Of a DNA stretch of 64,000 nucleotides, positions 1-64,000 are shown one piece after another (positions within the stretch are counted from its first letter, which is position 1; each line of letters starts with the position of its first letter). Source of the DNA: Dichotomocladium elegans. Taxonomy: Eukaryota > Mucoromycota > Mucoromycetes > Mucorales > Lichtheimiaceae. Below the pieces are notes generated by a model that had not been told where the DNA came from, ran no database searches, and saw only the letters and a list, made by a program, of their open reading frames with translations. A program made the translations under genes and the position numbers. The DNA lies in assembly GCA_025716815.1 (NCBI GenBank), contig JAIXMN010000001.1, positions 2,046,001 through 2,110,000 on the forward strand, in the 5' to 3' direction.

Positions 1-223
1 CTGACTCACACCCTCCTTCCCAAGGACCAGTGGGTCACCCCCGAGACCGTAAGCATTTCCTTCCTCGCTGATGCGATGGAGAGCATTGAATCCTGGATGA
101 TGTTAAATCGTATGATATTATCAATAGGACAAGCGATACCTCCAGCCGTATATTGACCAGGTGGCTGCTGAGTTTGCCGAGCGTGGCGATTTTGATAACA
201 TCAAGGTTGTCCCCCGTCATTAA
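1..223 (+). CDS. 3' end of an unrecognised protein (partial, two exons)
   Basis: Only the C-terminus is in the window. The first exon (1-48) runs in frame to a GTAAGC donor. The second exon (128-223) follows an AATAG acceptor and ends in TAA, giving a 47-residue tail that begins LTHTLLPKDQWVTPET and ends FDNIKVVPRH. A second in-frame acceptor at 145 would give a tail six residues shorter. The tail reads like the charged C-terminus of a soluble enzyme or binding protein, but I cannot name the family. Both exons keep phase 0, which supports real coding sequence. The next 270 bases hold an AT-rich 3' flank and no other gene. Confidence 0.6.
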
Positions 224-495
224 ATCCTCTTATTGAATAGATAAAAAGGAACGTGCTCGTTGTATATTCTTTTTATACATATAAAAAAAAGACGAAAACA
301 ACAACCGAAGCGGGGTGTCTGTGTGTGGTGATATGTGGATGTGGATGCTGTTCTCAGAGAATGGAAAAGGTGACAAATTCATGCACCCAAAAGAAATAGA
401 CAGTATTAGAGAGGAGAAATTTACAGAGGAAGAGGTATGAGGAAGAAGGATCTAAAAAAGAATAAAAAAAATAGGCTTCGACATAAAGCCTATAT

Positions 496-1272
496 TTACA
501 CGGAGACGGGATGGTGGTTGAGATAATGATGATGTTCGATCTTCAGTTTCCTTAGTCGATCGACCTTTTGCTCAATGTCTTCGACTGTCCATTTTGATTT
601 GTTGAATTTCCACTCATACCAAGCAGCAATCTCGCCTGTGCGACCGTCGAGGCTTTTTAGAGCAACGCGGCGTGCGGGAGTGCACGATGGATTTGGCTCA
701 AGGAGCCGAAGCGTGGCGGGGGACAGTGGCAGGGTTGATGATTCTTTGATGATGAAGCGCGGCTTGACTCGGCAAGTCCTAAATGACTCGTCGACGGGAA
801 GATCCAGGGCAAGTCGGATCCACTCGTGACCTAAATACCGTTCCTTGAGCCGCTTCGACTGGATCTGCACCTTCACCTTTGTGAGGGCGCGTGCAAGCGG
901 GGTTGCTTGGTATTGCTGCTGTTTGCTCGGATCCTCATTGTTCTCCTTTTCCTCTCGCTCTTCTAGCTTTTGCTGCTCTTTGAGAGCTACTGTGGCCAAG
1001 GGGATCAAATCCGACAGGGTGGTAGACGAGATCCGGGACATGCGCCGGTGGAGCTGGTTGATATGCCGCTCCCTGTGTGCTGTTGTTCTGCTGTTGTTGC
1101 TCAACGGAGAAGAAGAAGAGGAAGGAGGAGGAAGGGATGTTGTCGGTGACGGAGCGGAGGAGGAAAGCTTGGCCGGCGTCGTTGCCTCGGTTGAAGAGGG
1201 AATAACCACGTTCAGACGCTCTCCTTCGTTCTCATCTGGTTCTGTAATGAGAGTAACGACACAGGTTGTCAT
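496..1272 (-). CDS. hypothetical protein, 258 aa, single exon
   Basis: One uninterrupted frame from ATG (1272) to TAA, with no intron signals needed. Residues 1-60 are Ser/Thr/Pro-rich low complexity. Residues 85-130 are Glu/Lys/Gln-rich and probably helical. The C-terminal half looks globular (HEWIRLALDLPVDESFR, then GRTGEIAAWYEWKFNKSKW) and is followed by a short basic helix and a His-rich end. No signal peptide or membrane segment is visible. I do not recognise the family; the compact C-terminal part with an aromatic WYEWKF stretch is the piece to search with. It is divergent from the proteasome gene across a 920-bp spacer, so the two may share a promoter region. Whether it is expressed is not shown by sequence alone, but the length and biased composition argue for a real gene. 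Confidence 0.6.
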   Translation of the reverse strand: MTTCVVTLITEPDENEGERLNVVIPSSTEATTPAKLSSSAPSPTTSLPPPSSSSSPLSNNSRTTAHRERHINQLHRRMSRISSTTLSDLIPLATVALKEQQKLEEREEKENNEDPSKQQQYQATPLARALTKVKVQIQSKRLKERYLGHEWIRLALDLPVDESFRTCRVKPRFIIKESSTLPLSPATLRLLEPNPSCTPARRVALKSLDGRTGEIAAWYEWKFNKSKWTVEDIEQKVDRLRKLKIEHHHYLNHHPVSV

Positions 1273-2193
1273 TGCAAAGAAGAAACGAGGGTTAATACAA
1301 TATTAGGAAAAGACGGAAAAGAAATAAAAAATAATATTTTTATCACCTCCCATCACCCAAAAAGGTGCTTATTCTCTGTGGTATTTGCTTGGCTTCTTTT
1401 GCAGCTCCTTCATTTTCGTGCTACTTGCACAATTGGATTATATGGCACCTCTCTGTTTTAATCTTATATTTCGTGTTACTCTCTCTTTCTCGTCTTGGCT
1501 CTTTTGAAACCGTTTCTTCTGGGAAAGAAGAGAACGACCATAGTCGTCTGGAAAGAGAGGCAAGGCTCTGCTCATTCACTTCTCTCGGATAGCTCTTTGG
1601 GCGCATGATTCCAATGTTTACATGGGGGTAACATATTGAGCGGATGGAAAAACAATGAATTCCATCGTCGTCCGTTCCGGAAAACGGATGGTATTTTCCA
1701 TAATTTTATTTTGCATTTGTCAGGTGACGACGCTGCATCGTCCCGTTAGCGTGAACATAACGTTGGTCCACCTCTACAACAACAACCAGTTAGCGCTGCC
1801 TAGCATTACAGTACTTTAACGGAAGACACCTTCCCCACCTCCCCCCCCTTTCCTCTTCCCGCCATTCGTTCCACCCCTTCCCACCCCCATCTGCTTTGTT
1901 CTTGCCCATCACCAAAGACACACAAACGGTAAACGCTTGCGGGTCTATAAAATAAGCTGCTGATCCTAATGGAAATAACAATAATTAAGATCACAAATAG
2001 AGAGAGAGAGAAGAACAAAAGCCGAGGTTTCTAGCCGAGTGAAGAGGGAGAGAGGGAAAAAAAAATGTGGGTGACTTACCCGCACAGCATGAAAGCTGTC
2101 TGTGAAAATTGATTGACGCGCGTCCCCTCCCCCTTTTTCCTTGATACCCAACCCGTATTTTTTGTTAACTCTCTCTTGCTTTTCAATCACCCC
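1273..2193. other. divergent intergenic / promoter region
   Basis: The 920 bp lie between the divergent starts of the 258-aa protein and proteasome alpha2. They contain pyrimidine- and purine-rich tracts (for example near 1835-1900 and 2040-2065) and only short ORFs that look like noise. No TATA box or known operator could be assigned with confidence. Both neighbouring transcripts must start within it. Confidence 0.45.
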
Positions 2194-3181
2194 ATGGCCG
2201 ACCGTTATAGTTTCTCGCTCACCACATTCTCACCCTCTGGAAAACTTGTTCAGATCGAATATGCTCTGAATGCGGTCTCGCAAGGTGTCACCAGCGTTGG
2301 CATCAAAGGTACCTTTTTTTTTTATATATACCAATGACAAAAAAAAAATATTAGACCAACCAACACAGACACGTAAACCACACACACATGCGCAAAACGT
2401 ACCACACGCACATGTAACAACACAACAGCTACCAATGGCGTCGTCATTGCCACCGAAAAGAAATCAGCCTCGAGTCTGGTGGATGATGCCTCGGTCGAGA
2501 AGGTTGCCATGATCTCGCCCAATATTGGCATGGTGTACTCAGGCATGGGTCCTGATTTCCGTGTTTTGGTTGCAAAGGCACGAAAGGCCGTGCAGGCATA
2601 CAAACGGGTGTACATGGAAGAACCACCGGTTCGTATCCTCGTCCAGGAAGTCGCTGGTGTCATGCAAGAGTATACTCAGAGCGGGTAAGAAGTCGTCGAA
2701 GCGAGAAAAATGTTTTTTGAGAGTGTCTCACCCACCCCTCGGAAATAGTGGTGTCCGTCCCTTTGGCGTGTCACTCATGATCATCGGTCACGACGATGTG
2801 TCCGGACCCTCGCTCTACCAGGTCGATCCATCCGGCGCCTATTTCGCATGGAAGGCGAGCGCCATCGGGAAAAACATGATAAACGCAAAGACCTTTCTTG
2901 AGAAGCGGTACAACGAGGACATGGAGCTTGAGGACGCAGTACATACAGCCATCTTGACGGTAAGGAGAAAGCCATTGGCAATGGGGAATCTCCCATACTG
3001 ATGCCAATCCCATTCATAGCTCAAGGAGGGTTTCGAGGGCCAAATGACCGAGAACAGTCTAGAGATCGGTATTATCGGCGAAAGCACAGTGGGCGTGTAT
3101 GGTGGTGAGCGCAAGACTATGCCGCTCTTTAGGAAACTGAGCCCGGCCGAGGTTCGGGACTACCTGGCCAATATTGCCTAA
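2194..3181 (+). CDS. PRE8: 20S proteasome subunit alpha type 2 (Pre8/PSMA2)
   Basis: An alpha-ring subunit of the 20S proteasome core, acting in cytosol and nucleus. The alpha rings gate substrate entry and dock the 19S cap. Four exons (2194-2308, 2429-2684, 2749-2959, 3020-3181) join in phase to 247 residues, close to yeast Pre8 (250 aa). The N-terminus carries the alpha-type signature [20 protein letters not shown]. Further alpha2 hallmarks are [15 protein letters not shown] (split by intron 2), the MIIGHDD strand and [15 protein letters not shown]. Alpha subunits lack the catalytic N-terminal Thr, as here. All three introns are GT-AG. The stop lies 101 bp from the convergent stop of the USP gene, so the 3' UTRs probably overlap or nearly touch. 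Identification is secure from the signature and from full-length agreement. Confidence 0.96.
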
Positions 3182-3282
3182 CAATCCACAGAAAGAAAGC
3201 ATGCATATCTTTTTGGTCTTCCTTCCTTTCTTATAATAAATGTATGTATTTCCATTTTTCTTTGTCTTCTGCACCCCTGCTG

Positions 3283-5688
3283 CTATGCATCTCGTTCGTA
3301 AAACAGCATATACGCTTCGCTAGACAACACTGTCTGGAGATCTACTTCTTCTATATGCTCGTCACTGCATCGCCAAAAGACAGACGGCTCAGGCACGTAT
3401 CCATCCTCATGCGGCCGCCGCACCTCATGTCCTGTCGGCAATTTCTTGCGTCTATAGGTGATGAAGTGCCCTGATTCGTGACCTCCATAATGCACAATCA
3501 CTGCGTTCAGACGATATGGGATAGTCCGCACGACAGGCACCGAGAGGGATGGCAGAGCATTGCGAATCAGACGATGATGGTCTTCGTCCTTAGATCCCAA
3601 CGCTACGCTCAGGCCATCACGACCGTGTACAAAACGGTGACCAGCCGCCATGTTTCGGAGATAAACAAGGCTGGTGCGACTGGTACGTGCTTGCTGCTGC
3701 GAGATTGGGGCAGGAGGGGCGCTAAGTGACGCCGAAGGGTCTGCAGTATTGAGGAATCCATTGGTAGTGTAAGGAGCAAGGTCAAGGACCTCTGGGAATC
3801 GGACATCGCAGTGGTTCTTCTGAACGACACCACTAGGGTGATAGATTGAGCGGGAGAGATGGAAGCAAAGCGATTTCGGTGGGTTAGCGAACATAGTTTG
3901 CTTAGTCGTCGCTGAAGTGCTTTTGGGTGCCACCAGTGGAATCCCAGGCTACGTAAGGTGTATGTCTCTCGTTTAGAATCCACATCTACGTTGTTTGGCG
4001 GAGCTGCTTTGATTACACGTACCAGAGGTGCCTCCACGTTGTACTTTAGGGCATCTCGTAATACCTGGATCTTGCCATTGTGTTCAATTTGCTCTTCCGG
4101 ACTGGCCTTCGCGAGCTTAGGTTGCTCGTTTATTAAAGCCTCTAGAGTAGCATTGAGGCTGCATTTACGGCAGCGAAAATCCGTGAGTATATCGACCTTA
4201 GTATAGGTTTCGATACATTTTTGTAATGTACAACTCGGCTATGCAGATGTTACATTTCCGAGTTAGCGGAGCTTGCAAGTTATCCGCATCATACACTCAT
4301 ACCGTTTGAGGGACAGTGAGAGAGATATTATCGAAGGTATTATGGCGGATAGGTGCCTAGATTAACCATGGAGAGATGGTAAGCTTCGTCTTTATAACCC
4401 AATCCCATATTTTTCTCTCGGATGTCGCTTACGGTGTAACCGCATCTCATGCAACTGATCTTGGTCGCCGCCAGGCCGGTGAATGGATTTCTCGGACGAC
4501 GCGGTCTGTGTCGCAAGCGGCCCCCGACCGAGGAGACGGAGAATGAGCTCCACATGGAACCTGCTGTACCAAAAGATGACAAGGAGGAAGTCTCAAAATT
4601 GTCTAATGCTACGGGTGACGCACACCCAGAATCCTGTATAACGTGAAAGTTAAAAAAGAGAAAACCCGGGTGGCTGTGTCCTCTCGGTTCCTTGCCTGAT
4701 CGGTTGTCAACTTGCGAAGCGCACCAGCATCCAAAAGGGAAGATGGGTCTTGCCTGTACTGGATTTCCTCCTCTGAGGAGAGTGCGTTTGAAATGATTTG
4801 GAAGAGCTCCTGAGCATCCTGATACCATGAAATCCATTCAATACGGAACACAGGACAAAGAAAGAGCGAGCTGAGATTTGCGCAGCAGGCAATTGTTACC
4901 TGTTGTTCGCGATTGATCGTTCCGTTAGTTTTCCGTTCTAATGCGCCGATAAACTCAGTCGGGGCCATTCGCCGTGGTTGGGTCAGAGGTTGGTTGAGTT
5001 CTGTCAAATGAGAAGGTTGCGTGCGTGAGCATAAAAAGCAGAAAGAGGAGTGAATCCTTTTTACTTGCGTTCCAGCGTGTTGTACAGCGCATACGCCACA
5101 GACTGTAAAACATAGTCGTTTGTTGTCAACTCGAGCCGTTCAAGTTCATCGCCATGCTCATCCACGCGTTCGGCCTTCGTTCATTTTTTAGGACAAACAA
5201 TGAGTGGGCAGGAATGTAAAAAAAGGAGATGGCTTTACCAGATAGGACCGAAGTGTAGCAAGTGTGGCGAGTGCCTAATGACGCAAATTAAGACCGTTCA
5301 TCGTGTAAGCCATTAGAGAAATTGGTCGTTGACATGGCTTCCTTTTTAGTTCTGTTTCTTTTAAACGTCTTCAGCCAAGTAACTTGCCTGGAGCACCGAG
5401 TTGATGAAACAAGAATTTCCCGTATTGATCAGACCGGTAATGTATTTTGCATCGCGCTCTTTTTGTTAAAGTTTAGTAAAGCAAAAAAAAAACCCAGAGT
5501 TTCCTCCTCACAAACGTTTCCCCAGCTCTCACTTGTCAATCCTTACCTTTCATGATTCTTGACTTGATTCGTTTCCGTCGTTTTCTTATTTCGGAACTGC
5601 CGCTCGAATATGCTGCATAACTAGACGCAGCAAGAGCCAAGCCTGTAAGCGCAGCTAAGGCTGGGAGCTGGTAATTGGACGATGCCAT
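3283..5688 (-). CDS. USP30/Ubp1-like membrane-anchored deubiquitinase
   Basis: A ubiquitin-specific cysteine protease (peptidase C19) of about 582 aa. Exons: 5547-5688, 5388-5458, 5239-5274, 5069-5174, 4900-5000, 4696-4818, 4433-4633, 4303-4356, 3953-4238, 3283-3911; all phases agree. The Cys box GLINTGNSCFINSVLQ puts the nucleophile at about C64. The His box HYGGHESGHFITYRR gives about H522, followed by SSEAYMLFYER. Zinc-ribbon pairs CMRC and CRKC sit between them. Residues 7-28 form an Ala/Leu-rich membrane segment followed by a basic stretch, as in mitochondrial USP30 and yeast Ubp1, so mitochondrial outer membrane or ER anchoring is likely. Three of nine introns have GC donors (5275-5387, 5001-5068, 4634-4695). 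The last intron (3912-3952) would be only 41 nt with a weak GTAGCC donor and is the least certain junction. Family call firm; USP30 orthology inferred. Confidence 0.9.
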
Positions 5689-6231
5689 AGGTGCTTATTA
5701 ATTGGCTCGCACCAGGTGAAAGAGCACAAGAGGAGGAAAGGCAGTGAAAAAGAGAGACAGAGAGATAGAGAAAAGAGAGGGAACGGAGCTCGCCGGAACT
5801 CCGTGCTTGTGACAATCCCTTTTTGCCCGCCCGTTTCTCTTATATTATTATTTATTTTTTTTTGCCCACGAAGAGTGAGGCAGGTTGCGGTGCCACATTC
5901 CTCGTCCTCTTCCCTGTTAAATAGCAGGAGACAATCCATGTTAACTGATCACCCGCCCCCGTACACAGGACAATGATGTTTGTTGCTGCTGTCGGCCGTA
6001 CATGTACATTATTGTCTTTTCCACTCGAAGAGAAAAGGCGCATCTGCATAGATAATGCGTATCGTCCTTGCTCCCCCACATCCATCTGCCCACATGGATG
6101 ATCTTCTCTCTATTTTTTATCACTGCAAGGGGTACATTGCCAATTTGGCATCGATCAACCTCGCCTTTTGTACACTGATACAGCATGTGCTGCTGTTGCA
6201 AACGGCGCTGCATATCTCAATAATATGAGAT
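5689..6231. other. intergenic spacer, USP promoter / Prp43 3' flank
   Basis: About 540 bp between the start of the USP gene and the stop of the Prp43 gene, both on the minus strand. It contains a purine-rich run (5716-5780) and a T-rich stretch (5838-5862). No convincing coding sequence or RNA gene was seen. Confidence 0.4.
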
Positions 6232-8967
<2,736 letters not shown>

Positions 8968-9162
8968 TTCTAAAGTGTGAGACGGAGGAAAGCGAACTCG
9001 GAATAAATCATCGTCATATCTTTATCCTATTTTTGATGTGCCGCAGCAAAGCAGAATAGACAGCGTATGTATGGTACCGCTAAGCATCAACGTCTTTCTC
9101 TCGCGCCATTCTTTTCTTTTTTTTTTCAGAAAAAAAAAGCCAAGAACCAACTAATTAATGCT

Positions 9163-11092
9163 TTAGTCCATTTCTTCTGATTTGAGTGAATCCGTTCCAG
9201 ATGTGTGCTTCTTATATTGACATTGTACGCGGAAATGGTCATCCTCTTGTTTCAACAATTCCACCGCGGGCCTTGCAGTTATTGTCGGGACGGTAGGTGC
9301 CACCTGAGGCTGAATAGGTCGGTAAGAAGGGGGTGGTAAGGCTGGCAACTGCGATTGCCTTTGTGCTGTTCCTTTCTTCGCAGTCAGCGATGGAGGCGGT
9401 CGTTTGTTAGCGCTACCCATTATCTCCAAATTGGTCAGCTTCTTTTGGGCAGCTGCGGCAACGCCTGCCGCAGTGCGCTGATGCATCTCACCAAACTTTT
9501 GCCAGACATAATTGATACAATTCTCTGCGCCGGGCAGATCCTGAATCATCTTGGCAACAGTTGCGTGGGTGAAACCGTAGTAGTCAGGACCGGATGCTAT
9601 AAGGTATTCGTTTAGCGGATCTCCATATGAGTCTGATTCCTCCCTCGACTTGCCCGAGTTTGAGTGTTCTCTATTGCGGATTTCATTCGCTCGTTTTACA
9701 ATTGCAGTCCACACGCCTGTTGCTGAGTTCGCGATAATGGGTTGGTCAGGATAATCCTCGGCTACTACACGGAACTAGTATAAGAGTGTATGTGATATAA
9801 GCATCGAATCAATTTAATGAGCTTCTCTTTTTTCGCACTTACGCGAGGACCCTGCTCGCCGTTCTCCTCAACTGAACATGTGTAGATTGTGTTGGCATTT
9901 GGATTGACCATGCTCAAGTATGTTCGGCTCACTTTAAACCCCGGAGGCCAAATATATCGATCGTTATGGTATGTTGGTAAAGGAACAACCCGCCCAAGGG
10001 AGTGTACCGTCAAGATACCGACACGTGCAGGTAAAATATATTCGCCCGAGTCGGGATCTTTCTCCAGGGGTTGAACACGGCGCATCTTGGGCTCAACAGG
10101 ACCACGACGCATCCGTTTGGGACGCGAAGAAGGGACCATCCTCCCATCCTGGTACATAATTTCTACTTTCGGGCCCCCGGAGATTCTACTCGTGTTGGAC
10201 GATACCGGATCGGAAGACGCGGTTAGATGATCATTTTGGGATGAGACCGGATTTGGAGAAAATGCAGAAGGATGATGATGACCGCGGGGGATTTGATGGT
10301 GTGGAAGCGATGGTTGGGCTGAAGATGAAGAGGACGGAGGTAGAGCATCTGTTGCTATCGCTTTTCTTGGATGGGATTGGGGCTGAGGCTCTTGCCAGTG
10401 ACAAGAAGTGTGCGGTAATTGAACAGGCAGGGGAGGTGAAGGGGCTAAAGAATAGAAATGAGGACATGTTTTTAATAGTCTGGATATGCTGGTCTTTGAT
10501 AACATGGGCACAACTACCTCTATCAACGACGTTATCTGACCCATAGGTCGCATCGTCGTTGGTATCCATCAAGTTTGAAATCGTCGGTAAGATGGTAATA
10601 GTAGCATTGTCAGAAGACTTAGTACACACTTCCTTCGGTGGGGGTGGCGGCGTCAATGTGGGCTTTCGATGTTCTGCTGAATCTTCAAAGGCGTGCAGCT
10701 GATCGTATTTACAGATTTTGTCGAGGAGGATGCTATTTTGTATAAAATACAGGTGCCCTTGATTAACGCATCCCCCTTTTTGCAGAATTTATGCTTCTCC
10801 TTCCCCCCTTAATGCAGAAAAAAAGGTGCTTACTCGCGTTCCTTTGCCAAACGTCTAAGCCGCTTTTTGGCCTCGTTAAGGTCGTTCAGGAGCACTTCAT
10901 TTTGCTATCAGTAATGATATACACCCAAACAAGCAGCCGCATTTACGAATGAGTGAGCACTTTGGCTTAAACCATGGGGACAGGAAGCTCTCTGCGAACC
11001 TCTACAATTTCGAGAAATCGCCTCTTGAGACGCTTGTACTTGATGTTCGAAATGGGTGGAAGGCGTCTTTCTGTGCAAACTACTCTCGCCAT
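9163..11092 (-). CDS. FYRN/FYRC-domain nuclear protein (TBRG1-like)
   Basis: Exons about 10973-11092 (donor uncertain, alternatively ending at 11000), 10834-10904, 10518-10732, 9843-10444 and 9163-9774; roughly 520-540 aa. The N-terminal basic/coiled segment (ISNIKYKRLKRRF, then NEAKKRLRRLAKER) resembles the TBRG1 N-terminus. A Pro/Ser/His-rich linker follows. The FYRN module is ILPARVGILTVHSLGRVV through CSVEENGEQGPR. The FYRC module has FRVVAEDYPDQPI, VWTAIVKRANEI, SGPDYYGFTHATVAKMI and LPGAENCINYVWQKF. FY-rich modules form one fold found in chromatin-associated proteins (MLL, JARID, TBRG1). The closest architecture is TBRG1, a nuclear growth regulator in animals; the role in fungi is unknown to me. 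Inside the FYRC region, 9597-9653 looks like a 57-nt GC-AG intron that is also open in frame, so two isoforms are possible. Confidence 0.82.
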
Positions 11093-12093
11093 GGTCTGCC
11101 GCCTAATTTGCCGTGTTTCAGGAGCAGCGGAAGAAGTGAAAGAGAGAAGGGTTTGGCGATGGCGACAGTGGGAAAAAGAGAGAGTAAAGCGCTAACGATG
11201 TTCGAATGGCAGTAGAAAGCAGTGTATTCGTACGTTAAGTTGTTCAGCTACTGCTCCACTGCTTGAGCATAAACGTAGAGAAAGTAACTAAAATAAATTG
11301 TCCAACTGGGTAATGATTCAAGATGCTAAAAAGCTGCGGATGGTAGGGCGGGGCTGAGGAGGTGGGAAGGTGGGGCGGCGGCACAAAGCCAAGTTTGTTC
11401 TTGGAGTTTCCTCTTTTTGGCAAACTACGGTGACGTAGGAAGAAGTGCAGCGGAATTTCATCAATGCCACGTGGGATATGTCCAACGCCATGCTCATCCA
11501 GATCGTAAACTAGTCTTCTGGCTCAATGAAGAGTGCGGAGTCCAGGAAGATCCATCGTGTACTGGTACAGATTCAGTTGTTTAAGTCGAAGTGTCTGGTT
11601 ATGTTCTTTATACTGATATGGGTACATCTTCTCTCACCATTGATCGCGCCCTCCTCTGTATGAAAGCTTGTTAGCAATCATGCGTTGTACCTCATATAGA
11701 AAAGATCCATCCAATCAATTGGCGTGGCTCAGTTACATATAATAAAGCAGTACACAATGCAGGAAACTTTACCATTTGAGAATTTTTACGAGCAGTGCGC
11801 ATGCTCTCCAGAGGCACTCTGAACGGGAAGATAGTGGAAAAAGAAGGGAGGTTATGACGTATTCATTTATGGGATTAAAAATTTATTACTGCGATCTTGT
11901 ACCACCTCGATTCTGTGCGTAAGGACGGTGTTACGTCGGGTGCCCAATGCCACAACCAAACATTCTTCGTCCAAGGTTCCCGACACTGATCGCTACTTTT
12001 TGAGGGCGTAAGTCGATCACGTGATATGCATGCTTTCTGCGTCCCGATTCCAGATTTGAAAGGAGATCTCAGGTCTGGTGTTCCTTAGGTTCT
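11093..12093. other. intergenic, no gene recognised
   Basis: One kb upstream of the FYRN/FYRC gene. It includes a G-rich stretch near 11340-11385. Short frames are not supported by composition or motifs. It leads into the mobile-element-derived DNA that starts near 12.1-12.25 kb. Confidence 0.4.
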
Positions 12094-12700
12094 TTGAGCG
12101 ATCGTCTCACGAACATTGCAGATGTTAACAGGTCGGGGAGGTTTGGTCCGAGACAAATATCGTGGGATGTTCTTGACTTCGGAAGCACTGTTACCGCCAA
12201 TCAAGATCAAGTTCGCATTTCGAAAATGGCAAATGGTATTTTTAATATGAGCAGAGTATTTCTACTATATGAAGGTGGGTGCGGGAATGAAGTTGAAGAG
12301 AATAGCGGATCTAAAGTCATGAACTACATCGTTGATCAAAATGAATTTATAGTTGAGACAAATTACCACTCGTTCCGGATACTTGCAGAGAAGTCAACAG
12401 AGGAAACATAAAACGCTATAAAGCTAGGTCCAGAAAAGGTACTGATGCTATTGTTACCAGGCTCACCACGCGGGCAAACACAACATTGATATTGGGTGCT
12501 ATCTCAGCGGCAGGTTTGATCGCAGTTGGCATAAGAGATCAAGACCTGCTAAGAGAAAGACTGAGGGATGCATAAGTTCAGGGATTGTAACTGGCCACTG
12601 CCTAACTTTCTTAAAGACGACCGTCGATGAAATGGACAAGCACAGGCATAGGAAAGGTCACTATATACTCATGGATAATGCGCCCGTCCTACAAATGAAA
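12094..12700 (+). pseudogene. Tc1/mariner transposase relic, left arm
   Basis: The N-terminal piece (VFLLYEGGCGNEVEE, then YIVDQNEFIVET) matches the start of the Tc1/mariner pseudogene at 45461 (FFYDGQRDAVDE, then HVIDEEM). After about 12411 another frame gives RANTTLILGAISAAGLIAVG and, near 12640-12690, HRHRKGHYILMDNAPV. These are the central block and second catalytic-Asp region of such transposases. The HTH region and first catalytic Asp are missing, so this is an internally deleted, frameshifted copy. The counterpart in the right arm lies at 20521-21403. Confidence 0.7.
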
Positions 12701-12714
12701 ACATAAAGAAATGA

Positions 12715-13955
12715 CTACTTAAATCGGTAGTATGCCCGCTTGAAGCTAGCTGCGTTGGCATAGCGAGCAACTGCATGTGACAGCGAGGGATCTTTTGTGG
12801 CAGCAGTGTAACAGGCACTCCAATTCATCCTGCCTTTGAATTCCTTTTTGAACTTGCCAACGAAGCTCAAAATCGCCTGTTTATCAAAGTCGGATTCAGG
12901 CATCCTTGCTAGATCATTGCACACCAGGTCATCAACATCAGGTTCCTCCATAGGAGTAACACAATCATCCTGGTTGGATAACAGATGATCAATTTTTCGA
13001 GCCATTTGAGAGGTGTATTCCATTCCAGCTGATGCATAACGGATAGCCTGGCCAGGATTCAAGCGGGCATATTTGACGATCTTCTCAAATTGGTCATGAG
13101 TGTCGACGCATACTCGTTTCAGTGTATCCAGCCGACTCGCTTCCTGTTTGCCATCTTGAGTAGCAAGTTCCATACACAATTTATAGAGCAATTTGATATG
13201 TTCATCGTCCCATCGTGAGTTGCCAATGATGCTTGGTTCACCAGAAATCAAAAAATGGGCAACAGCGGCAAGCGGTGGTAGTGATTCGTCTGCACTGACC
13301 AAATCCATGATGCTATCCTTCGTCAGCAAATAAAAATGGCTAGATACAAGCGAGCATTCCGTTTCCAGCATATAGGGCCACTGTTGCGTTGCCTTAAACT
13401 TTTCCATCAAAAGAAACCGGTCCATCTCCTTAAGGCAAAACACCAAGACAACAGGAAGAATAGTGTATCGTTTGTAAACCTCCATGCAATACGAGAACGC
13501 ACGATGAATGAAGTCCAAGTCCACCTTCGCCTGGAATTCCAATATAATAGGTGGGAGGTTACTTGGCGTTTTGGAAATATAGATTACGTCGCATTCTTTG
13601 TCTCGGAATGTCGTTGGTGCAGCAATATATCTTCCACTGGGTGCGTTTACGAGAGCTGCAGTCACCAAGTTAATGAATTCAGGTTGCAATGCAAGAAGAC
13701 GGCTCATTCTATCTGCACCAGGTTTATATTGCTTGGGCAATTTGAATTCCAACAAAGCGGTATCAACTAAAAAGAATATGAATTAAAACTAATCCCCATG
13801 TACAATGAAAAAACCTTTCCGCCACATGGACATGTGTAAATTGAATTGACAGCAAATGCTGCTTCGGCAAGACAGTACGTTATCCTCCACCTTTAAGCCG
13901 CCTCTGCTAGTAATCTCTCGGAAGCGATGGAACACTTACTCTCGTTCATTGTCAT
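12715..13955 (-). CDS. Rpn-like PD-(D/E)XK nuclease of the mobile element, intact copy
   Basis: Exon 2 (12715-13766) is a 351-codon open frame with no ATG at its beginning. A 16-nt first exon (13940-13955, encoding MTMNE plus one base) followed by GTAAGT joins it in phase, giving about 355 aa and a natural start. The fold signature is CDVIYISKTPSNLPPIILEF followed by Q: Asp about 65, Glu about 82 and Gln about 84. This is the D...ExQ core of PD-(D/E)XK enzymes such as bacterial Rpn (recombination-promoting nuclease/putative transposase) proteins. A long alpha-helical C-terminus follows, with no known DNA-binding motif seen. It lies inside the inverted arm and is transcribed outward, away from the MULE transposase. 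It probably nicks or cuts DNA to help mobility or repair-based copying; that role is inference. The second copy at 19055-20514 is broken. Confidence 0.75.
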
Positions 13956-13978
13956 GGAAACGACAAAAGGGACGAAAA

Positions 13979-14078
13979 AACGCGGTGCCCGCGGTGCTAT
14001 CGGTGCCTGCGGTGCTATCGGTGCCTGCGGTGCTATCGGTGCCTGCGGTGCTATCGGTGCACGTGGTGCTATCCGTTG
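13979..14078. repeat. 18-bp minisatellite, left arm
   Basis: About five tandem copies of a unit close to GGTGCTATCGGTGCCTGC. It is GC-rich in an AT-rich element. An ORF through it would encode repeats of VPAVLS, but no other coding support exists. It is mirrored in the right arm at 18915-19022. Confidence 0.85.
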
Positions 14079-14566
14079 AAAAATTTAATTGTGCGCCTAT
14101 TCTAATTGGCTGCTCATATCTCTCACCAAATCAATACTAAGGATACGGTCTACCTGAAGAAAATATTATCGCCAAATCCATATGATACCGTGGGTGTACG
14201 TATCAGAAGCATTGCTGTTTCGCTAAACAATGCAAGTGCAGGGCAGCAACATGTTTTCTTGAGCAATGAAAGTGATAATCGTGTACAATAGCCTCGGAAG
14301 TGAAGTGGTTACTACGTACACCGAAATTTTTTGGGAAAGACATATGGGTTGTCCGACAGTGGATTGCCCACCCAGCGCAACTCGTTTGATATATATCACT
14401 TAATAGATGCACTATGTGCACAACCGTTGATGGCAACCAATATACGATATTATGCTGAATCTGTATAAGGGCGGTTGCAAAGGTAATAGCCGTTATAGCA
14501 CTTGTCTCCAGTATGTAGTATATAAAGTGTTCCTTGAGAATTTTCTAGACTGTCGTTAACAATGTC

Positions 14567-15038
14567 AACAGTGCGAAAAAATAAACATACAACGGCAATT
14601 AATGGCAGTACGTTTGACTGTTTCAAATAGAGTTTGCAAGAGGTAGATGGATACAGTATTTAACATATAGCACAATTCCTACAAGCATTGTTGGTATTTT
14701 CATCTTTGGAATAATACCGCACCGAGGAGACTCTGTAAAAGTAGTAAACGGCTAGGCTGTAGGAGGTTTCCTCTTTTTTCTTGATTTATTGTTACTATCG
14801 TAAAGAACACAAAGAGCCAGCAGCCTAATAAATGGAGAGTATCATCAACACGTCTTACCGTATTCGCGACGATCTCAAAACAGCTATCCGTGAGTACGCT
14901 ATAGCAAACGGCTTTAATGTATCTATCAAAGATAGTGGTACCAATAAGAAAAATGTCATATTGCTCTTTCGCATGCATCCATGGGGGACAACACCGTTTA
15001 CGTAAACAGGGAGTCAAGTATGACAGAGGTTACAAAGA
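14567..15038. other. spacer between left arm and MULE transposase
   Basis: AT-rich, with no supported coding sequence. It presumably contains the promoter of the MULE transposase gene that starts at 15039. No sequence was seen pairing it with the 18.06-18.45 kb spacer on the other side. Confidence 0.4.
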
Positions 15039-16908
15039 ATGCCACCATACATTGAGTTAAATGAATACAGGCCCAGCGACAAAAAATGCGACAAGCAGAA
15101 TGAATCTGAGTATCGCTGCGTAAATGGTGTCGTCAAGAGATGGCCACTACGCTTTACGAAGAAGCTCGGCTGCCCCTGGAGGGTGTATGCGGCTTGCAAG
15201 GAAGGAGAAGAGTGGACTATCAGGAGAGAAAAATCCAGTATTGACTGCCATGAGAACCATGAACTAGCTACCAATTCCCTGGTGTACTCTAATGCTCGTA
15301 AACCTAGTGGTGACACACAAGCAAAGATAGTGGAGATGGGCAGCAAAGGTGTCAAGCTTGCGCAAATCCGCCGCCTGACATGTGACCTTAATGGAAACCC
15401 CACCATGATAGCCAAGGATATATATAATATTCAGCAGAAAAGTGCAAGCAATGACGGGTCCAACCAAGTTCAGCAGGTCCATGATTATCTTTTAGCAAGA
15501 GGATATAAGCTTCGATATAAGGCATCAGACGGCGTCATGAGCTCACTTTTTATCACCCATCCTTCATCAATTGAGCGCGCTGGTATTTTTCCCGAAGTTA
15601 TCATCATCGATGCTACCCACAAGACCAATATTAACAAGATGCCATTTGTCAATATTGTCGGCGTAGACAACCTTGCATCAGTCAACAATGCACGGGCTCC
15701 ACGCACCTTTTTCATTGCCGCAGCATTACTTTCAGATGAAAAAGAGATATCATACAAATGGATCATAGAGACATTTCAATCTGTAGTATTCTCGAATACT
15801 GCTCGCATTGAAATCAGCCAGGGCAATTTGTAACACACGACAACAAGGCCTTGCACGCTACGCTTCACGCTGTTTTCCCGTCCATCCCGCATATTCTTTG
15901 CGGCCGGCATATAAGCAACAACTTTAGAGCCCGTGCTGTCAGATGTTTTAATGATAAAGACCTTCAGAGATACCAAGGCACTGTACCAAGAATTGTCTAT
16001 GGGCGAGAAGTCGACATATTTGACTCTGCCGTGGAAGAATACCGCCATTTAATTATTGGACGAGCTTAACAACTACATCAATGGGTGTGTGCTCTTGACC
16101 AAAAGATATTCATGTAGTAATTATCAGCTACTTCAGGCTTTTGTCATATAAGGAGATGTGGTGAGGTCCGTGGGCCGAGAAGCACCTGTATCTTGGGACC
16201 AAGACTACTCAAAGGGTTGAGGGCGCGCATTGGGGACTGAAGCAAATCCTATCGATCTCTGGTGGAATAATGAAGTTGATCCACAGCACGCATGAATGGC
16301 TTACAAAGCATGTAAGAAGATTTTGTAAGGGTCCAGGACTTGGACAGGCATGCAAGCTATAAGCTATAACAAAGAAGTTTTAACGCGAATTATCTACAAG
16401 GATAACGACCAATGTGTTGACATAGCAATGACTAGAGCTCTCAGCAAACTACAAGGAGTTATATGCCAGTTCGCAATCATAAACATTCAACAGGAACTGT
16501 ACAAGTCTTGGGAATCTTGTAGAGTCATACATGATTTCACGTCGATGGCATTTAATGAGCGCCGTACCATCTGAACAAGGTATTGAAATAATCCTTAGAT
16601 ATTCTGAGCTGGTACTTACCTGCTGGGGCAGGACGACTCGATATACTTCCACTCAGTGATATAAATTTCACGCTGATAGCAAAAAAAATACAACAGCGCC
16701 AAATGCGCTCTTGATAAATTATTGCTCGCCTGCTGCGACGATCAACAGCGCTCAGATCATAAATGTGCCCTAGAAGAACTCACAGTTTCATTCAAGCTGG
16801 ACAATATCGACCAGGTCAAGTTTCCTAACAGAGTAAAGACGAAGGGCCGCCCAAAGGGCGCGAAAGGGGCACGAATTCCTTCCGGCTTCGAAATAGCAGA
16901 GAAAGAGC
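15039..16908 (+). pseudogene. MULE-type (Mutator-like) transposase, frameshifted
   Basis: The first frame (15039-15833) holds an N-terminal WRKY-GCM1/FAR1-like zinc region (KKLGCPWRVYAACKEGEEW, then DCHENHEL) and the start of the RNase H-like MULE domain, IIIDATHKTNINKMPF, with the first catalytic Asp. A frameshift near 15820 moves to FVTHDNKALHATLHAVFP, then HILCGRHISNNF, the second-Asp region. A further shift near 16055 and more later ones lead to RVEGAHWGLKQILSISGG near 16210, which holds the third catalytic Glu of fungal MULEs. The C-terminal pieces run to 16574 and then 16722-16908 (VKTKGRPKGAKGARIP). With at least three frame breaks it cannot make a full transposase. The C-terminal frame runs on into repeat M1. 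Confidence 0.82.
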
Positions 16909-16909
16909 A

Positions 16910-17226
16910 TGTAACAGTACAGGCACTGTTGTGCGAGTACTTACAAAGAGCGTCTGATATACAGCGTGGAGGAAGCACGAACGCGACGAGAAGAACGAGG
17001 ATTATAATAATATAACGTGGGGATGCCCGACGTCACAGGGCATCCTTGTTTATATGGTAAACAGTAGCGGGGTAATAACAGTGGTAAACATATAGGATCG
17101 TCGTGCAGAGAAAGTGAGTGTGGTACATAATATCGTCGCCGGAGATGCGGTCTTGATCGTGATCGTTATCCTTGTAGTATCTGGGTCGTTGGTCGAGAGT
17201 GATCCGTCACTGTAGCTACTGCTACA
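16910..17226. repeat. MITE-like repeat M1
   Basis: A 317-bp segment between the MULE and OTU genes, repeated in inverted orientation as M2 (19520-19836). One end starts TGTAACAGTA; the other end, read inward, is TGTAGCAGTAGC. These are imperfect terminal inverted repeats of about 10 bp. No coding capacity of its own. Confidence 0.65.
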
Positions 17227-17265
17227 GAGGAGAAGAACACTAAACAGAATTTTGCAGATAACGAC

Positions 17266-18062
17266 ATGTCGTTGTCAAAAAAGAGGAACCGTAGTTTAAA
17301 GTATGAAGACGACGACCTTTGGCACTTTCCATCAACCAAGAAGCAGAAACTACGGTAAATATCAGTACATTGTACTTCAATACCATCATCACTAAGATTT
17401 CTTGATTTTTTTTATTATAGTATTACAGTGATGAAGACATGCCAGAGCTACATCCTGATTTGCCTGCAGATGCTATTGTCCGCGAAGTTCCGATCGATGC
17501 TGATGGATGGTGCGGTTTTAGAACTGTTGCCTATGTCCACCTTGGTTCCTAGGATCTCTATATTGAGGCGAAATTGCGTACGTATCAATACCTTGTTGAT
17601 AATCGCGACCATTGTAAACGTGTCGTATGTTTATCTTCAGAGTATGAGCTGCAAAGGCTTATTACTAGGATGTCATATGGCATTTCAGACGAGACGAGGG
17701 CACTAGGTAATCAAAGCTGTCTGCAAAAGTACTGGTTCGAAGCATCAGTAGATTGCCAGCTTGCTGCGGAGACTTTTAACCGCCTTATTGCCACTTTTTC
17801 ATCAGGTGGACAATATCACTATCCATCGCGCCTCTATATACCATTCCAACTACCACCAAAGACCAAGATGCCGCCTATCGTGGTGCACTACATCAGCAAT
17901 TGCCATTGGGAAACCGTGCAGCTCAAACCGTCAATCAAAATTGAACGGCCTCATGGATTTAACCATGCAGCCAGATGGATGGAACAAACTACCTGGAGGC
18001 ACTTACATATCAAGAAGTCGTCCAAAGTGGGCAAACAGTCAGATGTCATCATTATAGACTAG
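17266..18062 (+). pseudogene. OTU-domain cysteine protease of the element, one in-frame stop
   Basis: The first exon (17266-17354) encodes a basic MSLSKKRNR start. A GT-AG int­ron (17355-17428) joins it in phase to the second exon from 17429. The OTU Asp-Cys box is IDADGWCGFRTVAYVHLG (Cys nucleophile in GWC). The His box is VVHYISNCHWETVQLK near 17880. Between them, YLVDNRDHCKRVV and RLITRMSYGISDETRALG have the expected spacing. A single TAG at 17550-17552 interrupts an otherwise open frame of about 240 codons, so this is a very recent pseudogene, a read-through gene or a sequence error. OTU proteases are deubiquitinases. Host-derived or viral-type OTU domains occur in several transposon families, possibly to blunt host ubiquitin signalling; that role is inference. 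Confidence 0.72.
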
Positions 18063-18446
18063 CAGGCCTTTAGCCATATTTGCACATCGACATTTACGTA
18101 ACTCTCTTCCATACAATAAACCCTATCTTGGCCCAACAAAACTCAATACGTTTATAGTGCGTTTTCTCTAAGATGTTGGTCCATCAGATTACAATTATTG
18201 GGCCATGAATCAAATGACGACGTTAATCCTGCAAACTTCAGAATTCTCCATATGTTTATGTCGTTAATCAATCCAATATGTAAGATAAATGATGGATCGC
18301 TTTATCTTCGACCAAGGGGTCCTCTTCTTTTTGACAGTACTTTGCGGCATTTCTTAGGATAATGAGGTGGTTAGCCAGCTCAGTAGAACATAGCAAAATC
18401 ATAAATTGCCTACAACTTTAGAATCTCAAGTAGATGTTGGTTTGTG
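18063..18446. other. spacer between OTU gene and right arm
   Basis: About 380 bp of AT-rich sequence without supported coding content. It is presumably the 3' flank of the OTU gene. Confidence 0.4.
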
Positions 18447-18914
18447 GCATTGTTAACGACAGTCTAGAAAATTCTCAGGAACACTTTATATACCACATAC
18501 TGGAGACAAGTGCTATAATGGCTATTGCCTTTCCAACCGCCCTTATACAGATTCAGCATAGTATATTGGTTGCCATCAATGGTTGTACACATAGCGCATC
18601 TATTAAGTGATATATCAAGCGAGTTGCGCTGGGTGGGCAATCCACTGTCGGACAACCCATGTACTGTAATCCCTTTACTGCAGAGGTTATTGTACACGGT
18701 CATTACTTTCATTGCTCAAGAAAGCATGTTGAGTCCCTGCACTTGCATTGTTTAGCAAAACAGCAATGGATCATGTAACAATATGCTTCTGATATGTACA
18801 ACCACGGTATCATATAGATTGGGCGATAATATTTTCTTCAGGTAGACCGTACCCTTAGTATGATTTGGTGAGAGCTATGAACAACCAATTAGAATAGGCG
18901 CACAATTAAATTTT

Positions 18915-19022
18915 TTAATGGATAGCACCGCTGGCACCGCTGGCACCGATAGCACCGATAGCACCGATGGGCGCCGGTAGTACCGCTGGCACCGATGGCA
19001 CTGATAGCACCGCTGGCACCGC
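18915..19022. repeat. degenerate minisatellite, right arm
   Basis: Tandem GCACCGATA/GCACCGCTG units, the reverse complement of the left-arm minisatellite (13979-14078). The unit order is more degenerate here and includes a GGGCGCCGG variant. It sits at the mirror position relative to the nuclease gene. Confidence 0.8.
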
Positions 19023-19054
19023 GTTTTTTCGCCCCTTTTGTCGTTTATACGACA

Positions 19055-20514
19055 ATGAACGAGAGTAAGTGTTCCATCGCTTCCAAAAGATTACTAGCAT
19101 AGGCGACTTACAGGCAGAGAATAACGTACATGTCCATGTGGCGGAAAGGTTTTTTCATTGTACATGTGATCAGTTTTAACTCATATTCTTTTTAGTTGAT
19201 ACAGATTTGTTGGAATTCAATTGCCCAACAATATAAACCTGGTGCAGATAGAATGAGCCGTCTTCTTGCATTGCAACCAGAATTCATTAACTTGGTGACT
19301 GCAGCTCTCGTAAATTATCCCAGTGGAAGATATATTGCTGCACCAACAACATTCCGAGACCAAGAATGCGACGTAATGTATATTTCCAAAACGCAAAGTA
19401 ACTTCCCACCTATGATATTGGAATTCCAGGCGGAGGTGGACTTGGACTATATTCACCGTGCGTTCTCGTACTGCATGGAGATCTACAAACGATACACTAT
19501 TTTTCCTGTTGTCTTGATGTGTAGCAGTAGCTACAGAGACGGGTCACTATCGACCGACGACCAAGATATTACAAGGATAACGATCACGATCAAGACCGCA
19601 TCTGCGACGACGATATTATGTACCACACTCACTTTCCCTGTACGATGATCCTATATGTATACCACTGCTATTACCCCCGCTAATGTCTACTATAGAAACA
19701 GGGATGCCCTGTGACATCGGGTATCCGCACCTTGTATTGTTATAATCATCGTTCTTCTCGTCACGTCGCGCTTCCTCCACGCTGTATATCAGACGCTCTT
19801 CGTAAGTCCTCGCACAACGGTGTCTGTACTGTTACATGGTGTTCCATCTTAAGGAGATGGATCAGTTTCTTTTGATGGAACAGTTTACGGCGACGCAACA
19901 GCGGTCCTATATGCTGGAAACGGAATGCTCGCTTGTATCTAGCCATTTTTATTTGCTGACGAAAGATAGCATCATGGATTTGGTCAGTGCGGACGAACCA
20001 CTACCACCTCTTGCTGCTGTTGCCCATTTTTTGATTTCTGGTGAACCAAGCATCATTGGCAACTCACGATGAGACGATGAGCATATCAAAATGTTCTATC
20101 AATTGTGTATGGCACTTGCTACTCAAGATGGCAAACAGGAAGCGAGCCGGCTGGATACACTGAAACGAGTATGCGTTGACACTCACGACCAATTTGAGAA
20201 GATCGTCAAATCTGCCCGCTTGAATCCTGGCCGGGCTATCCGTTATGCATCAGCTGGAATGGAATACGCCTCTCAAATGGCTCGAAAAATTGATCATTTG
20301 TTATCCAACGAGGATGATTGTGGTACTCCTATGGAGGAGCCTGATGCCGATGACCTGGCGTGCAATGATCCAGCAAGGATGCCTGAATCCGACTTTGATA
20401 AACAGGCTATTTTGGGCTTCGTTGGCTGCAACAAAAGATCCCTCGCTGTCACATGCAGTCGCTCGCTATGTCGACGCAGTTAGCTTCAAGCGGGCATACT
20501 ACCGGTTTAAGTAG
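19055..20514 (+). pseudogene. Rpn-like nuclease, broken copy in right arm
   Basis: Counterpart of the intact gene at 12715-13955. It keeps the short first exon (ATGAACGAGA|GTAAGT at 19055) and CDVMYISKTQSNFPPMILEF with the catalytic residues. It is broken by a 1-bp loss near 19220, insertion of M2 after the VVL codons (19520-19836), a Trp-to-stop change near 20070 and a deletion of about 50 bp near 20425 that shifts the frame. The last codons (KRAYYRFK) are still recognisable. It cannot encode a full nuclease. Confidence 0.85.
19520..19836. repeat. MITE-like repeat M2, inserted in the nuclease pseudogene
   Basis: Inverted copy of M1 (16910-17226). Comparison with the intact left-arm nuclease shows it splits the codons between VVL and KEMD. 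That makes it an insertion, not part of the ancestral gene. Flanking TG on each side could be a short target duplication, but this is not proven. Confidence 0.72.
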
Positions 20515-20520
20515 TTATTT

Positions 20521-21403
20521 TATGGATACCGCCCTATATATTACTTTATGTTTTCATTTGTATGACGGACGCATTATCCACGGGTATATAGTGACCTTTC
20601 ATATGCCTGTGCTTATCCATTTCATCGAGGGTCGTTTTTAAGAAAGTTAGGCAGTAGCCAGTTACTATCCCTGAACTTATGCATCCCTCAGTCTTTCTCT
20701 TAACAGGTCTTGACCTCTTACGCCAACTGCGATCAAACCTGCCGCTGAGATAGCACCCAATATCAATGTTGTGTTTGCTCGCGTGCTGAGCCTGTTATCA
20801 ATAACATCAGTACCTTTTCTTTACCTAGCTCTTGAGCATTTCAGAAGTCTGTATTTTCCTATTTACAAATCCATTCGTACCGTTTCTCAACCTTTGCTGG
20901 ACTGTTTCGTTCGACGGGACGGAGATTACGAAAGGTTGCGATTGCCTCGCACAAGGATATACACAGTTTGCAAGAACATCTTGAGATCAACAATAGTAGC
21001 AGAGGGAATGGCATCAACGCAGTTCGTAGCACACGCGTTATGTTCTTCGGTCAAGATACATTTTTCGATCTACTATTTACAGCTCTCAAGAATGCTATTA
21101 CGGCATATATGATTCTGCTTAACCCACGAACAAACGCCAACGCCCCCCCCCGCCTCGAACCCTTTCGCTATAGCTAATGCACTCATGGCCTTTTCAATCT
21201 TTAGATAAAAAAAGAGCTTTATAGCAGATAGAATCCCGTTTTATGTTTATTCTGTTGACTTTGCAAGTATCCGGAGCGAGTGGCGATTGTCTCAACTATA
21301 AATTCATTTTGATCAACGATGTAGTCCATGATTTTAGATCCGCAATCCTCTTCAACTTCATTCCCACACCCACCCTCATATAGTAGAAATACTGTACTCA
21401 TAT
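20521..21403 (-). pseudogene. Tc1/mariner transposase relic, right arm
   Basis: Inverted counterpart of 12246-12700. The minus strand at 21219-21403 reads VFLLYEGGCGNEVEEDCG, and 20521-20830 carries the matching central and C-terminal blocks. The two parts are separated by an insertion of about 385 bp (20834-21218) not present in the left arm. Decayed and non-functional. Confidence 0.65.
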
Positions 21404-21588
21404 TGATTTGTAAACAAGGGGATTATTCAACTATTTTATTGATGGATGATAGATCCGCGACGATTTCATAATTTCAGATAACAAAGGATACGAGCAGCTA
21501 ATTACAGAGATTATATACCGGTAGAACATATGGCAGATGATGTACAGTTAGGACGAGTTTTTGTTTGCTTGCTTACAATACAACAACG

Positions 21589-23725
21589 TTATTTGGACAG
21601 TTCATCCTCCCGTGGTGGTGCTGGCGACGGCGGTGATGTGATTTTCTCAGATCCTTTCTCTGCAACGCTAACCTGCTTCTGTAATGCAGCCAGCTCGTCT
21701 CGGAGCTTCTTGAGTTCTTCGTCCTTTGACCGGTTCTCTGATTTAAGTTTGACAATGTACTCGTATGATTGCTGTATTAAAACCACCTTGCTCATCTGAC
21801 TGGCCGATTTCTCCTTCGCTTCCTCCTCCGGGGTATCATCATTTTCTGCATTGCGGTCACTGCCACTACTCTGCGAATCGTCTCCTTTGACATGAGTGCT
21901 TGTAATCTCCTTTCGGAGCGCCTCCAAGTTCTGTTTCAAGGTATCTCGTCGTTTCTGTTCAGCCGCCTTGTGCGCTGACCGCCGGTTCTCCACACCCGAC
22001 GGGAAACTCGACGAAAAATCAATACCGAGATTCGTTGCATTGCCCTCTCGTATGTTTTGGTAATTGCTCTTGGTGGCCAAAGCAGCCGCAGCGGCTTGCT
22101 CCTCCAGAGGCGACAGCCTCCTTCCGTTAGGCTTAAGGGAAGGTGAAATAAGCGGCTTGAGAGCACGTGGGGAAGACACACTGCCTGCCACAGCCGCCGT
22201 TGATACACTGCCTCTGGAGGCAGTCAAGTTCGTGCTGCTCGGCATATGCGGTCGCAAGGCAGCAGGAGACAGCAGAGCGGCAAGAGATGGATTAGTAGCA
22301 CTGATTTGAGGCGATAGGTGGGCAGCGGTTGGGTACAGGCCTGGCGAAGTGAATGCCTCAGCTGTCGCACGCGTCGTTCGACGCCTTTTACGGGCGTTGG
22401 AAAGGAGCGCTTTTTTCGGAGTTCCGGATTGACTGATAGGCTGTTGCTTGTCCTGCAACATTGCAGCAGGTAGGGATGTCATTTTGTCCACCGCGGAAGA
22501 ATAGAAGTTGCTTGCAGTAGCAGGGGAGACAGTGCTGCTGCTGCTGCTGCTGCTATTGCTGCTGCCGTTAGTACCGACCTGGCCGAGCTTCATAAGCAAG
22601 GACGGAGTTGCGGGGGCAAAAAAATTAGCGTCCGATCTTGATGCAGATGCTCCAGGCGGTTGAGTGATCACGAAAGGAGAGGATGTGCGGGAAGACGAGG
22701 AGGGAAAAGATGATGCGGGTTCTGCTCCTCCTCCTGTTGTCGTTGTCTGCGCACGATGAGATTGCAAATGAGGCGCGACTTCAGAGGCGCGTGAGGGCTG
22801 TTGTGTTATCGTTGTAGTAGAGTCCATCGTTTTGATCACAGCCATAGCCGCAGCACTTGTGGCAGTAGCAGTCGATCCACTGTTGGTGCTATGTGGGTGC
22901 GTCGAATGACTTTGAAGTTCTTGATGAGCAGAGCGAAGTAACTCCTGCTCCTTTTCAATTAAGGCCAGCTTATGATGTAGCATGCTTTCTGGGAGCAATT
23001 CGGTGCTGATCTGGGTCAAACTTGAGTTTCTGGAAGCACTGTCGGTCAGGACGGGCGCCTGATAGGGCATCGCATGGAGTGCTGGCGAAGACAATGGCGA
23101 AAACGTCAATTCAACCATGCTGTCTTTATTATTATTATTACTGATTTCGCCGCCATTTCCGCCTCCTGCGTTCATTTGATATATCCGATCATTTGTGGGT
23201 GCAATAGCTGGAGATATCAAAGGACTAAACAAATCCTTTTTTTTTAAAAAAAAAACTTGGGTTAGAGAACTTTGCACTCTTTCTTGAAATAGTTATGGAA
23301 AACTTGGGATGAAAAGAGCTCCTGACCTCGTCATCGCCAAAACATGCAATATCTTCAATATTAAATGACGTCGAAGTCGGCTGAAGAATATCGTGGACAG
23401 ACTGCGTCGATATCTGAAGCGGTGATATGGCATAGTCAGGACTACAGTCTTTTAGAACATTGTTGCTGGTAGAGTGGGAGACATTGTAGCCATGATCAAA
23501 TGCTGTTGACGATGGAGGTAAATCATTATGCAAGGATGTAGAGTGTTGCTCATGCGGATGACATGTATAATTATCGAAGTCATTGTGATCAAAAGTCAAG
23601 AAATGGATTCCTGCTGTCCCGGGCAAGCGCTCCTGTTGTTGTGACGTTTCAGTTGGTGGTAACATGATAGGAATTTCCTTTAGGAACTCGTGTGAGCCTT
23701 CAAAATGATGAGAACCGGATCCCAT
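21589..23725 (-). CDS. bHLH transcription factor
   Basis: Two exons (23327-23725, 21589-23235) joined by a GT-AG intron give 681 aa. The long N-terminal part is low-complexity Ser/Thr/Pro/Asn, with motif DLFSPLISPA at the exon joint, typical of fungal activator segments. The bHLH is at about residues 551-632: basic region RRSAHKAAEQKRRDTLKQN, a long acidic loop, and helix 2 ASQMSKVVLIQQSYEYIVKL. A leucine/charged coiled coil follows (KSKDEE-type heptads to about 660). His, Glu and Arg at the class-B positions (H-x3-E-x3-R) predict CACGTG E-box binding. It acts as a nuclear dimer. Target genes cannot be read from this window. The poly-T/poly-A tract at 23238-23257 lies in the intron acceptor region. 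Confidence 0.9.
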
Positions 23726-25204
23726 CTATGCGCAGAGCGGTTAAGGAGCTGGGGAGGCAGGTACAGGTAGGGAAGAGAGAGGTAAAGGAAGGTGCTGTTC
23801 GGACAAAAGGACGAGACATGGCTCTCTTGAATTCAAAGCTGACTGTTAAAAATTCCGCTTCCGTCAAGCAGATGGGCAAACCTTAAAACGTACTCACTCA
23901 TATTTCTTTGCCATCCATGCATGTTGCCAAACAGATAAGCGATGTTGCCATTCCATATCGCCTGGTATTACTTTATTCCTCGCAGTGAAGTGCCCTTGTC
24001 AAATAATTGCGAGAAATAGACTTCATTATGGGGATCGCGGGTCCGCAGGTAGATAGACCAATGAACAGTTGCATTAGGAGCACACACCACATATGTTGAT
24101 TTTGATTGTGTCTCCCAATTTGATTCGCCTCTTGAGCGGGAATTAAGAGTCTAAAGCGCGCAAAAAGATGTCGCACGCCTCCATGGAAACCAAAGCCTTG
24201 ATTCACACATCACAGTGCAATAAGAGCCATGTGCTATCAGTTCAGGTAGTCAAGCCCGCTCGGATCATCGCATCATCACTGCAGTCTTGCCTACAGGCTG
24301 AAGATGCGTATTTGCAATCAATTGGATTTGTTTTTCATGAATCGATGGAGCGCCGTTTTGGATTGTTTCAAGTACTTTGAATCTCTGGAATTGGTTTTTC
24401 ACAAGCTGTCCTAAGACAATGGGGATGATATATCTCATCGACCCATTAAAAATGAGACTCTTATATTCTCAATTTAGAACACACGAGCGGCCATTGGTTA
24501 GCATTTCATTGAAATGCTGCCAAGATCCTCTTCCTACTGTAACGTAGATGTTTCGCGTGAGGCAGCAAGCAGATGGAACTGAGTACGCTTCTTAGTCAGC
24601 GAAATTTTGTAATAGTGCTTCGGCGATACGATGATGGCAATTATAGGCTCACTTCGACATGTTCCAATGGCTCCATTTGCTGACAATTAAGTGCAATACC
24701 CTCTGTATTTGCCTGGATTCTTGCAATGATACCCCGATAAGAAATTGATATATAAGAGCAGCACAATCGATGCCGTATCTATCATGATTTGCAGATATTC
24801 ATCATCTGGATCCTATGCAGAAGACTGAAAAATTGCGAGGTTGTTACGCATCCTCTTTTCCGGCATACGGAAGCCTGACGCAAGGCAGTGCACACTTCAG
24901 CGAAGATAATAAAAGAGCATTCAAGACAGCCTGTGGCCTGGCCATGGAAGTATCACTTTGTCTTTCCGCATATGCTGTTTCTGCTATTGATGGAAGAGAT
25001 ACATTAAGAGGACAAACCAGGGAGATTTTACTTCTGTAAAATAACAGTTCACGCTAAATTTCTGTCACCCAATCAGGTAAAATTTGCTAGTCACGCTTGC
25101 TCGCGCCGAGAACAACAAAAGGTAAAGCCAGCAGAGTGCCATTTTTGTTCTCCTCAACTCCACCACCCGAACCCTTCTGTTCGCTAATACGCAGCCGGCC
25201 CACC
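23726..25204. other. intergenic, no gene recognised
   Basis: Nearly 1.5 kb between the bHLH start and the uL22m start (divergent). Frames near 23973-24206, 24168-24380 and 24815-25039 are open for 60-80 codons but show no motif. Part may be decayed repeat DNA; no firm match inside the window. Confidence 0.4.
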
Positions 25205-26176
25205 ATGAACACATTCGGTATTGACAGCTTACGTCCGAATCGACTGACTATCACTCATTCGTCTTCTCTCCTTAGCGGCAGCATTCCGAACAGCCCTGCG
25301 CCCTCTGTCTCATTCGAATCCTTTGAGGCCATTCCAACAAGTCAAGAGGTAGAAGCAGACAAACAAACAACGCGAGAAGAAAACAGAGAGTGTCTCCAGA
25401 GCAAAGTGCATTGACATAATGAATCATCAGCTTTTCTTCCGGTTCACGCCGTCTTGCAGAGCAACCCCAAGCGTCCCGCCCTGACATTGGAGCGTCTTCA
25501 CTTTTCGATAATGTCGCTGTTGAGGCCGCCGCAGCCACCGAAGGTGTTGCCGAGAAGGCGGCTGTCAAAGAAGTAAGGTTTCACACACACATACAAAAAT
25601 CTAGGCTGTAACGTGAGCTAATGGATGGTCCTATACAACCTTTGTTTTATGTGCATTTAATAGTATAGATGGGCATCTGCCAATATGCCGACCAGCCCAC
25701 GGAAGCTCAATATGCTCGCTCGCCAAATCCGCAACATGCCTGTCGACGAGGCGATCAAGCAGATGGAATTCTCGCCGAAACGCACCGCCAAAAAGATCTT
25801 ACATAACCTCGCATTTGCGCGCAAACTTGCCAAGGAGCAACATGGCATGGAGAATCCTATTGTTGGTATGTGAAATCACAGACAAAAAGAAGGAGTCCAC
25901 TGAAGAGTGTCTTTTATTCTGTTAGCCCAAGCATGGGTAGGCAAAGGCCGATATCTCCAGCGCGTTAAGCCCCACGGCCGAGGTCAGTTCGGTATCATGC
26001 ACCACAAGCAAGCACACATCAAATTCCTGCTCAAGGATTCGGCAGAGGCTGCATTGGAGACAGCCGATCAGTCTGCCCGGCGAAACATCCGGGGATGGAA
26101 GGAGTCTAAGAAAGTGTGGACCCCGTTGAAGGAGGATAAGCCAATCTATAATCCAAAGGCGTTTTACAACTGGTAA
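25205..26176 (+). CDS. MRPL22: mitochondrial ribosomal protein uL22m (MRPL22)
   Basis: A component of the mitochondrial large ribosomal subunit near the exit tunnel. Exons 25205-25400 (probable), 25460-25572, 25664-25865 and 25926-26176 give 253 aa. The uL22 core is MPTSPRKLNMLARQIRNMPV, then KQMEFSPKRTAKKIL, then VGKGRYLQRVKPHGRGQFGI. This matches the loop that lines the tunnel. The first about 100 residues have Ser/Arg-rich character compatible with a mitochondrial presequence and linker. The first intron is best modelled as 25401-25459 with a GC donor (CAGA|GCAAAG), which gives a 59-nt intron and correct phase. An alternative is a GTCAAG donor at 25342. Exons 3-4 are certain, exon 1-2 joining less so. 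Confidence 0.9.
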
Positions 26177-26445
26177 AAAAAAACATTATAGAATATAAAA
26201 ATGTTCATATCTATTGAGATGTTCTGTGCAACACTTCAATTACGCTGTCGGGGTTAAGCGGAGGTGCACACATGGGGGATGTGTGTGTGTATATATATGG
26301 AAGAGAGGGGGTGAGTTGGTAGCTCAAATTTAGGTCTGCTGCCTTTTGCTTTTTCCTTGTCTCTCTTTCGTTTCTCTCTTTCTCTGCAATCATTTATAAT
26401 CACGCACACACACACGCACAAACAACCAAAGGAGAGGCCCCCACA

Positions 26446-29044
26446 ATGGATTCCGATTCATCGTATTCAAACCTTACGCAGCATTACAGTTTACCAACAC
26501 CTGTCTCGCAATCAACCGCGTTATATTACCGCAACCAACAGGCATCAAGAAATTCAAACAACGCATCGACGCATGGATCATCACCATCCCCTAACCTTCC
26601 GGGCGTCAGCGATTTATCAAGTATCAAAACAGATTTGGAGCGGGTCTTGTCGCGTGCAGAGATGCGATTGAGACAGTTGAAAAAGGACATTAACAACCTT
26701 GACAAGAATGTCAAGATTCACAACAATGACGGTAAACCTAGCATGCTGATTGCATTCTACAGACACGCCATATGCAAGCCAATTAATCAATTCAACTATG
26801 GAAACAATGGCAGAATCAGACGATGATAACAAACATGGGGGCGGTGTCTCAGGCAAGAACGTCAGTGCCATGTTAGAAAAGATGCGGATAAAGAGGGAAC
26901 AAAGTAAGCATCAAGTCGATATGAAAAAACAGAGAACATTGGACCTTTTGCTAAGACGGTACTTTGGGATGGATCGTATAGATGATGACGTTTACAGTAA
27001 AGTCCAGTCTGACAGACATGCGTAAGTGAATGAGGAAGGATGAGGAGAAAGGGGGGAGATAGAGTGAATGTGTGTGTACGTGCATATGGATGAGTGATGG
27101 AAGAAAACGCGGATGTGGCATAAAGTATGCGAGTCCCTATTGCGAAAAGGCCGGCATTAAGACAAACATGGTCAAATAGAGCATTGGAAGTATTACGACA
27201 GAGGCGAAAACGAGATGATAGTTCCGAAGACGATCTTGTTAGCAATTGTAAGTCATGCAAATGGAAAAAGCTTGTCAACAAATTGTCTGGATCTTATTAG
27301 ACCAATTTATGTCTATCTAGCGACTACCCGAAGTGAATCACCTCTTGGCATTGTCAAGTCTAAGAAGCTTGAAAACATGGCTCCCATCACGTCACGTAGT
27401 GCTTCCCCGCCGCCCGCTCCATCCGGGAAACATCATCTACCCAAGCCGCATGAGGTAAGTAGAGAATTCGGTCTCTCACTATGTATATGTTAATGATGCA
27501 TATCCCTCTCTTTATAATAGACAAGCCAACACAAAAAGAAGAAGACATCCAAAGCTATGTCGCGTGCAAATGGTGAGCACCAGGGCAAGCATCCCAAAGC
27601 GAAATCACAGCAAAGAATAGAGAACGACGTCGATTTCGTGCGTGTCAAGCCTAAAGATCAGGTTCCAATTCTAACATTTTGGAGTGGCATGGAGCCTTAC
27701 TTTCGCCCGTTGACAGAAGAGGATCGGAAATTCCTTCTGGAAAAGGCAAGTGAATTGGATGCCGGGAAAGAATGATTGACTGAGACTTCGCGGGTTGGTC
27801 TTCGTTAATGCAGGGTGATGATGTCAAGCCATATTTGATCCCTCCTCTTGGACGTCACTATCGTGAGGTATGGGCTGAACAGGCTGCCGAGAGCGGTCTT
27901 CCGTCCTCCTCATCATCCACATCTACCACTCGAGGACGGTCGAATTCACCTGCACCTATAAGCAATAATGGCAACGGGGTCACCGGTCGAGCCCCGCATC
28001 CGGACGCACAGGCCGCATCTGAAACAGCAGAGACTGCCGCTACGAAGCAAGAACCCGTTCGCTACTTGCGCTCCACTGAAAATTTTACCGATGACTTCCT
28101 ACTGACAAACGACCTAAGTTGTGGGAGTCTTGCGGAACGCTTGCTGAGTAGCTTGGTAATTGAGGAGCTGGTAGATGCAGAAGAGCTCAGAATGATAGCC
28201 AAGGAGGAGGATGAAGAGAATGAAGAGGGTGATCCAATGGATTTAGACGCTTCATCTACGTCATCATTTCCAGGGAGAACTATCACAGAATTGACGTCTG
28301 AACAGCCCGAGGAGATTGTTGAGTTTGAGGAACGGCTGAAGCGAGAGTTGAGATACGCGGGTCTCTTTGGCGATGATGACGTACGTATTATACAATTCAT
28401 ACATGCTGGCGGTGTTGCGGTGGACACATGGAGAAATGACTGATGAATTACGTTACAGATTGATTGGAATGCAAGAGAGGACGATGAAATATGCGCGGAG
28501 CTGCGAAGGCTGGGACGCGAGCTTGAGGAGCAAGTGAAAATAAACGAATTTCGGAAGTCGCGGCTCTTGGAAGTGGTTGATCAGCAGCTTCAGTTCGAGC
28601 AATACAGGAATGTGCTGGACACGTACGACCAACAGGTAGAACAGTGTTATGCGAAACGATTTGTAAGTATTCTGCAGCAGAGATGGATGAGAAGGGAAGC
28701 GCCTGATGTTTTATATTCTCCAGAGAGTACAAAAGTCTAAGAAACGCAAGGCAACCGCGCCCAAGGCAGTCCTGTCAGAGAATGCTGTTAATGCGATGGA
28801 GAAACGGCGGCTGTGGAAGACCGAACTTGGACCTCTTTTTGAGAGCAAGAATGTGGCGATACCTACAAAATCAGTCTACAGTACGGATGAGGCTGAGGAA
28901 AACAACGGGAACAACGATGCTGTGGTCCCAACTTCCGACTCCTCTTCGTCGGTTCCAGAGTCGAACACACCTGCTACTGCTGCAGTTGCAACCAATTCCG
29001 GCGTCGCTATCGCAGCCACCACCGCCACTGCTCAAGGATCATGA
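26446..29044 (+). CDS. NGG1: SAGA/ADA complex adaptor Ada3/TADA3 (Ngg1)
   Basis: Ada3 holds the Gcn5-Ada2 histone acetyltransferase module together in SAGA. Exons 26446-26731, 26814-27021, 27150-27247, 27321-27454, 27521-27745, 27814-28380, 28459-28662 and 28724-29044 give about 680 aa. The diagnostic C-terminal half has VPILTFWSGMEPYFRPLTEE, then YLIPPLGRHYREVW, then SLAERLLSSLVIEELV. The IDWNAREDDEICAELRRLGR helix and a final basic exon follow (QKSKKRKATAPK, then AMEKRRLWKTELGPLF). The N-terminal coiled segment (RAEMRLRQLKKDINNLDKN) also fits the family. Intron 5 (27746-27813) has a GC donor (AAG|GCAAGT). Intron 1 is ambiguous: a 31-nt alternative acceptor at 26762 exists, but the 82-nt version is preferred. 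Confidence 0.93.
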
Positions 29045-29789
29045 TGGTATTTCCCGTTCCTTACACACACAACTCCCTCTCCTCTATCCTTCCCGTTGTT
29101 GTATATTCTCCTCTTCCCTGTAAATGTATTCATATTGTCTTTCTTTTCCGTGCATCGCTTGACACACACACACTCTCTCTCTTTGCTCCTGTTACAGTCT
29201 CTTCCTTTTCCACCTTTCCTCGCTACACTTATTTAATGGAGTGCTCTCGTGAAAGAGCTTTATGTACTACATTATGTACTTTATTGATCTACCTAGTTAA
29301 CACGATCATACAAGCAATAGCATGACGAACGCTATCCGTAGATTGGGCTGATGTCTGTCTTTCATACGTAGCAGTTAAATTCAGATGTATGCTCGTGTCT
29401 GCCGTACACACATACATACATAAAGGTGGCATAGATGGAGAAAGGAAGGAAAGCGATGCAGGACAAGTATGGTATGGCAGGCAACGCCAACAGTACGCGC
29501 AAATTAGCAAAAGTATCACAACGAAGGCTCACTACATACTGCAACACCTCCTCGCTCTGGACATCCACTAGCTTTTACAGAAGAGACAAACGTCATTTTG
29601 TCATATTCGAACCACTGGTTAAGCATCTGGAAACTGCAATGAGCGCACAAGAAGCACCCTGCGTTGAAACCGCCTAAATGCCTTGCAAGCCCTCAAGGCC
29701 CTTTCTTTTTTCTTTGTCCTTGCAGACCCACACTGAAATCTTTCCTGTCTGTTCGTCATCGATTCAAACAGAATACCATGGGCTAAGAC
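29045..29789. other. 3' flank of TADA3, no gene
   Basis: Pyrimidine-rich, with no coding or RNA gene recognised. It runs into a transposase relic. Confidence 0.4.
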
Positions 29790-30420
29790 AAGACTCTATG
29801 AGTTACAAGAACAGTGGGGGCGGGGAAAGGTTATTTGGACTGATGAGTCTCGCGTCTGCCTAAAGCGCAACGATGGCGGCGCGAGGGGTATAACAGAGCA
29901 TACTCTGTCTACCCGCAACTATGGCGAAGAATCAGTAACGGTTTGGGGCTACCTCTAGACGGGAGGGTCAGGTCCTTTGGTGACACGGCAGGGCGACATT
30001 AATCAAGAGGAGTACATCCGGTGCCTCAGTACACCCTTTCTTCCGTGACTTGAGAACTTGGAAGAGGAGCAAGAATCCGGCTTTGTCTTTCTAGAGGATG
30101 GCGCTAGCTGTCACACTGGCGCATATGCGAGATGGTGAAAGAGCAAAGACTGAGATCAACGGTTTGAGACATGGCCAGCTCATATCCCTGATCTCAACCC
30201 AATTGAAACATCTTTGACAAGTCGGATCACAAAGAGGAGATGAAGCATCACCACCAATGATCTGCTGGAGGCGACCCCATATAAAGTATGGGCAAATATC
30301 AGCATCAAAGTTTGTCCAAACATTGTAGCAAGTATGCCAAATCAGTGCCATGCGGTGTCGAAGGCCCGAGGCGGGAACACAAGTTATCAAATACATGATA
30401 TTCAAAAACATCAGATACTA
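29790..30420 (+). pseudogene. Tc1/mariner transposase relic
   Basis: Frames on the plus strand give VIWTDESRVCLKRNDGG (first catalytic Asp), VTVWGYL, then FVFLEDGASCHTGAYARW (second Asp region) and IPDLNPIET (third acidic residue). The C-terminal block VWANISIKV, then SMPNQCHAVSKARGGNTSYQ follows. Stops and frameshifts separate the blocks, and the N-terminal HTH is absent. A dead DD34D/E-type element. Confidence 0.78.
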
Positions 30421-33400
30421 ATCTATACTGCTCCAGGTTTGGCTGTTCTACGAGAAAGTTTTACAAGATACGTTTCATACAAGGACAAATTTATTGACCA
30501 AGAGTAATGTTGTTCAGAATACAAGATGTCGCATGAAATTATATGAAATTATTACGTAGGCAGCAGAAAACACCTCCTTCACAATATGACTTACCAACTC
30601 GGTTCACACCAGGCGTATCCTGGTGTGCACATGGGGGCAGGTACAGGCGATGCAAGACGTTAAAGAAACGAGGGGAGGGCCCTGCCCGAAGGCATCCAAA
30701 TCCCATCCGCCGGGATAATGCGAGTCCATTTTGATCTCCCTTCCATAGCTCATCAAGTACGGATACAATTGGTCAATCTACAAAGGACAGAAGGTGTTAG
30801 ATCCGAATAACAAGCAAGTCGATATAAAGATTCGTATCGGATAACTCATGGAAGAGAGGCCAGGGAAGGATTTGTTAATACTTTGCTCAGAACCTCTATT
30901 ATTGGAGCAAGATCAGCCACCCATGTGGTGGGCAATGCTGAAACGAATATCATGACGTATCAGATGATATCCTTCTTCAGAAGTCTTATATCTATGACTC
31001 TCATCGCTGCTATTTCACGATGCTTCTTGTTTATCCGACCACAATTTTGTTGCAGACAAGTTTAAACGGATCCTTTGATTTTTTCGTATTGTCATCATGA
31101 TGATCAAGTCACACACAGGCGATGACTCGGACGCAAAGCATTGCATCATGGGTAAATCAATTTATCAGAACGTAACAGACTAATGGTATTGTTTGAGTAC
31201 GAGGCAGCAAGAGAATCTGTGCTGCTGTGTGCCACGTGCTGCATATGAAAACCACTACTGCATCAATCTTATTGTCGCATATCGAGGAACATATGTATAC
31301 ACTTACTATCAATGATAAACAAACGTACACTCCATAAAGAACTCACAGCCCTTCCTTTGCATGAAAGCTCTTTATCATCTGTTTCGCTGATAACCATTCA
31401 TGCGTCATAGTTATAGAGTTCATTTCTTCATTTATCCGAGATCCGAGATCTAATACTGCATCCTCGCATATAGGAGTGATGTTCTTTATATCACAACAAT
31501 CCTTCAACATACTCAAAGAAAACTGCTCTCTGATATTTTCTCGTATTCACTCTTTTCCTCTTGTTTTCAACGTATTCATATCCATATACGTACAATGATA
31601 GAACTATCCCAGGTCGAATCATTGTTTTTCCCCATTACAGCAATGAACTAGACACCTGTAAAAATGAAAGACGAAGCCTTCGAAATCGCTCAACTTTAAG
31701 CTATTCGATGCTTCACTGATTCGAGTCATCATTGTCTCGCTTTCCGAGGACCGATTGCGTTTCACTTTGCTATTCATAACCAACCCAAAACTGTTCTATA
31801 GGATTGAGCGCAGACAAATAGAATGGAAGATAGGGCGCATCGAGATCCACGAGACTCGATGTATTTATTATTAGAGATGGAAGCTTTTCTGTGCGATATC
31901 TTTTGCCGTGCATGCGACATTTGCTTTGTCATCACACATAAAGATTACTGGGCAAAACCCGACTTCTATTTGGGAAAATGGTGTATTACCTTTGAAGTGA
32001 AGCTCAGAAATTTTGCCACCTGTCCAACAAGGACGCCTATTTGATGGCTACTCTCTTCACTTGCTCCGTTATGCTGGAATGTCACGCTTCAAGTCTTGAC
32101 GGGTGCCTCGCCAGACACTCACCCCACCCCCACGCGACTGCCACTTGTTTCTTGCATCGGCTGTTGTTTGGCGGGTTCAAGCATATCGTTGTCTCGGAGA
32201 CCGATCGGTTACACACTAGTACGACAGCAATATCAGACTTGCCAAGGTTTGATGGATACGGCATCAATAGTAATGTTGTCAATCCCAGTGATTGGGGGGG
32301 GCGGTGTGGGTCTCGTGCACACATTCACCACAAACAACATGCTCGCGGAAGCTCAAATGGGCGGCGTTTATGATTCTGTAAGACCCGGTGGTCAAGAACC
32401 ACAAAGCGAGGATGTCAATGCAGGCAGATGCGGAACAGCTCAAGAAGGAATTCAACAGGTCGTCTGTCGCAAGTCAATATTTGCATTTGCCACATTCTTG
32501 CCAGCAGTTGCAGATGCTGCTGGCTCACATGCGTTCCTCATCTATCAGATATCGCTTTGTATGCCGTCTATATTTTCATATCTCGTCATACGCGACAAAT
32601 CAAAAGGGAAGGGGGAATACTGGATGATTACGATTGGCTCTCTCTACCTTTTAGCCATGTTGTACCCAAAAACAGCAAGCCCTTGCGCAATTTGGCCACC
32701 ACGGTGATGAATGGTTCGACAAATAAATCGGCCATTCCATCTTGTTCTTTCATTGCCGTATGCTTGGAAAAAACTTAGCAGTGGGGGATGGGGAGAAGGA
32801 TCTGTCACACTCCATCATGGATTGCTTAGTAACACAAGTAAACCATTCCCCAACTTTGCCGTGTCTTTAACACTATTCGAACAGTCTTGATTTTCGTGGA
32901 TTTTTATTTTCAAAACGTAAAATAGTGTATCAAAGACCAGGACAAAGAGCAAACCGACGTTTGGAGAGATGGATTTGCCCAAGCGTTTTTGTGCCGTGTA
33001 TGCGACCATCACGCGCGGTGATCCTGCGACTTCAGAACCGCGGAGTCGAATGCGTCTGTTTGTGTATGCTAAAACACATACACACACGCGCGGGGGGACG
33101 GGGCAGTTGCTTTCTGTCTCTTATATCTAATTCTCTTTATTTTGTGTCAAAGAATGGAATGACCTAGTATAGCTTGAGGGTTGAACATGTTGGATGAATC
33201 CCCCCCCCATTTCAGTTACACACACACATACAAAAAAAAAGGTACTCTAGTGCATACCCGATGCATGGCCATAGATATAGATAGATAGATTGGAGACGCA
33301 TACAATGTAGGTAACCGAGTCGTCCTGCATGGCAGCTGCACTTGGTCATACGACAGCGTACAAGAGACAAGTGTTTCGCCGCCTGCGCAGTTGCAATCAG

Positions 33401-33654
33401 GATGCGATACATGAACATGCTAACAGAACAGATGTAGAATGGATAAGTGATGCTCTTTTAATGGGATGATAAAAATATGACAATGAGTGTTAAATAATGA
33501 TGGTGTATAGGTATGCTTTGAGGTGCTAGAGTGTGGTTAATATATATGTATAATCATAGAACCAAGCTATGGATGTGGTATAAGATGATGCTATGGAGAA
33601 TGAATAATTTTTTCTTAGGGGGTGGGAGCGAGGGATCAAGAGAATAGCAGAGTT
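30421..33654. other. accessory intergenic region, no gene firmly supported
   Basis: About 3.2 kb. Around 31930-32030 is a stretch (CCCGACTTCTATTTGGGAAA) resembling sequence near 45280 beside the Tc1 pseudogene, so transposon-end debris is likely. 32041-32778 has overlapping open frames with hydrophobic segments (for example SIVMLSIPVIGGGGVGL) that might be a broken membrane-protein gene, but I cannot recognise it. The rest is AT-rich with microsatellites (33220-33290). Confidence 0.35.
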
Positions 33655-34616
33655 TTACAAGGTTGATCTTTTGCTCGATAATCGGTGGATAGAAAATGCC
33701 TTTTTCAATTTCTTTGTGAGGCCCTTTCGCTTCAGGGAGAGACGTGAGCTTTCACGATGAAGGCCTGTCCCGCCAATGCTACTGCTTTCGTCGAGTGAGG
33801 GAGCATTTGAGGTAGGTTTCACAATGGTTGCCGGCTTCTTGGCAGGCGGCGGCGGCGGCGGAGGAAGAGGAGCAACAGCTATGGAACGAGGATGAGAAGG
33901 GTGTGGTTGTTGTGGTGGTGGCGGTGAAGAAGGAAGGCATGGGAGCATGCTTGGCGGCGCGAGGACTGGCGCATCTGCTTCTGCTTCTGCTTCTGCTTGG
34001 GTCGTAGAGGTAGGGGTGGGTGGCATAATGGAGGAAGACGATGTTCCGACAGACGCAGTATCACCAGCCAGTATCAAGCTGTTCTGAGGATCTACATCGA
34101 GCGAGCCAGCGCTGCAGCGGTTGGGATTACGGTTTCCTTCATCTTGGTCTTGTTGTTCCTCCTCGTCTTTGTATATTATGATGGACTTGATACTGTGCTT
34201 GTTAATAGATTTTGGTCGTTGGGCAAAAGATTTGGGTGGCACTGCCGGTGGTGGCGGTGGCGGTGGTGCGGGGATTTCTTCTACTACTTCTTCATCGTTT
34301 GCTTCTTCTTCTTCTTCTTCTTCTTCTTGTTTCTGTAGCTCCGGCTGGATTGTTTCGGATGCTGCAACAATGGAGGCCACAATGGAAGCGGTCCGGTCGA
34401 CCTGGAAGGCCTCATCATCATCATCTTCGAAAATAACTAAAATAAAACAGATGAGCACGCGTGAATGTTAATGGGAACCGCCGCACACAAGTTCTTCTAC
34501 ATACCTGAGGAGGCATTTTGGTCAAGATAGTTCAAGCCCTCGGGAGAAGCAGGAGGTGAGGCCTTGGAGCGCTCCCAAACCTGTTGGAGTTGGAGAGCAG
34601 AGGATAGACGGAGCAT
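33655..34616 (-). CDS. proline-rich low-complexity protein, unknown function
   Basis: Two exons (34505-34616, 33655-34436) join in phase to about 297 aa. The start MLRLSSALQLQQVWERSK is the only upstream ATG in frame behind a TATA-like TATATAAA. The rest is strongly biased: an acidic run EEEEEEEEANDEEVVEE, two polyproline tracts (IPAPPPPPPPAVPPK and VAPLPPPPPPPAKKP), Ser/Thr linkers and a basic C-terminus SLKRKGLTKKLKKAFSIH. Such Pro-rich plus basic-tail layouts are seen in SH3/EVH1- or actin-linked adaptors, but no domain is recognised and no function is assigned. The divergent/overlapping reading frames on the plus strand here are shadows caused by the same codon bias. Confidence 0.65.
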
Positions 34617-35064
34617 CGGGAGGGGAGGGGGAGAGAAGAGAGAGAGTGTGTGTGTGCGAGCGAGGGAGAGAGAGAGAGAGAGAGAGAGAGAAAGAAAGAC
34701 AAGGATATAGCTTTAATGAAGGGCGTTGCAGTAGGATTTATATATGGTCTCCGCCCCGAACGGGTTGCAAAGATGGGGGAGGGATGGCGCCGGCGGTTGC
34801 CATCATGTCATTCTGTTTATCCAAGGTATGATGAAGGGCACCCTGTCGGGGGCCGTCCTCATTGGTGCTCCGAGGTGCTCCGAAGTGCTCCTCGATGCTG
34901 CAGCTCGATGTACCATTACAGTCTTTCTCAAACTAACCATTGTTCTTTGTTTTCAAGTTTGTTTCTTTAGTGTCTTCGGTACACACGTGTCATGGATTTT
35001 CAATCAACAACACCCCCCCACACACACACGTCGCCCAGTTCCTCTGCCCTGCTGCAGATCCAAT
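34617..35064. promoter_or_regulatory. promoter region of the proline-rich gene with TATA-like box
   Basis: On the minus strand a TATATAAA element lies at 34737-34744, about 120 bp before the ATG. The leader holds a long (CT)n/(GA)n tract at 34664-34692. No coding sequence; it also holds the 3' flank of the carboxylase gene. Confidence 0.45.
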
Positions 35065-38000
35065 TTATTGTTTCTTGACTTCATTCACTTGGCATAGCAA
35101 CACTCGCGCTTCTACCACCTGGTTCTCTTCCACATGCATTTTCACCACGCCTTCATGGCGGCTCAGGATCTTGACTTCTGTCTTCATCGACTCAATCGAT
35201 AAGAGCACGTCGCCCTTCTTGACATGTGTGCCGGTGGGTGTTACAACTTTGAGAATGCGGCAAGGCATCGATGACGTGTACGGAGTTACTGAAAAAAGGG
35301 GGTGGGCAGGTTTGCGTTGTTTGCTACGTGAGCACACAGCTTCTTTTTTTCTTTATTAAAAAAAACGTACCTCTGTCATCTTCAGCAGCGCCGGTTGAGC
35401 TGCAAAGGCGGTCGACCTTGTCCAGCTTGAATGGATAACCCTGCAAAAAGTCATGCACATAGTATGTTTTCTCATTCACATCCTGCACATGTTCCACTAC
35501 ATAAAAGTAGTGTTGGCTGCCATCTACCAAATAAATGGTGTTTTTTTTTTTTAGAAAAATACAAGAAAAAGCTGAGGGCCGCAGTATCTTACCAATGCTG
35601 CACCGGACCAACCCCGAGCAGCCCTCAATGCCATGCCGACCAGGGACTTCAGCCCCATAATGTGCCTCGCAGAGCGCGATATGATGCATGGGCGATGTTT
35701 CATTTTCTCGCTTGACTGTGGCTGTGAATGCATGTTGTTGGTCTTTCTGACGGAGACCTTGATAATCATACTCAATCTCGAAAACATCCTTTCCAAATAA
35801 AAACTTTTTGGACAACGAGCGCCATTTCATGTTGCGCCAGCCGGGCTGGATGTTGCGCAGGTGAACCCTCTGCGACTTTTGAACGACCCACTCAAAGAGC
35901 GTAGCCGCAAGCGTTGCGTTGGACACCGAAGCAAGTGTGAGGGGTGGGAACAGACGCGTGTGTTCCTGGGAGATAAAGTTGGTGTCGAAGGTGCCAGATC
36001 GGAACCGCGGGTTTCTCATGATGTTCAGCAAGAACCTTTGGTTCGTTGTCACGCCGAGAAGAACGGTCCTGGCCAAGGCAGCCTCCATCCGCCGGACAGC
36101 CTCCGCACGTGTAGGCGCATGGACAACTACCTTTGCAATCATCGAGTCGTAAAAGACAGATATCTCAGACCCTGCAGGACAAAAAAATAAAAATAAAAAT
36201 AAAAACGAGATCGCCTATTCGCCATTTTTTTTTCTCTTTACCATCCTCGACACCGGCGTCGTACCGGACTCCCGGTAGCCCCGTTGCCGGGGTCCATTTC
36301 CGGATCACGCCTGTCCGGGGGCTAAAGTTTTCGTCAGGATCTTCAGCACATAGGCGGACCTCCATGGCATGCCCGCTAAATTGGATGTTCTCAAGCATAC
36401 CGAGTTCCCTCAGATTAGCGCCTGTGTAAAACGAAGACTAAGGCTGAGCTTCTACATGTAAAAGAGGTATGGATTGCAGGTCCCGTACCTTGAGCGACGA
36501 GGATCTGCAATTCAACCAGATCCAAGCCGGAAATGAACTCTGTGATTGGGTGCTCGACCTGCAAGCGGGTATTGAGCTCCAAAAAGTAGAATTTCTTGGT
36601 ATGCTCGTCCTATCATGGGTTGAGGGCAAAAAGGGGGAGGGGAATGACGGGGTGGTTGGCTGCTGCGGCTGGATGAAATGATGCGTAAAGAGGAACAAAA
36701 ACAAAATCTTACGAGAATAAACTCGACAGTTCCTGCTCCTTCGTAGGCAAGTTTCTGACATAGTTCGACAGCAGCTCCGGTGATGGCCTTGCGAAGGTCA
36801 GGATCAACAGCAGGCGAAGGGGTTTCTTCGACCACTTTTTGATGGCGGCGCTGGATGGAGCAATCTCGTTCATGGATAGAATACACGTTGCCATGTTTAT
36901 CGCCAAACACTTGGACCTAGCAAGAGGTAATGAGAGGTTCATCCGCTTCCCTCCCCCTGCAAAAAAACGAATGGATCTATCTGTACATACTTCGACATGA
37001 CGGATACTCTCAAAATATTTTTCAATTAGCAGCTTGTCCGAGCCAAACGAACGAAGCGATTCGCCCTTGGCGGCTTCAATCTCCTGTGAAAGTCTGGGTA
37101 TAAGAGAAGGTTGGTTTTAAGCCAATGGGATCAGTGAAAAGAGCACGAGGGAAAACGAAGGGGGGTGAGGAAATACTTATATCCCCGACCCTAATTCAGG
37201 AACGCACTTTGAAGCCTCGTAGACTGCACGCATACCACGACCGCCACCACCAGCGGACGCCTTGAGAAGCACAGGGAAGTCTACACGAGAATCATCCATC
37301 CCCGTCTATCATGTGAGTACAAGGCAGGACGGCCCCTTGGCCTGACTTTTTTTTTTTTACCAATGCGCATCGCCTCTTTTTCCAAGCGCTCGACGCTCTG
37401 ATCGTTGCCGTTATAGCCAGGAATGAGTGGGATCGAAAGTCCATGTGATGTGATGAAGTCTTTAGCCGCGCTCTGCAATAGCAAGCACGTATGAATATGA
37501 AATCGGGTAGCGGGAGTTTCTCAAAGTGGGGTCGTCCTTTCTCAATACACAGACATACCTTGTCACCAATGGCTCGGATCGATTCGGGAGTAGGGCCGAT
37601 GAAAACAATGCCGGCATCAATGACCTTTTGCGCAAAGTCGGCATTCTCTGACAGAAAGCCATATCCAGGATGCAATGCGTCCGCGCCAGCACGGTGACAT
37701 AGCGCAATGAGTTTGTCGCCGTCAAGATATGATTCGGCTGCAACAGACGGGCCAAGATGATATGCCTCGTCCGCAAGCCTGACGAATGGCGCGTTCTCGT
37801 CACTGGAAAGATGAAGGGGGTTAGCCTGTCAGCACCTTGGACGTGAGGCACCAAGCTCTTCTTTGTCGCCTCTTCTCCTCTATTCACTGCCGCCGCCGCC
37901 CCCCCACACACTTTCTCGACCAGGGAACTTTCCTGTCCGAATAGACGGCGACGGTCGTAATGCTCATGCGTTGGCATGTACGAATGACACGACAGGCAAT

Positions 38001-38078
38001 CTCGCCACGATTAGCAATAAGTATCTTGTTGATGACGCCGTGAACCATTACGAAAGAAGGTAAGAAGTGTCTCCCCAC
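35065..38078 (-). CDS. biotin-dependent acyl-CoA carboxylase alpha subunit (MCC/PCC-alpha type)
   Basis: A biotin carboxylase with a C-terminal biotin carrier domain. Exons 37933-38078, 37559-37802, 37361-37472, 37208-37280, 36991-37093, 36713-36916, 36489-36609, 36242-36421, 35593-36171, 35371-35523 and 35065-35288 give about 712 aa, the size of 3-methylcrotonyl-CoA carboxylase alpha. Features: [33 protein letters not shown], the ATP-grasp glycine loop [30 protein letters not shown] and [16 protein letters not shown]. The biotinyl domain carries [10 protein letters not shown], with Lys but not the canonical AMKM. Likely mitochondrial leucine or odd-chain catabolism with a separate beta subunit; substrate not decidable. 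Intron 1 (37803-37932) begins GAAAGT: only that joint restores [12 protein letters not shown]. An inner ATG at 38048 is an alternative start. Confidence 0.9.
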
Positions 38079-38711
38079 GGTCTACTTTGTTTCAAAAAAG
38101 AGAGAAGCGGCATGACCGAATAATCCCCCCCAACCGTATTATTTAAATCCAGAAACCCGTATTTGGAACAGATCTGTTTTGTCAGCATGCACTCCCCTAA
38201 CCCCACAGCAACCTTTTTTTGAGCTGGATCCCGGGAAACGGCAGAACCCCACACAACCATTTTCCTCCCCTTTCGTCATCTCGTCTTGGAGATCGAGAGA
38301 TGGACAATAATGAACCAATATCTGCATCTGATCGGATCTCGCAACCTTGTACGTATCCAGGTGAATTTACTTGCGAGGCCATTGGCGCCATCATGCACTG
38401 TAATTCACGTGCCTTTCCCTCCATGTGGAGAGTACACGAATAAGAAATAGAATTTATTTGTTTACCTACTATGTAACGTATAGCGAAAGAGGATGATGAG
38501 GGAGATCATTAAGGGGGCTTAAATGAAAGACAATGGCATACATGTACGAATAATAAAATAAAAAAGAAACGGCGGCGAGGGATATATAAAGAACGGGAGG
38601 GCATATGCGAGGAACGGCGGTTGACCACCGAAGAGCGGGAGGTAAGGAAGCGGAATGATCGAGGTAGTTCCAGAGCAGGGTTTTTTTTTAAAAAAAAAAG
38701 AAATGGACGCA
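38079..38711. other. intergenic spacer
   Basis: Carboxylase promoter and 3' flank of the TBC gene. It contains a T9/A10 palindromic tract at 38681-38700. No gene recognised. Confidence 0.4.
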
Positions 38712-41506
38712 TTATATCGGGCTGGCGGGAGGTGTTTCCTGGGAGGAGGCGACTGTGACGGATGACCAGAAACGACCATAGAAACTGGCTCGTTTCGAGG
38801 CCTTGGTTACATCATCACTTCTTCGCTTGGCGAACTTCGGCGTTTGGACCGGACCGGCTGCGGTACTCATAAAAGATGCTCTCCTGTTGCTCGTACTGGT
38901 GGCTGGCCCAAACGTTTCTAGCTCTGCAATGTGCAATTTTGCGTCTGCAAGCATTTGCTCAAGCTCATGACATCGGGATTCCATGGCTGACGTCTTCTTG
39001 GTGTTATCCGATCCAGGAGTTGTTCGGCCTTTTTTGGTGTTGGCAGGCGTGGCTGCCTTCAGCGTGGGTGTTTTGGATTTTGCGACCGAGTCGCGCTGTA
39101 GCTGCTGCCGCTTATGTTGCTCCTGTTCAAGCTCCTCCATCCTGTTCTTCATATTGACCATCTTTTCAATCAGCCCTGTCTGTGCTTCCTTGGCCATCAG
39201 GTTTTGATGTCGGAGTTCCTCGTTATCTTGCTGGAGCTCAAAGTTAAGTGCTTTGGCTTTGGCAAGCTCGGCCCGAAGCTCATCCATGCCTGGTTGTTCG
39301 TTGAGACCCTGGATCGTGATCCTGAGTGCATCCCGTTCAGCCTCGACATCCATCTTGTCCATCCGGACTTGGACAAATTCTTGCTTGAGTTGGATGTGCT
39401 CGTTCTGAATCTGCGAGAGCGCAAGCAAGAGATCCTCAATCTGTTGATGAAGCATCTGCGTATCGTGGTTTGAGGGCGGTGTTGGGGTTGAGCAGCTCGA
39501 TGCGGTTGATGATGTCGCTGTAGTGGGAGACGTTGTTGATGTTGCCGCAGAAGTGGGCGAGCTGGTTGCTGTGGTCGAAGATTCATCGGAGCTCGACGAC
39601 CGTTTGGAGAGCCATCCAGCGGACTCACGCTTTTTCTTTCTATCCGAGTTCTTTGACCAAAAGTTGAAGCGGACTGCGAGGACCTGCTCTGTCTGCTTCT
39701 GCTCCTGTTCAACCTCCTTAAGATAGAGTTCTGCGAGATGATCCATCTTCTCGCGGGTGATCAGGCCACTGAGCTCCATCGCGTCGGTGATCATCAAGCC
39801 GGCATCGTCGTTATACACAATGTGAAGCTTGGAAGTAACATAGTCGAGGATGTCCTCAAATTCGGATAGCTCCAGAAGCTGTTTCTCGGAACGCTTGAGC
39901 ATAGCAATGGCCACGCGCATGATCGTTTCTGCAGCGCCCTCCGCAAAAATGATATCGTAGATGCGCATTACCATGTGAATCGGGAAAGCGTATGCAAAAA
40001 GAGTAAGGAACCATTGAGACGCGTACATTGGCGAGTGCACCGCATGATTTACAAGGTGGTCCGAGAGTTCCGGAAGTATCTGCGAGAATAGGCTCGTGAA
40101 CTGGTACAAGCGCAGCTGAAGCCCTTCCATGTTTAGTGTGAACATGGTGCGCATGTCATATGTCTCCATCAACCGCACGAACACACAAAATGCTTGTTGT
40201 TCCGGCATCTATAAACATAGATAGAAAGGGAAGGAACCTCTTGTGAGTCTTGCCCCTCTATCTTTTTCTTTTTTTTGTTACGTAGTGGAGCCGTTGATAC
40301 TTGCGTTCATCAGCAAGGGCCCAACGAGGAAAGCAAGACCTTGACAGTAGCCAACGTGCGAATCGTACAAACTGTAGGCTTTGAGCACACGTTCCAGCGC
40401 TTGCTGGCCATCGCCTCCTTCTTTTTTGAACATGTCGACGTTAGGGAAAGTGCGGGCGAGGTCACGCTGGATGATGCGCTCATAGGGTGTGTGTTCCGCA
40501 ATCAGTTGGCCATACACGGTCTCAAGATTCAGCGACGCGGACTGTGACATGGCTTGCCAAATCACGCCACGCACCTTGCTCGGGATGCCTGCCTTGAGCT
40601 TTGCCGAGAGCAGGTGGGGCAGTTTTGTTGCTAGCTCACCAAAGTCCTCGGTCAGTGCGGTCCAGAATTCCCAGTCAATATCCTCGGACGAGTCGCTCAC
40701 TAAACTCTGCATAGTTGACAGGTGAGCCTTGAGCTCATTCGACTGAATGCAGACTGATTTTGGATCTTCGTCGAGCATGGCATTCTGTTTCTCCACTTGG
40801 GCGAGGATAAAATCGATCGAGTCCTAAAGGGGAAAAAATACATATATGTATATATATATATAACATAAGCATATGTCCCTCCGGTCGGTCTACTGATTTA
40901 TTTCTTCCACCCTTCTTTCCCCCCTCTCTCTTCTTCTACCTGAGGAGGAAGATTCGCATTCTCTTCTTCGAGTCGAGGCAAAAGCTGTACATCCGAAGCT
41001 GCTTTAACGACATTTCCTGCACCGGACGCGGTACGACGACGATGCGCGGTCATGCTGGGATTCCGGCTTGGGGTGGGGCCGACACCAAAGCTGGTAGTAC
41101 GCAGTCGGCGCTGCTGCTGAAACGGAGTGCTCTTGGAACGAGATAAATTCATCTCCATTGTTGTTACCGGAGCTTGGGTTGTTGTTTCTATCGGTGGATT
41201 GCTCTGTTCCTTATGAACAGGGACAGGGGCAGGGGCAGGGACGGTGATCGCTTCTCGCTGTTGAAGGGCGTTGACAAGTCTCGAAGGTGAAGGAGGCGGA
41301 AGTTGGGATTCATCATAGGGTGGTGGCTGTTGTTGCTGTTGCGGTGGAGGCATATCAAAGGAAGAAAGAGAAGGAAAAGAAGAAGGGAAGGACGGACCGC
41401 ATACAACCGATACCACTTTTTTTAAACGCACCCTCTGCGGATCCAAATATGGCCAAGGACCCATCTTCCTGCGTAACAGCGTCTGGTCTCCAAATGTGTC
41501 ATTCAT
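38712..41506 (-). CDS. TBC-domain Rab GTPase-activating protein (Gyp5/EVI5-like)
   Basis: A GAP that accelerates GTP hydrolysis on Rab GTPases at secretory membranes. Exons 40940-41506, 40305-40823 and 38712-40208 give 860 aa. The TBC domain starts at GIPSKVRGVIWQ (about 268-279). The catalytic dual fingers are IQRDLAR (Arg about 313) and YCQG (Gln about 350). FCVFVRLM, LFAYAFP and RIYDIIFAEG follow. Residues 1-190 are Pro/Gln-rich and disordered. The C-terminal third is coiled coil (ELRAELAKAKALNFELQQ) ending in a Ser/Thr-rich tail, as in Gyp5/EVI5-type GAPs. Intron 2 (40209-40304) has a GC donor (AAC|GCAAGT) exactly inside the conserved LLMN-MPEQQAF. Rab1/Ypt1 encoded at 57 kb in this window is a plausible substrate, by family knowledge only. 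Confidence 0.93.
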
Positions 41507-42840
41507 AGTCGGGGAGCAACCTCCTCCTCTCCTCTCCTCTCCTCTCCTTCCTCCCTCGCTCCCTCCCGCTATTGTTCACTTTGGGCAAACAGACATCGTT
41601 TCCATTCATTGACCTATTTCTCCTCCTTCCTCCCCTCTTCTGGTTCACAATCCATCATTTCCCGTCCTTACTTTACAGCACTTGCCGCGGTGCAATAGAT
41701 GGTTCGTTACCATTACAGGCATTTTACCTTTTGGACGAAGCTGAGCTGTTGTTCCCCGCAACAATCATAAAAGGATCTTCTTGATCCGATTCCTCGATGA
41801 TCATCCCAACCGTATTTTATTAGCTTGCCAGACTCCAGTTTACTTTCACCCAAACAAATAAACACTATACTGGATCGAAACCTATTGATCCATCTTTCGA
41901 CTATTCACATTCCAGCCGCTGCGAGATTCCCCCTCCCCGCACGCGGCCGTGGTTTGTTACCATCCTCGGGTTTTCATTTTGGCTTGAGCAAGCCAAAATC
42001 AGGGCTGCCTGCGCTCTGTCGCACAATCATCAGGATATAACCGATCCGCCCAAACCCGCCATTGGGGCAATAAAAACCTGTGTGTGTGCCTACTTGCTTT
42101 TTATCTTCGAAGCTCATGGTTACACTTTCCTGCATTTGAATGCACGTGCTGATTTGCCTACCAGGAGAAAGTCCGACATCATCGTGTTGAGCGAGCGATT
42201 CAAGGTCAATGTTGCCGAGATCCTTTTGGCTTCTCGGACGCATTCAGACGACAAGTCATCCTTGCATACATCAGCAGTTCACTGCTTCGTTTCTCCTTGC
42301 GCGGGATCAACTTCATATGCTCGATCATCATGAGAAAGCGGCTTTCTCATTGCACAGAAACCTTGGGATAGTAGTATTGCAATCATTTTGGCGAATCCTT
42401 GAAGCTCTAGCCCCGAGAATTTTAATTCTTGCTTTCTGCATCACTGCCCTCGCTTCCTTGGATCAAAGGTCGCTTTTGGTTCGGGCCACCTTAGCAAGGC
42501 CTACGTATGCGACAAACCCCTCCCCCATCGTTTGATGGTGCTTCTCTATGTTCCTAGGCAACTCCTTCCCCCCCCTTTACGGAGGTCCTCTTGCAGGATC
42601 TGTGTTTGGATATGTAGGCAAATGTTCAGTGGCTGTAAATAAACCAGAATTTCCCCAGATAGGGTTCCCTTTCTAAGAAGGGCACCCCTCGCTTTTATTT
42701 AGCGTAGTCATCGGGAAGTTTCCTTATCGGGTCTATGACCTCGATCTTTGTGCGGACGTGGTTTTGTTTTTTTAAAAAAATAGACTATTGCTCGTTCTTG
42801 GTGTGAAACGTTGTCTGTCCTGTCTGAGTTTTCGTTCTTC
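41507..42840. other. intergenic spacer with pyrimidine repeat
   Basis: The TBC promoter side holds a (CCTCT)n tract at about 41521-41556, a likely core-promoter pyrimidine run. The remainder has open frames of 70-110 codons without motifs. No gene supported. Confidence 0.4.
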
Positions 42841-44104
42841 TTATGTATGCAACCAGTAAAGAAGAATAAGTATTATACAAGTAGATATTACACCGGCCAT
42901 AATTAATGTATCGCGCTTTCTCCGGGTGTTGATGCGGCTAATGAGACTATTGATCCCAGGTATACGGCCTAACCGAAAAAAAAAGAATATCCACATTTTA
43001 AATGCCAATCCACGCGGTAAGTTCCACCTTTGTCAAAATAAAAACTTATAGCTTACTGGCGATTCCGCCGACGCGGCTATTGATGCTGCGCAATGCTCGA
43101 CCTTGGCTCGATATATCCTGTCGGGTCGCGTAGGCTTGTCTTTTAGAGAAAAAGAAAGAAAGAGAGAGTACAGAGAGAAAGGATCAACCCTCTAGGATTT
43201 CCATCCATACATCCTTCATATACATATATGTATTGCTTACTCGAGAATTGTATCGGTCATACGGTGCGAACTTTCAATCCGGTTTCGTTCGGACAAATAA
43301 TAGTCTGATCCGCCTTCATTTGTAGCATTAAAAATCCTACCCGATGCAATTAGCGCGGATCACTTGATTGCCACTTCAACCCATACCGAATCTCATCTTT
43401 CACAGAATTCATCAGATTTGCCTTCTCTTGTGCCGCTTTGATGTTGGCCTATAAAAAAAATAAACATACGTGCGCGTGTCAGCCGATCTACCAAACTGTA
43501 CCAATAACACATCTCCTTTGCCTTCACACGCCGGAATTCCTTGTTATAGTCCGTCAAAATATCCTTGTGTCTGTCCAGTTGATGTACCATGGACGGGTTC
43601 GTTGGTGTAGCACTTGGACGGTCCAGGACCTCTTGCATCGATGTGATAACCGTCTGAAGCTGAAAATGTTATATACGAATCCATGCAAAAGAAAGGAGGA
43701 AAACGGACAAAACACACAGACATATGTATATCAGATAGTGATCAAAACGAAACGCCCCGCCCTCATATCTCGTTTCCCTTTACCTTGCGCAACAATTCCT
43801 CCGTCTCCAGTTCTTGACTAGGCTTGCCAATGCCATTCAACGGTATACCCCCGTCGGGACTATCGCCATTGCTTCCATTGCCACCCTGCAAAGATGAAGA
43901 TACCGAAGCTCCCAGCTTGGAAAGAGATGCTAACTTGAGTTCAATTTCGTTCTCCACTTGGCGCGCCTGGCGCCGTAACTGATCCCACGATAAAGGAGGT
44001 AGCGATGGCGGCGTCGAAAGGTCGCCGTCATCGTCAGATGATGTCATCATGGAGGGTGATGAGGGCATGGTTATTGCTACACTGCTCGGTGCTGTGCGAT
44101 GCAT
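42841..44104 (-). CDS. GOS1: Golgi SNARE Gos1/GOSR1 (GS28)
   Basis: A Qb-SNARE for intra-Golgi and ER-Golgi fusion. Exons 43784-44104, 43522-43659, 43387-43448, 43241-43336, 43057-43139 and 42841-42968 give 275 aa (human GOS28 250). The N-terminal regulatory helices include WDQLRRQARQVENEIELKL. The RHKDILTDYNKEFRRVKANI joint (GOSR1 pattern RHRDIL...EFHKTKAN) follows. The SNARE motif runs RIESSHRMTDTILEQAYATR to SSQGRALRSINSRV with the zero-layer Gln. The C-terminal tail anchor is about LIMAGVISTCIILILLYWLH. Intron 2 (43449-43521) has a GC donor (AAG|GCAAAG). An internal ATG (MPSSPS) could also serve as start. It belongs to the same traffic theme as Rab1, the TBC GAP and Erd2 in this window. 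Confidence 0.94.
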
Positions 44105-44249
44105 TATGTGTATGTATATGTAAGTCTGTGCGTGTGAGGTGGTGAAGCGAGCGAGAGACAGAGATGGATGATTTATGACTCCGTTTCCATCCCAACAATT
44201 AAAATTTCATATTACCAGTAATGGTACTTTATTTTCCAAAATAAATTTC

Positions 44250-45160
44250 GTACAGGAGATAAAAACAATGGCGTATAAAAATACGAAAAGAACGACGTAT
44301 CAATAGGTAAAAACATTTCATTCATGAATTAAATATATTACTTCTTCACTACACCCGTGAAACTTACAACAACCGTTCTTCCAACAGAAAAGGGCTTATC
44401 TCAAGGGCTGTGGTTATCCTGAGTGCGCCAGCGATAGCTAACGCGGAAATCATTGGTTGGGCTCATGGCCGTCTCGATCGGCCTGAGCGTGCACGTCGTG
44501 ACCTCACGTTCTGTTGCTCTGATTCAGGTGAGCCTGGCCTTCCGCGAGCTGCAGACACTTGTGCAGTACTGCCTCTCCGAAATCTTGTTGGGATGATGCC
44601 ATCTTCCCGAAGACCACGGAAGATATGCTTCATGTTAAGAGCCGCCGCCAGATCCGATTCCATAATCTTGGTTAACGAACGCCCTCTGCCATGCCTGCTG
44701 TACAGTCTTGATTTGATTATCTATTTATTAGAAAATTCTGTCTACTAAGCCTATTGTAGACTTCCAATGCCCTATTACTTGCAAGGTTGCTGGTTCGATA
44801 GACAAAACAGCTCTTATTTGAACAGTTAGAGAATAGGATAATGTACCTAACCTCTACCCTATGATAGCCGAAAGGGGTCACAACCATCCAGTCTGGGTTA
44901 CTCCAACAAACAACGATAGTCAGTTTGCCAGTGGCATTTAGGCCCGCCAGAACTCAACGGTAAATCGAATGCTGACTGTATCCTCTCAATTCGGGACATG
45001 CGCAGAAACAAACGCAGACTTGCTAATGCAAGATACACTAGGTAGGTATACAATGTGAGAACAGACGGTTTGAGGAGAGTACATTTTCTCTTTGGTGGCA
45101 TGGTCGATAGATTTAGGTCAGCTATTGCTCGCCAATTGCCGTCGTAGTTAAAAAAAAGAT
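44250..45160. repeat. repeat R1, copy A (Tc1-derived, non-autonomous)
   Basis: About 900 bp repeated in the same orientation and with few differences at 63029-63916. On the minus strand, 44950-45160 reads FNYDGNWRAIADL and later KCTLLKPSVL, then RIERIQSAF. These align to the N-terminal nucleotide sequence of the neighbouring Tc1/mariner pseudogene, partly in another frame. It carries no intact gene. A G/C-richer block at 44400-44660 has a 66-codon minus frame (MESDLAAALNMKHIFRGLRE) whose function is unknown. Confidence 0.8.
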
Positions 45161-45460
45161 GAACTTGACACATGTTATTTCCGTATATGCAACATTAGAT
45201 TTGTTATCTTACACAGAAGATTTTTGGCAAAAGCGACTTCTATTGTTGACGTCTGATGACTTAATCGGGTGGCGTCCGACTTTGATTTCGGGAAATGCTG
45301 TGTACTGAAAGCAGCCATTTTCCCAAAATCAGCATCGCAGGATCACAAAAATAAAATCGCATGTCACATGAATCCACGGAAAGGTGTCGCATAAAAAAAG
45401 CTTGGCATATCCATGTCTTACTTTTAACTCTTTCTCTTTTATACACTTTTATATTCTGAA
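45161..45460. other. transposon-flank sequence
   Basis: It contains the short inverted pair GATTTCGGGAAATG / CATTTTCCCAAAATC near 45280-45335, possibly part of the end of the following Tc1/mariner element. No gene. Confidence 0.4.
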
Positions 45461-46563
45461 ATGAGCATCTATTTCTTTTACGATGGCCAAAGAGATGCCG
45501 TTGATGAGCGTGGCTGTTCTGAACCTATGGACCATGTTATTGATGAAGAAATGTACTCTCTACAATCCGTTTGTTCACGCACTGAATACCGGCGTAGCCT
45601 ATCTTGCAGGGATAATTCTGGTCTTACTACCACATACATTCCCAAGCGAAAGGATACAGACATTCTGATGAAAGGGTCCGGGATCAAGCGCAGTTATACA
45701 GCATACACTGAACAAAACAACGTCAGACTTTTCAAACTGATGTCTGAGAAGGTCTTGAATACATCAGCTGCTGCAAAACAGCTAGGGATCCATGTTTGTT
45801 CAGCCCAGTGATGGACATTACAGTACGGGAAGGACCCTGACAGCATGTTTAAGAGAACTAACGCGAGGGGTCGTTTGCGTATTCTTAATGAAGAGCATAA
45901 GGGCATAAATTTAGAATGTGTTGATGAGAATCCGTCCATTGTCCTAGAGCGGCCGATGGAGCAACTGCTTCAAAGATTTGAGGGTCTTAAAGTATCTAAA
46001 ATGATGCTCTATCGATTTATGAAAAACGAATGCAACTTGTCATTGAGAATGGCTCGGGTTCTGCCTTTAGACAGGAATAGTGCTGCAAAGATCCAAGGGC
46101 GCCTTGACTGGGTGCGCATATGGGACAGGACCAACATGGACTTTAGAAAAACGTGGTTTTTCTTGATGAGTCTGGATTCCATATTAATACGAAACGCAGC
46201 ATGGCATGGTCCAAGAAAGGGACTCCTGTCGTGGTCACAATACCAAAGGCAAGAGCAAAGACAGCCACAGTGTTGGGAGCAATCTCAGCATCAGGCAGGT
46301 CAATCTGAAGTTACGAGCAGAGGAACTATAACTGGACATTATCTCGGCTTCCTTAAGGCTACAATGGACGAATGGATAAGTATGGACCTATGAAGGGCCA
46401 TTGTTTGGTAATGGGATAATGCACCCGTCCATAAGGCTTAGAGTCTCTCTACATACATCGAGTGGCGAGGATATCGAAGTGCTTATCTTCCATCATACTC
46501 GCCTGAACTCAATCCAATTGAGCAATGTTGGTCAGTTGACAAGAGCAAAGTAAAAGGCAATAG
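45461..46563 (+). pseudogene. Tc1/mariner transposase pseudogene
   Basis: N-terminal MSIYFFYDGQRDAVDERG and an HTH-like segment (LFKLMSEKVLNTSAAAKQLG) up to a TGA at 45809. The frame then continues at 45845 with NPSIVLERPMEQLLQRFEGL and KVSKMMLYRFMKNECNLS. Near 46150-46290 other frames give VFLDESGFHIN (first catalytic Asp) and KKGTPVVVTIPKARAKTATV followed by LGAISASG. Near 46490-46540 comes YLPSYSPELNPIEQCWS. At least three frame breaks and missing second-Asp context make it inactive. It is the most complete member of the family whose pieces appear in both palindrome arms and in R1. Confidence 0.82.
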
Positions 46564-47286
46564 ATTACCCTTGTTCCATTCTGCAATCTTCTAATATTCC
46601 GGATCCTCTGCAGATAATGGTATCAGCCTAACTCAAGTGCCTCGAGAGGAGATGATATCGGCTTTGCGTGGGACCGTGGTTTGGCTGCACCCGCGCAGGT
46701 CTCCCACCAAGGCTTTGTCAAGGTGCTTTTGTCTTCGTCTGCTTACTTCGTTGCTTCCCCCGATGCTTCTGCCGCTGGTGTTGTCGTTGGTCTGTCGCCA
46801 TCCGCCTCATTCCTTCCGTCCAACCCTTCTGCCGTCGCATCCGCCGTCGACGCTCAATAGTGACGGATCCTTTTTTTCCTCCCGCTTCCACCATTGTTAC
46901 CGCAATAGCACACCTAGCTACTTTCGAGCTAAGTCGAAGAGTAAGAAGGGGATTGATATTTTCTGTTGACTAACGGGTATGTCTCCAGGCTTTATCCATA
47001 CGACAAAATTTATGCTTTTATGCGTCATAATTTTCCTCCCTTACGAATTTATTTTTGAAAATAAAGTAAAGGAAGCACTGTACATATGGAGACCGGCGAA
47101 TGTGTCTTCCATAGGGAATAGTTTTTCAGACATCGGGGGTCTGCGTGTTTGTGTTTGTGTGCGTGTGTGCGGTTGTTCGAGTTGGTTCTGCAAGTTGGAT
47201 GCCATGGATTATGAATAAGGATGATATTACATAGAAGGGATGCGTATAGATTAGAAAAGAGGACAGGAGGTTAGGAAAGCAAAAAT
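46564..47286. other. intergenic spacer
   Basis: It may contain transposase C-terminal debris up to about 46680, then C/T-rich DNA and a GTGTTTGTGTGCG microsatellite near 47145. No gene recognised. Confidence 0.35.
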
Positions 47287-49726
47287 TCAGACACCAGGTT
47301 GGTGAAGCTGGGCTGGGTATGATGCATGATATGCAGTTGAGGTATGCTGCTGAGGGATTGACGCTGCCGCCACTTGTTGCTGCAATAGTGCTTGTTGCTG
47401 ATGATGGTACAAAGCCTGCTGCTGCTGCTGTTGATGTCGCTGTTGCATCATCATTTGATGTTGTTGCAGTTGCATCTGATGCTGAGGACTAAACGCAGCA
47501 GATGCGATCGGTAGTTGGGAATGTAGTTGCATAGGAGTGTTTGTCACTGAACCTGCATTCTGTGTCTTGACTACCGGAGAAAGATTGTTGCCATTGCCGA
47601 TGACATTAGAATTACTGGAAATAGCAGAAGAAGAAGGAGGAGCAGCAGCAGCAGCAGCAGCAGCGTTAGCGTTCCCGCCGATCATATTCTTATTTTTGTT
47701 ATTGTTGGTAAAGGACGCATCATTTCCTGTCGCATTTGCCGTAGTTTTCGTACCGTTTTTGTCGGTAGCTGATTTTTTGGTGCGAGTTGATTTTTGTCGC
47801 GTCAACTTTGGTCGTTCTTTTGTCTTTGTATCTCTTTTCGTGCCTTTGACCTTACCGCCACCTTTTCCACTACTACTACTACCGCCACTGCCGGCGCTCT
47901 CATGATTCTGAAGGGTCGCTTCATACGCCAGCGACTGTAATGACTCTTAAATGTAATATTATCAGTCCACTGCCCATGTCCACAAACTGACAGACATACC
48001 CCTAGGTGTTGCATTGGTGACCTGGGAATAAAACATGATCTCGTCTATCCGGCCCATCGTCTCTGCAACCTGGTATAACATGTATATGTTAGTTGATATA
48101 ATTCATTCCATCAGGCTAGAGCTACCGAATATCTGCAAGGCCCTCCTTACCTTTAACCATTCATAAAGCCTTGAAGGGATCCCCCATTCATTGACAGGCG
48201 ATTCATTTTGTGCATTTTTTACCGCAGCTGCTCCTTTAGCTTTGCTCGTTTTAGATGTAGTAGTAAGCATTTCTATCATACGCGTTCGTTCGATGAATTC
48301 AGCATGGGTACTGCATCGTATTTCCATCTTTTCAATCTTGAAGATTCCGTCGTCCATGCGACGAAACTGAGCCTCTAGGGACCCGGTCAGCACGACCTAA
48401 GGACATTGACCTCGGTAAGTGAGATGATGCTGATAGAGTAGACAGTTACCATTTCTCCATTTTGATAGCGATGTATCAGGCTTGCGCGGGAGCAGTCAAT
48501 ATTCACGCTTTCATCGGCCAAGATAGTTTCGCTCGAGCGTTCGAGGGTCATTTGCATCGAACTGACGTGACAAGCGTAATGTTGCAGAAAGAAACTCGGA
48601 ACAGTTGGGCGAGTCAGTTCTGTATAACGTTGTATAAGTACATATGCCGAAGACTCATGTCTATCTTCGTTCAGTTTACCATAAAATTCGTTCATATTCT
48701 TCTGCGCGCTCCAAAGTCCTAACTTGAGCACACTGGATGCTGTAAAGAAATCGTCCGCAAATTGATCCCAAAAAGCCGGTGAGTTTGCCTTGTGAACATG
48801 AATGCAAAAGCCGTTGAGTGCACTGACGGATATCTTTACTCTTCACCTTCTTCACCCCCTATTGACCCCCCACATTCGCCATCCCCCAAAATAAAAATAT
48901 ACACAATCACCCCCATAATAACATAACAATTAAAAAATGCTACTACTATCCGTCTAATTCTGTCATCTCTTTTGCTCGAGAAAGATCCATAACCAAACAA
49001 ATCGAAAGAAAACGTGCATATACATACCTGTTCTCCCGGACTTATCTTGTCTGCAAATTCAAGTAAGCGCAATATTGCCTGACCGGACGGTGAGGGCGCG
49101 GATCTGCAAAATAAAGAAAGAGGTTCATATAATGAGATAAACACCTGTCAGAGAATTGCATATTTTATGCGGGAGGAGGTATCGCACACACACGCATGCA
49201 CGGTTACCGATAGTCAAATAAAGGGAACTCACCTTTGAGGATTAGGTACTGCAAAGTGTGTTTGCTCTTGAGGGGTAGAGGGAGGAAGAGACTGGTGTGT
49301 CGATGCTGATATCGCTGTTAGCGGTTGAGATGGCGGCATGGATTTCGCGGTAGGCATCCCATTTGGTAATGCTGCAGGCTGGGGAGACATGGCTTGCTGA
49401 GGGGCACTCATGGATGAGGCAGAAAGAGCAGTGGCTGGCTGTTGTTGCATACTGGGGTGGGGTCTTTCACCTGATCGCGCGGCAGAAGCGGCGGCAGTTT
49501 GCTGTTGAAGAACTATGCGATGGCGATTTTGCAAAAGCTGTTGAACTTGGAACTGAGCATGACCCTGGAGTTGTTGTATAGGCATGGGATGTGGCGAAAC
49601 GCCATGAGGAAGTTGAGGTTGCACATGCGGTGTTTGCGGTAATGGTGATGAATGCTGTTGGTGGCGGAGGGACTGAGCCAGCTGGGAGGGGAGTTGCTGT
49701 GGGGTTGGAATAGTGCCTGTGGACAT
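47287..49726 (-). CDS. LIM-domain-binding (LDB/NLI/SEUSS-type) transcriptional co-regulator
   Basis: LDB proteins dimerise and bridge DNA-bound factors; fungal relatives (Adn1, Mfg1) control adhesion and filamentation. Exons 49233-49726, 49028-49103, 48680-48833, 48450-48619, 48151-48396, 48000-48069 and 47287-47945 give about 622 aa. The N-terminus is Gln/Pro/His-rich. The LDB core starts at GQAILRLLEFADKISPGEQ, then FWDQFADDFFTASSVLKLGL. HYACHVSSMQMTLER, then SLIHRYQNGEMVVLTGSLEA and KIEKMEIRCSTHAEFI follow. The C-terminus is Asn/Ala/Gln-rich with polyalanine and polyglutamine runs. The intron 48620-48679 is 60 nt and open in frame; splicing gives the better family match (NEFYELTRPTVPSFF). 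An in-frame ATG further upstream (49915) is possible. Confidence 0.88.
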
Positions 49727-52700
49727 GTGGGGCACCAGGGCAGCGTATGAAGGACGGGGTGAGAAGAAGGGGAGAAAAGGCTGTAGTTCGAGTGGACTCC
49801 CAAATTGAAGCGAGGGAGAGAGAGAACAGAAACGGATTAGTCCTAGTGCGCTTTTTCCGATTTTTCGCGTACGGAGTTTCGTTGAAATTTTTGGACCTCG
49901 CGTGCCATCCCACATGCACTGTACTTATATCCCCCACATGCTCCTCCTCTCTCTTGACTCCAAGCCGCCATGCACTGGGTCCAACCTATCTGTTCTCTGA
50001 GGCTGAAGGGTGTAGTATTCCAGGAGCGGAGCGGTCCAAGCCTTAATGGTGGGGGGACGGATATTTGTACTACCTTGCTACTGTCAACGCAACAAAATCA
50101 TGTGTACAAGCTGTTTTGCATGGTACGATCAATCTATTCACCCAGAGCAGCTTCACCGCCTGAGCTCACTTAAATATTGTAGCACATTGTAGGTCACTAC
50201 CAGGAACCAGTCTAGCAAATGCCCTCTAGGCTCCGTACTTGATCTTCAGAGGATCTCCCATCCTGACGCTGCCTCTATTCCAGACGCAATGATCCATTGA
50301 TCCTGCAGTAACAATCATCTTGCATATACCCGCAAATACTCCTTGAGAGCAAGTTTTTACATTAGGTGTAAAACTTCGATTTTCAGTGTCTCCTTCTGGG
50401 GCATACTACTAGAATCTGATCTGAATGTTCAAGATATGTTTGAATCAATGAAGAAATCCATTGGCAATCAAGAAAATACAAATGCATCCTCATACCCTTT
50501 AACTTTCCGCACGGCCCGACACCAAAGCTTAGCCAGAGGTGCATGAGTCGAAATAAATCCAATCAGCCTTATTCATACGCGTATTGTCCATTACATATCA
50601 ACTAATACATAGAGCTACGCATGTGCGTGTTCTCCCATCACGTTCTTGTATCCTCAACATAGCTGAAATAAGTCCAGTTACATTTCCGTTCGCAATTTCC
50701 GGTTGGCGCGCCCCTACTTTCTTTTCTTGGTAGGCGGCTGCAGAAGATCAAACTAGTTTAAGGATGCCTAATATCGAAATTACTTCTTAAGCCAGTAGTC
50801 ACCATTGCTCTTGCCCTTGACATTCCAAACATGCCAAAAATCCTTTTCTTTGACTATGACAGAATACCAATGTCGGCATAGGAAACTGGTTGATTCGCCG
50901 CTTCCAGTTATGTAGTTGCTAAGGCGTTCCAAATCCGGGCAACGCGCTGACCTTTGCGCTTGTTCTATCTGGCCAGCCTGCCAACCGTTGGCAGAACTTT
51001 GTCTATCTGTTTCAATATTCAAAACTGTGTTTGCAGGACACAGTTGAATTTATTGCATAAACTTGATGCTCGCCTATTCCTGAACCTATTATGTTTTCAG
51101 CCTAAGTCCTGCTTATCCTTGCGGCACACTGGAATTCTTTACAGTCGGCCAATAGATGGGTTTCTTGATTTCTTTGGTCTTTCTGCAGAGTGATTGACAC
51201 ATCACGACAAGAACAATCATGCACATTCGACTTTCGCTATCGAAAGGCAGATACAGCGGTGATGAAGCGACTTATAGAAGTCCTAGGCTAAGAATAAGTT
51301 TGGCCCAGGTAGATCGGAAACACGAAGTAGTTTTATTAATTTCATATCTGTAAAGAATTGTGTTGCCTTTTTAGACAATCGCGTTTATCAGCATCTCTAT
51401 GAGCTCGTACTGTCCTTCATATTGATTCCTTTAGTAACCTGCTTACTAGATTTTAGTTTACAAACTCTCCTAGCGCAGTAAATGTTTTCTTTTACCTTGG
51501 GCTTGAAGAGAACTTCAAAAACTCGTTTCCAGGAGAGACAGTTTTCAAAGTCCCTTTGGACATCGGCCGAACGGATTTCGATCAGAGACCATTCTCCTGA
51601 CGGTAGAAGACTTGTTGAAATCAGGACTTTCTTGTCAGTGAGCGACTGTACAGATAAAACACCTCCTTCCATAAAGGTTTTCTGGGGTGCTTACTGGCAT
51701 TTGTCTATCTCGCCCTTCACGCACTCATGAAAGCACTCAATCAGCACCAACGTATGGATCTTGACGTAGTATAGAATGTATAACTGGTGAATACGTTGTC
51801 CCTGTTACTTAAAAAGAACATCAAGACTATAGCTATACATACTTACTATTGGCAGCAAGTATCGACGTAGTACTGTATACATTGTACGGTTGCTTGTGCA
51901 CCTTCTTTGATCACGTGAGCCCAAGACGTGGACTTTGCATTTGTATTCGCTCTTTTCCTTACAGTAACATTGATTTTCTTTTGACTATGGCGCTCACTTA
52001 GATCTCGAATCTCACAGTCAGGCATCCACATTTTTGCCTTACGTCTGGCTCCGTCTTTTCAAACTTTCATCATGTATTTGGAGATGATCACGCTTTACCA
52101 AGTCTTTCTCCATCAGAAAGGCATCGGTCCTGAAGATTTACCGATCACGCTCCAATTATCGTATATGCTGCGTGAAAAAGGAAGACAGGGTTAATGGTAC
52201 GCATATGGCGAACAGATGCTACACCTAAGCATTGCCTGAGCAGGTATGACCTGCTCTTCAACAGCATGGTTCTAATATGTATGGTAGCCGTACTAACAAC
52301 CTCACCATGTCTGCTCGCAAACTCAGCGACGGCACAGAAGGCGGATGTTGCAATAGAACTGACATGGGACGGGAAGGCAGACGCCAATCCTGCGTGTGAA
52401 ATGGAGGAGAGAAGGTACGACTATCGTTTGCCCTATTTGGTTCATCTCGTTAATGTGTCTTTGCTGCAAAATTCGTTCTTGCAAACGAACTTCAGTATTA
52501 TGGATTATCTTCACCACAGCACATAAGGGTTCCTCCATGATAACCCGAGCAAACATTGATCGGCAGCAACATATGCGCCTTATCAGAAAAACGTTGGTGA
52601 AAATGAAGTTACCCTACAATGGTGAGGGATCTGAATCGACTCGCTGCTTCAAACAGGGCCATATTGCCGAGGATACAAAAATCAGTTGATGAAGTCGATG

Positions 52701-54891
52701 TCTGTGGCAAATGCAGTAATCGATTTAATGGTTGAAGCAATAGCAATGATTTGTATTCTCTATATTCCCTTGAAGAATGGGCTGAAAAGATTGGATAGTA
52801 TTACCTTCAACACGGCCTTCCAAAACTGTAAATGTTGGCCGTGGTCTTGACAGTAGCTGCAGTGTGTTGTTAAATATCACTGCGAAAACGTTTAGAGATA
52901 CTTCCTCCAGGCTGAAATAGTAACGATGCTATAAGTAAATACTGTCAACGGTGATGTTTGCAATCATTCCACTATAAAGAATGCTCCTTTATTACTTTTA
53001 CACTCGATATGTAGCTCCATCGCCCGTGTCAATTCACAGGTTCACATGAGATCCGAAACAGATCGAATCAACGAAGTAGCAAGAAAAAACGATACTGTAT
53101 CTCCAAAAGTTGGAATGCCACTCGAAAACCATGGGGGTGATTTTTTGCATCTCGTAGTATCTTTCCCCCTTGTCTGGGTCTTTTTTTTTTTACAAAAACG
53201 CACCGTAAATGGGATTTTCTATGTGTTTTCTGTAAATTGGAAAACAACAAAGCAAAAGTAGCAACTTGTACAAAAGCCCCTTACAAGGGCTTCTCGAGAA
53301 GAGCGAAATCATTTGGACCTTCCGAATGATCCAGGAAAGCGTATGCCGCAAGAACATCTGATCCCATCTTCAATCAGTTCGATTTAGACCTTTTGCCGCG
53401 TGATTATGTAGTACAACCTTTCACAAGTTGAATGAAATACTACCAGACAGTGTTTGCAAACGTCTTGTCCCACGCGCAAGGACCGCTAGAAGAGATATCT
53501 AATCGCTGCCTTCAAATAAACACAAATGAGAAACAGCAGCAGGATGAGAATCATGAACTAGACAAATACTTGCACTGAAATCATATCGAAAGTATATATA
53601 TCACGCGAGTTTCCCTACGTAGCGAAGATACAGCAACTCCACACATGCATCCCCTGGGATATCCTCGACCTTTTGCTTATATGCACAGCACCAAAAAATC
53701 TGATAGGATGCCTACAGTATTGCCCCATATACGGACAATGCGCAGTTGTAAACAGCAACGTAGGCATATGCCAATAATTGTGAGGATCTTGATTCGCCCA
53801 TAGACATCAGCTGGTGATAGCAACATTCGATCGGTTTTTATAATAGTGTCATATGCAATCATCGAAGGAATGAATGCCATATAATATGAGGGGGCCACAC
53901 TCTGCTGCAGTATACAATGATATATTAATCCTTACAGTGTCCTCTTTAGGTCCTACTTTGACTTGTGAGCAATAAAACAGACGACGCTTCGTATAGGTTG
54001 CATTAGTAGCAATAAATACACTGATTATGAACGTATTGATATAATTTTAAACGACTGCCTTTCTACTACACGTTTATGGGAGCAAAATATCAAAGAGAAT
54101 TGGATATGTGAGGAGTCTTCTTAGTTCGTGGCAGCGCTTATATTGTACCTCAGATAGAAAAAAGTGCTTAAAAAGTTGATACGCCACGCTTCAGTAACAG
54201 TGATAAACGCGTTCATTGTTATGTAACAGAAAACTACAGCAGCAACTAGGGGTTGTAGAATTACCGAAGCAGCTTGCATGGCAAGATATGGTTGATCCAC
54301 GGAAGGTGCTCCAATGGCAGAATGTATGAAGCAAAAAACTAATCCTGGCTATGCAACCCAGAGGACGTTCTCTTGATACCAACTTGCATGGGGCATGCGC
54401 TTACAGTAAATATTTCATAGTGAGAGTTCCCTCTCTTGTTTATTATTCGTCATTAAGCTTTTATTTATCTTCCGTTTGTGCAGCTGACCAAGTCTGTGGC
54501 GCCGCTATTGTTGCATGAATTTCAATAAAGATCAACTTTACTGCTTATGGGAACATCTACTCCCTACATTTTTCGTTTTTGAAAGAGGTGGCAGGATGAT
54601 ACAGGCAGAAACATAATGACAGAAGAAAGGAAGGAAGACTACCGTGATGGCCTTGAAAATACGCGCAGCAAACTGATTCTTTGCTCGTTCTCAACCCTCC
54701 GATTGTTTCACGCGCGAAAGACATTTGGTATATCTACGTCGCGTCTCGGCAAGTATTCGAGACTGCTTTCCTGTTGAGTCTGCCAAAAAGGCTAGCCCAG
54801 TCGGTTCGGAGTGGACCAATAGGAATATAAGAGCTTCAAGAGAACTCGCTTTCTTTTTCCTGCATCTTTCTTTCATCTCTTTCCAAAAATC
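49727..54891. other. accessory region, no gene recognised
   Basis: Five kb of AT-rich sequence. Open frames of 60-110 codons (for example 50343-50546, 50780-51022 minus, 51397-51672 minus, 52194-52526) lack motifs I know and are mutually inconsistent. Pieces such as KLQQQLGVVELPKQLAWQDM near 54235 look like decayed coding sequence of unknown type. The last 300 bp must include the promoter of the gene at 54892. Confidence 0.35.
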
Positions 54892-55578
54892 ATGTACGCA
54901 TTTATCAATTTTCTCAAGCGTACAGCGGCCACGACTGGGATTCCCACGGTCGCGTCAGTGACATCCACTGTGTCCTCCCAAATAACAGAGCATTGCCAGA
55001 ATGGTGTCCGTCTTCTCGGCAGCCTGACACACTGCGTTGGCATCTTCAAACAGATTCTTTTCTGCCCCGACTACTATGACCCCTATCTCCGAAGGGAACA
55101 CACCGAGTACCTCAGGATCAATGGTATCGTCGAACCCACCGAGGTCGGACAGATCATTGCCAAGGCTCCGCGCCAAACCATAGCAGACTCTCTCGTTGGC
55201 AGCATGGTGCGCCGTCTGTCTCTCTGCACCACCAAGATCTTCACTGGTTACGAGCATCAAGGGGTAGTCAACAGCTTTGCAGAAGCTATGCAAGCTGCTG
55301 ACGAAAAGAAGGTCGCCTACCAAGAAAGACGTGCTTGGCTTGCGTCTTTGGTTCGAGTGCCTGCCTCTTGGGAATTTCCGATTCAAGAAGCATGCGAGCG
55401 CTTCCGACGAATCTTTCCGCCAAAGCGATATCAAGAGGAAGACCAAGATGATTTGCTCAATGCTCGCTTCTTCCCGCCACTTGCCATGGAAGCCTATCGT
55501 CAAGCGATCAAAGACGAACAGAACTCCTGGGGAATCGTATTCAGCGAGGACTTGAACGTCCATTTCATTGTACGATGA
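54892..55578 (+). CDS. hypothetical protein, 228 aa, single exon
   Basis: A clean 228-codon frame from ATG to TGA, with codon use (GTC, ATC, CTC rich) like the expressed host genes rather than like the surrounding decayed DNA. The protein is mixed alpha-helical: SLTHCVGIFKQILFCPDYYD, then PYLRREHTEYLRINGIVEPT, then helices with AEAMQAADEKKVAYQERRAW. No signal peptide, membrane anchor or catalytic motif is seen. Family not recognised. The gene stands alone between an accessory region and the Rab1 promoter. It could be a lineage-specific gene or a domesticated element product; nothing in the sequence decides this. Confidence 0.65.
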   Translation: MYAFINFLKRTAATTGIPTVASVTSTVSSQITEHCQNGVRLLGSLTHCVGIFKQILFCPDYYDPYLRREHTEYLRINGIVEPTEVGQIIAKAPRQTIADSLVGSMVRRLSLCTTKIFTGYEHQGVVNSFAEAMQAADEKKVAYQERRAWLASLVRVPASWEFPIQEACERFRRIFPPKRYQEEDQDDLLNARFFPPLAMEAYRQAIKDEQNSWGIVFSEDLNVHFIVR

Positions 55579-57112
55579 ACTCTTTCTCATCCTTTCTTTT
55601 TTCGTGCTCATAACTAACATGCTTTTTTAGCAGCCATTCGCACCCCCAATCTTCTCTCCTCCTCCCAAGCCAAAGAGAGCGCATGCGCAATAATTCCTTT
55701 ATCGAACAAGAAACAACGTTTCCTCAACGACTTTGCTAGAAAATATGAATGTCCGCAAAACAGATGCATAGCACTACCCGTATATATCGCATTCCACATT
55801 GTAAACTGTACTGGTTTGCCTTAATAAAGATCCTTATCCTCCATCTAGTAAAACGTATATAAGTATCTTGCCGCGACAATATGATATCGTTTTCTATCAT
55901 AAGTGATCAGAATGCGTTACATTTTAGGCCGCTCCAATGAATCCTCAGTGACAGAAAAGTTCAGTGTTCTCAAGGTTGGAAAGGGAATGCGTAAAGATTC
56001 AGGACACATTATTGCAGTTTTGACATTTCATCCTGCACTCTGGTTCAGCGCAAAGTCTGTTTTGTGCGTAGGTTTGATGCACTTGATCATTTTGATGGAT
56101 GTTATATGTGTGTATGTGTGGCAATACAATATATCTGTTCATTTCGTATCGACAATTGTCATTTGGGCTCCTGAACGGGTTGGATGACAGAGCAGTACTT
56201 CGACGTCGGGTTAATCGAGAGGTTAAAATACTGTACCACGAACGATCTGGATTTCAGCATCATGATCGCCGAAATGCATGCTTCAATGTCTTCCACAATA
56301 AAAAGGGCGGTTCTATGGAAGTATATCCATCAGCGGTTGTTTGACAAATTGCGTTTACCCTTCAGAAACCCCAGCCCCCCAAGTGACATTATCAGTCGGC
56401 AATTTTAGTCCACAGCATTGGCTCACATAGTTGTGGGGTCATGGCGCTAATCGTTTTCTTTTGCTGGACAAGTAAACGCTCCCAAGTGAGGTGAATTTGC
56501 ATGCAGCAATCGTTCACCAGAAGAAATGCCACCGTATATAGGAGGATTTCTCTCGATACCATCCAGAACATCTTCCTGAAGCATACTCGATAAGCAGAAG
56601 TATTGTCCTTCTCGAGCCTCATGTGGATATACCATGTCATCACATAATCAACTACGGCGTGTTTTACCGTTTCTCTCTCTCTCTCTCTCTCTCTCTGGCA
56701 CTTTGCTGACTCTTTTCCGCTCCAACTCCCCTTATTTTTGCTAACCAGAGCGAAAGATGCTTCCAGCAGAGCGCCTTGTCCAACCAAACCTTTTCATCCG
56801 AATTGCCCGGAGGTGACGCGCGTGTGTGTGTGTGCACAAAGGAGGGCGGAGAGAAAGCCACGAACCAGTTTAGAGAGATGCATACGCATGCATAGAGGGC
56901 GGACCATGGCTGACTACCGTACCATGCGCCACCACCAACTTGATCTCAGCAGAATGACAAAGCCACGTGAGAGATACATAGAACGAAACCATTTGCCCCA
57001 GGCGACAGAAAGAGTGAAAAGCGGCCCTATTTCCCGTACGTCGGGTTTTTCTTAAACCACCTGCGCTCCCGCCTCTGTCTATCTTGTGCTTCTTTTTCTT
57101 TTTGATACTTCC
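55579..57112. other. intergenic spacer
   Basis: The 3' flank of the unknown gene and the Rab1 promoter. It contains a (TC)n tract at 56673-56696 and a GTGTGTGTGTG run near 56821. No supported gene. Confidence 0.4.
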
Positions 57113-58158
57113 ATGACCGCCGAATAGTAAGTTTTGTTTGGTTGACAGCCTAATGGACCACATGAGAGCCGTGGATGCTTTAGCACCCTTGACCACAACT
57201 GTGCAATTCTTTTTTTTTTTTGCTAATGAACCCGCCCCTGTCTCTCTCTAGCGATTACTTATTCAAGCTCCTGCTCATTGGTGATTCAGGGGTTGGAAAG
57301 TCCTGTTTGCTCCTCCGATTTGCAGATGACACTTACACCGAAAGCTATATTTCGACGATTGGAGTTGACTTTGTACGTCTCATTCCGGAACCCACCCGGG
57401 GTGGGTGGAAGGGCATGACGTACTTGCCAATACTCAATCACCCTTTTTTATTTTAGAAAATCCGGACGGTGCAGATCCAGGGACAAACGGTCAAACTACA
57501 AATTGCAAGTCGTGAAAAGAGCGGAAGAGGAGGAGGGAACCGGGTTGCGTCTGCGCGTGTATCTAACAATAAAAAAAATCGGTTAACTTGTCCCCCATCT
57601 CTTCCTTCATGTCAACCAGTGGGATACTGCCGGACAGGAACGATTTCGTACGATCACGGCATCCTATTACCGGGGCGCGCACGGGATCATTATTGTGTAC
57701 GACGTGACGGATCAGGGGAGCTTCAACAACTTGAAGATGTGGCTTCGTGAGATTGAGAAGTTCACGTCCGCGGACAGTAACGTGAGCAAGTTGGTTGTGG
57801 GTAATAAGAATGATCTGGCCGACCTCAAGGTCGTGGACTACACAACAGCCAAGGTAAAAAGAGCCCGGTGTGGTGGTGGAGAGAGCTCCACTCTCCATCC
57901 CGCAAGACACATATACCCACTCATGCACATAAAAATATGCAGAATCTCTGCGATAGCCTCTCGATACCTCTCCTTGAGACGTCGGCGAAGGACTCGGTGA
58001 ATGTTGAACAGGCATTTATCGAGATAGCTAAGCAGATCAAGGATCGGGTGGGAAACAAGGTCATGGGTGTTGCCACGTCCCCACCATTACGACCCGGCGT
58101 CCGAGTGACGCAGGGCACATCATTGAACGTACCGCCGTCGTCAAGCGGTTGTTGCTAA
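57113..58158 (+). CDS. YPT1: Rab1/Ypt1 small GTPase
   Basis: A Rab GTPase for ER-to-Golgi traffic. Exons 57113-57126 (14 nt, MTAE plus two bases), 57252-57372, 57457-57504, 57620-57853 and 57943-58158 give 210 aa. G1 is GDSGVGKS (15-22); the effector region is [17 protein letters not shown]3 is WDTAGQERF (62-70); G4 is NKND; G5 is ETSAK. The C-terminal SSSGCC is the double-geranylgeranylation site. [13 protein letters not shown] and the RabF motifs favour Rab1/Ypt1 over Rab8/Sec4. Intron 3 (57505-57619) has a GC donor (ATT|GCAAGT); only that joint restores KLQI-WDTAG. Confidence 0.95.
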
Positions 58159-58360
58159 AAAAGAATTCCAAAGTGTACGATGCATACCCATTCTCCCTCT
58201 CCTACAATATACAAATTTATAAATATATATCCATTAGGATCGAATATTTCAGCATGAAAGTCATTTTGCATGAAAGTTGCCGGAGAAAAAAAAAAGAATG
58301 CACTTGACTACCCATGGGAACGCCTTTTCTTGTTTCTTGTTTATAACATAGATATTCTCC

Positions 58361-59406
58361 ATGAATCTCTTTAGACTGGGTGGTGATGTGATGCATTTGG
58401 CATCCATTTTTATTCTTTTGCTTAAAATCAGGCAATCGCGATCGTGCGCAGGTAAGTTCACGCTCATTGTTGCACGAGTTCAGTTTTTCTTTTTCTGGGG
58501 ATAGAGGAAAGGAAGTTCATGGTATTGATGCGATGGGCATCGTTTAGGCATTTCTTTCAAGACCCAATTGCTGTATTTAATTGTCTTTGCGAGTCGCTAC
58601 CTTGACATGTTCTTCACGTTTCATTCTGGGTACAACAGCTGCATGAAGATCTTTTTCATTGCGTCGTCGACATACGTCGTGTACCTCATGGCAGGAAAGT
58701 TCCATGCGACGTATGACGCCACGTTCGACACGTTTCGCATTGAGTATCTCTTGGTTCCAGCCGCTGTTCTGGCATTGATATTTCCATACAAGTATTCGGT
58801 GCTTGAGGTAAATCACGACATGGCAGCTCCCCCCCCAAACCATCCCCCCCTCAACTCTCACAAAAGAATAAACCAATCCCGGGGCGCGCGGGTGTGCGGA
58901 CTGGGTTGGTTGGTGCTTGGCTGTCGTAGATTCTTTGGGCGTTCTCAATCTGGTTGGAATCGGTTGCGATCTTACCGCAGTTATTCATGCTGCAGCGCAC
59001 AGGCGAGGCAGACACGATCACCACCCATTATATTTTTGCTCTCGGGGCCTATCGTGGCCTGTACCTCGTCAACTGGATCTACCGCTACATCACCGAGCCC
59101 AGATACTCGGATTGGATTGCCTGGGTGGCAGGCTTATTACAGACGGCCTTGTATAGCGACTTCTTCTATGTCTATTACACAAGGTATATATATATATATA
59201 AGTGGGGAAATAGTTTGTGGAAGGTACACTTACACGAGGACTGCGTCTGCGAACAGGGTGCTTAAGGGCCGCAAGTTTGAACTGCCAAGGTATGGGTGGT
59301 GGGGGTGGTGGGGGTTCATGACTCAAACCAATGCATGATAACTTATTAAGTCTCCTTCTCCCCATTTATGATGATGATGATGATGATATGTAGGCCCAGT
59401 ACCTAA
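58361..59406 (+). CDS. ERD2: KDEL receptor (ER lumen protein retaining receptor) Erd2
   Basis: A seven-helix Golgi receptor that returns HDEL/KDEL proteins to the ER. Exons 58361-58451, 58548-58807, 58930-59183, 59257-59289 and 59394-59406 give 216 aa (family 212-219). Hallmarks: [113 protein letters not shown] and [18 protein letters not shown]. The final 13-nt coding exon gives the end RPST. If the last intron is retained, the protein ends in a Trp/Gly-rich extension 15 residues after FELPR. The stop is only 42 bp from the convergent stop of NSRP1. Confidence 0.95.
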
Positions 59407-59448
59407 GAATGGCATTAATCGTACTTTTACACACATGAAAAGAAAATT

Positions 59449-60854
59449 TTATTTTCCTTGGTCGCCCTGCTCTTGTTCCAGCTTTTGCTTCTTTCTTGCC
59501 AAATATCGTTCTCTTGCGCTCATCGCCGCATCCTCCGTCGTTCGTTTCGCAGTTGCTTTCTCTGCCAACTCCTTTTGCTTTTCCTCCTCTGCCTTCTTCT
59601 CCTTTTCGCGCGTCTCGAGCATTTGCTGCTCGATTTCGCGGCTGTATCGCTCCCGCTCGCTGCTGTCGCCGCCGCCGCGCCGCTTCCGTTCGTATTCCTC
59701 AATCTTCTTGCGTTTGTATTCATCGTATTCGCGCTGTCGCTCTTGCGCCCGTTCATCCGCCAATGACCCGAGCGAGCCAAACTTGGGCTTCACGTTCAGG
59801 CCCGCGTTCAGAAGCTGGCGGCGGTCGACGATCTCGTTACTCGCATTCAACATGACACTCTTGCCCTCGCGTTCGGCTTGTTTGGCCAGTTCAATATCCA
59901 GCACCACCTTTTTGCTCGAGGCGCTATCTGCAGCTGCAGCTGCTGAGGTTGTGGCCTTGTTGCCCTTTTGATTTTCATGTTGCTGCAGCAGAGCCATCCG
60001 CTCTTCACTCTTTTTGTCCAGGAGGGTTTTGTAGAATGAGGTCATTTTCTTCTTCTTGTTGGCCTCCTCTTTGGGTTAGAAACAAATGTTGGACATCATC
60101 GCCTGTATACGCGCGTATATATATATGTGTGTGTGTGTGTGTCTTTTGTTTCTGGTTTACCTTCTCGCTTTCTTTCTTCTTCTTCGATACGCTTCAACTC
60201 CTCCTTCTGTTTCTTAAATCTAGATCAAACCGGGAGATTACATTGTGTACTGTAAGGAGCAATAGAAGGCTCTCTTCTCTCTCTCTCTTACTTACGCTTC
60301 TGTCATAAACACCTCCTTGTCGGCATACATTTCGCCCTCTGCCTCACGCTCTCGTGCAATCTTCTTTTCCTCGGCCATCAACCGGTCCTTTTTTCGTATT
60401 TCTGCCATCTCCAGCAAGTTCTGCATGTACTTTGGCTGGAGTGCGCATGTGCGGAGGAAAGGGTTAACAAAAACGTCTGCTTCCGCAACCCTTCCCTCTC
60501 TCCCGGGCCCTTTTTTCCCCCCTCATTTGCCTTTTTCGTGTCCGGCCCTTTGGCAGCCTCTTTCTTCAAACGCTCAGCTTCCTTGAGATCATCGTAGACG
60601 GCATCGTAATCAAAAATATGCGCATCCTCTTCTAATGCTTTGGCATGCTGCTCGGCCACCTTTTTGGTCATTCGGCTGCTTTGGGTAAGCTGCTGATTCA
60701 CATTGCTGCGATGCTGCTGTTGTTTTTTGCTGCTTCCGTCATTCTGCTGTTGTACCTCATCCTCTCCTTCATCATCAGACCGATCAAACGCATTTGACCG
60801 ACTGAACATGGGCCTTGGTTTAGCCTGTTTCCTGACATTTAATCCAAACTTCAT
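59449..60854 (-). CDS. NSRP1: NSRP1/CCDC55-like nuclear speckle splicing regulatory protein
   Basis: Exons 60531-60854, 60296-60435, 60161-60219 and 59449-60068 give 380 aa. The N-terminus MKFGLNVRKQAKPRPMF, then SNAFDRSDDE, and the block IFDYDAVYDDLKEAERLKKE, then PKYMQNLLEMAEIRKKDR, then REAEGEMYADKEVFMTEAFK form the DUF2040/NSRP1 signature. FYKTLLDKK completes the core. The C-terminal half is highly charged coiled coil (ERQREYDEYKRKKIEEYERK). Animal NSRP1 binds RNA and modulates alternative splice-site choice; a similar nuclear role here is inference. Intron 1 (60436-60530) has a GC donor (AAG|GCAAAT). Confidence 0.93.
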
Positions 60855-61040
60855 TTTTTTTGGGCTAGATGTATTAGAAAAAAATATCACAGGCAGGTGG
60901 GGGTGGGGAGAACGAATTAATTTTTAATGCATAACCGTCCCGCTTCCCCGCCTCCTCCTCCCCCCCCCAACCACCACAGGCGAAATTATGTTTGTACAGA
61001 TAGAAGAAAATGCAATAGACAAGGTATCTGGTTGAAGGAA

Positions 61041-62857
61041 TTAAGCGATTTTGTTTTGTGCAATGCTAAGAATCATCCGTTTCCGGATAAGGCTCATGTC
61101 GTCCTGAGAGAAATTAAAAGAGTGGCGCCGTGACAAGCGTTCTGCAAACGTGCATGCAAAGACGCCACAGTCGGACATGTTGCGTTGCTGAGGAATGTCC
61201 TGATAAATTGACGTGATCAGCGCAATGTGTGCGATCCTAAAATAGACTTCTTTCTTCTTCTACCTTTGGTGAACATGTTTTCCAATCGGACAAGTCAACT
61301 GGCTGCTTCTTTTTGTCTTCGTGTTCAGCTGCGAGGTATTCTTTCAGCAACTGAAAAAGAAGAAAAAGGAATGAATGAAAAAAACATAGTAACGGGTAAG
61401 TTGGAACGTACCATGAGCGTATTGTCATGGGAGCCGCCCAATGAATCATATACTTGAATGGTGTGAGCTTTCATGTCAATTACACCTAGAGTCCAATGGT
61501 AGGAATAGTTGATGGGTATAAAAACGATATCCTTGGAGAAGATATCGACACGCTTGGTCCATCGGCGCACTTTGGCGTATCCCGAATCACGTAGGGTCGA
61601 GCAAAAGAATGTGTTGAAGCAGTGGACGGATGGCAATTGCGAATTGTTCTCTGCGCGCTCGACAATCAACTGCATGTAGAAATTGATGATCTATATTGCG
61701 CATTCGACGTTGATTACTATCGGTTGTACCCTTAATATGTAGTATATATAACTTGCCTCGTCATTGAGCCAGGTTTCGGGTGCAAGCTTGTAGATATCTT
61801 TGTATTCGACAATGGCTGTCTTGTTTTGCGCAATTTCTCCTGATTGTCCCCGACGCATCAGCTGCTTCACCTAGTTTTTCATTCACCAATCAGTTTCTCT
61901 CTCACTCGGTGTCCGGCAATAGCCTATATATATATATATATAAACTTACCAGTGCTTCTTCCTCGTCTGTCAAGGGCGACAGCGCAGGACTCTTGACGAA
62001 CTCGGTTGCCTTGAAAAGCGCATCAAAGTCATATTTCGGCGGTCCGAGGGTTAATTCTGCAAGCCGAATGCCGCGCGCCCGGCTATCAATGCTTCCTTGA
62101 TAACTTTCGGGCGTACGGCTCGAAGTCCGTCCATGAATCGTGAGAGACTCCAGCCCGTCTAGCAGAGAATCGACGATAGACGCTCCTTCTTCTGCTGCTG
62201 CTGCTATTATCTCCTCGCTCTGTGCACCTGCAACTCTTGCCGGCGATGATCCCGAAGTCAATGAATCGTTCTCATCGCGGTCGCTGCTGTTGTTGCTGCT
62301 GCTGCTGCTGCAAATGCTGATGGTCTCTGTCTTGTTGTCTCCGTATCGATTTAAATACATTGCTTGACAGAGGCGGCGGACATGCGTTGGATTGTAAAAA
62401 TCAGCGTTGGAATAGCAGTCTACTACAATGACATGTCAGTGATCATTCCCCTACCCGCTCGGAGAGGCGTAGTGCGGCAAACATGTTATAAAATACACTG
62501 CGATCGTTTATCGTTTGCTTACTTGAGCCGGAAGTGATCGAATTAAATTCTGCAGCAAAAAAAAAAATAAAACAAAAAATACAAGCGTTAATGCCGGCGA
62601 ATGGACGCCATTAAAATATACAGCGGAGACAACATGTATGTCATTTATGTATGTCTCTCTGCATTACCTCTTTTGTTCGCGAGGACTACAGGCCGGTGTT
62701 AAAATATAGAACGAGGGTTGAGTAATGAGCATTTTGACGCAGCCATAGAGCAACCAGGAGCGCAATTCAACTCACTTTCGTGTCGGTAACACTTCCGACT
62801 TTTCACCTTTGTGGGCATTGTAAATTCTAACGGAAGTGGCCGTGCAAGGTGCTTCAT
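61041..62857 (-). CDS. ULP1: Ulp1/SENP-type SUMO protease
   Basis: A C48 cysteine protease that matures SUMO and removes it from proteins. Exons 62776-62857, 62668-62685 (18 nt), 62523-62549 (27 nt), 61950-62422, 61757-61870, 61412-61690, 61264-61350 and 61041-61199 give about 412 aa. The catalytic domain has ETWLNDEIINFYMQLI, FIPINYSYHWTLGVID (His about 303), VYDSLGG (Asp about 320), DIPQQRNMSDCGVFACTF (Gln about 365, Cys about 371). The N-terminal 190 residues are Ser-rich and probably regulatory. The last C-terminal residues RMILSIAQNKIA end on TAA. Intron 5 (61691-61756) has a GC donor (GAG|GCAAGT) between NDE and IIN. The short upstream exons are phase-consistent but less certain than the catalytic part. 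The acceptor at 62423 has a 3-nt alternative. Confidence 0.92.
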
Positions 62858-63028
62858 TTTCAACAAGGAATTGGAGAAGATAGAGGTGTCACTGTAAATG
62901 CATCCCCCCTTTCCTCACTTGGATTTTCAAAGTCAGATACCCACAATGAGATACTTTCTTTTCAATCAAGGTTGCGATCATGGATATCACGCTGAATAGC
63001 CGAGAAAAATCCAATAGGTTTAAATCTG
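62858..63028. other. promoter side of ULP1 up to repeat R1
   Basis: Short spacer; no gene or clear regulatory motif. Confidence 0.35.
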
Positions 63029-63916
63029 GTACAAGATATAAAGACAATGGCGTATAAAATAGGAAAAGGACGACGTATCAATAGGTAAAAACATTTCATT
63101 CATGAATTAAATATATTACTTCTTCACTACACCCGTGAAACTTACAACAAACCGTTCTTCCAACAGAAAAGGGCTTATCTCAAGGGCTGTGGTTATCCTG
63201 AGTGCGCCAGCGATAGCTAACGCGGAAATCATTGGTTGGGCTCATGGCCGTCTCGATCGGCCTGAGCGTGCACGTCGTGACCTCACGTTCTGTTGCTCTG
63301 ATTCAGGTGAGCCTGGCCTTCCGCGAGCTGCAGACACTTGTGCAGTACTGCCTCTCCGAAATCTTGTTGGGATGATGCCATCTTCCCGAAGACCACGGAA
63401 GATATGCTTCATGTTAAGAGCCGCCGCCAGATCCGATTCCATAATCTTGGTTAACGAACGCCCTCTGCCATGCCTGCTGTACAGTCTTGATTTGATTATC
63501 TATTTATTAGAAAATTCTGTCTACTAAGCCTATTGTAGACTTCCAATGCCCTATTACTTGCAAGGTTGCTGGTTCGATAGACAAAACAGCTCTTATTTGA
63601 ACAGTTAGAGAATAGGATAATGTACCTAACCTCTACCCTATGATAGCCGAAAGGGGTCACGACCATCCAGTCTGGGTTACTCCATCAAACAACGATAGTC
63701 AGTTTGCCAGTGGCATTTAGGCCTGCCAGAACTCAACGGTAAATCGAATGCTGACTGTATTCTCTCAATTCGGGACATGCGCAGTAACAAACGCGGACTT
63801 GCTGATGAAAGATACACTAGATAGGTATACGATGTGAGAACAGACGGTTTAAGGAGAGTACATTTTCTCTTCGGTGGCATAGTCAATACAATGGCCGTCG
63901 TAGTAAAAAAAAAAGA
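63029..63916. repeat. repeat R1, copy B
   Basis: Direct-orientation copy of 44250-45160, nearly identical over most of its length. It includes the same 66-codon minus frame and the same KCTLLKPSVL/RIERIQSAF Tc1-like remnant. It differs near its end: a stretch of about 24 bp present in copy A (around 45110-45135) is missing. It lies immediately upstream of the ULP1 gene. Confidence 0.85.
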
Positions 63917-64000
63917 AATTGTTCATTTCCGACTGTGAAATGTGTATAGGCAAAATCCCGAAAAGCTGGGTACTTTTAAAGAAATGAATTTGCGACATTA

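Follow-up and report, generated by a model that had tools for sequence, protein, structure and literature searches.

Introns of the U2 type that start with GC and end with AG are reported to make up about 1% in animals, plants and fungi, with a fungal mean of 1.009% (PMC7072748). The introns of the fungus Dichotomocladium elegans (Mucorales) described here resemble this class in the GC donor, the AG acceptor, the strong remainder of the donor and the presence of GT at homologous introns, but differ in abundance: outside the window analysed, their share exceeds the fungal mean by a factor of about five, and inside it the share is higher still. The window is a stretch of 64,000 nt on contig JAIXMN010000001.1 (positions 2,046,001-2,110,000 of the forward strand; assembly GCA_025716815.1).

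High GC-AG shares are reported for the algae Aureococcus anophagefferens (39.6%), Micromonas pusilla (22.2%) and Chlorella sp. (7.7%), which occupy the top three places for genomic G+C among 61 species (PMC3033335). A high share is common to these algae and D. elegans, and the putative U1 RNAs of Aureococcus and Micromonas likewise have the 5' end AUACUUACCUG (PMC3033335). In contrast, the G+C content of the D. elegans window is about 46% (43-50% across 4-kb steps), and the share of 4.9% is lower than the 7.7% of Chlorella. A raised, manually validated GC-AG share is also mentioned for Globodera rostochiensis (PMC5906903), likewise within a group that is otherwise at about 1%, though this is an animal (nematode). 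In Ganoderma lucidum and G. sinense, the MYB genes contain 5 and 6 GC-AG introns, respectively, and some of these positions are shared (PMC7407476), a fungal case of several such introns that concerns one gene family in basidiomycetes. In Eurytemora affinis, a non-GT donor class also occurs in bulk (PMC7072748), yet the donor is GA instead of GC and a U1 variant was proposed, whereas none was found in D. elegans. In the one literature library covered, no paper on Dichotomocladium introns was found, and GC-AG richness in Mucorales was unreported among the matches listed for GC-AG introns or GC donors together with Mucor, Lichtheimia, Rhizopus, Mucorales and Mucoromycota as well as for high GC-AG shares generally.

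GC-AG introns of the window

All twelve intervals that the initial annotation put forward as GC-AG introns start with GC and end with AG, and the near-uniformity of donors it described can be read directly in the sequence, GCAAGT being present in eight (Table 1). Ten of the twelve are upheld by homology across the junction, while the GOS1-like interval is placed by reading frame and ab initio prediction, with no Pfam family and no PDB match of weight found for this gene, and the MRPL22 interval had to be given up. By homology or frame, eleven intervals are thus assigned as GC-AG introns and are presumably spliced as such in the cell. An alternative donor 4 nt downstream, the GT within GCAAGT, was rejected, as it shifts the frame with the same acceptor and in most cases does not offer the +3 to +6 consensus.

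Table 1. Intervals proposed as GC-AG introns, in positions of the window (slash, exon-intron border or splice junction)
Gene	Interval	Strand	Donor	Junction or outcome
USP, intron 1	5275..5387	-	CAG/GCAAGT ... TTAG	splice restores FINSVLQ/ALATL
USP, intron 2	5001..5068	-	AAC/GCAAGT	YNTLEQLN, relatives' form of the motif
USP, intron 3	4634..4695	-	CAG/GCAAGG	TDQ/DSGCASPVALDN, as in Lichtheimia hyalospora P0002
Prp43	8199..8265	-	GAG/GCAAGT	ungapped in alignment with yeast Prp43
TBRG1-like (FYR domain)	9597..9653	-	CGG/GCAAGT	57 nt, no stop
MRPL22	25401..25459	+		refuted; 25431-25459 is exon
TADA3	27746..27813	+	AAG/GCAAGT	ungapped versus Chaetomium Ada3
TBC-domain	40209..40304	-	AAC/GCAAGT	RabGAP-TBC (Pfam) 200.4 bits through junction
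GOS1-like	43449..43521	-	AAG/GCAAAG	frame restored, ab initio call
Rab1	57505..57619	+	ATT/GCAAGT	GTAAGT at equal codon and phase in paralogs L002, L003
NSRP1	60436..60530	-	AAG/GCAAAT	NSRP1_N (Pfam) 127.4 bits through junction
ULP1	61691..61756	-	GAG/GCAAGT	WLNDE/IINFYM gap-free versus SENP1

For USP, 44 homologs (P0002-P0045) were aligned beside the GC-spliced model. The VLQ at the junction of intron 1, which precedes an exon of only 36 nt, is present in the relatives P0002-P0004 and P0008 and absent from both the deposited D. elegans protein P0001 and Syncephalastrum P0005. Among the 44 homologs, exactly these three residues are missing from those of Syncephalastrum racemosum, Rhizopus microsporus and Sporodiniella umbellata, four residues are missing at this spot in that of Pilobolus umbonatus, and P0006, P0028, P0036 and P0038 show other irregularities there. 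At intron 2, P0001 carries an insertion that is absent from the relatives. The region of intron 3 varies in length among relatives other than L. hyalospora P0002.

In the TBRG1-like gene, the stop-free length of the interval had raised the doubt that it might be exon, a reading overruled by the relatives: all eight that were aligned continue as NS/ASGPDYYGF without insert, while the deposited protein P0184 retains the intron. In addition, the FYRC domain (Pfam) scores 71.2 bits when spliced versus 63.7 bits. At each of the four GC introns checked in these two genes, three in USP and one in the TBRG1-like gene, the deposited D. elegans protein is mis-spliced, bearing out the expectation that gene finders would mis-call such genes, and the proteins of relatives agree with the GC-spliced models.

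The Prp43 model with six introns constitutes an open reading frame. The full TADA3 model retains three stops, which stem from wrong boundaries distant from the tested junction; in the yeast Ada3 protein, insertions flank this junction. The MRPL22 intron was ruled out by the deposited protein P0121 (...SFSSGSRRLAEQPQ...) and six aligned relatives, which read the second half of the interval as exon, and GT introns at 25218-25275 and 25349-25430 are read from the sequence instead. This gene had looked ambiguous before the homologs were compared.

Frequency inside and outside the window

With eleven upheld GC introns among approximately 78, a denominator counted by eye for the initial annotation, the share in the window is about 14%, or about one in seven. 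A sensitive ab initio run yielded 69 introns in the window, ten of them GC, which comprise nine of the eleven upheld introns and a single false one, in MRPL22. Beyond the window, two samples guided by gene families and a set of ab initio calls were evaluated: GC introns account for 8 of 156 at Ras-family loci, 2 of 31 at eight mitochondrial carrier loci and 5 of 122 among the ab initio calls, in all 15 of 309 (4.9%, 95% interval 2.7-7.9%) or about one in twenty. As the GC flank model was trained on 16 GC sites, GC introns with a weak donor context may be under-called. The excess over the fungal level of about 1% holds, but the share of roughly 15% initially claimed is not genome-wide: the 11 of about 78 in the window do not represent the genome of D. 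elegans, where the share is approximately 5%. The higher value of the window is due in part to local clustering, with three introns in one gene, and to the selection of the window, which was flagged for GC-AG introns.

When Ras-family models were scored by profile, allowing GC donors gained 172.4 bits with nine GC introns, while each of 14 other dinucleotides in the same test gave one to three introns and 52.0-117.4 bits. On the other hand, plain ab initio dinucleotide counts by themselves do not show GC above noise. At equal weight per dinucleotide, the raw GC count of 32 lies inside the control range of 18-34, and GC is set apart only by score gain and AAGT context; an anchored run that used the GC flank model gave six GC calls versus two to six for the controls, which are separated by score alone; and an unrefined anchored run placed 4-6 GC introns among 72-75, together with noise calls elsewhere.

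Donor context and possible causes

The GC donors resemble ordinary sites of the U2 type that pair strongly at positions other than +2. Matches to U1 outside +1/+2, out of seven, amount to 5.45 for the 11 window GC donors and 5.30 for ten Ras-family GC donors (window Rab1 included) versus 3.87 for 149 GT introns. Moreover, among Ras-family introns GC occurs in 10 of the 52 that read AAG at +3 to +5 but in none of the other 107 (P = 7e-6), in agreement with the earlier proposal that the mismatch at +2 is offset by strong pairing elsewhere. Two of the 11 donors in the window do not have AAG at these positions, nor does one donor from the carrier loci (GCAATG) or one from the flanks (GCATGT). Seven of the ten Ras-family GC introns share codon and phase with a GT intron of a paralog.

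We favour, with good confidence, an explanation by tolerated C at +2 for the D. elegans level of about 5%. On this view, the GC-AG introns would be ordinary U2-type introns whose donors probably changed from GT to GC by a T-to-C substitution at +2. The major spliceosome would tolerate this mismatch because, and where, the remaining donor (+3 to +6, usually plus G at -1) forms strong pairs with both U1 and the ACAGA box of U6, and such tolerance under otherwise strong pairing is the most likely explanation. In support, alignments with solved structures and Pfam families continue through the GC junctions; the ACAGA box is normal in the one U6 copy read. The level above that of most fungi may reflect a relaxation of selection or a slight alteration of a protein of U1 or of the tri-snRNP, though plain tolerance plus mutation, without an altered spliceosome, may be a sufficient cause.

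That recognition of +2 has been actively loosened in this lineage, through an altered protein (U1-C, LUC7, Prp8 or SNRNP27) or snRNA modification, appears unlikely: it would suit a share above the fungal mean despite normal U1 and moderate G+C, but the dependence on strong context resembles the behaviour of GC-AG introns in general. The genome has one LUC7 locus and matches of the METTL16 type, which are neutral in this respect, and U1-C was matched neither by Pfam zf-U1 nor by a human fragment, a miss that short exons render weakly informative. It is very improbable that the window merely clusters such introns by chance while the fungus has the usual 1%; the window, flagged for the trait, does have a higher share than the introns outside it (P = 0.0014 for 11 of 78 at 4.85%), but the outside introns, too, lie at about five times the fungal mean (P = 9e-7 for 15 of 309 at 1.009%, a baseline derived from annotations that may undercount GC).

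A gene-modelling artefact is likewise very improbable. Its precedent is Heterorhabditis bacteriophora, where re-annotation lowered the GC-AG share from 8.87% to 0.79% (PMC5906903), and MRPL22 shows that it can occur in this window as well; yet at all four introns checked the deposited models avoid the GC splice and depart from the relatives, which fit it, and the control dinucleotides in Ras-family models score below GC. Least probable of all is a U1 variant that is altered at the base opposite +2 and pairs directly with GC donors, akin to the C-to-U variant proposed for the GA-AG introns of Eurytemora (PMC7072748), as no supporting point was found and the U1 5' end, whose inspection the initial annotation had advised, is the normal AUACUUACCUG in all three U1 genes above the Rfam cut-off (41 candidates scored), none being changed at the bases facing +1/+2, which makes an altered U1 improbable as the cause.

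Consequences for annotation and splicing

A raised GC-AG share could tentatively be regarded as a possible trait of many Mucorales, masked by annotation pipelines that force GT donors, a reading to which the USP homologs without VLQ, the residues that the D. elegans annotation loses at its GC intron, would belong; if this is true, the spliceosome of these fungi would accept C at +2 in about one in five strong-context donors. The findings suggest that errors recur at GC introns in the deposited proteins of D. elegans and possibly in those of other Mucorales, and that surveys resting on such annotation undercount GC-AG introns. D. elegans constitutes a fungus of moderate G+C content and normal U1 in which GC donors are frequent enough to be studied as a class and can be compared with GT donors at matching positions of paralogs. 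Since GC donors are common and matched by GT donors in this way, it becomes directly testable what takes the place of the +2 pair.

GC-AG introns of the window and deposited proteins

The window (G000:C1:2046001-2110000; G+C 43-50%) is part of a 39.4-Mb assembly in 122 contigs. Twelve GC-AG introns had been proposed for it in the initial annotation, and a GC start and an AG end were verified for all 12. Spliced models were built and compared across each joint; homology supports ten of these introns, GOS1 is supported by reading frame and ab initio calling, and MRPL22 had to be given up.

The spliced USP model is open and comprises nine introns, three of which feature a GC donor. Its best match is the deposited D. 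elegans protein P0001 (94% identity), which differs from the model precisely at the three GC-intron points. At the first, the model reads NSVLQ/ALATL, as in Lichtheimia, Fennellomyces, Circinella and Radiomyces, with Syncephalastrum being devoid of VLQ; at the second, it reads YNTLEQLN in agreement with relatives; at the third, it agrees with Lichtheimia hyalospora (DSGCASPVALDN), the remaining relatives being variable. The GC intron of the TBRG1-like gene, 57 nt long and stop-free, at first seemed doubtful; the insert is absent from all eight aligned relatives (chosen among 120 listed) and retained in the deposited protein P0184. Splice errors at GC introns in P0001 and P0184 encompass a missing VLQ, an insertion, a replaced stretch and a retained intron, so that the predicted mis-calling by gene finders is present in the deposited annotation of both genes checked.

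Junctions of Prp43, ULP1 and TADA3 align to solved homologs without gaps, though a second TADA3 match, yeast Ada3, carries insertions there. Pfam domain matches run through the GC junctions of TBC and NSRP1, and the Rab1 GC intron corresponds to GTAAGT in two paralogs at identical codon and phase. GOS1 yielded no Pfam match, and its PDB matches were all at E 0.5 or worse. In MRPL22, the second half of the claimed interval is coding according to the deposited protein, in line with relatives, and the introns are of the GT type.

In addition, the window harbors a near-identical ORF (RSSNRKGLISRAVVILSAPAIANAEIIGWAHG...) at two positions, probably a repeat element, and another ORF (QYKPGADRMSRLLALQPEFINLVTAALVN...) in two diverged copies, one of them interrupted, probably of transposon origin.

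Positions of features (window coordinates unless a locus is named)
Feature	Position	Remark
USP	3283-5687	deposited splice errors (P0001)
TBRG1-like	9163-10568	deposited splice errors (P0184)
MRPL22 intron	25218-25275	GT type
MRPL22 intron	25349-25430	GT type
Diverged ORF copies	12715-13782; 19196-20483	QYKPGADRMSRLLALQPEFINLVTAALVN...
Near-identical ORFs	44311-44748; 63111-63527	RSSNRKGLISRAVVILSAPAIANAEIIGWAHG...
Apparent exon, L023	346-349	ACAG
Apparent exon, L037	242-245	ACAG

Share of GC-AG introns across the assembly

An unsupervised gene model with the donor dinucleotide left free first settled on 40 GT and 6 GC donors and nothing else; a corrected, more permissive score gave 192 GT, 18 GC, 5 AA, 1 TC and 1 TT. 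When every dinucleotide in turn was scored equal to GT, the 32 GC calls lay within the range of the 14 controls (18-34); GC was set apart by its score gain (153.9 versus 40.5-114.6) and by its context, 13 of the 32 being GCAAGT. A flank model trained on 16 GC sites yielded 6 GC calls at anchored Ras loci, versus 2-6 for the controls; ab initio it yielded 12, versus 3-9. GC attained the top total score in both runs. Since these stricter counts were less clear, conserved families, found regardless of donor type, were used instead.

The Ras-family sample comprised 43 loci (40 gene places out of 149 matches, Rab1 and two paralogs), with candidate models selected by a profile made from models restricted to GT. 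When GC was permitted, nine GC introns entered the improved models, each with a GCAAG donor followed by T, C or G, for a gain of 172.4 bits, next to 150 GT introns. The 14 control dinucleotides yielded 1-3 introns each and 52.0-117.4 bits, mostly at the GC-donor loci L038, L048, L053 and L025, where the control gain is lower; an exception is AC at L002, a Rab1 paralog in which the GT models had missed the first exon, with a gain of 57.7 bits. A profile including GC models gave 10 GC donors among 159 introns, the extra one in L033 (1.6 bits). Paralog GT introns share codon and phase with seven of the ten; of the other three, two are partnerless and one coincides solely with an L054 call that is itself doubtful. 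Three distinct GC introns occur in L053, L055 and L056; at two of these positions the other two members have a GT intron, the first-intron GT call of L056 being doubtful. In L023 and L037, an apparent 4-nt exon between two GT introns sits within the PTIEDSYRKQ motif, where L021 and L022 feature a single intron.

Among eight mitochondrial carrier loci, 2 of 31 introns are GC, both in L072 and one of them weak and close to the edge. Ab initio calling outside the window gave 5/122 (C1 flanks 4/89, C2 0/21, C30 1/12), or 6/94 at a stricter setting; Pfam domains (THF dehydrogenase, BAR, GH9, BD-FAE) cross the junction in four of the five, and in the fifth a RhoGEF match stops beside it. Taken together, 15 of 309 predicted introns outside the window of this one genome are GC (4.9%, 95% interval 2.7-7.9%), exceeding the published fungal mean of 1.009% (PMC7072748; P = 9e-7), a figure drawn from annotations in which GC introns may be undercounted. 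The excess over the fungal mean stands; the proposed 15% does not extend beyond the window, whose 11 of about 78 introns (denominator from the initial annotation) exceed the outside share (P = 0.0014) in a stretch selected for this trait.

Donor context and splicing machinery

As had been surmised, GC donors would pair strongly outside +2: of seven positions outside +1/+2, matches to U1 average 5.45 for the 11 window donors and 5.30 for the 10 of the Ras family, versus 3.87 for 149 Ras GT donors and 3.85 for 176 GT donors called ab initio. In the Ras set, where the window's Rab1 is one of the ten, all 10 GC donors fall among the 52 introns that have AAG at +3 to +5 and none among the 107 that lack it, an association that could partly be due to the flank model with which GC introns were called. 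AAG is also present in 9 of 11 window donors, which were chosen without that model; the exceptions are two donors of the window, GCAATG in a carrier gene and GCATGT in a flank. Median intron lengths are similar, 73 nt for GC (21 entries, Rab1 twice) and 79 nt.

The U1 5' end, suggested for inspection, turned out canonical: three genes above the Rfam cut-off all start AUACUUACCUG. Four U6 genes were found, with ACAGAGA in the single copy read, as well as one LUC7 locus and two METTL16-type matches above cut-off (56.4 and 23.9 bits); U1-C was looked for in the assembly and not located. A recent review links one of two donor classes to strong pairing of positions +3 to +5 with the U6 ACAGA box (PMC11732430); the GC donors seem to resemble this class.

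GC donors in other lineages and in Mucorales

Alga genomes are reported with 7.7-39.6% GC-AG introns and canonical U1 in the two highest, an enigma to the authors (PMC3033335); these algae have very high G+C, unlike the D. elegans window. In a nematode, a false 8.87% arose from an annotation artefact (PMC5906903) that erred towards GC-AG, whereas the deposited D. elegans annotation errs in the opposite direction in the two genes compared. Several GC-AG introns are also described in Ganoderma MYB genes (PMC7407476), and the matches listed in literature searches held no report of GC-AG richness in Mucorales.

Among the USP homologs P0002-P0045, the proteins of Syncephalastrum (P0005), Rhizopus microsporus, Pilobolus and Sporodiniella (P0025, P0026, P0033) are three or four residues short, with the gap at GC intron 1, much like the D. 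elegans annotation. Other homologs show different irregularities at this point, and the exon that follows measures just 36 nt. The gap would arise if the donor were GC and the pipeline had shifted to an upstream GT; as a lead, this suggests that these four Mucorales may also possess GC donors at USP intron 1.
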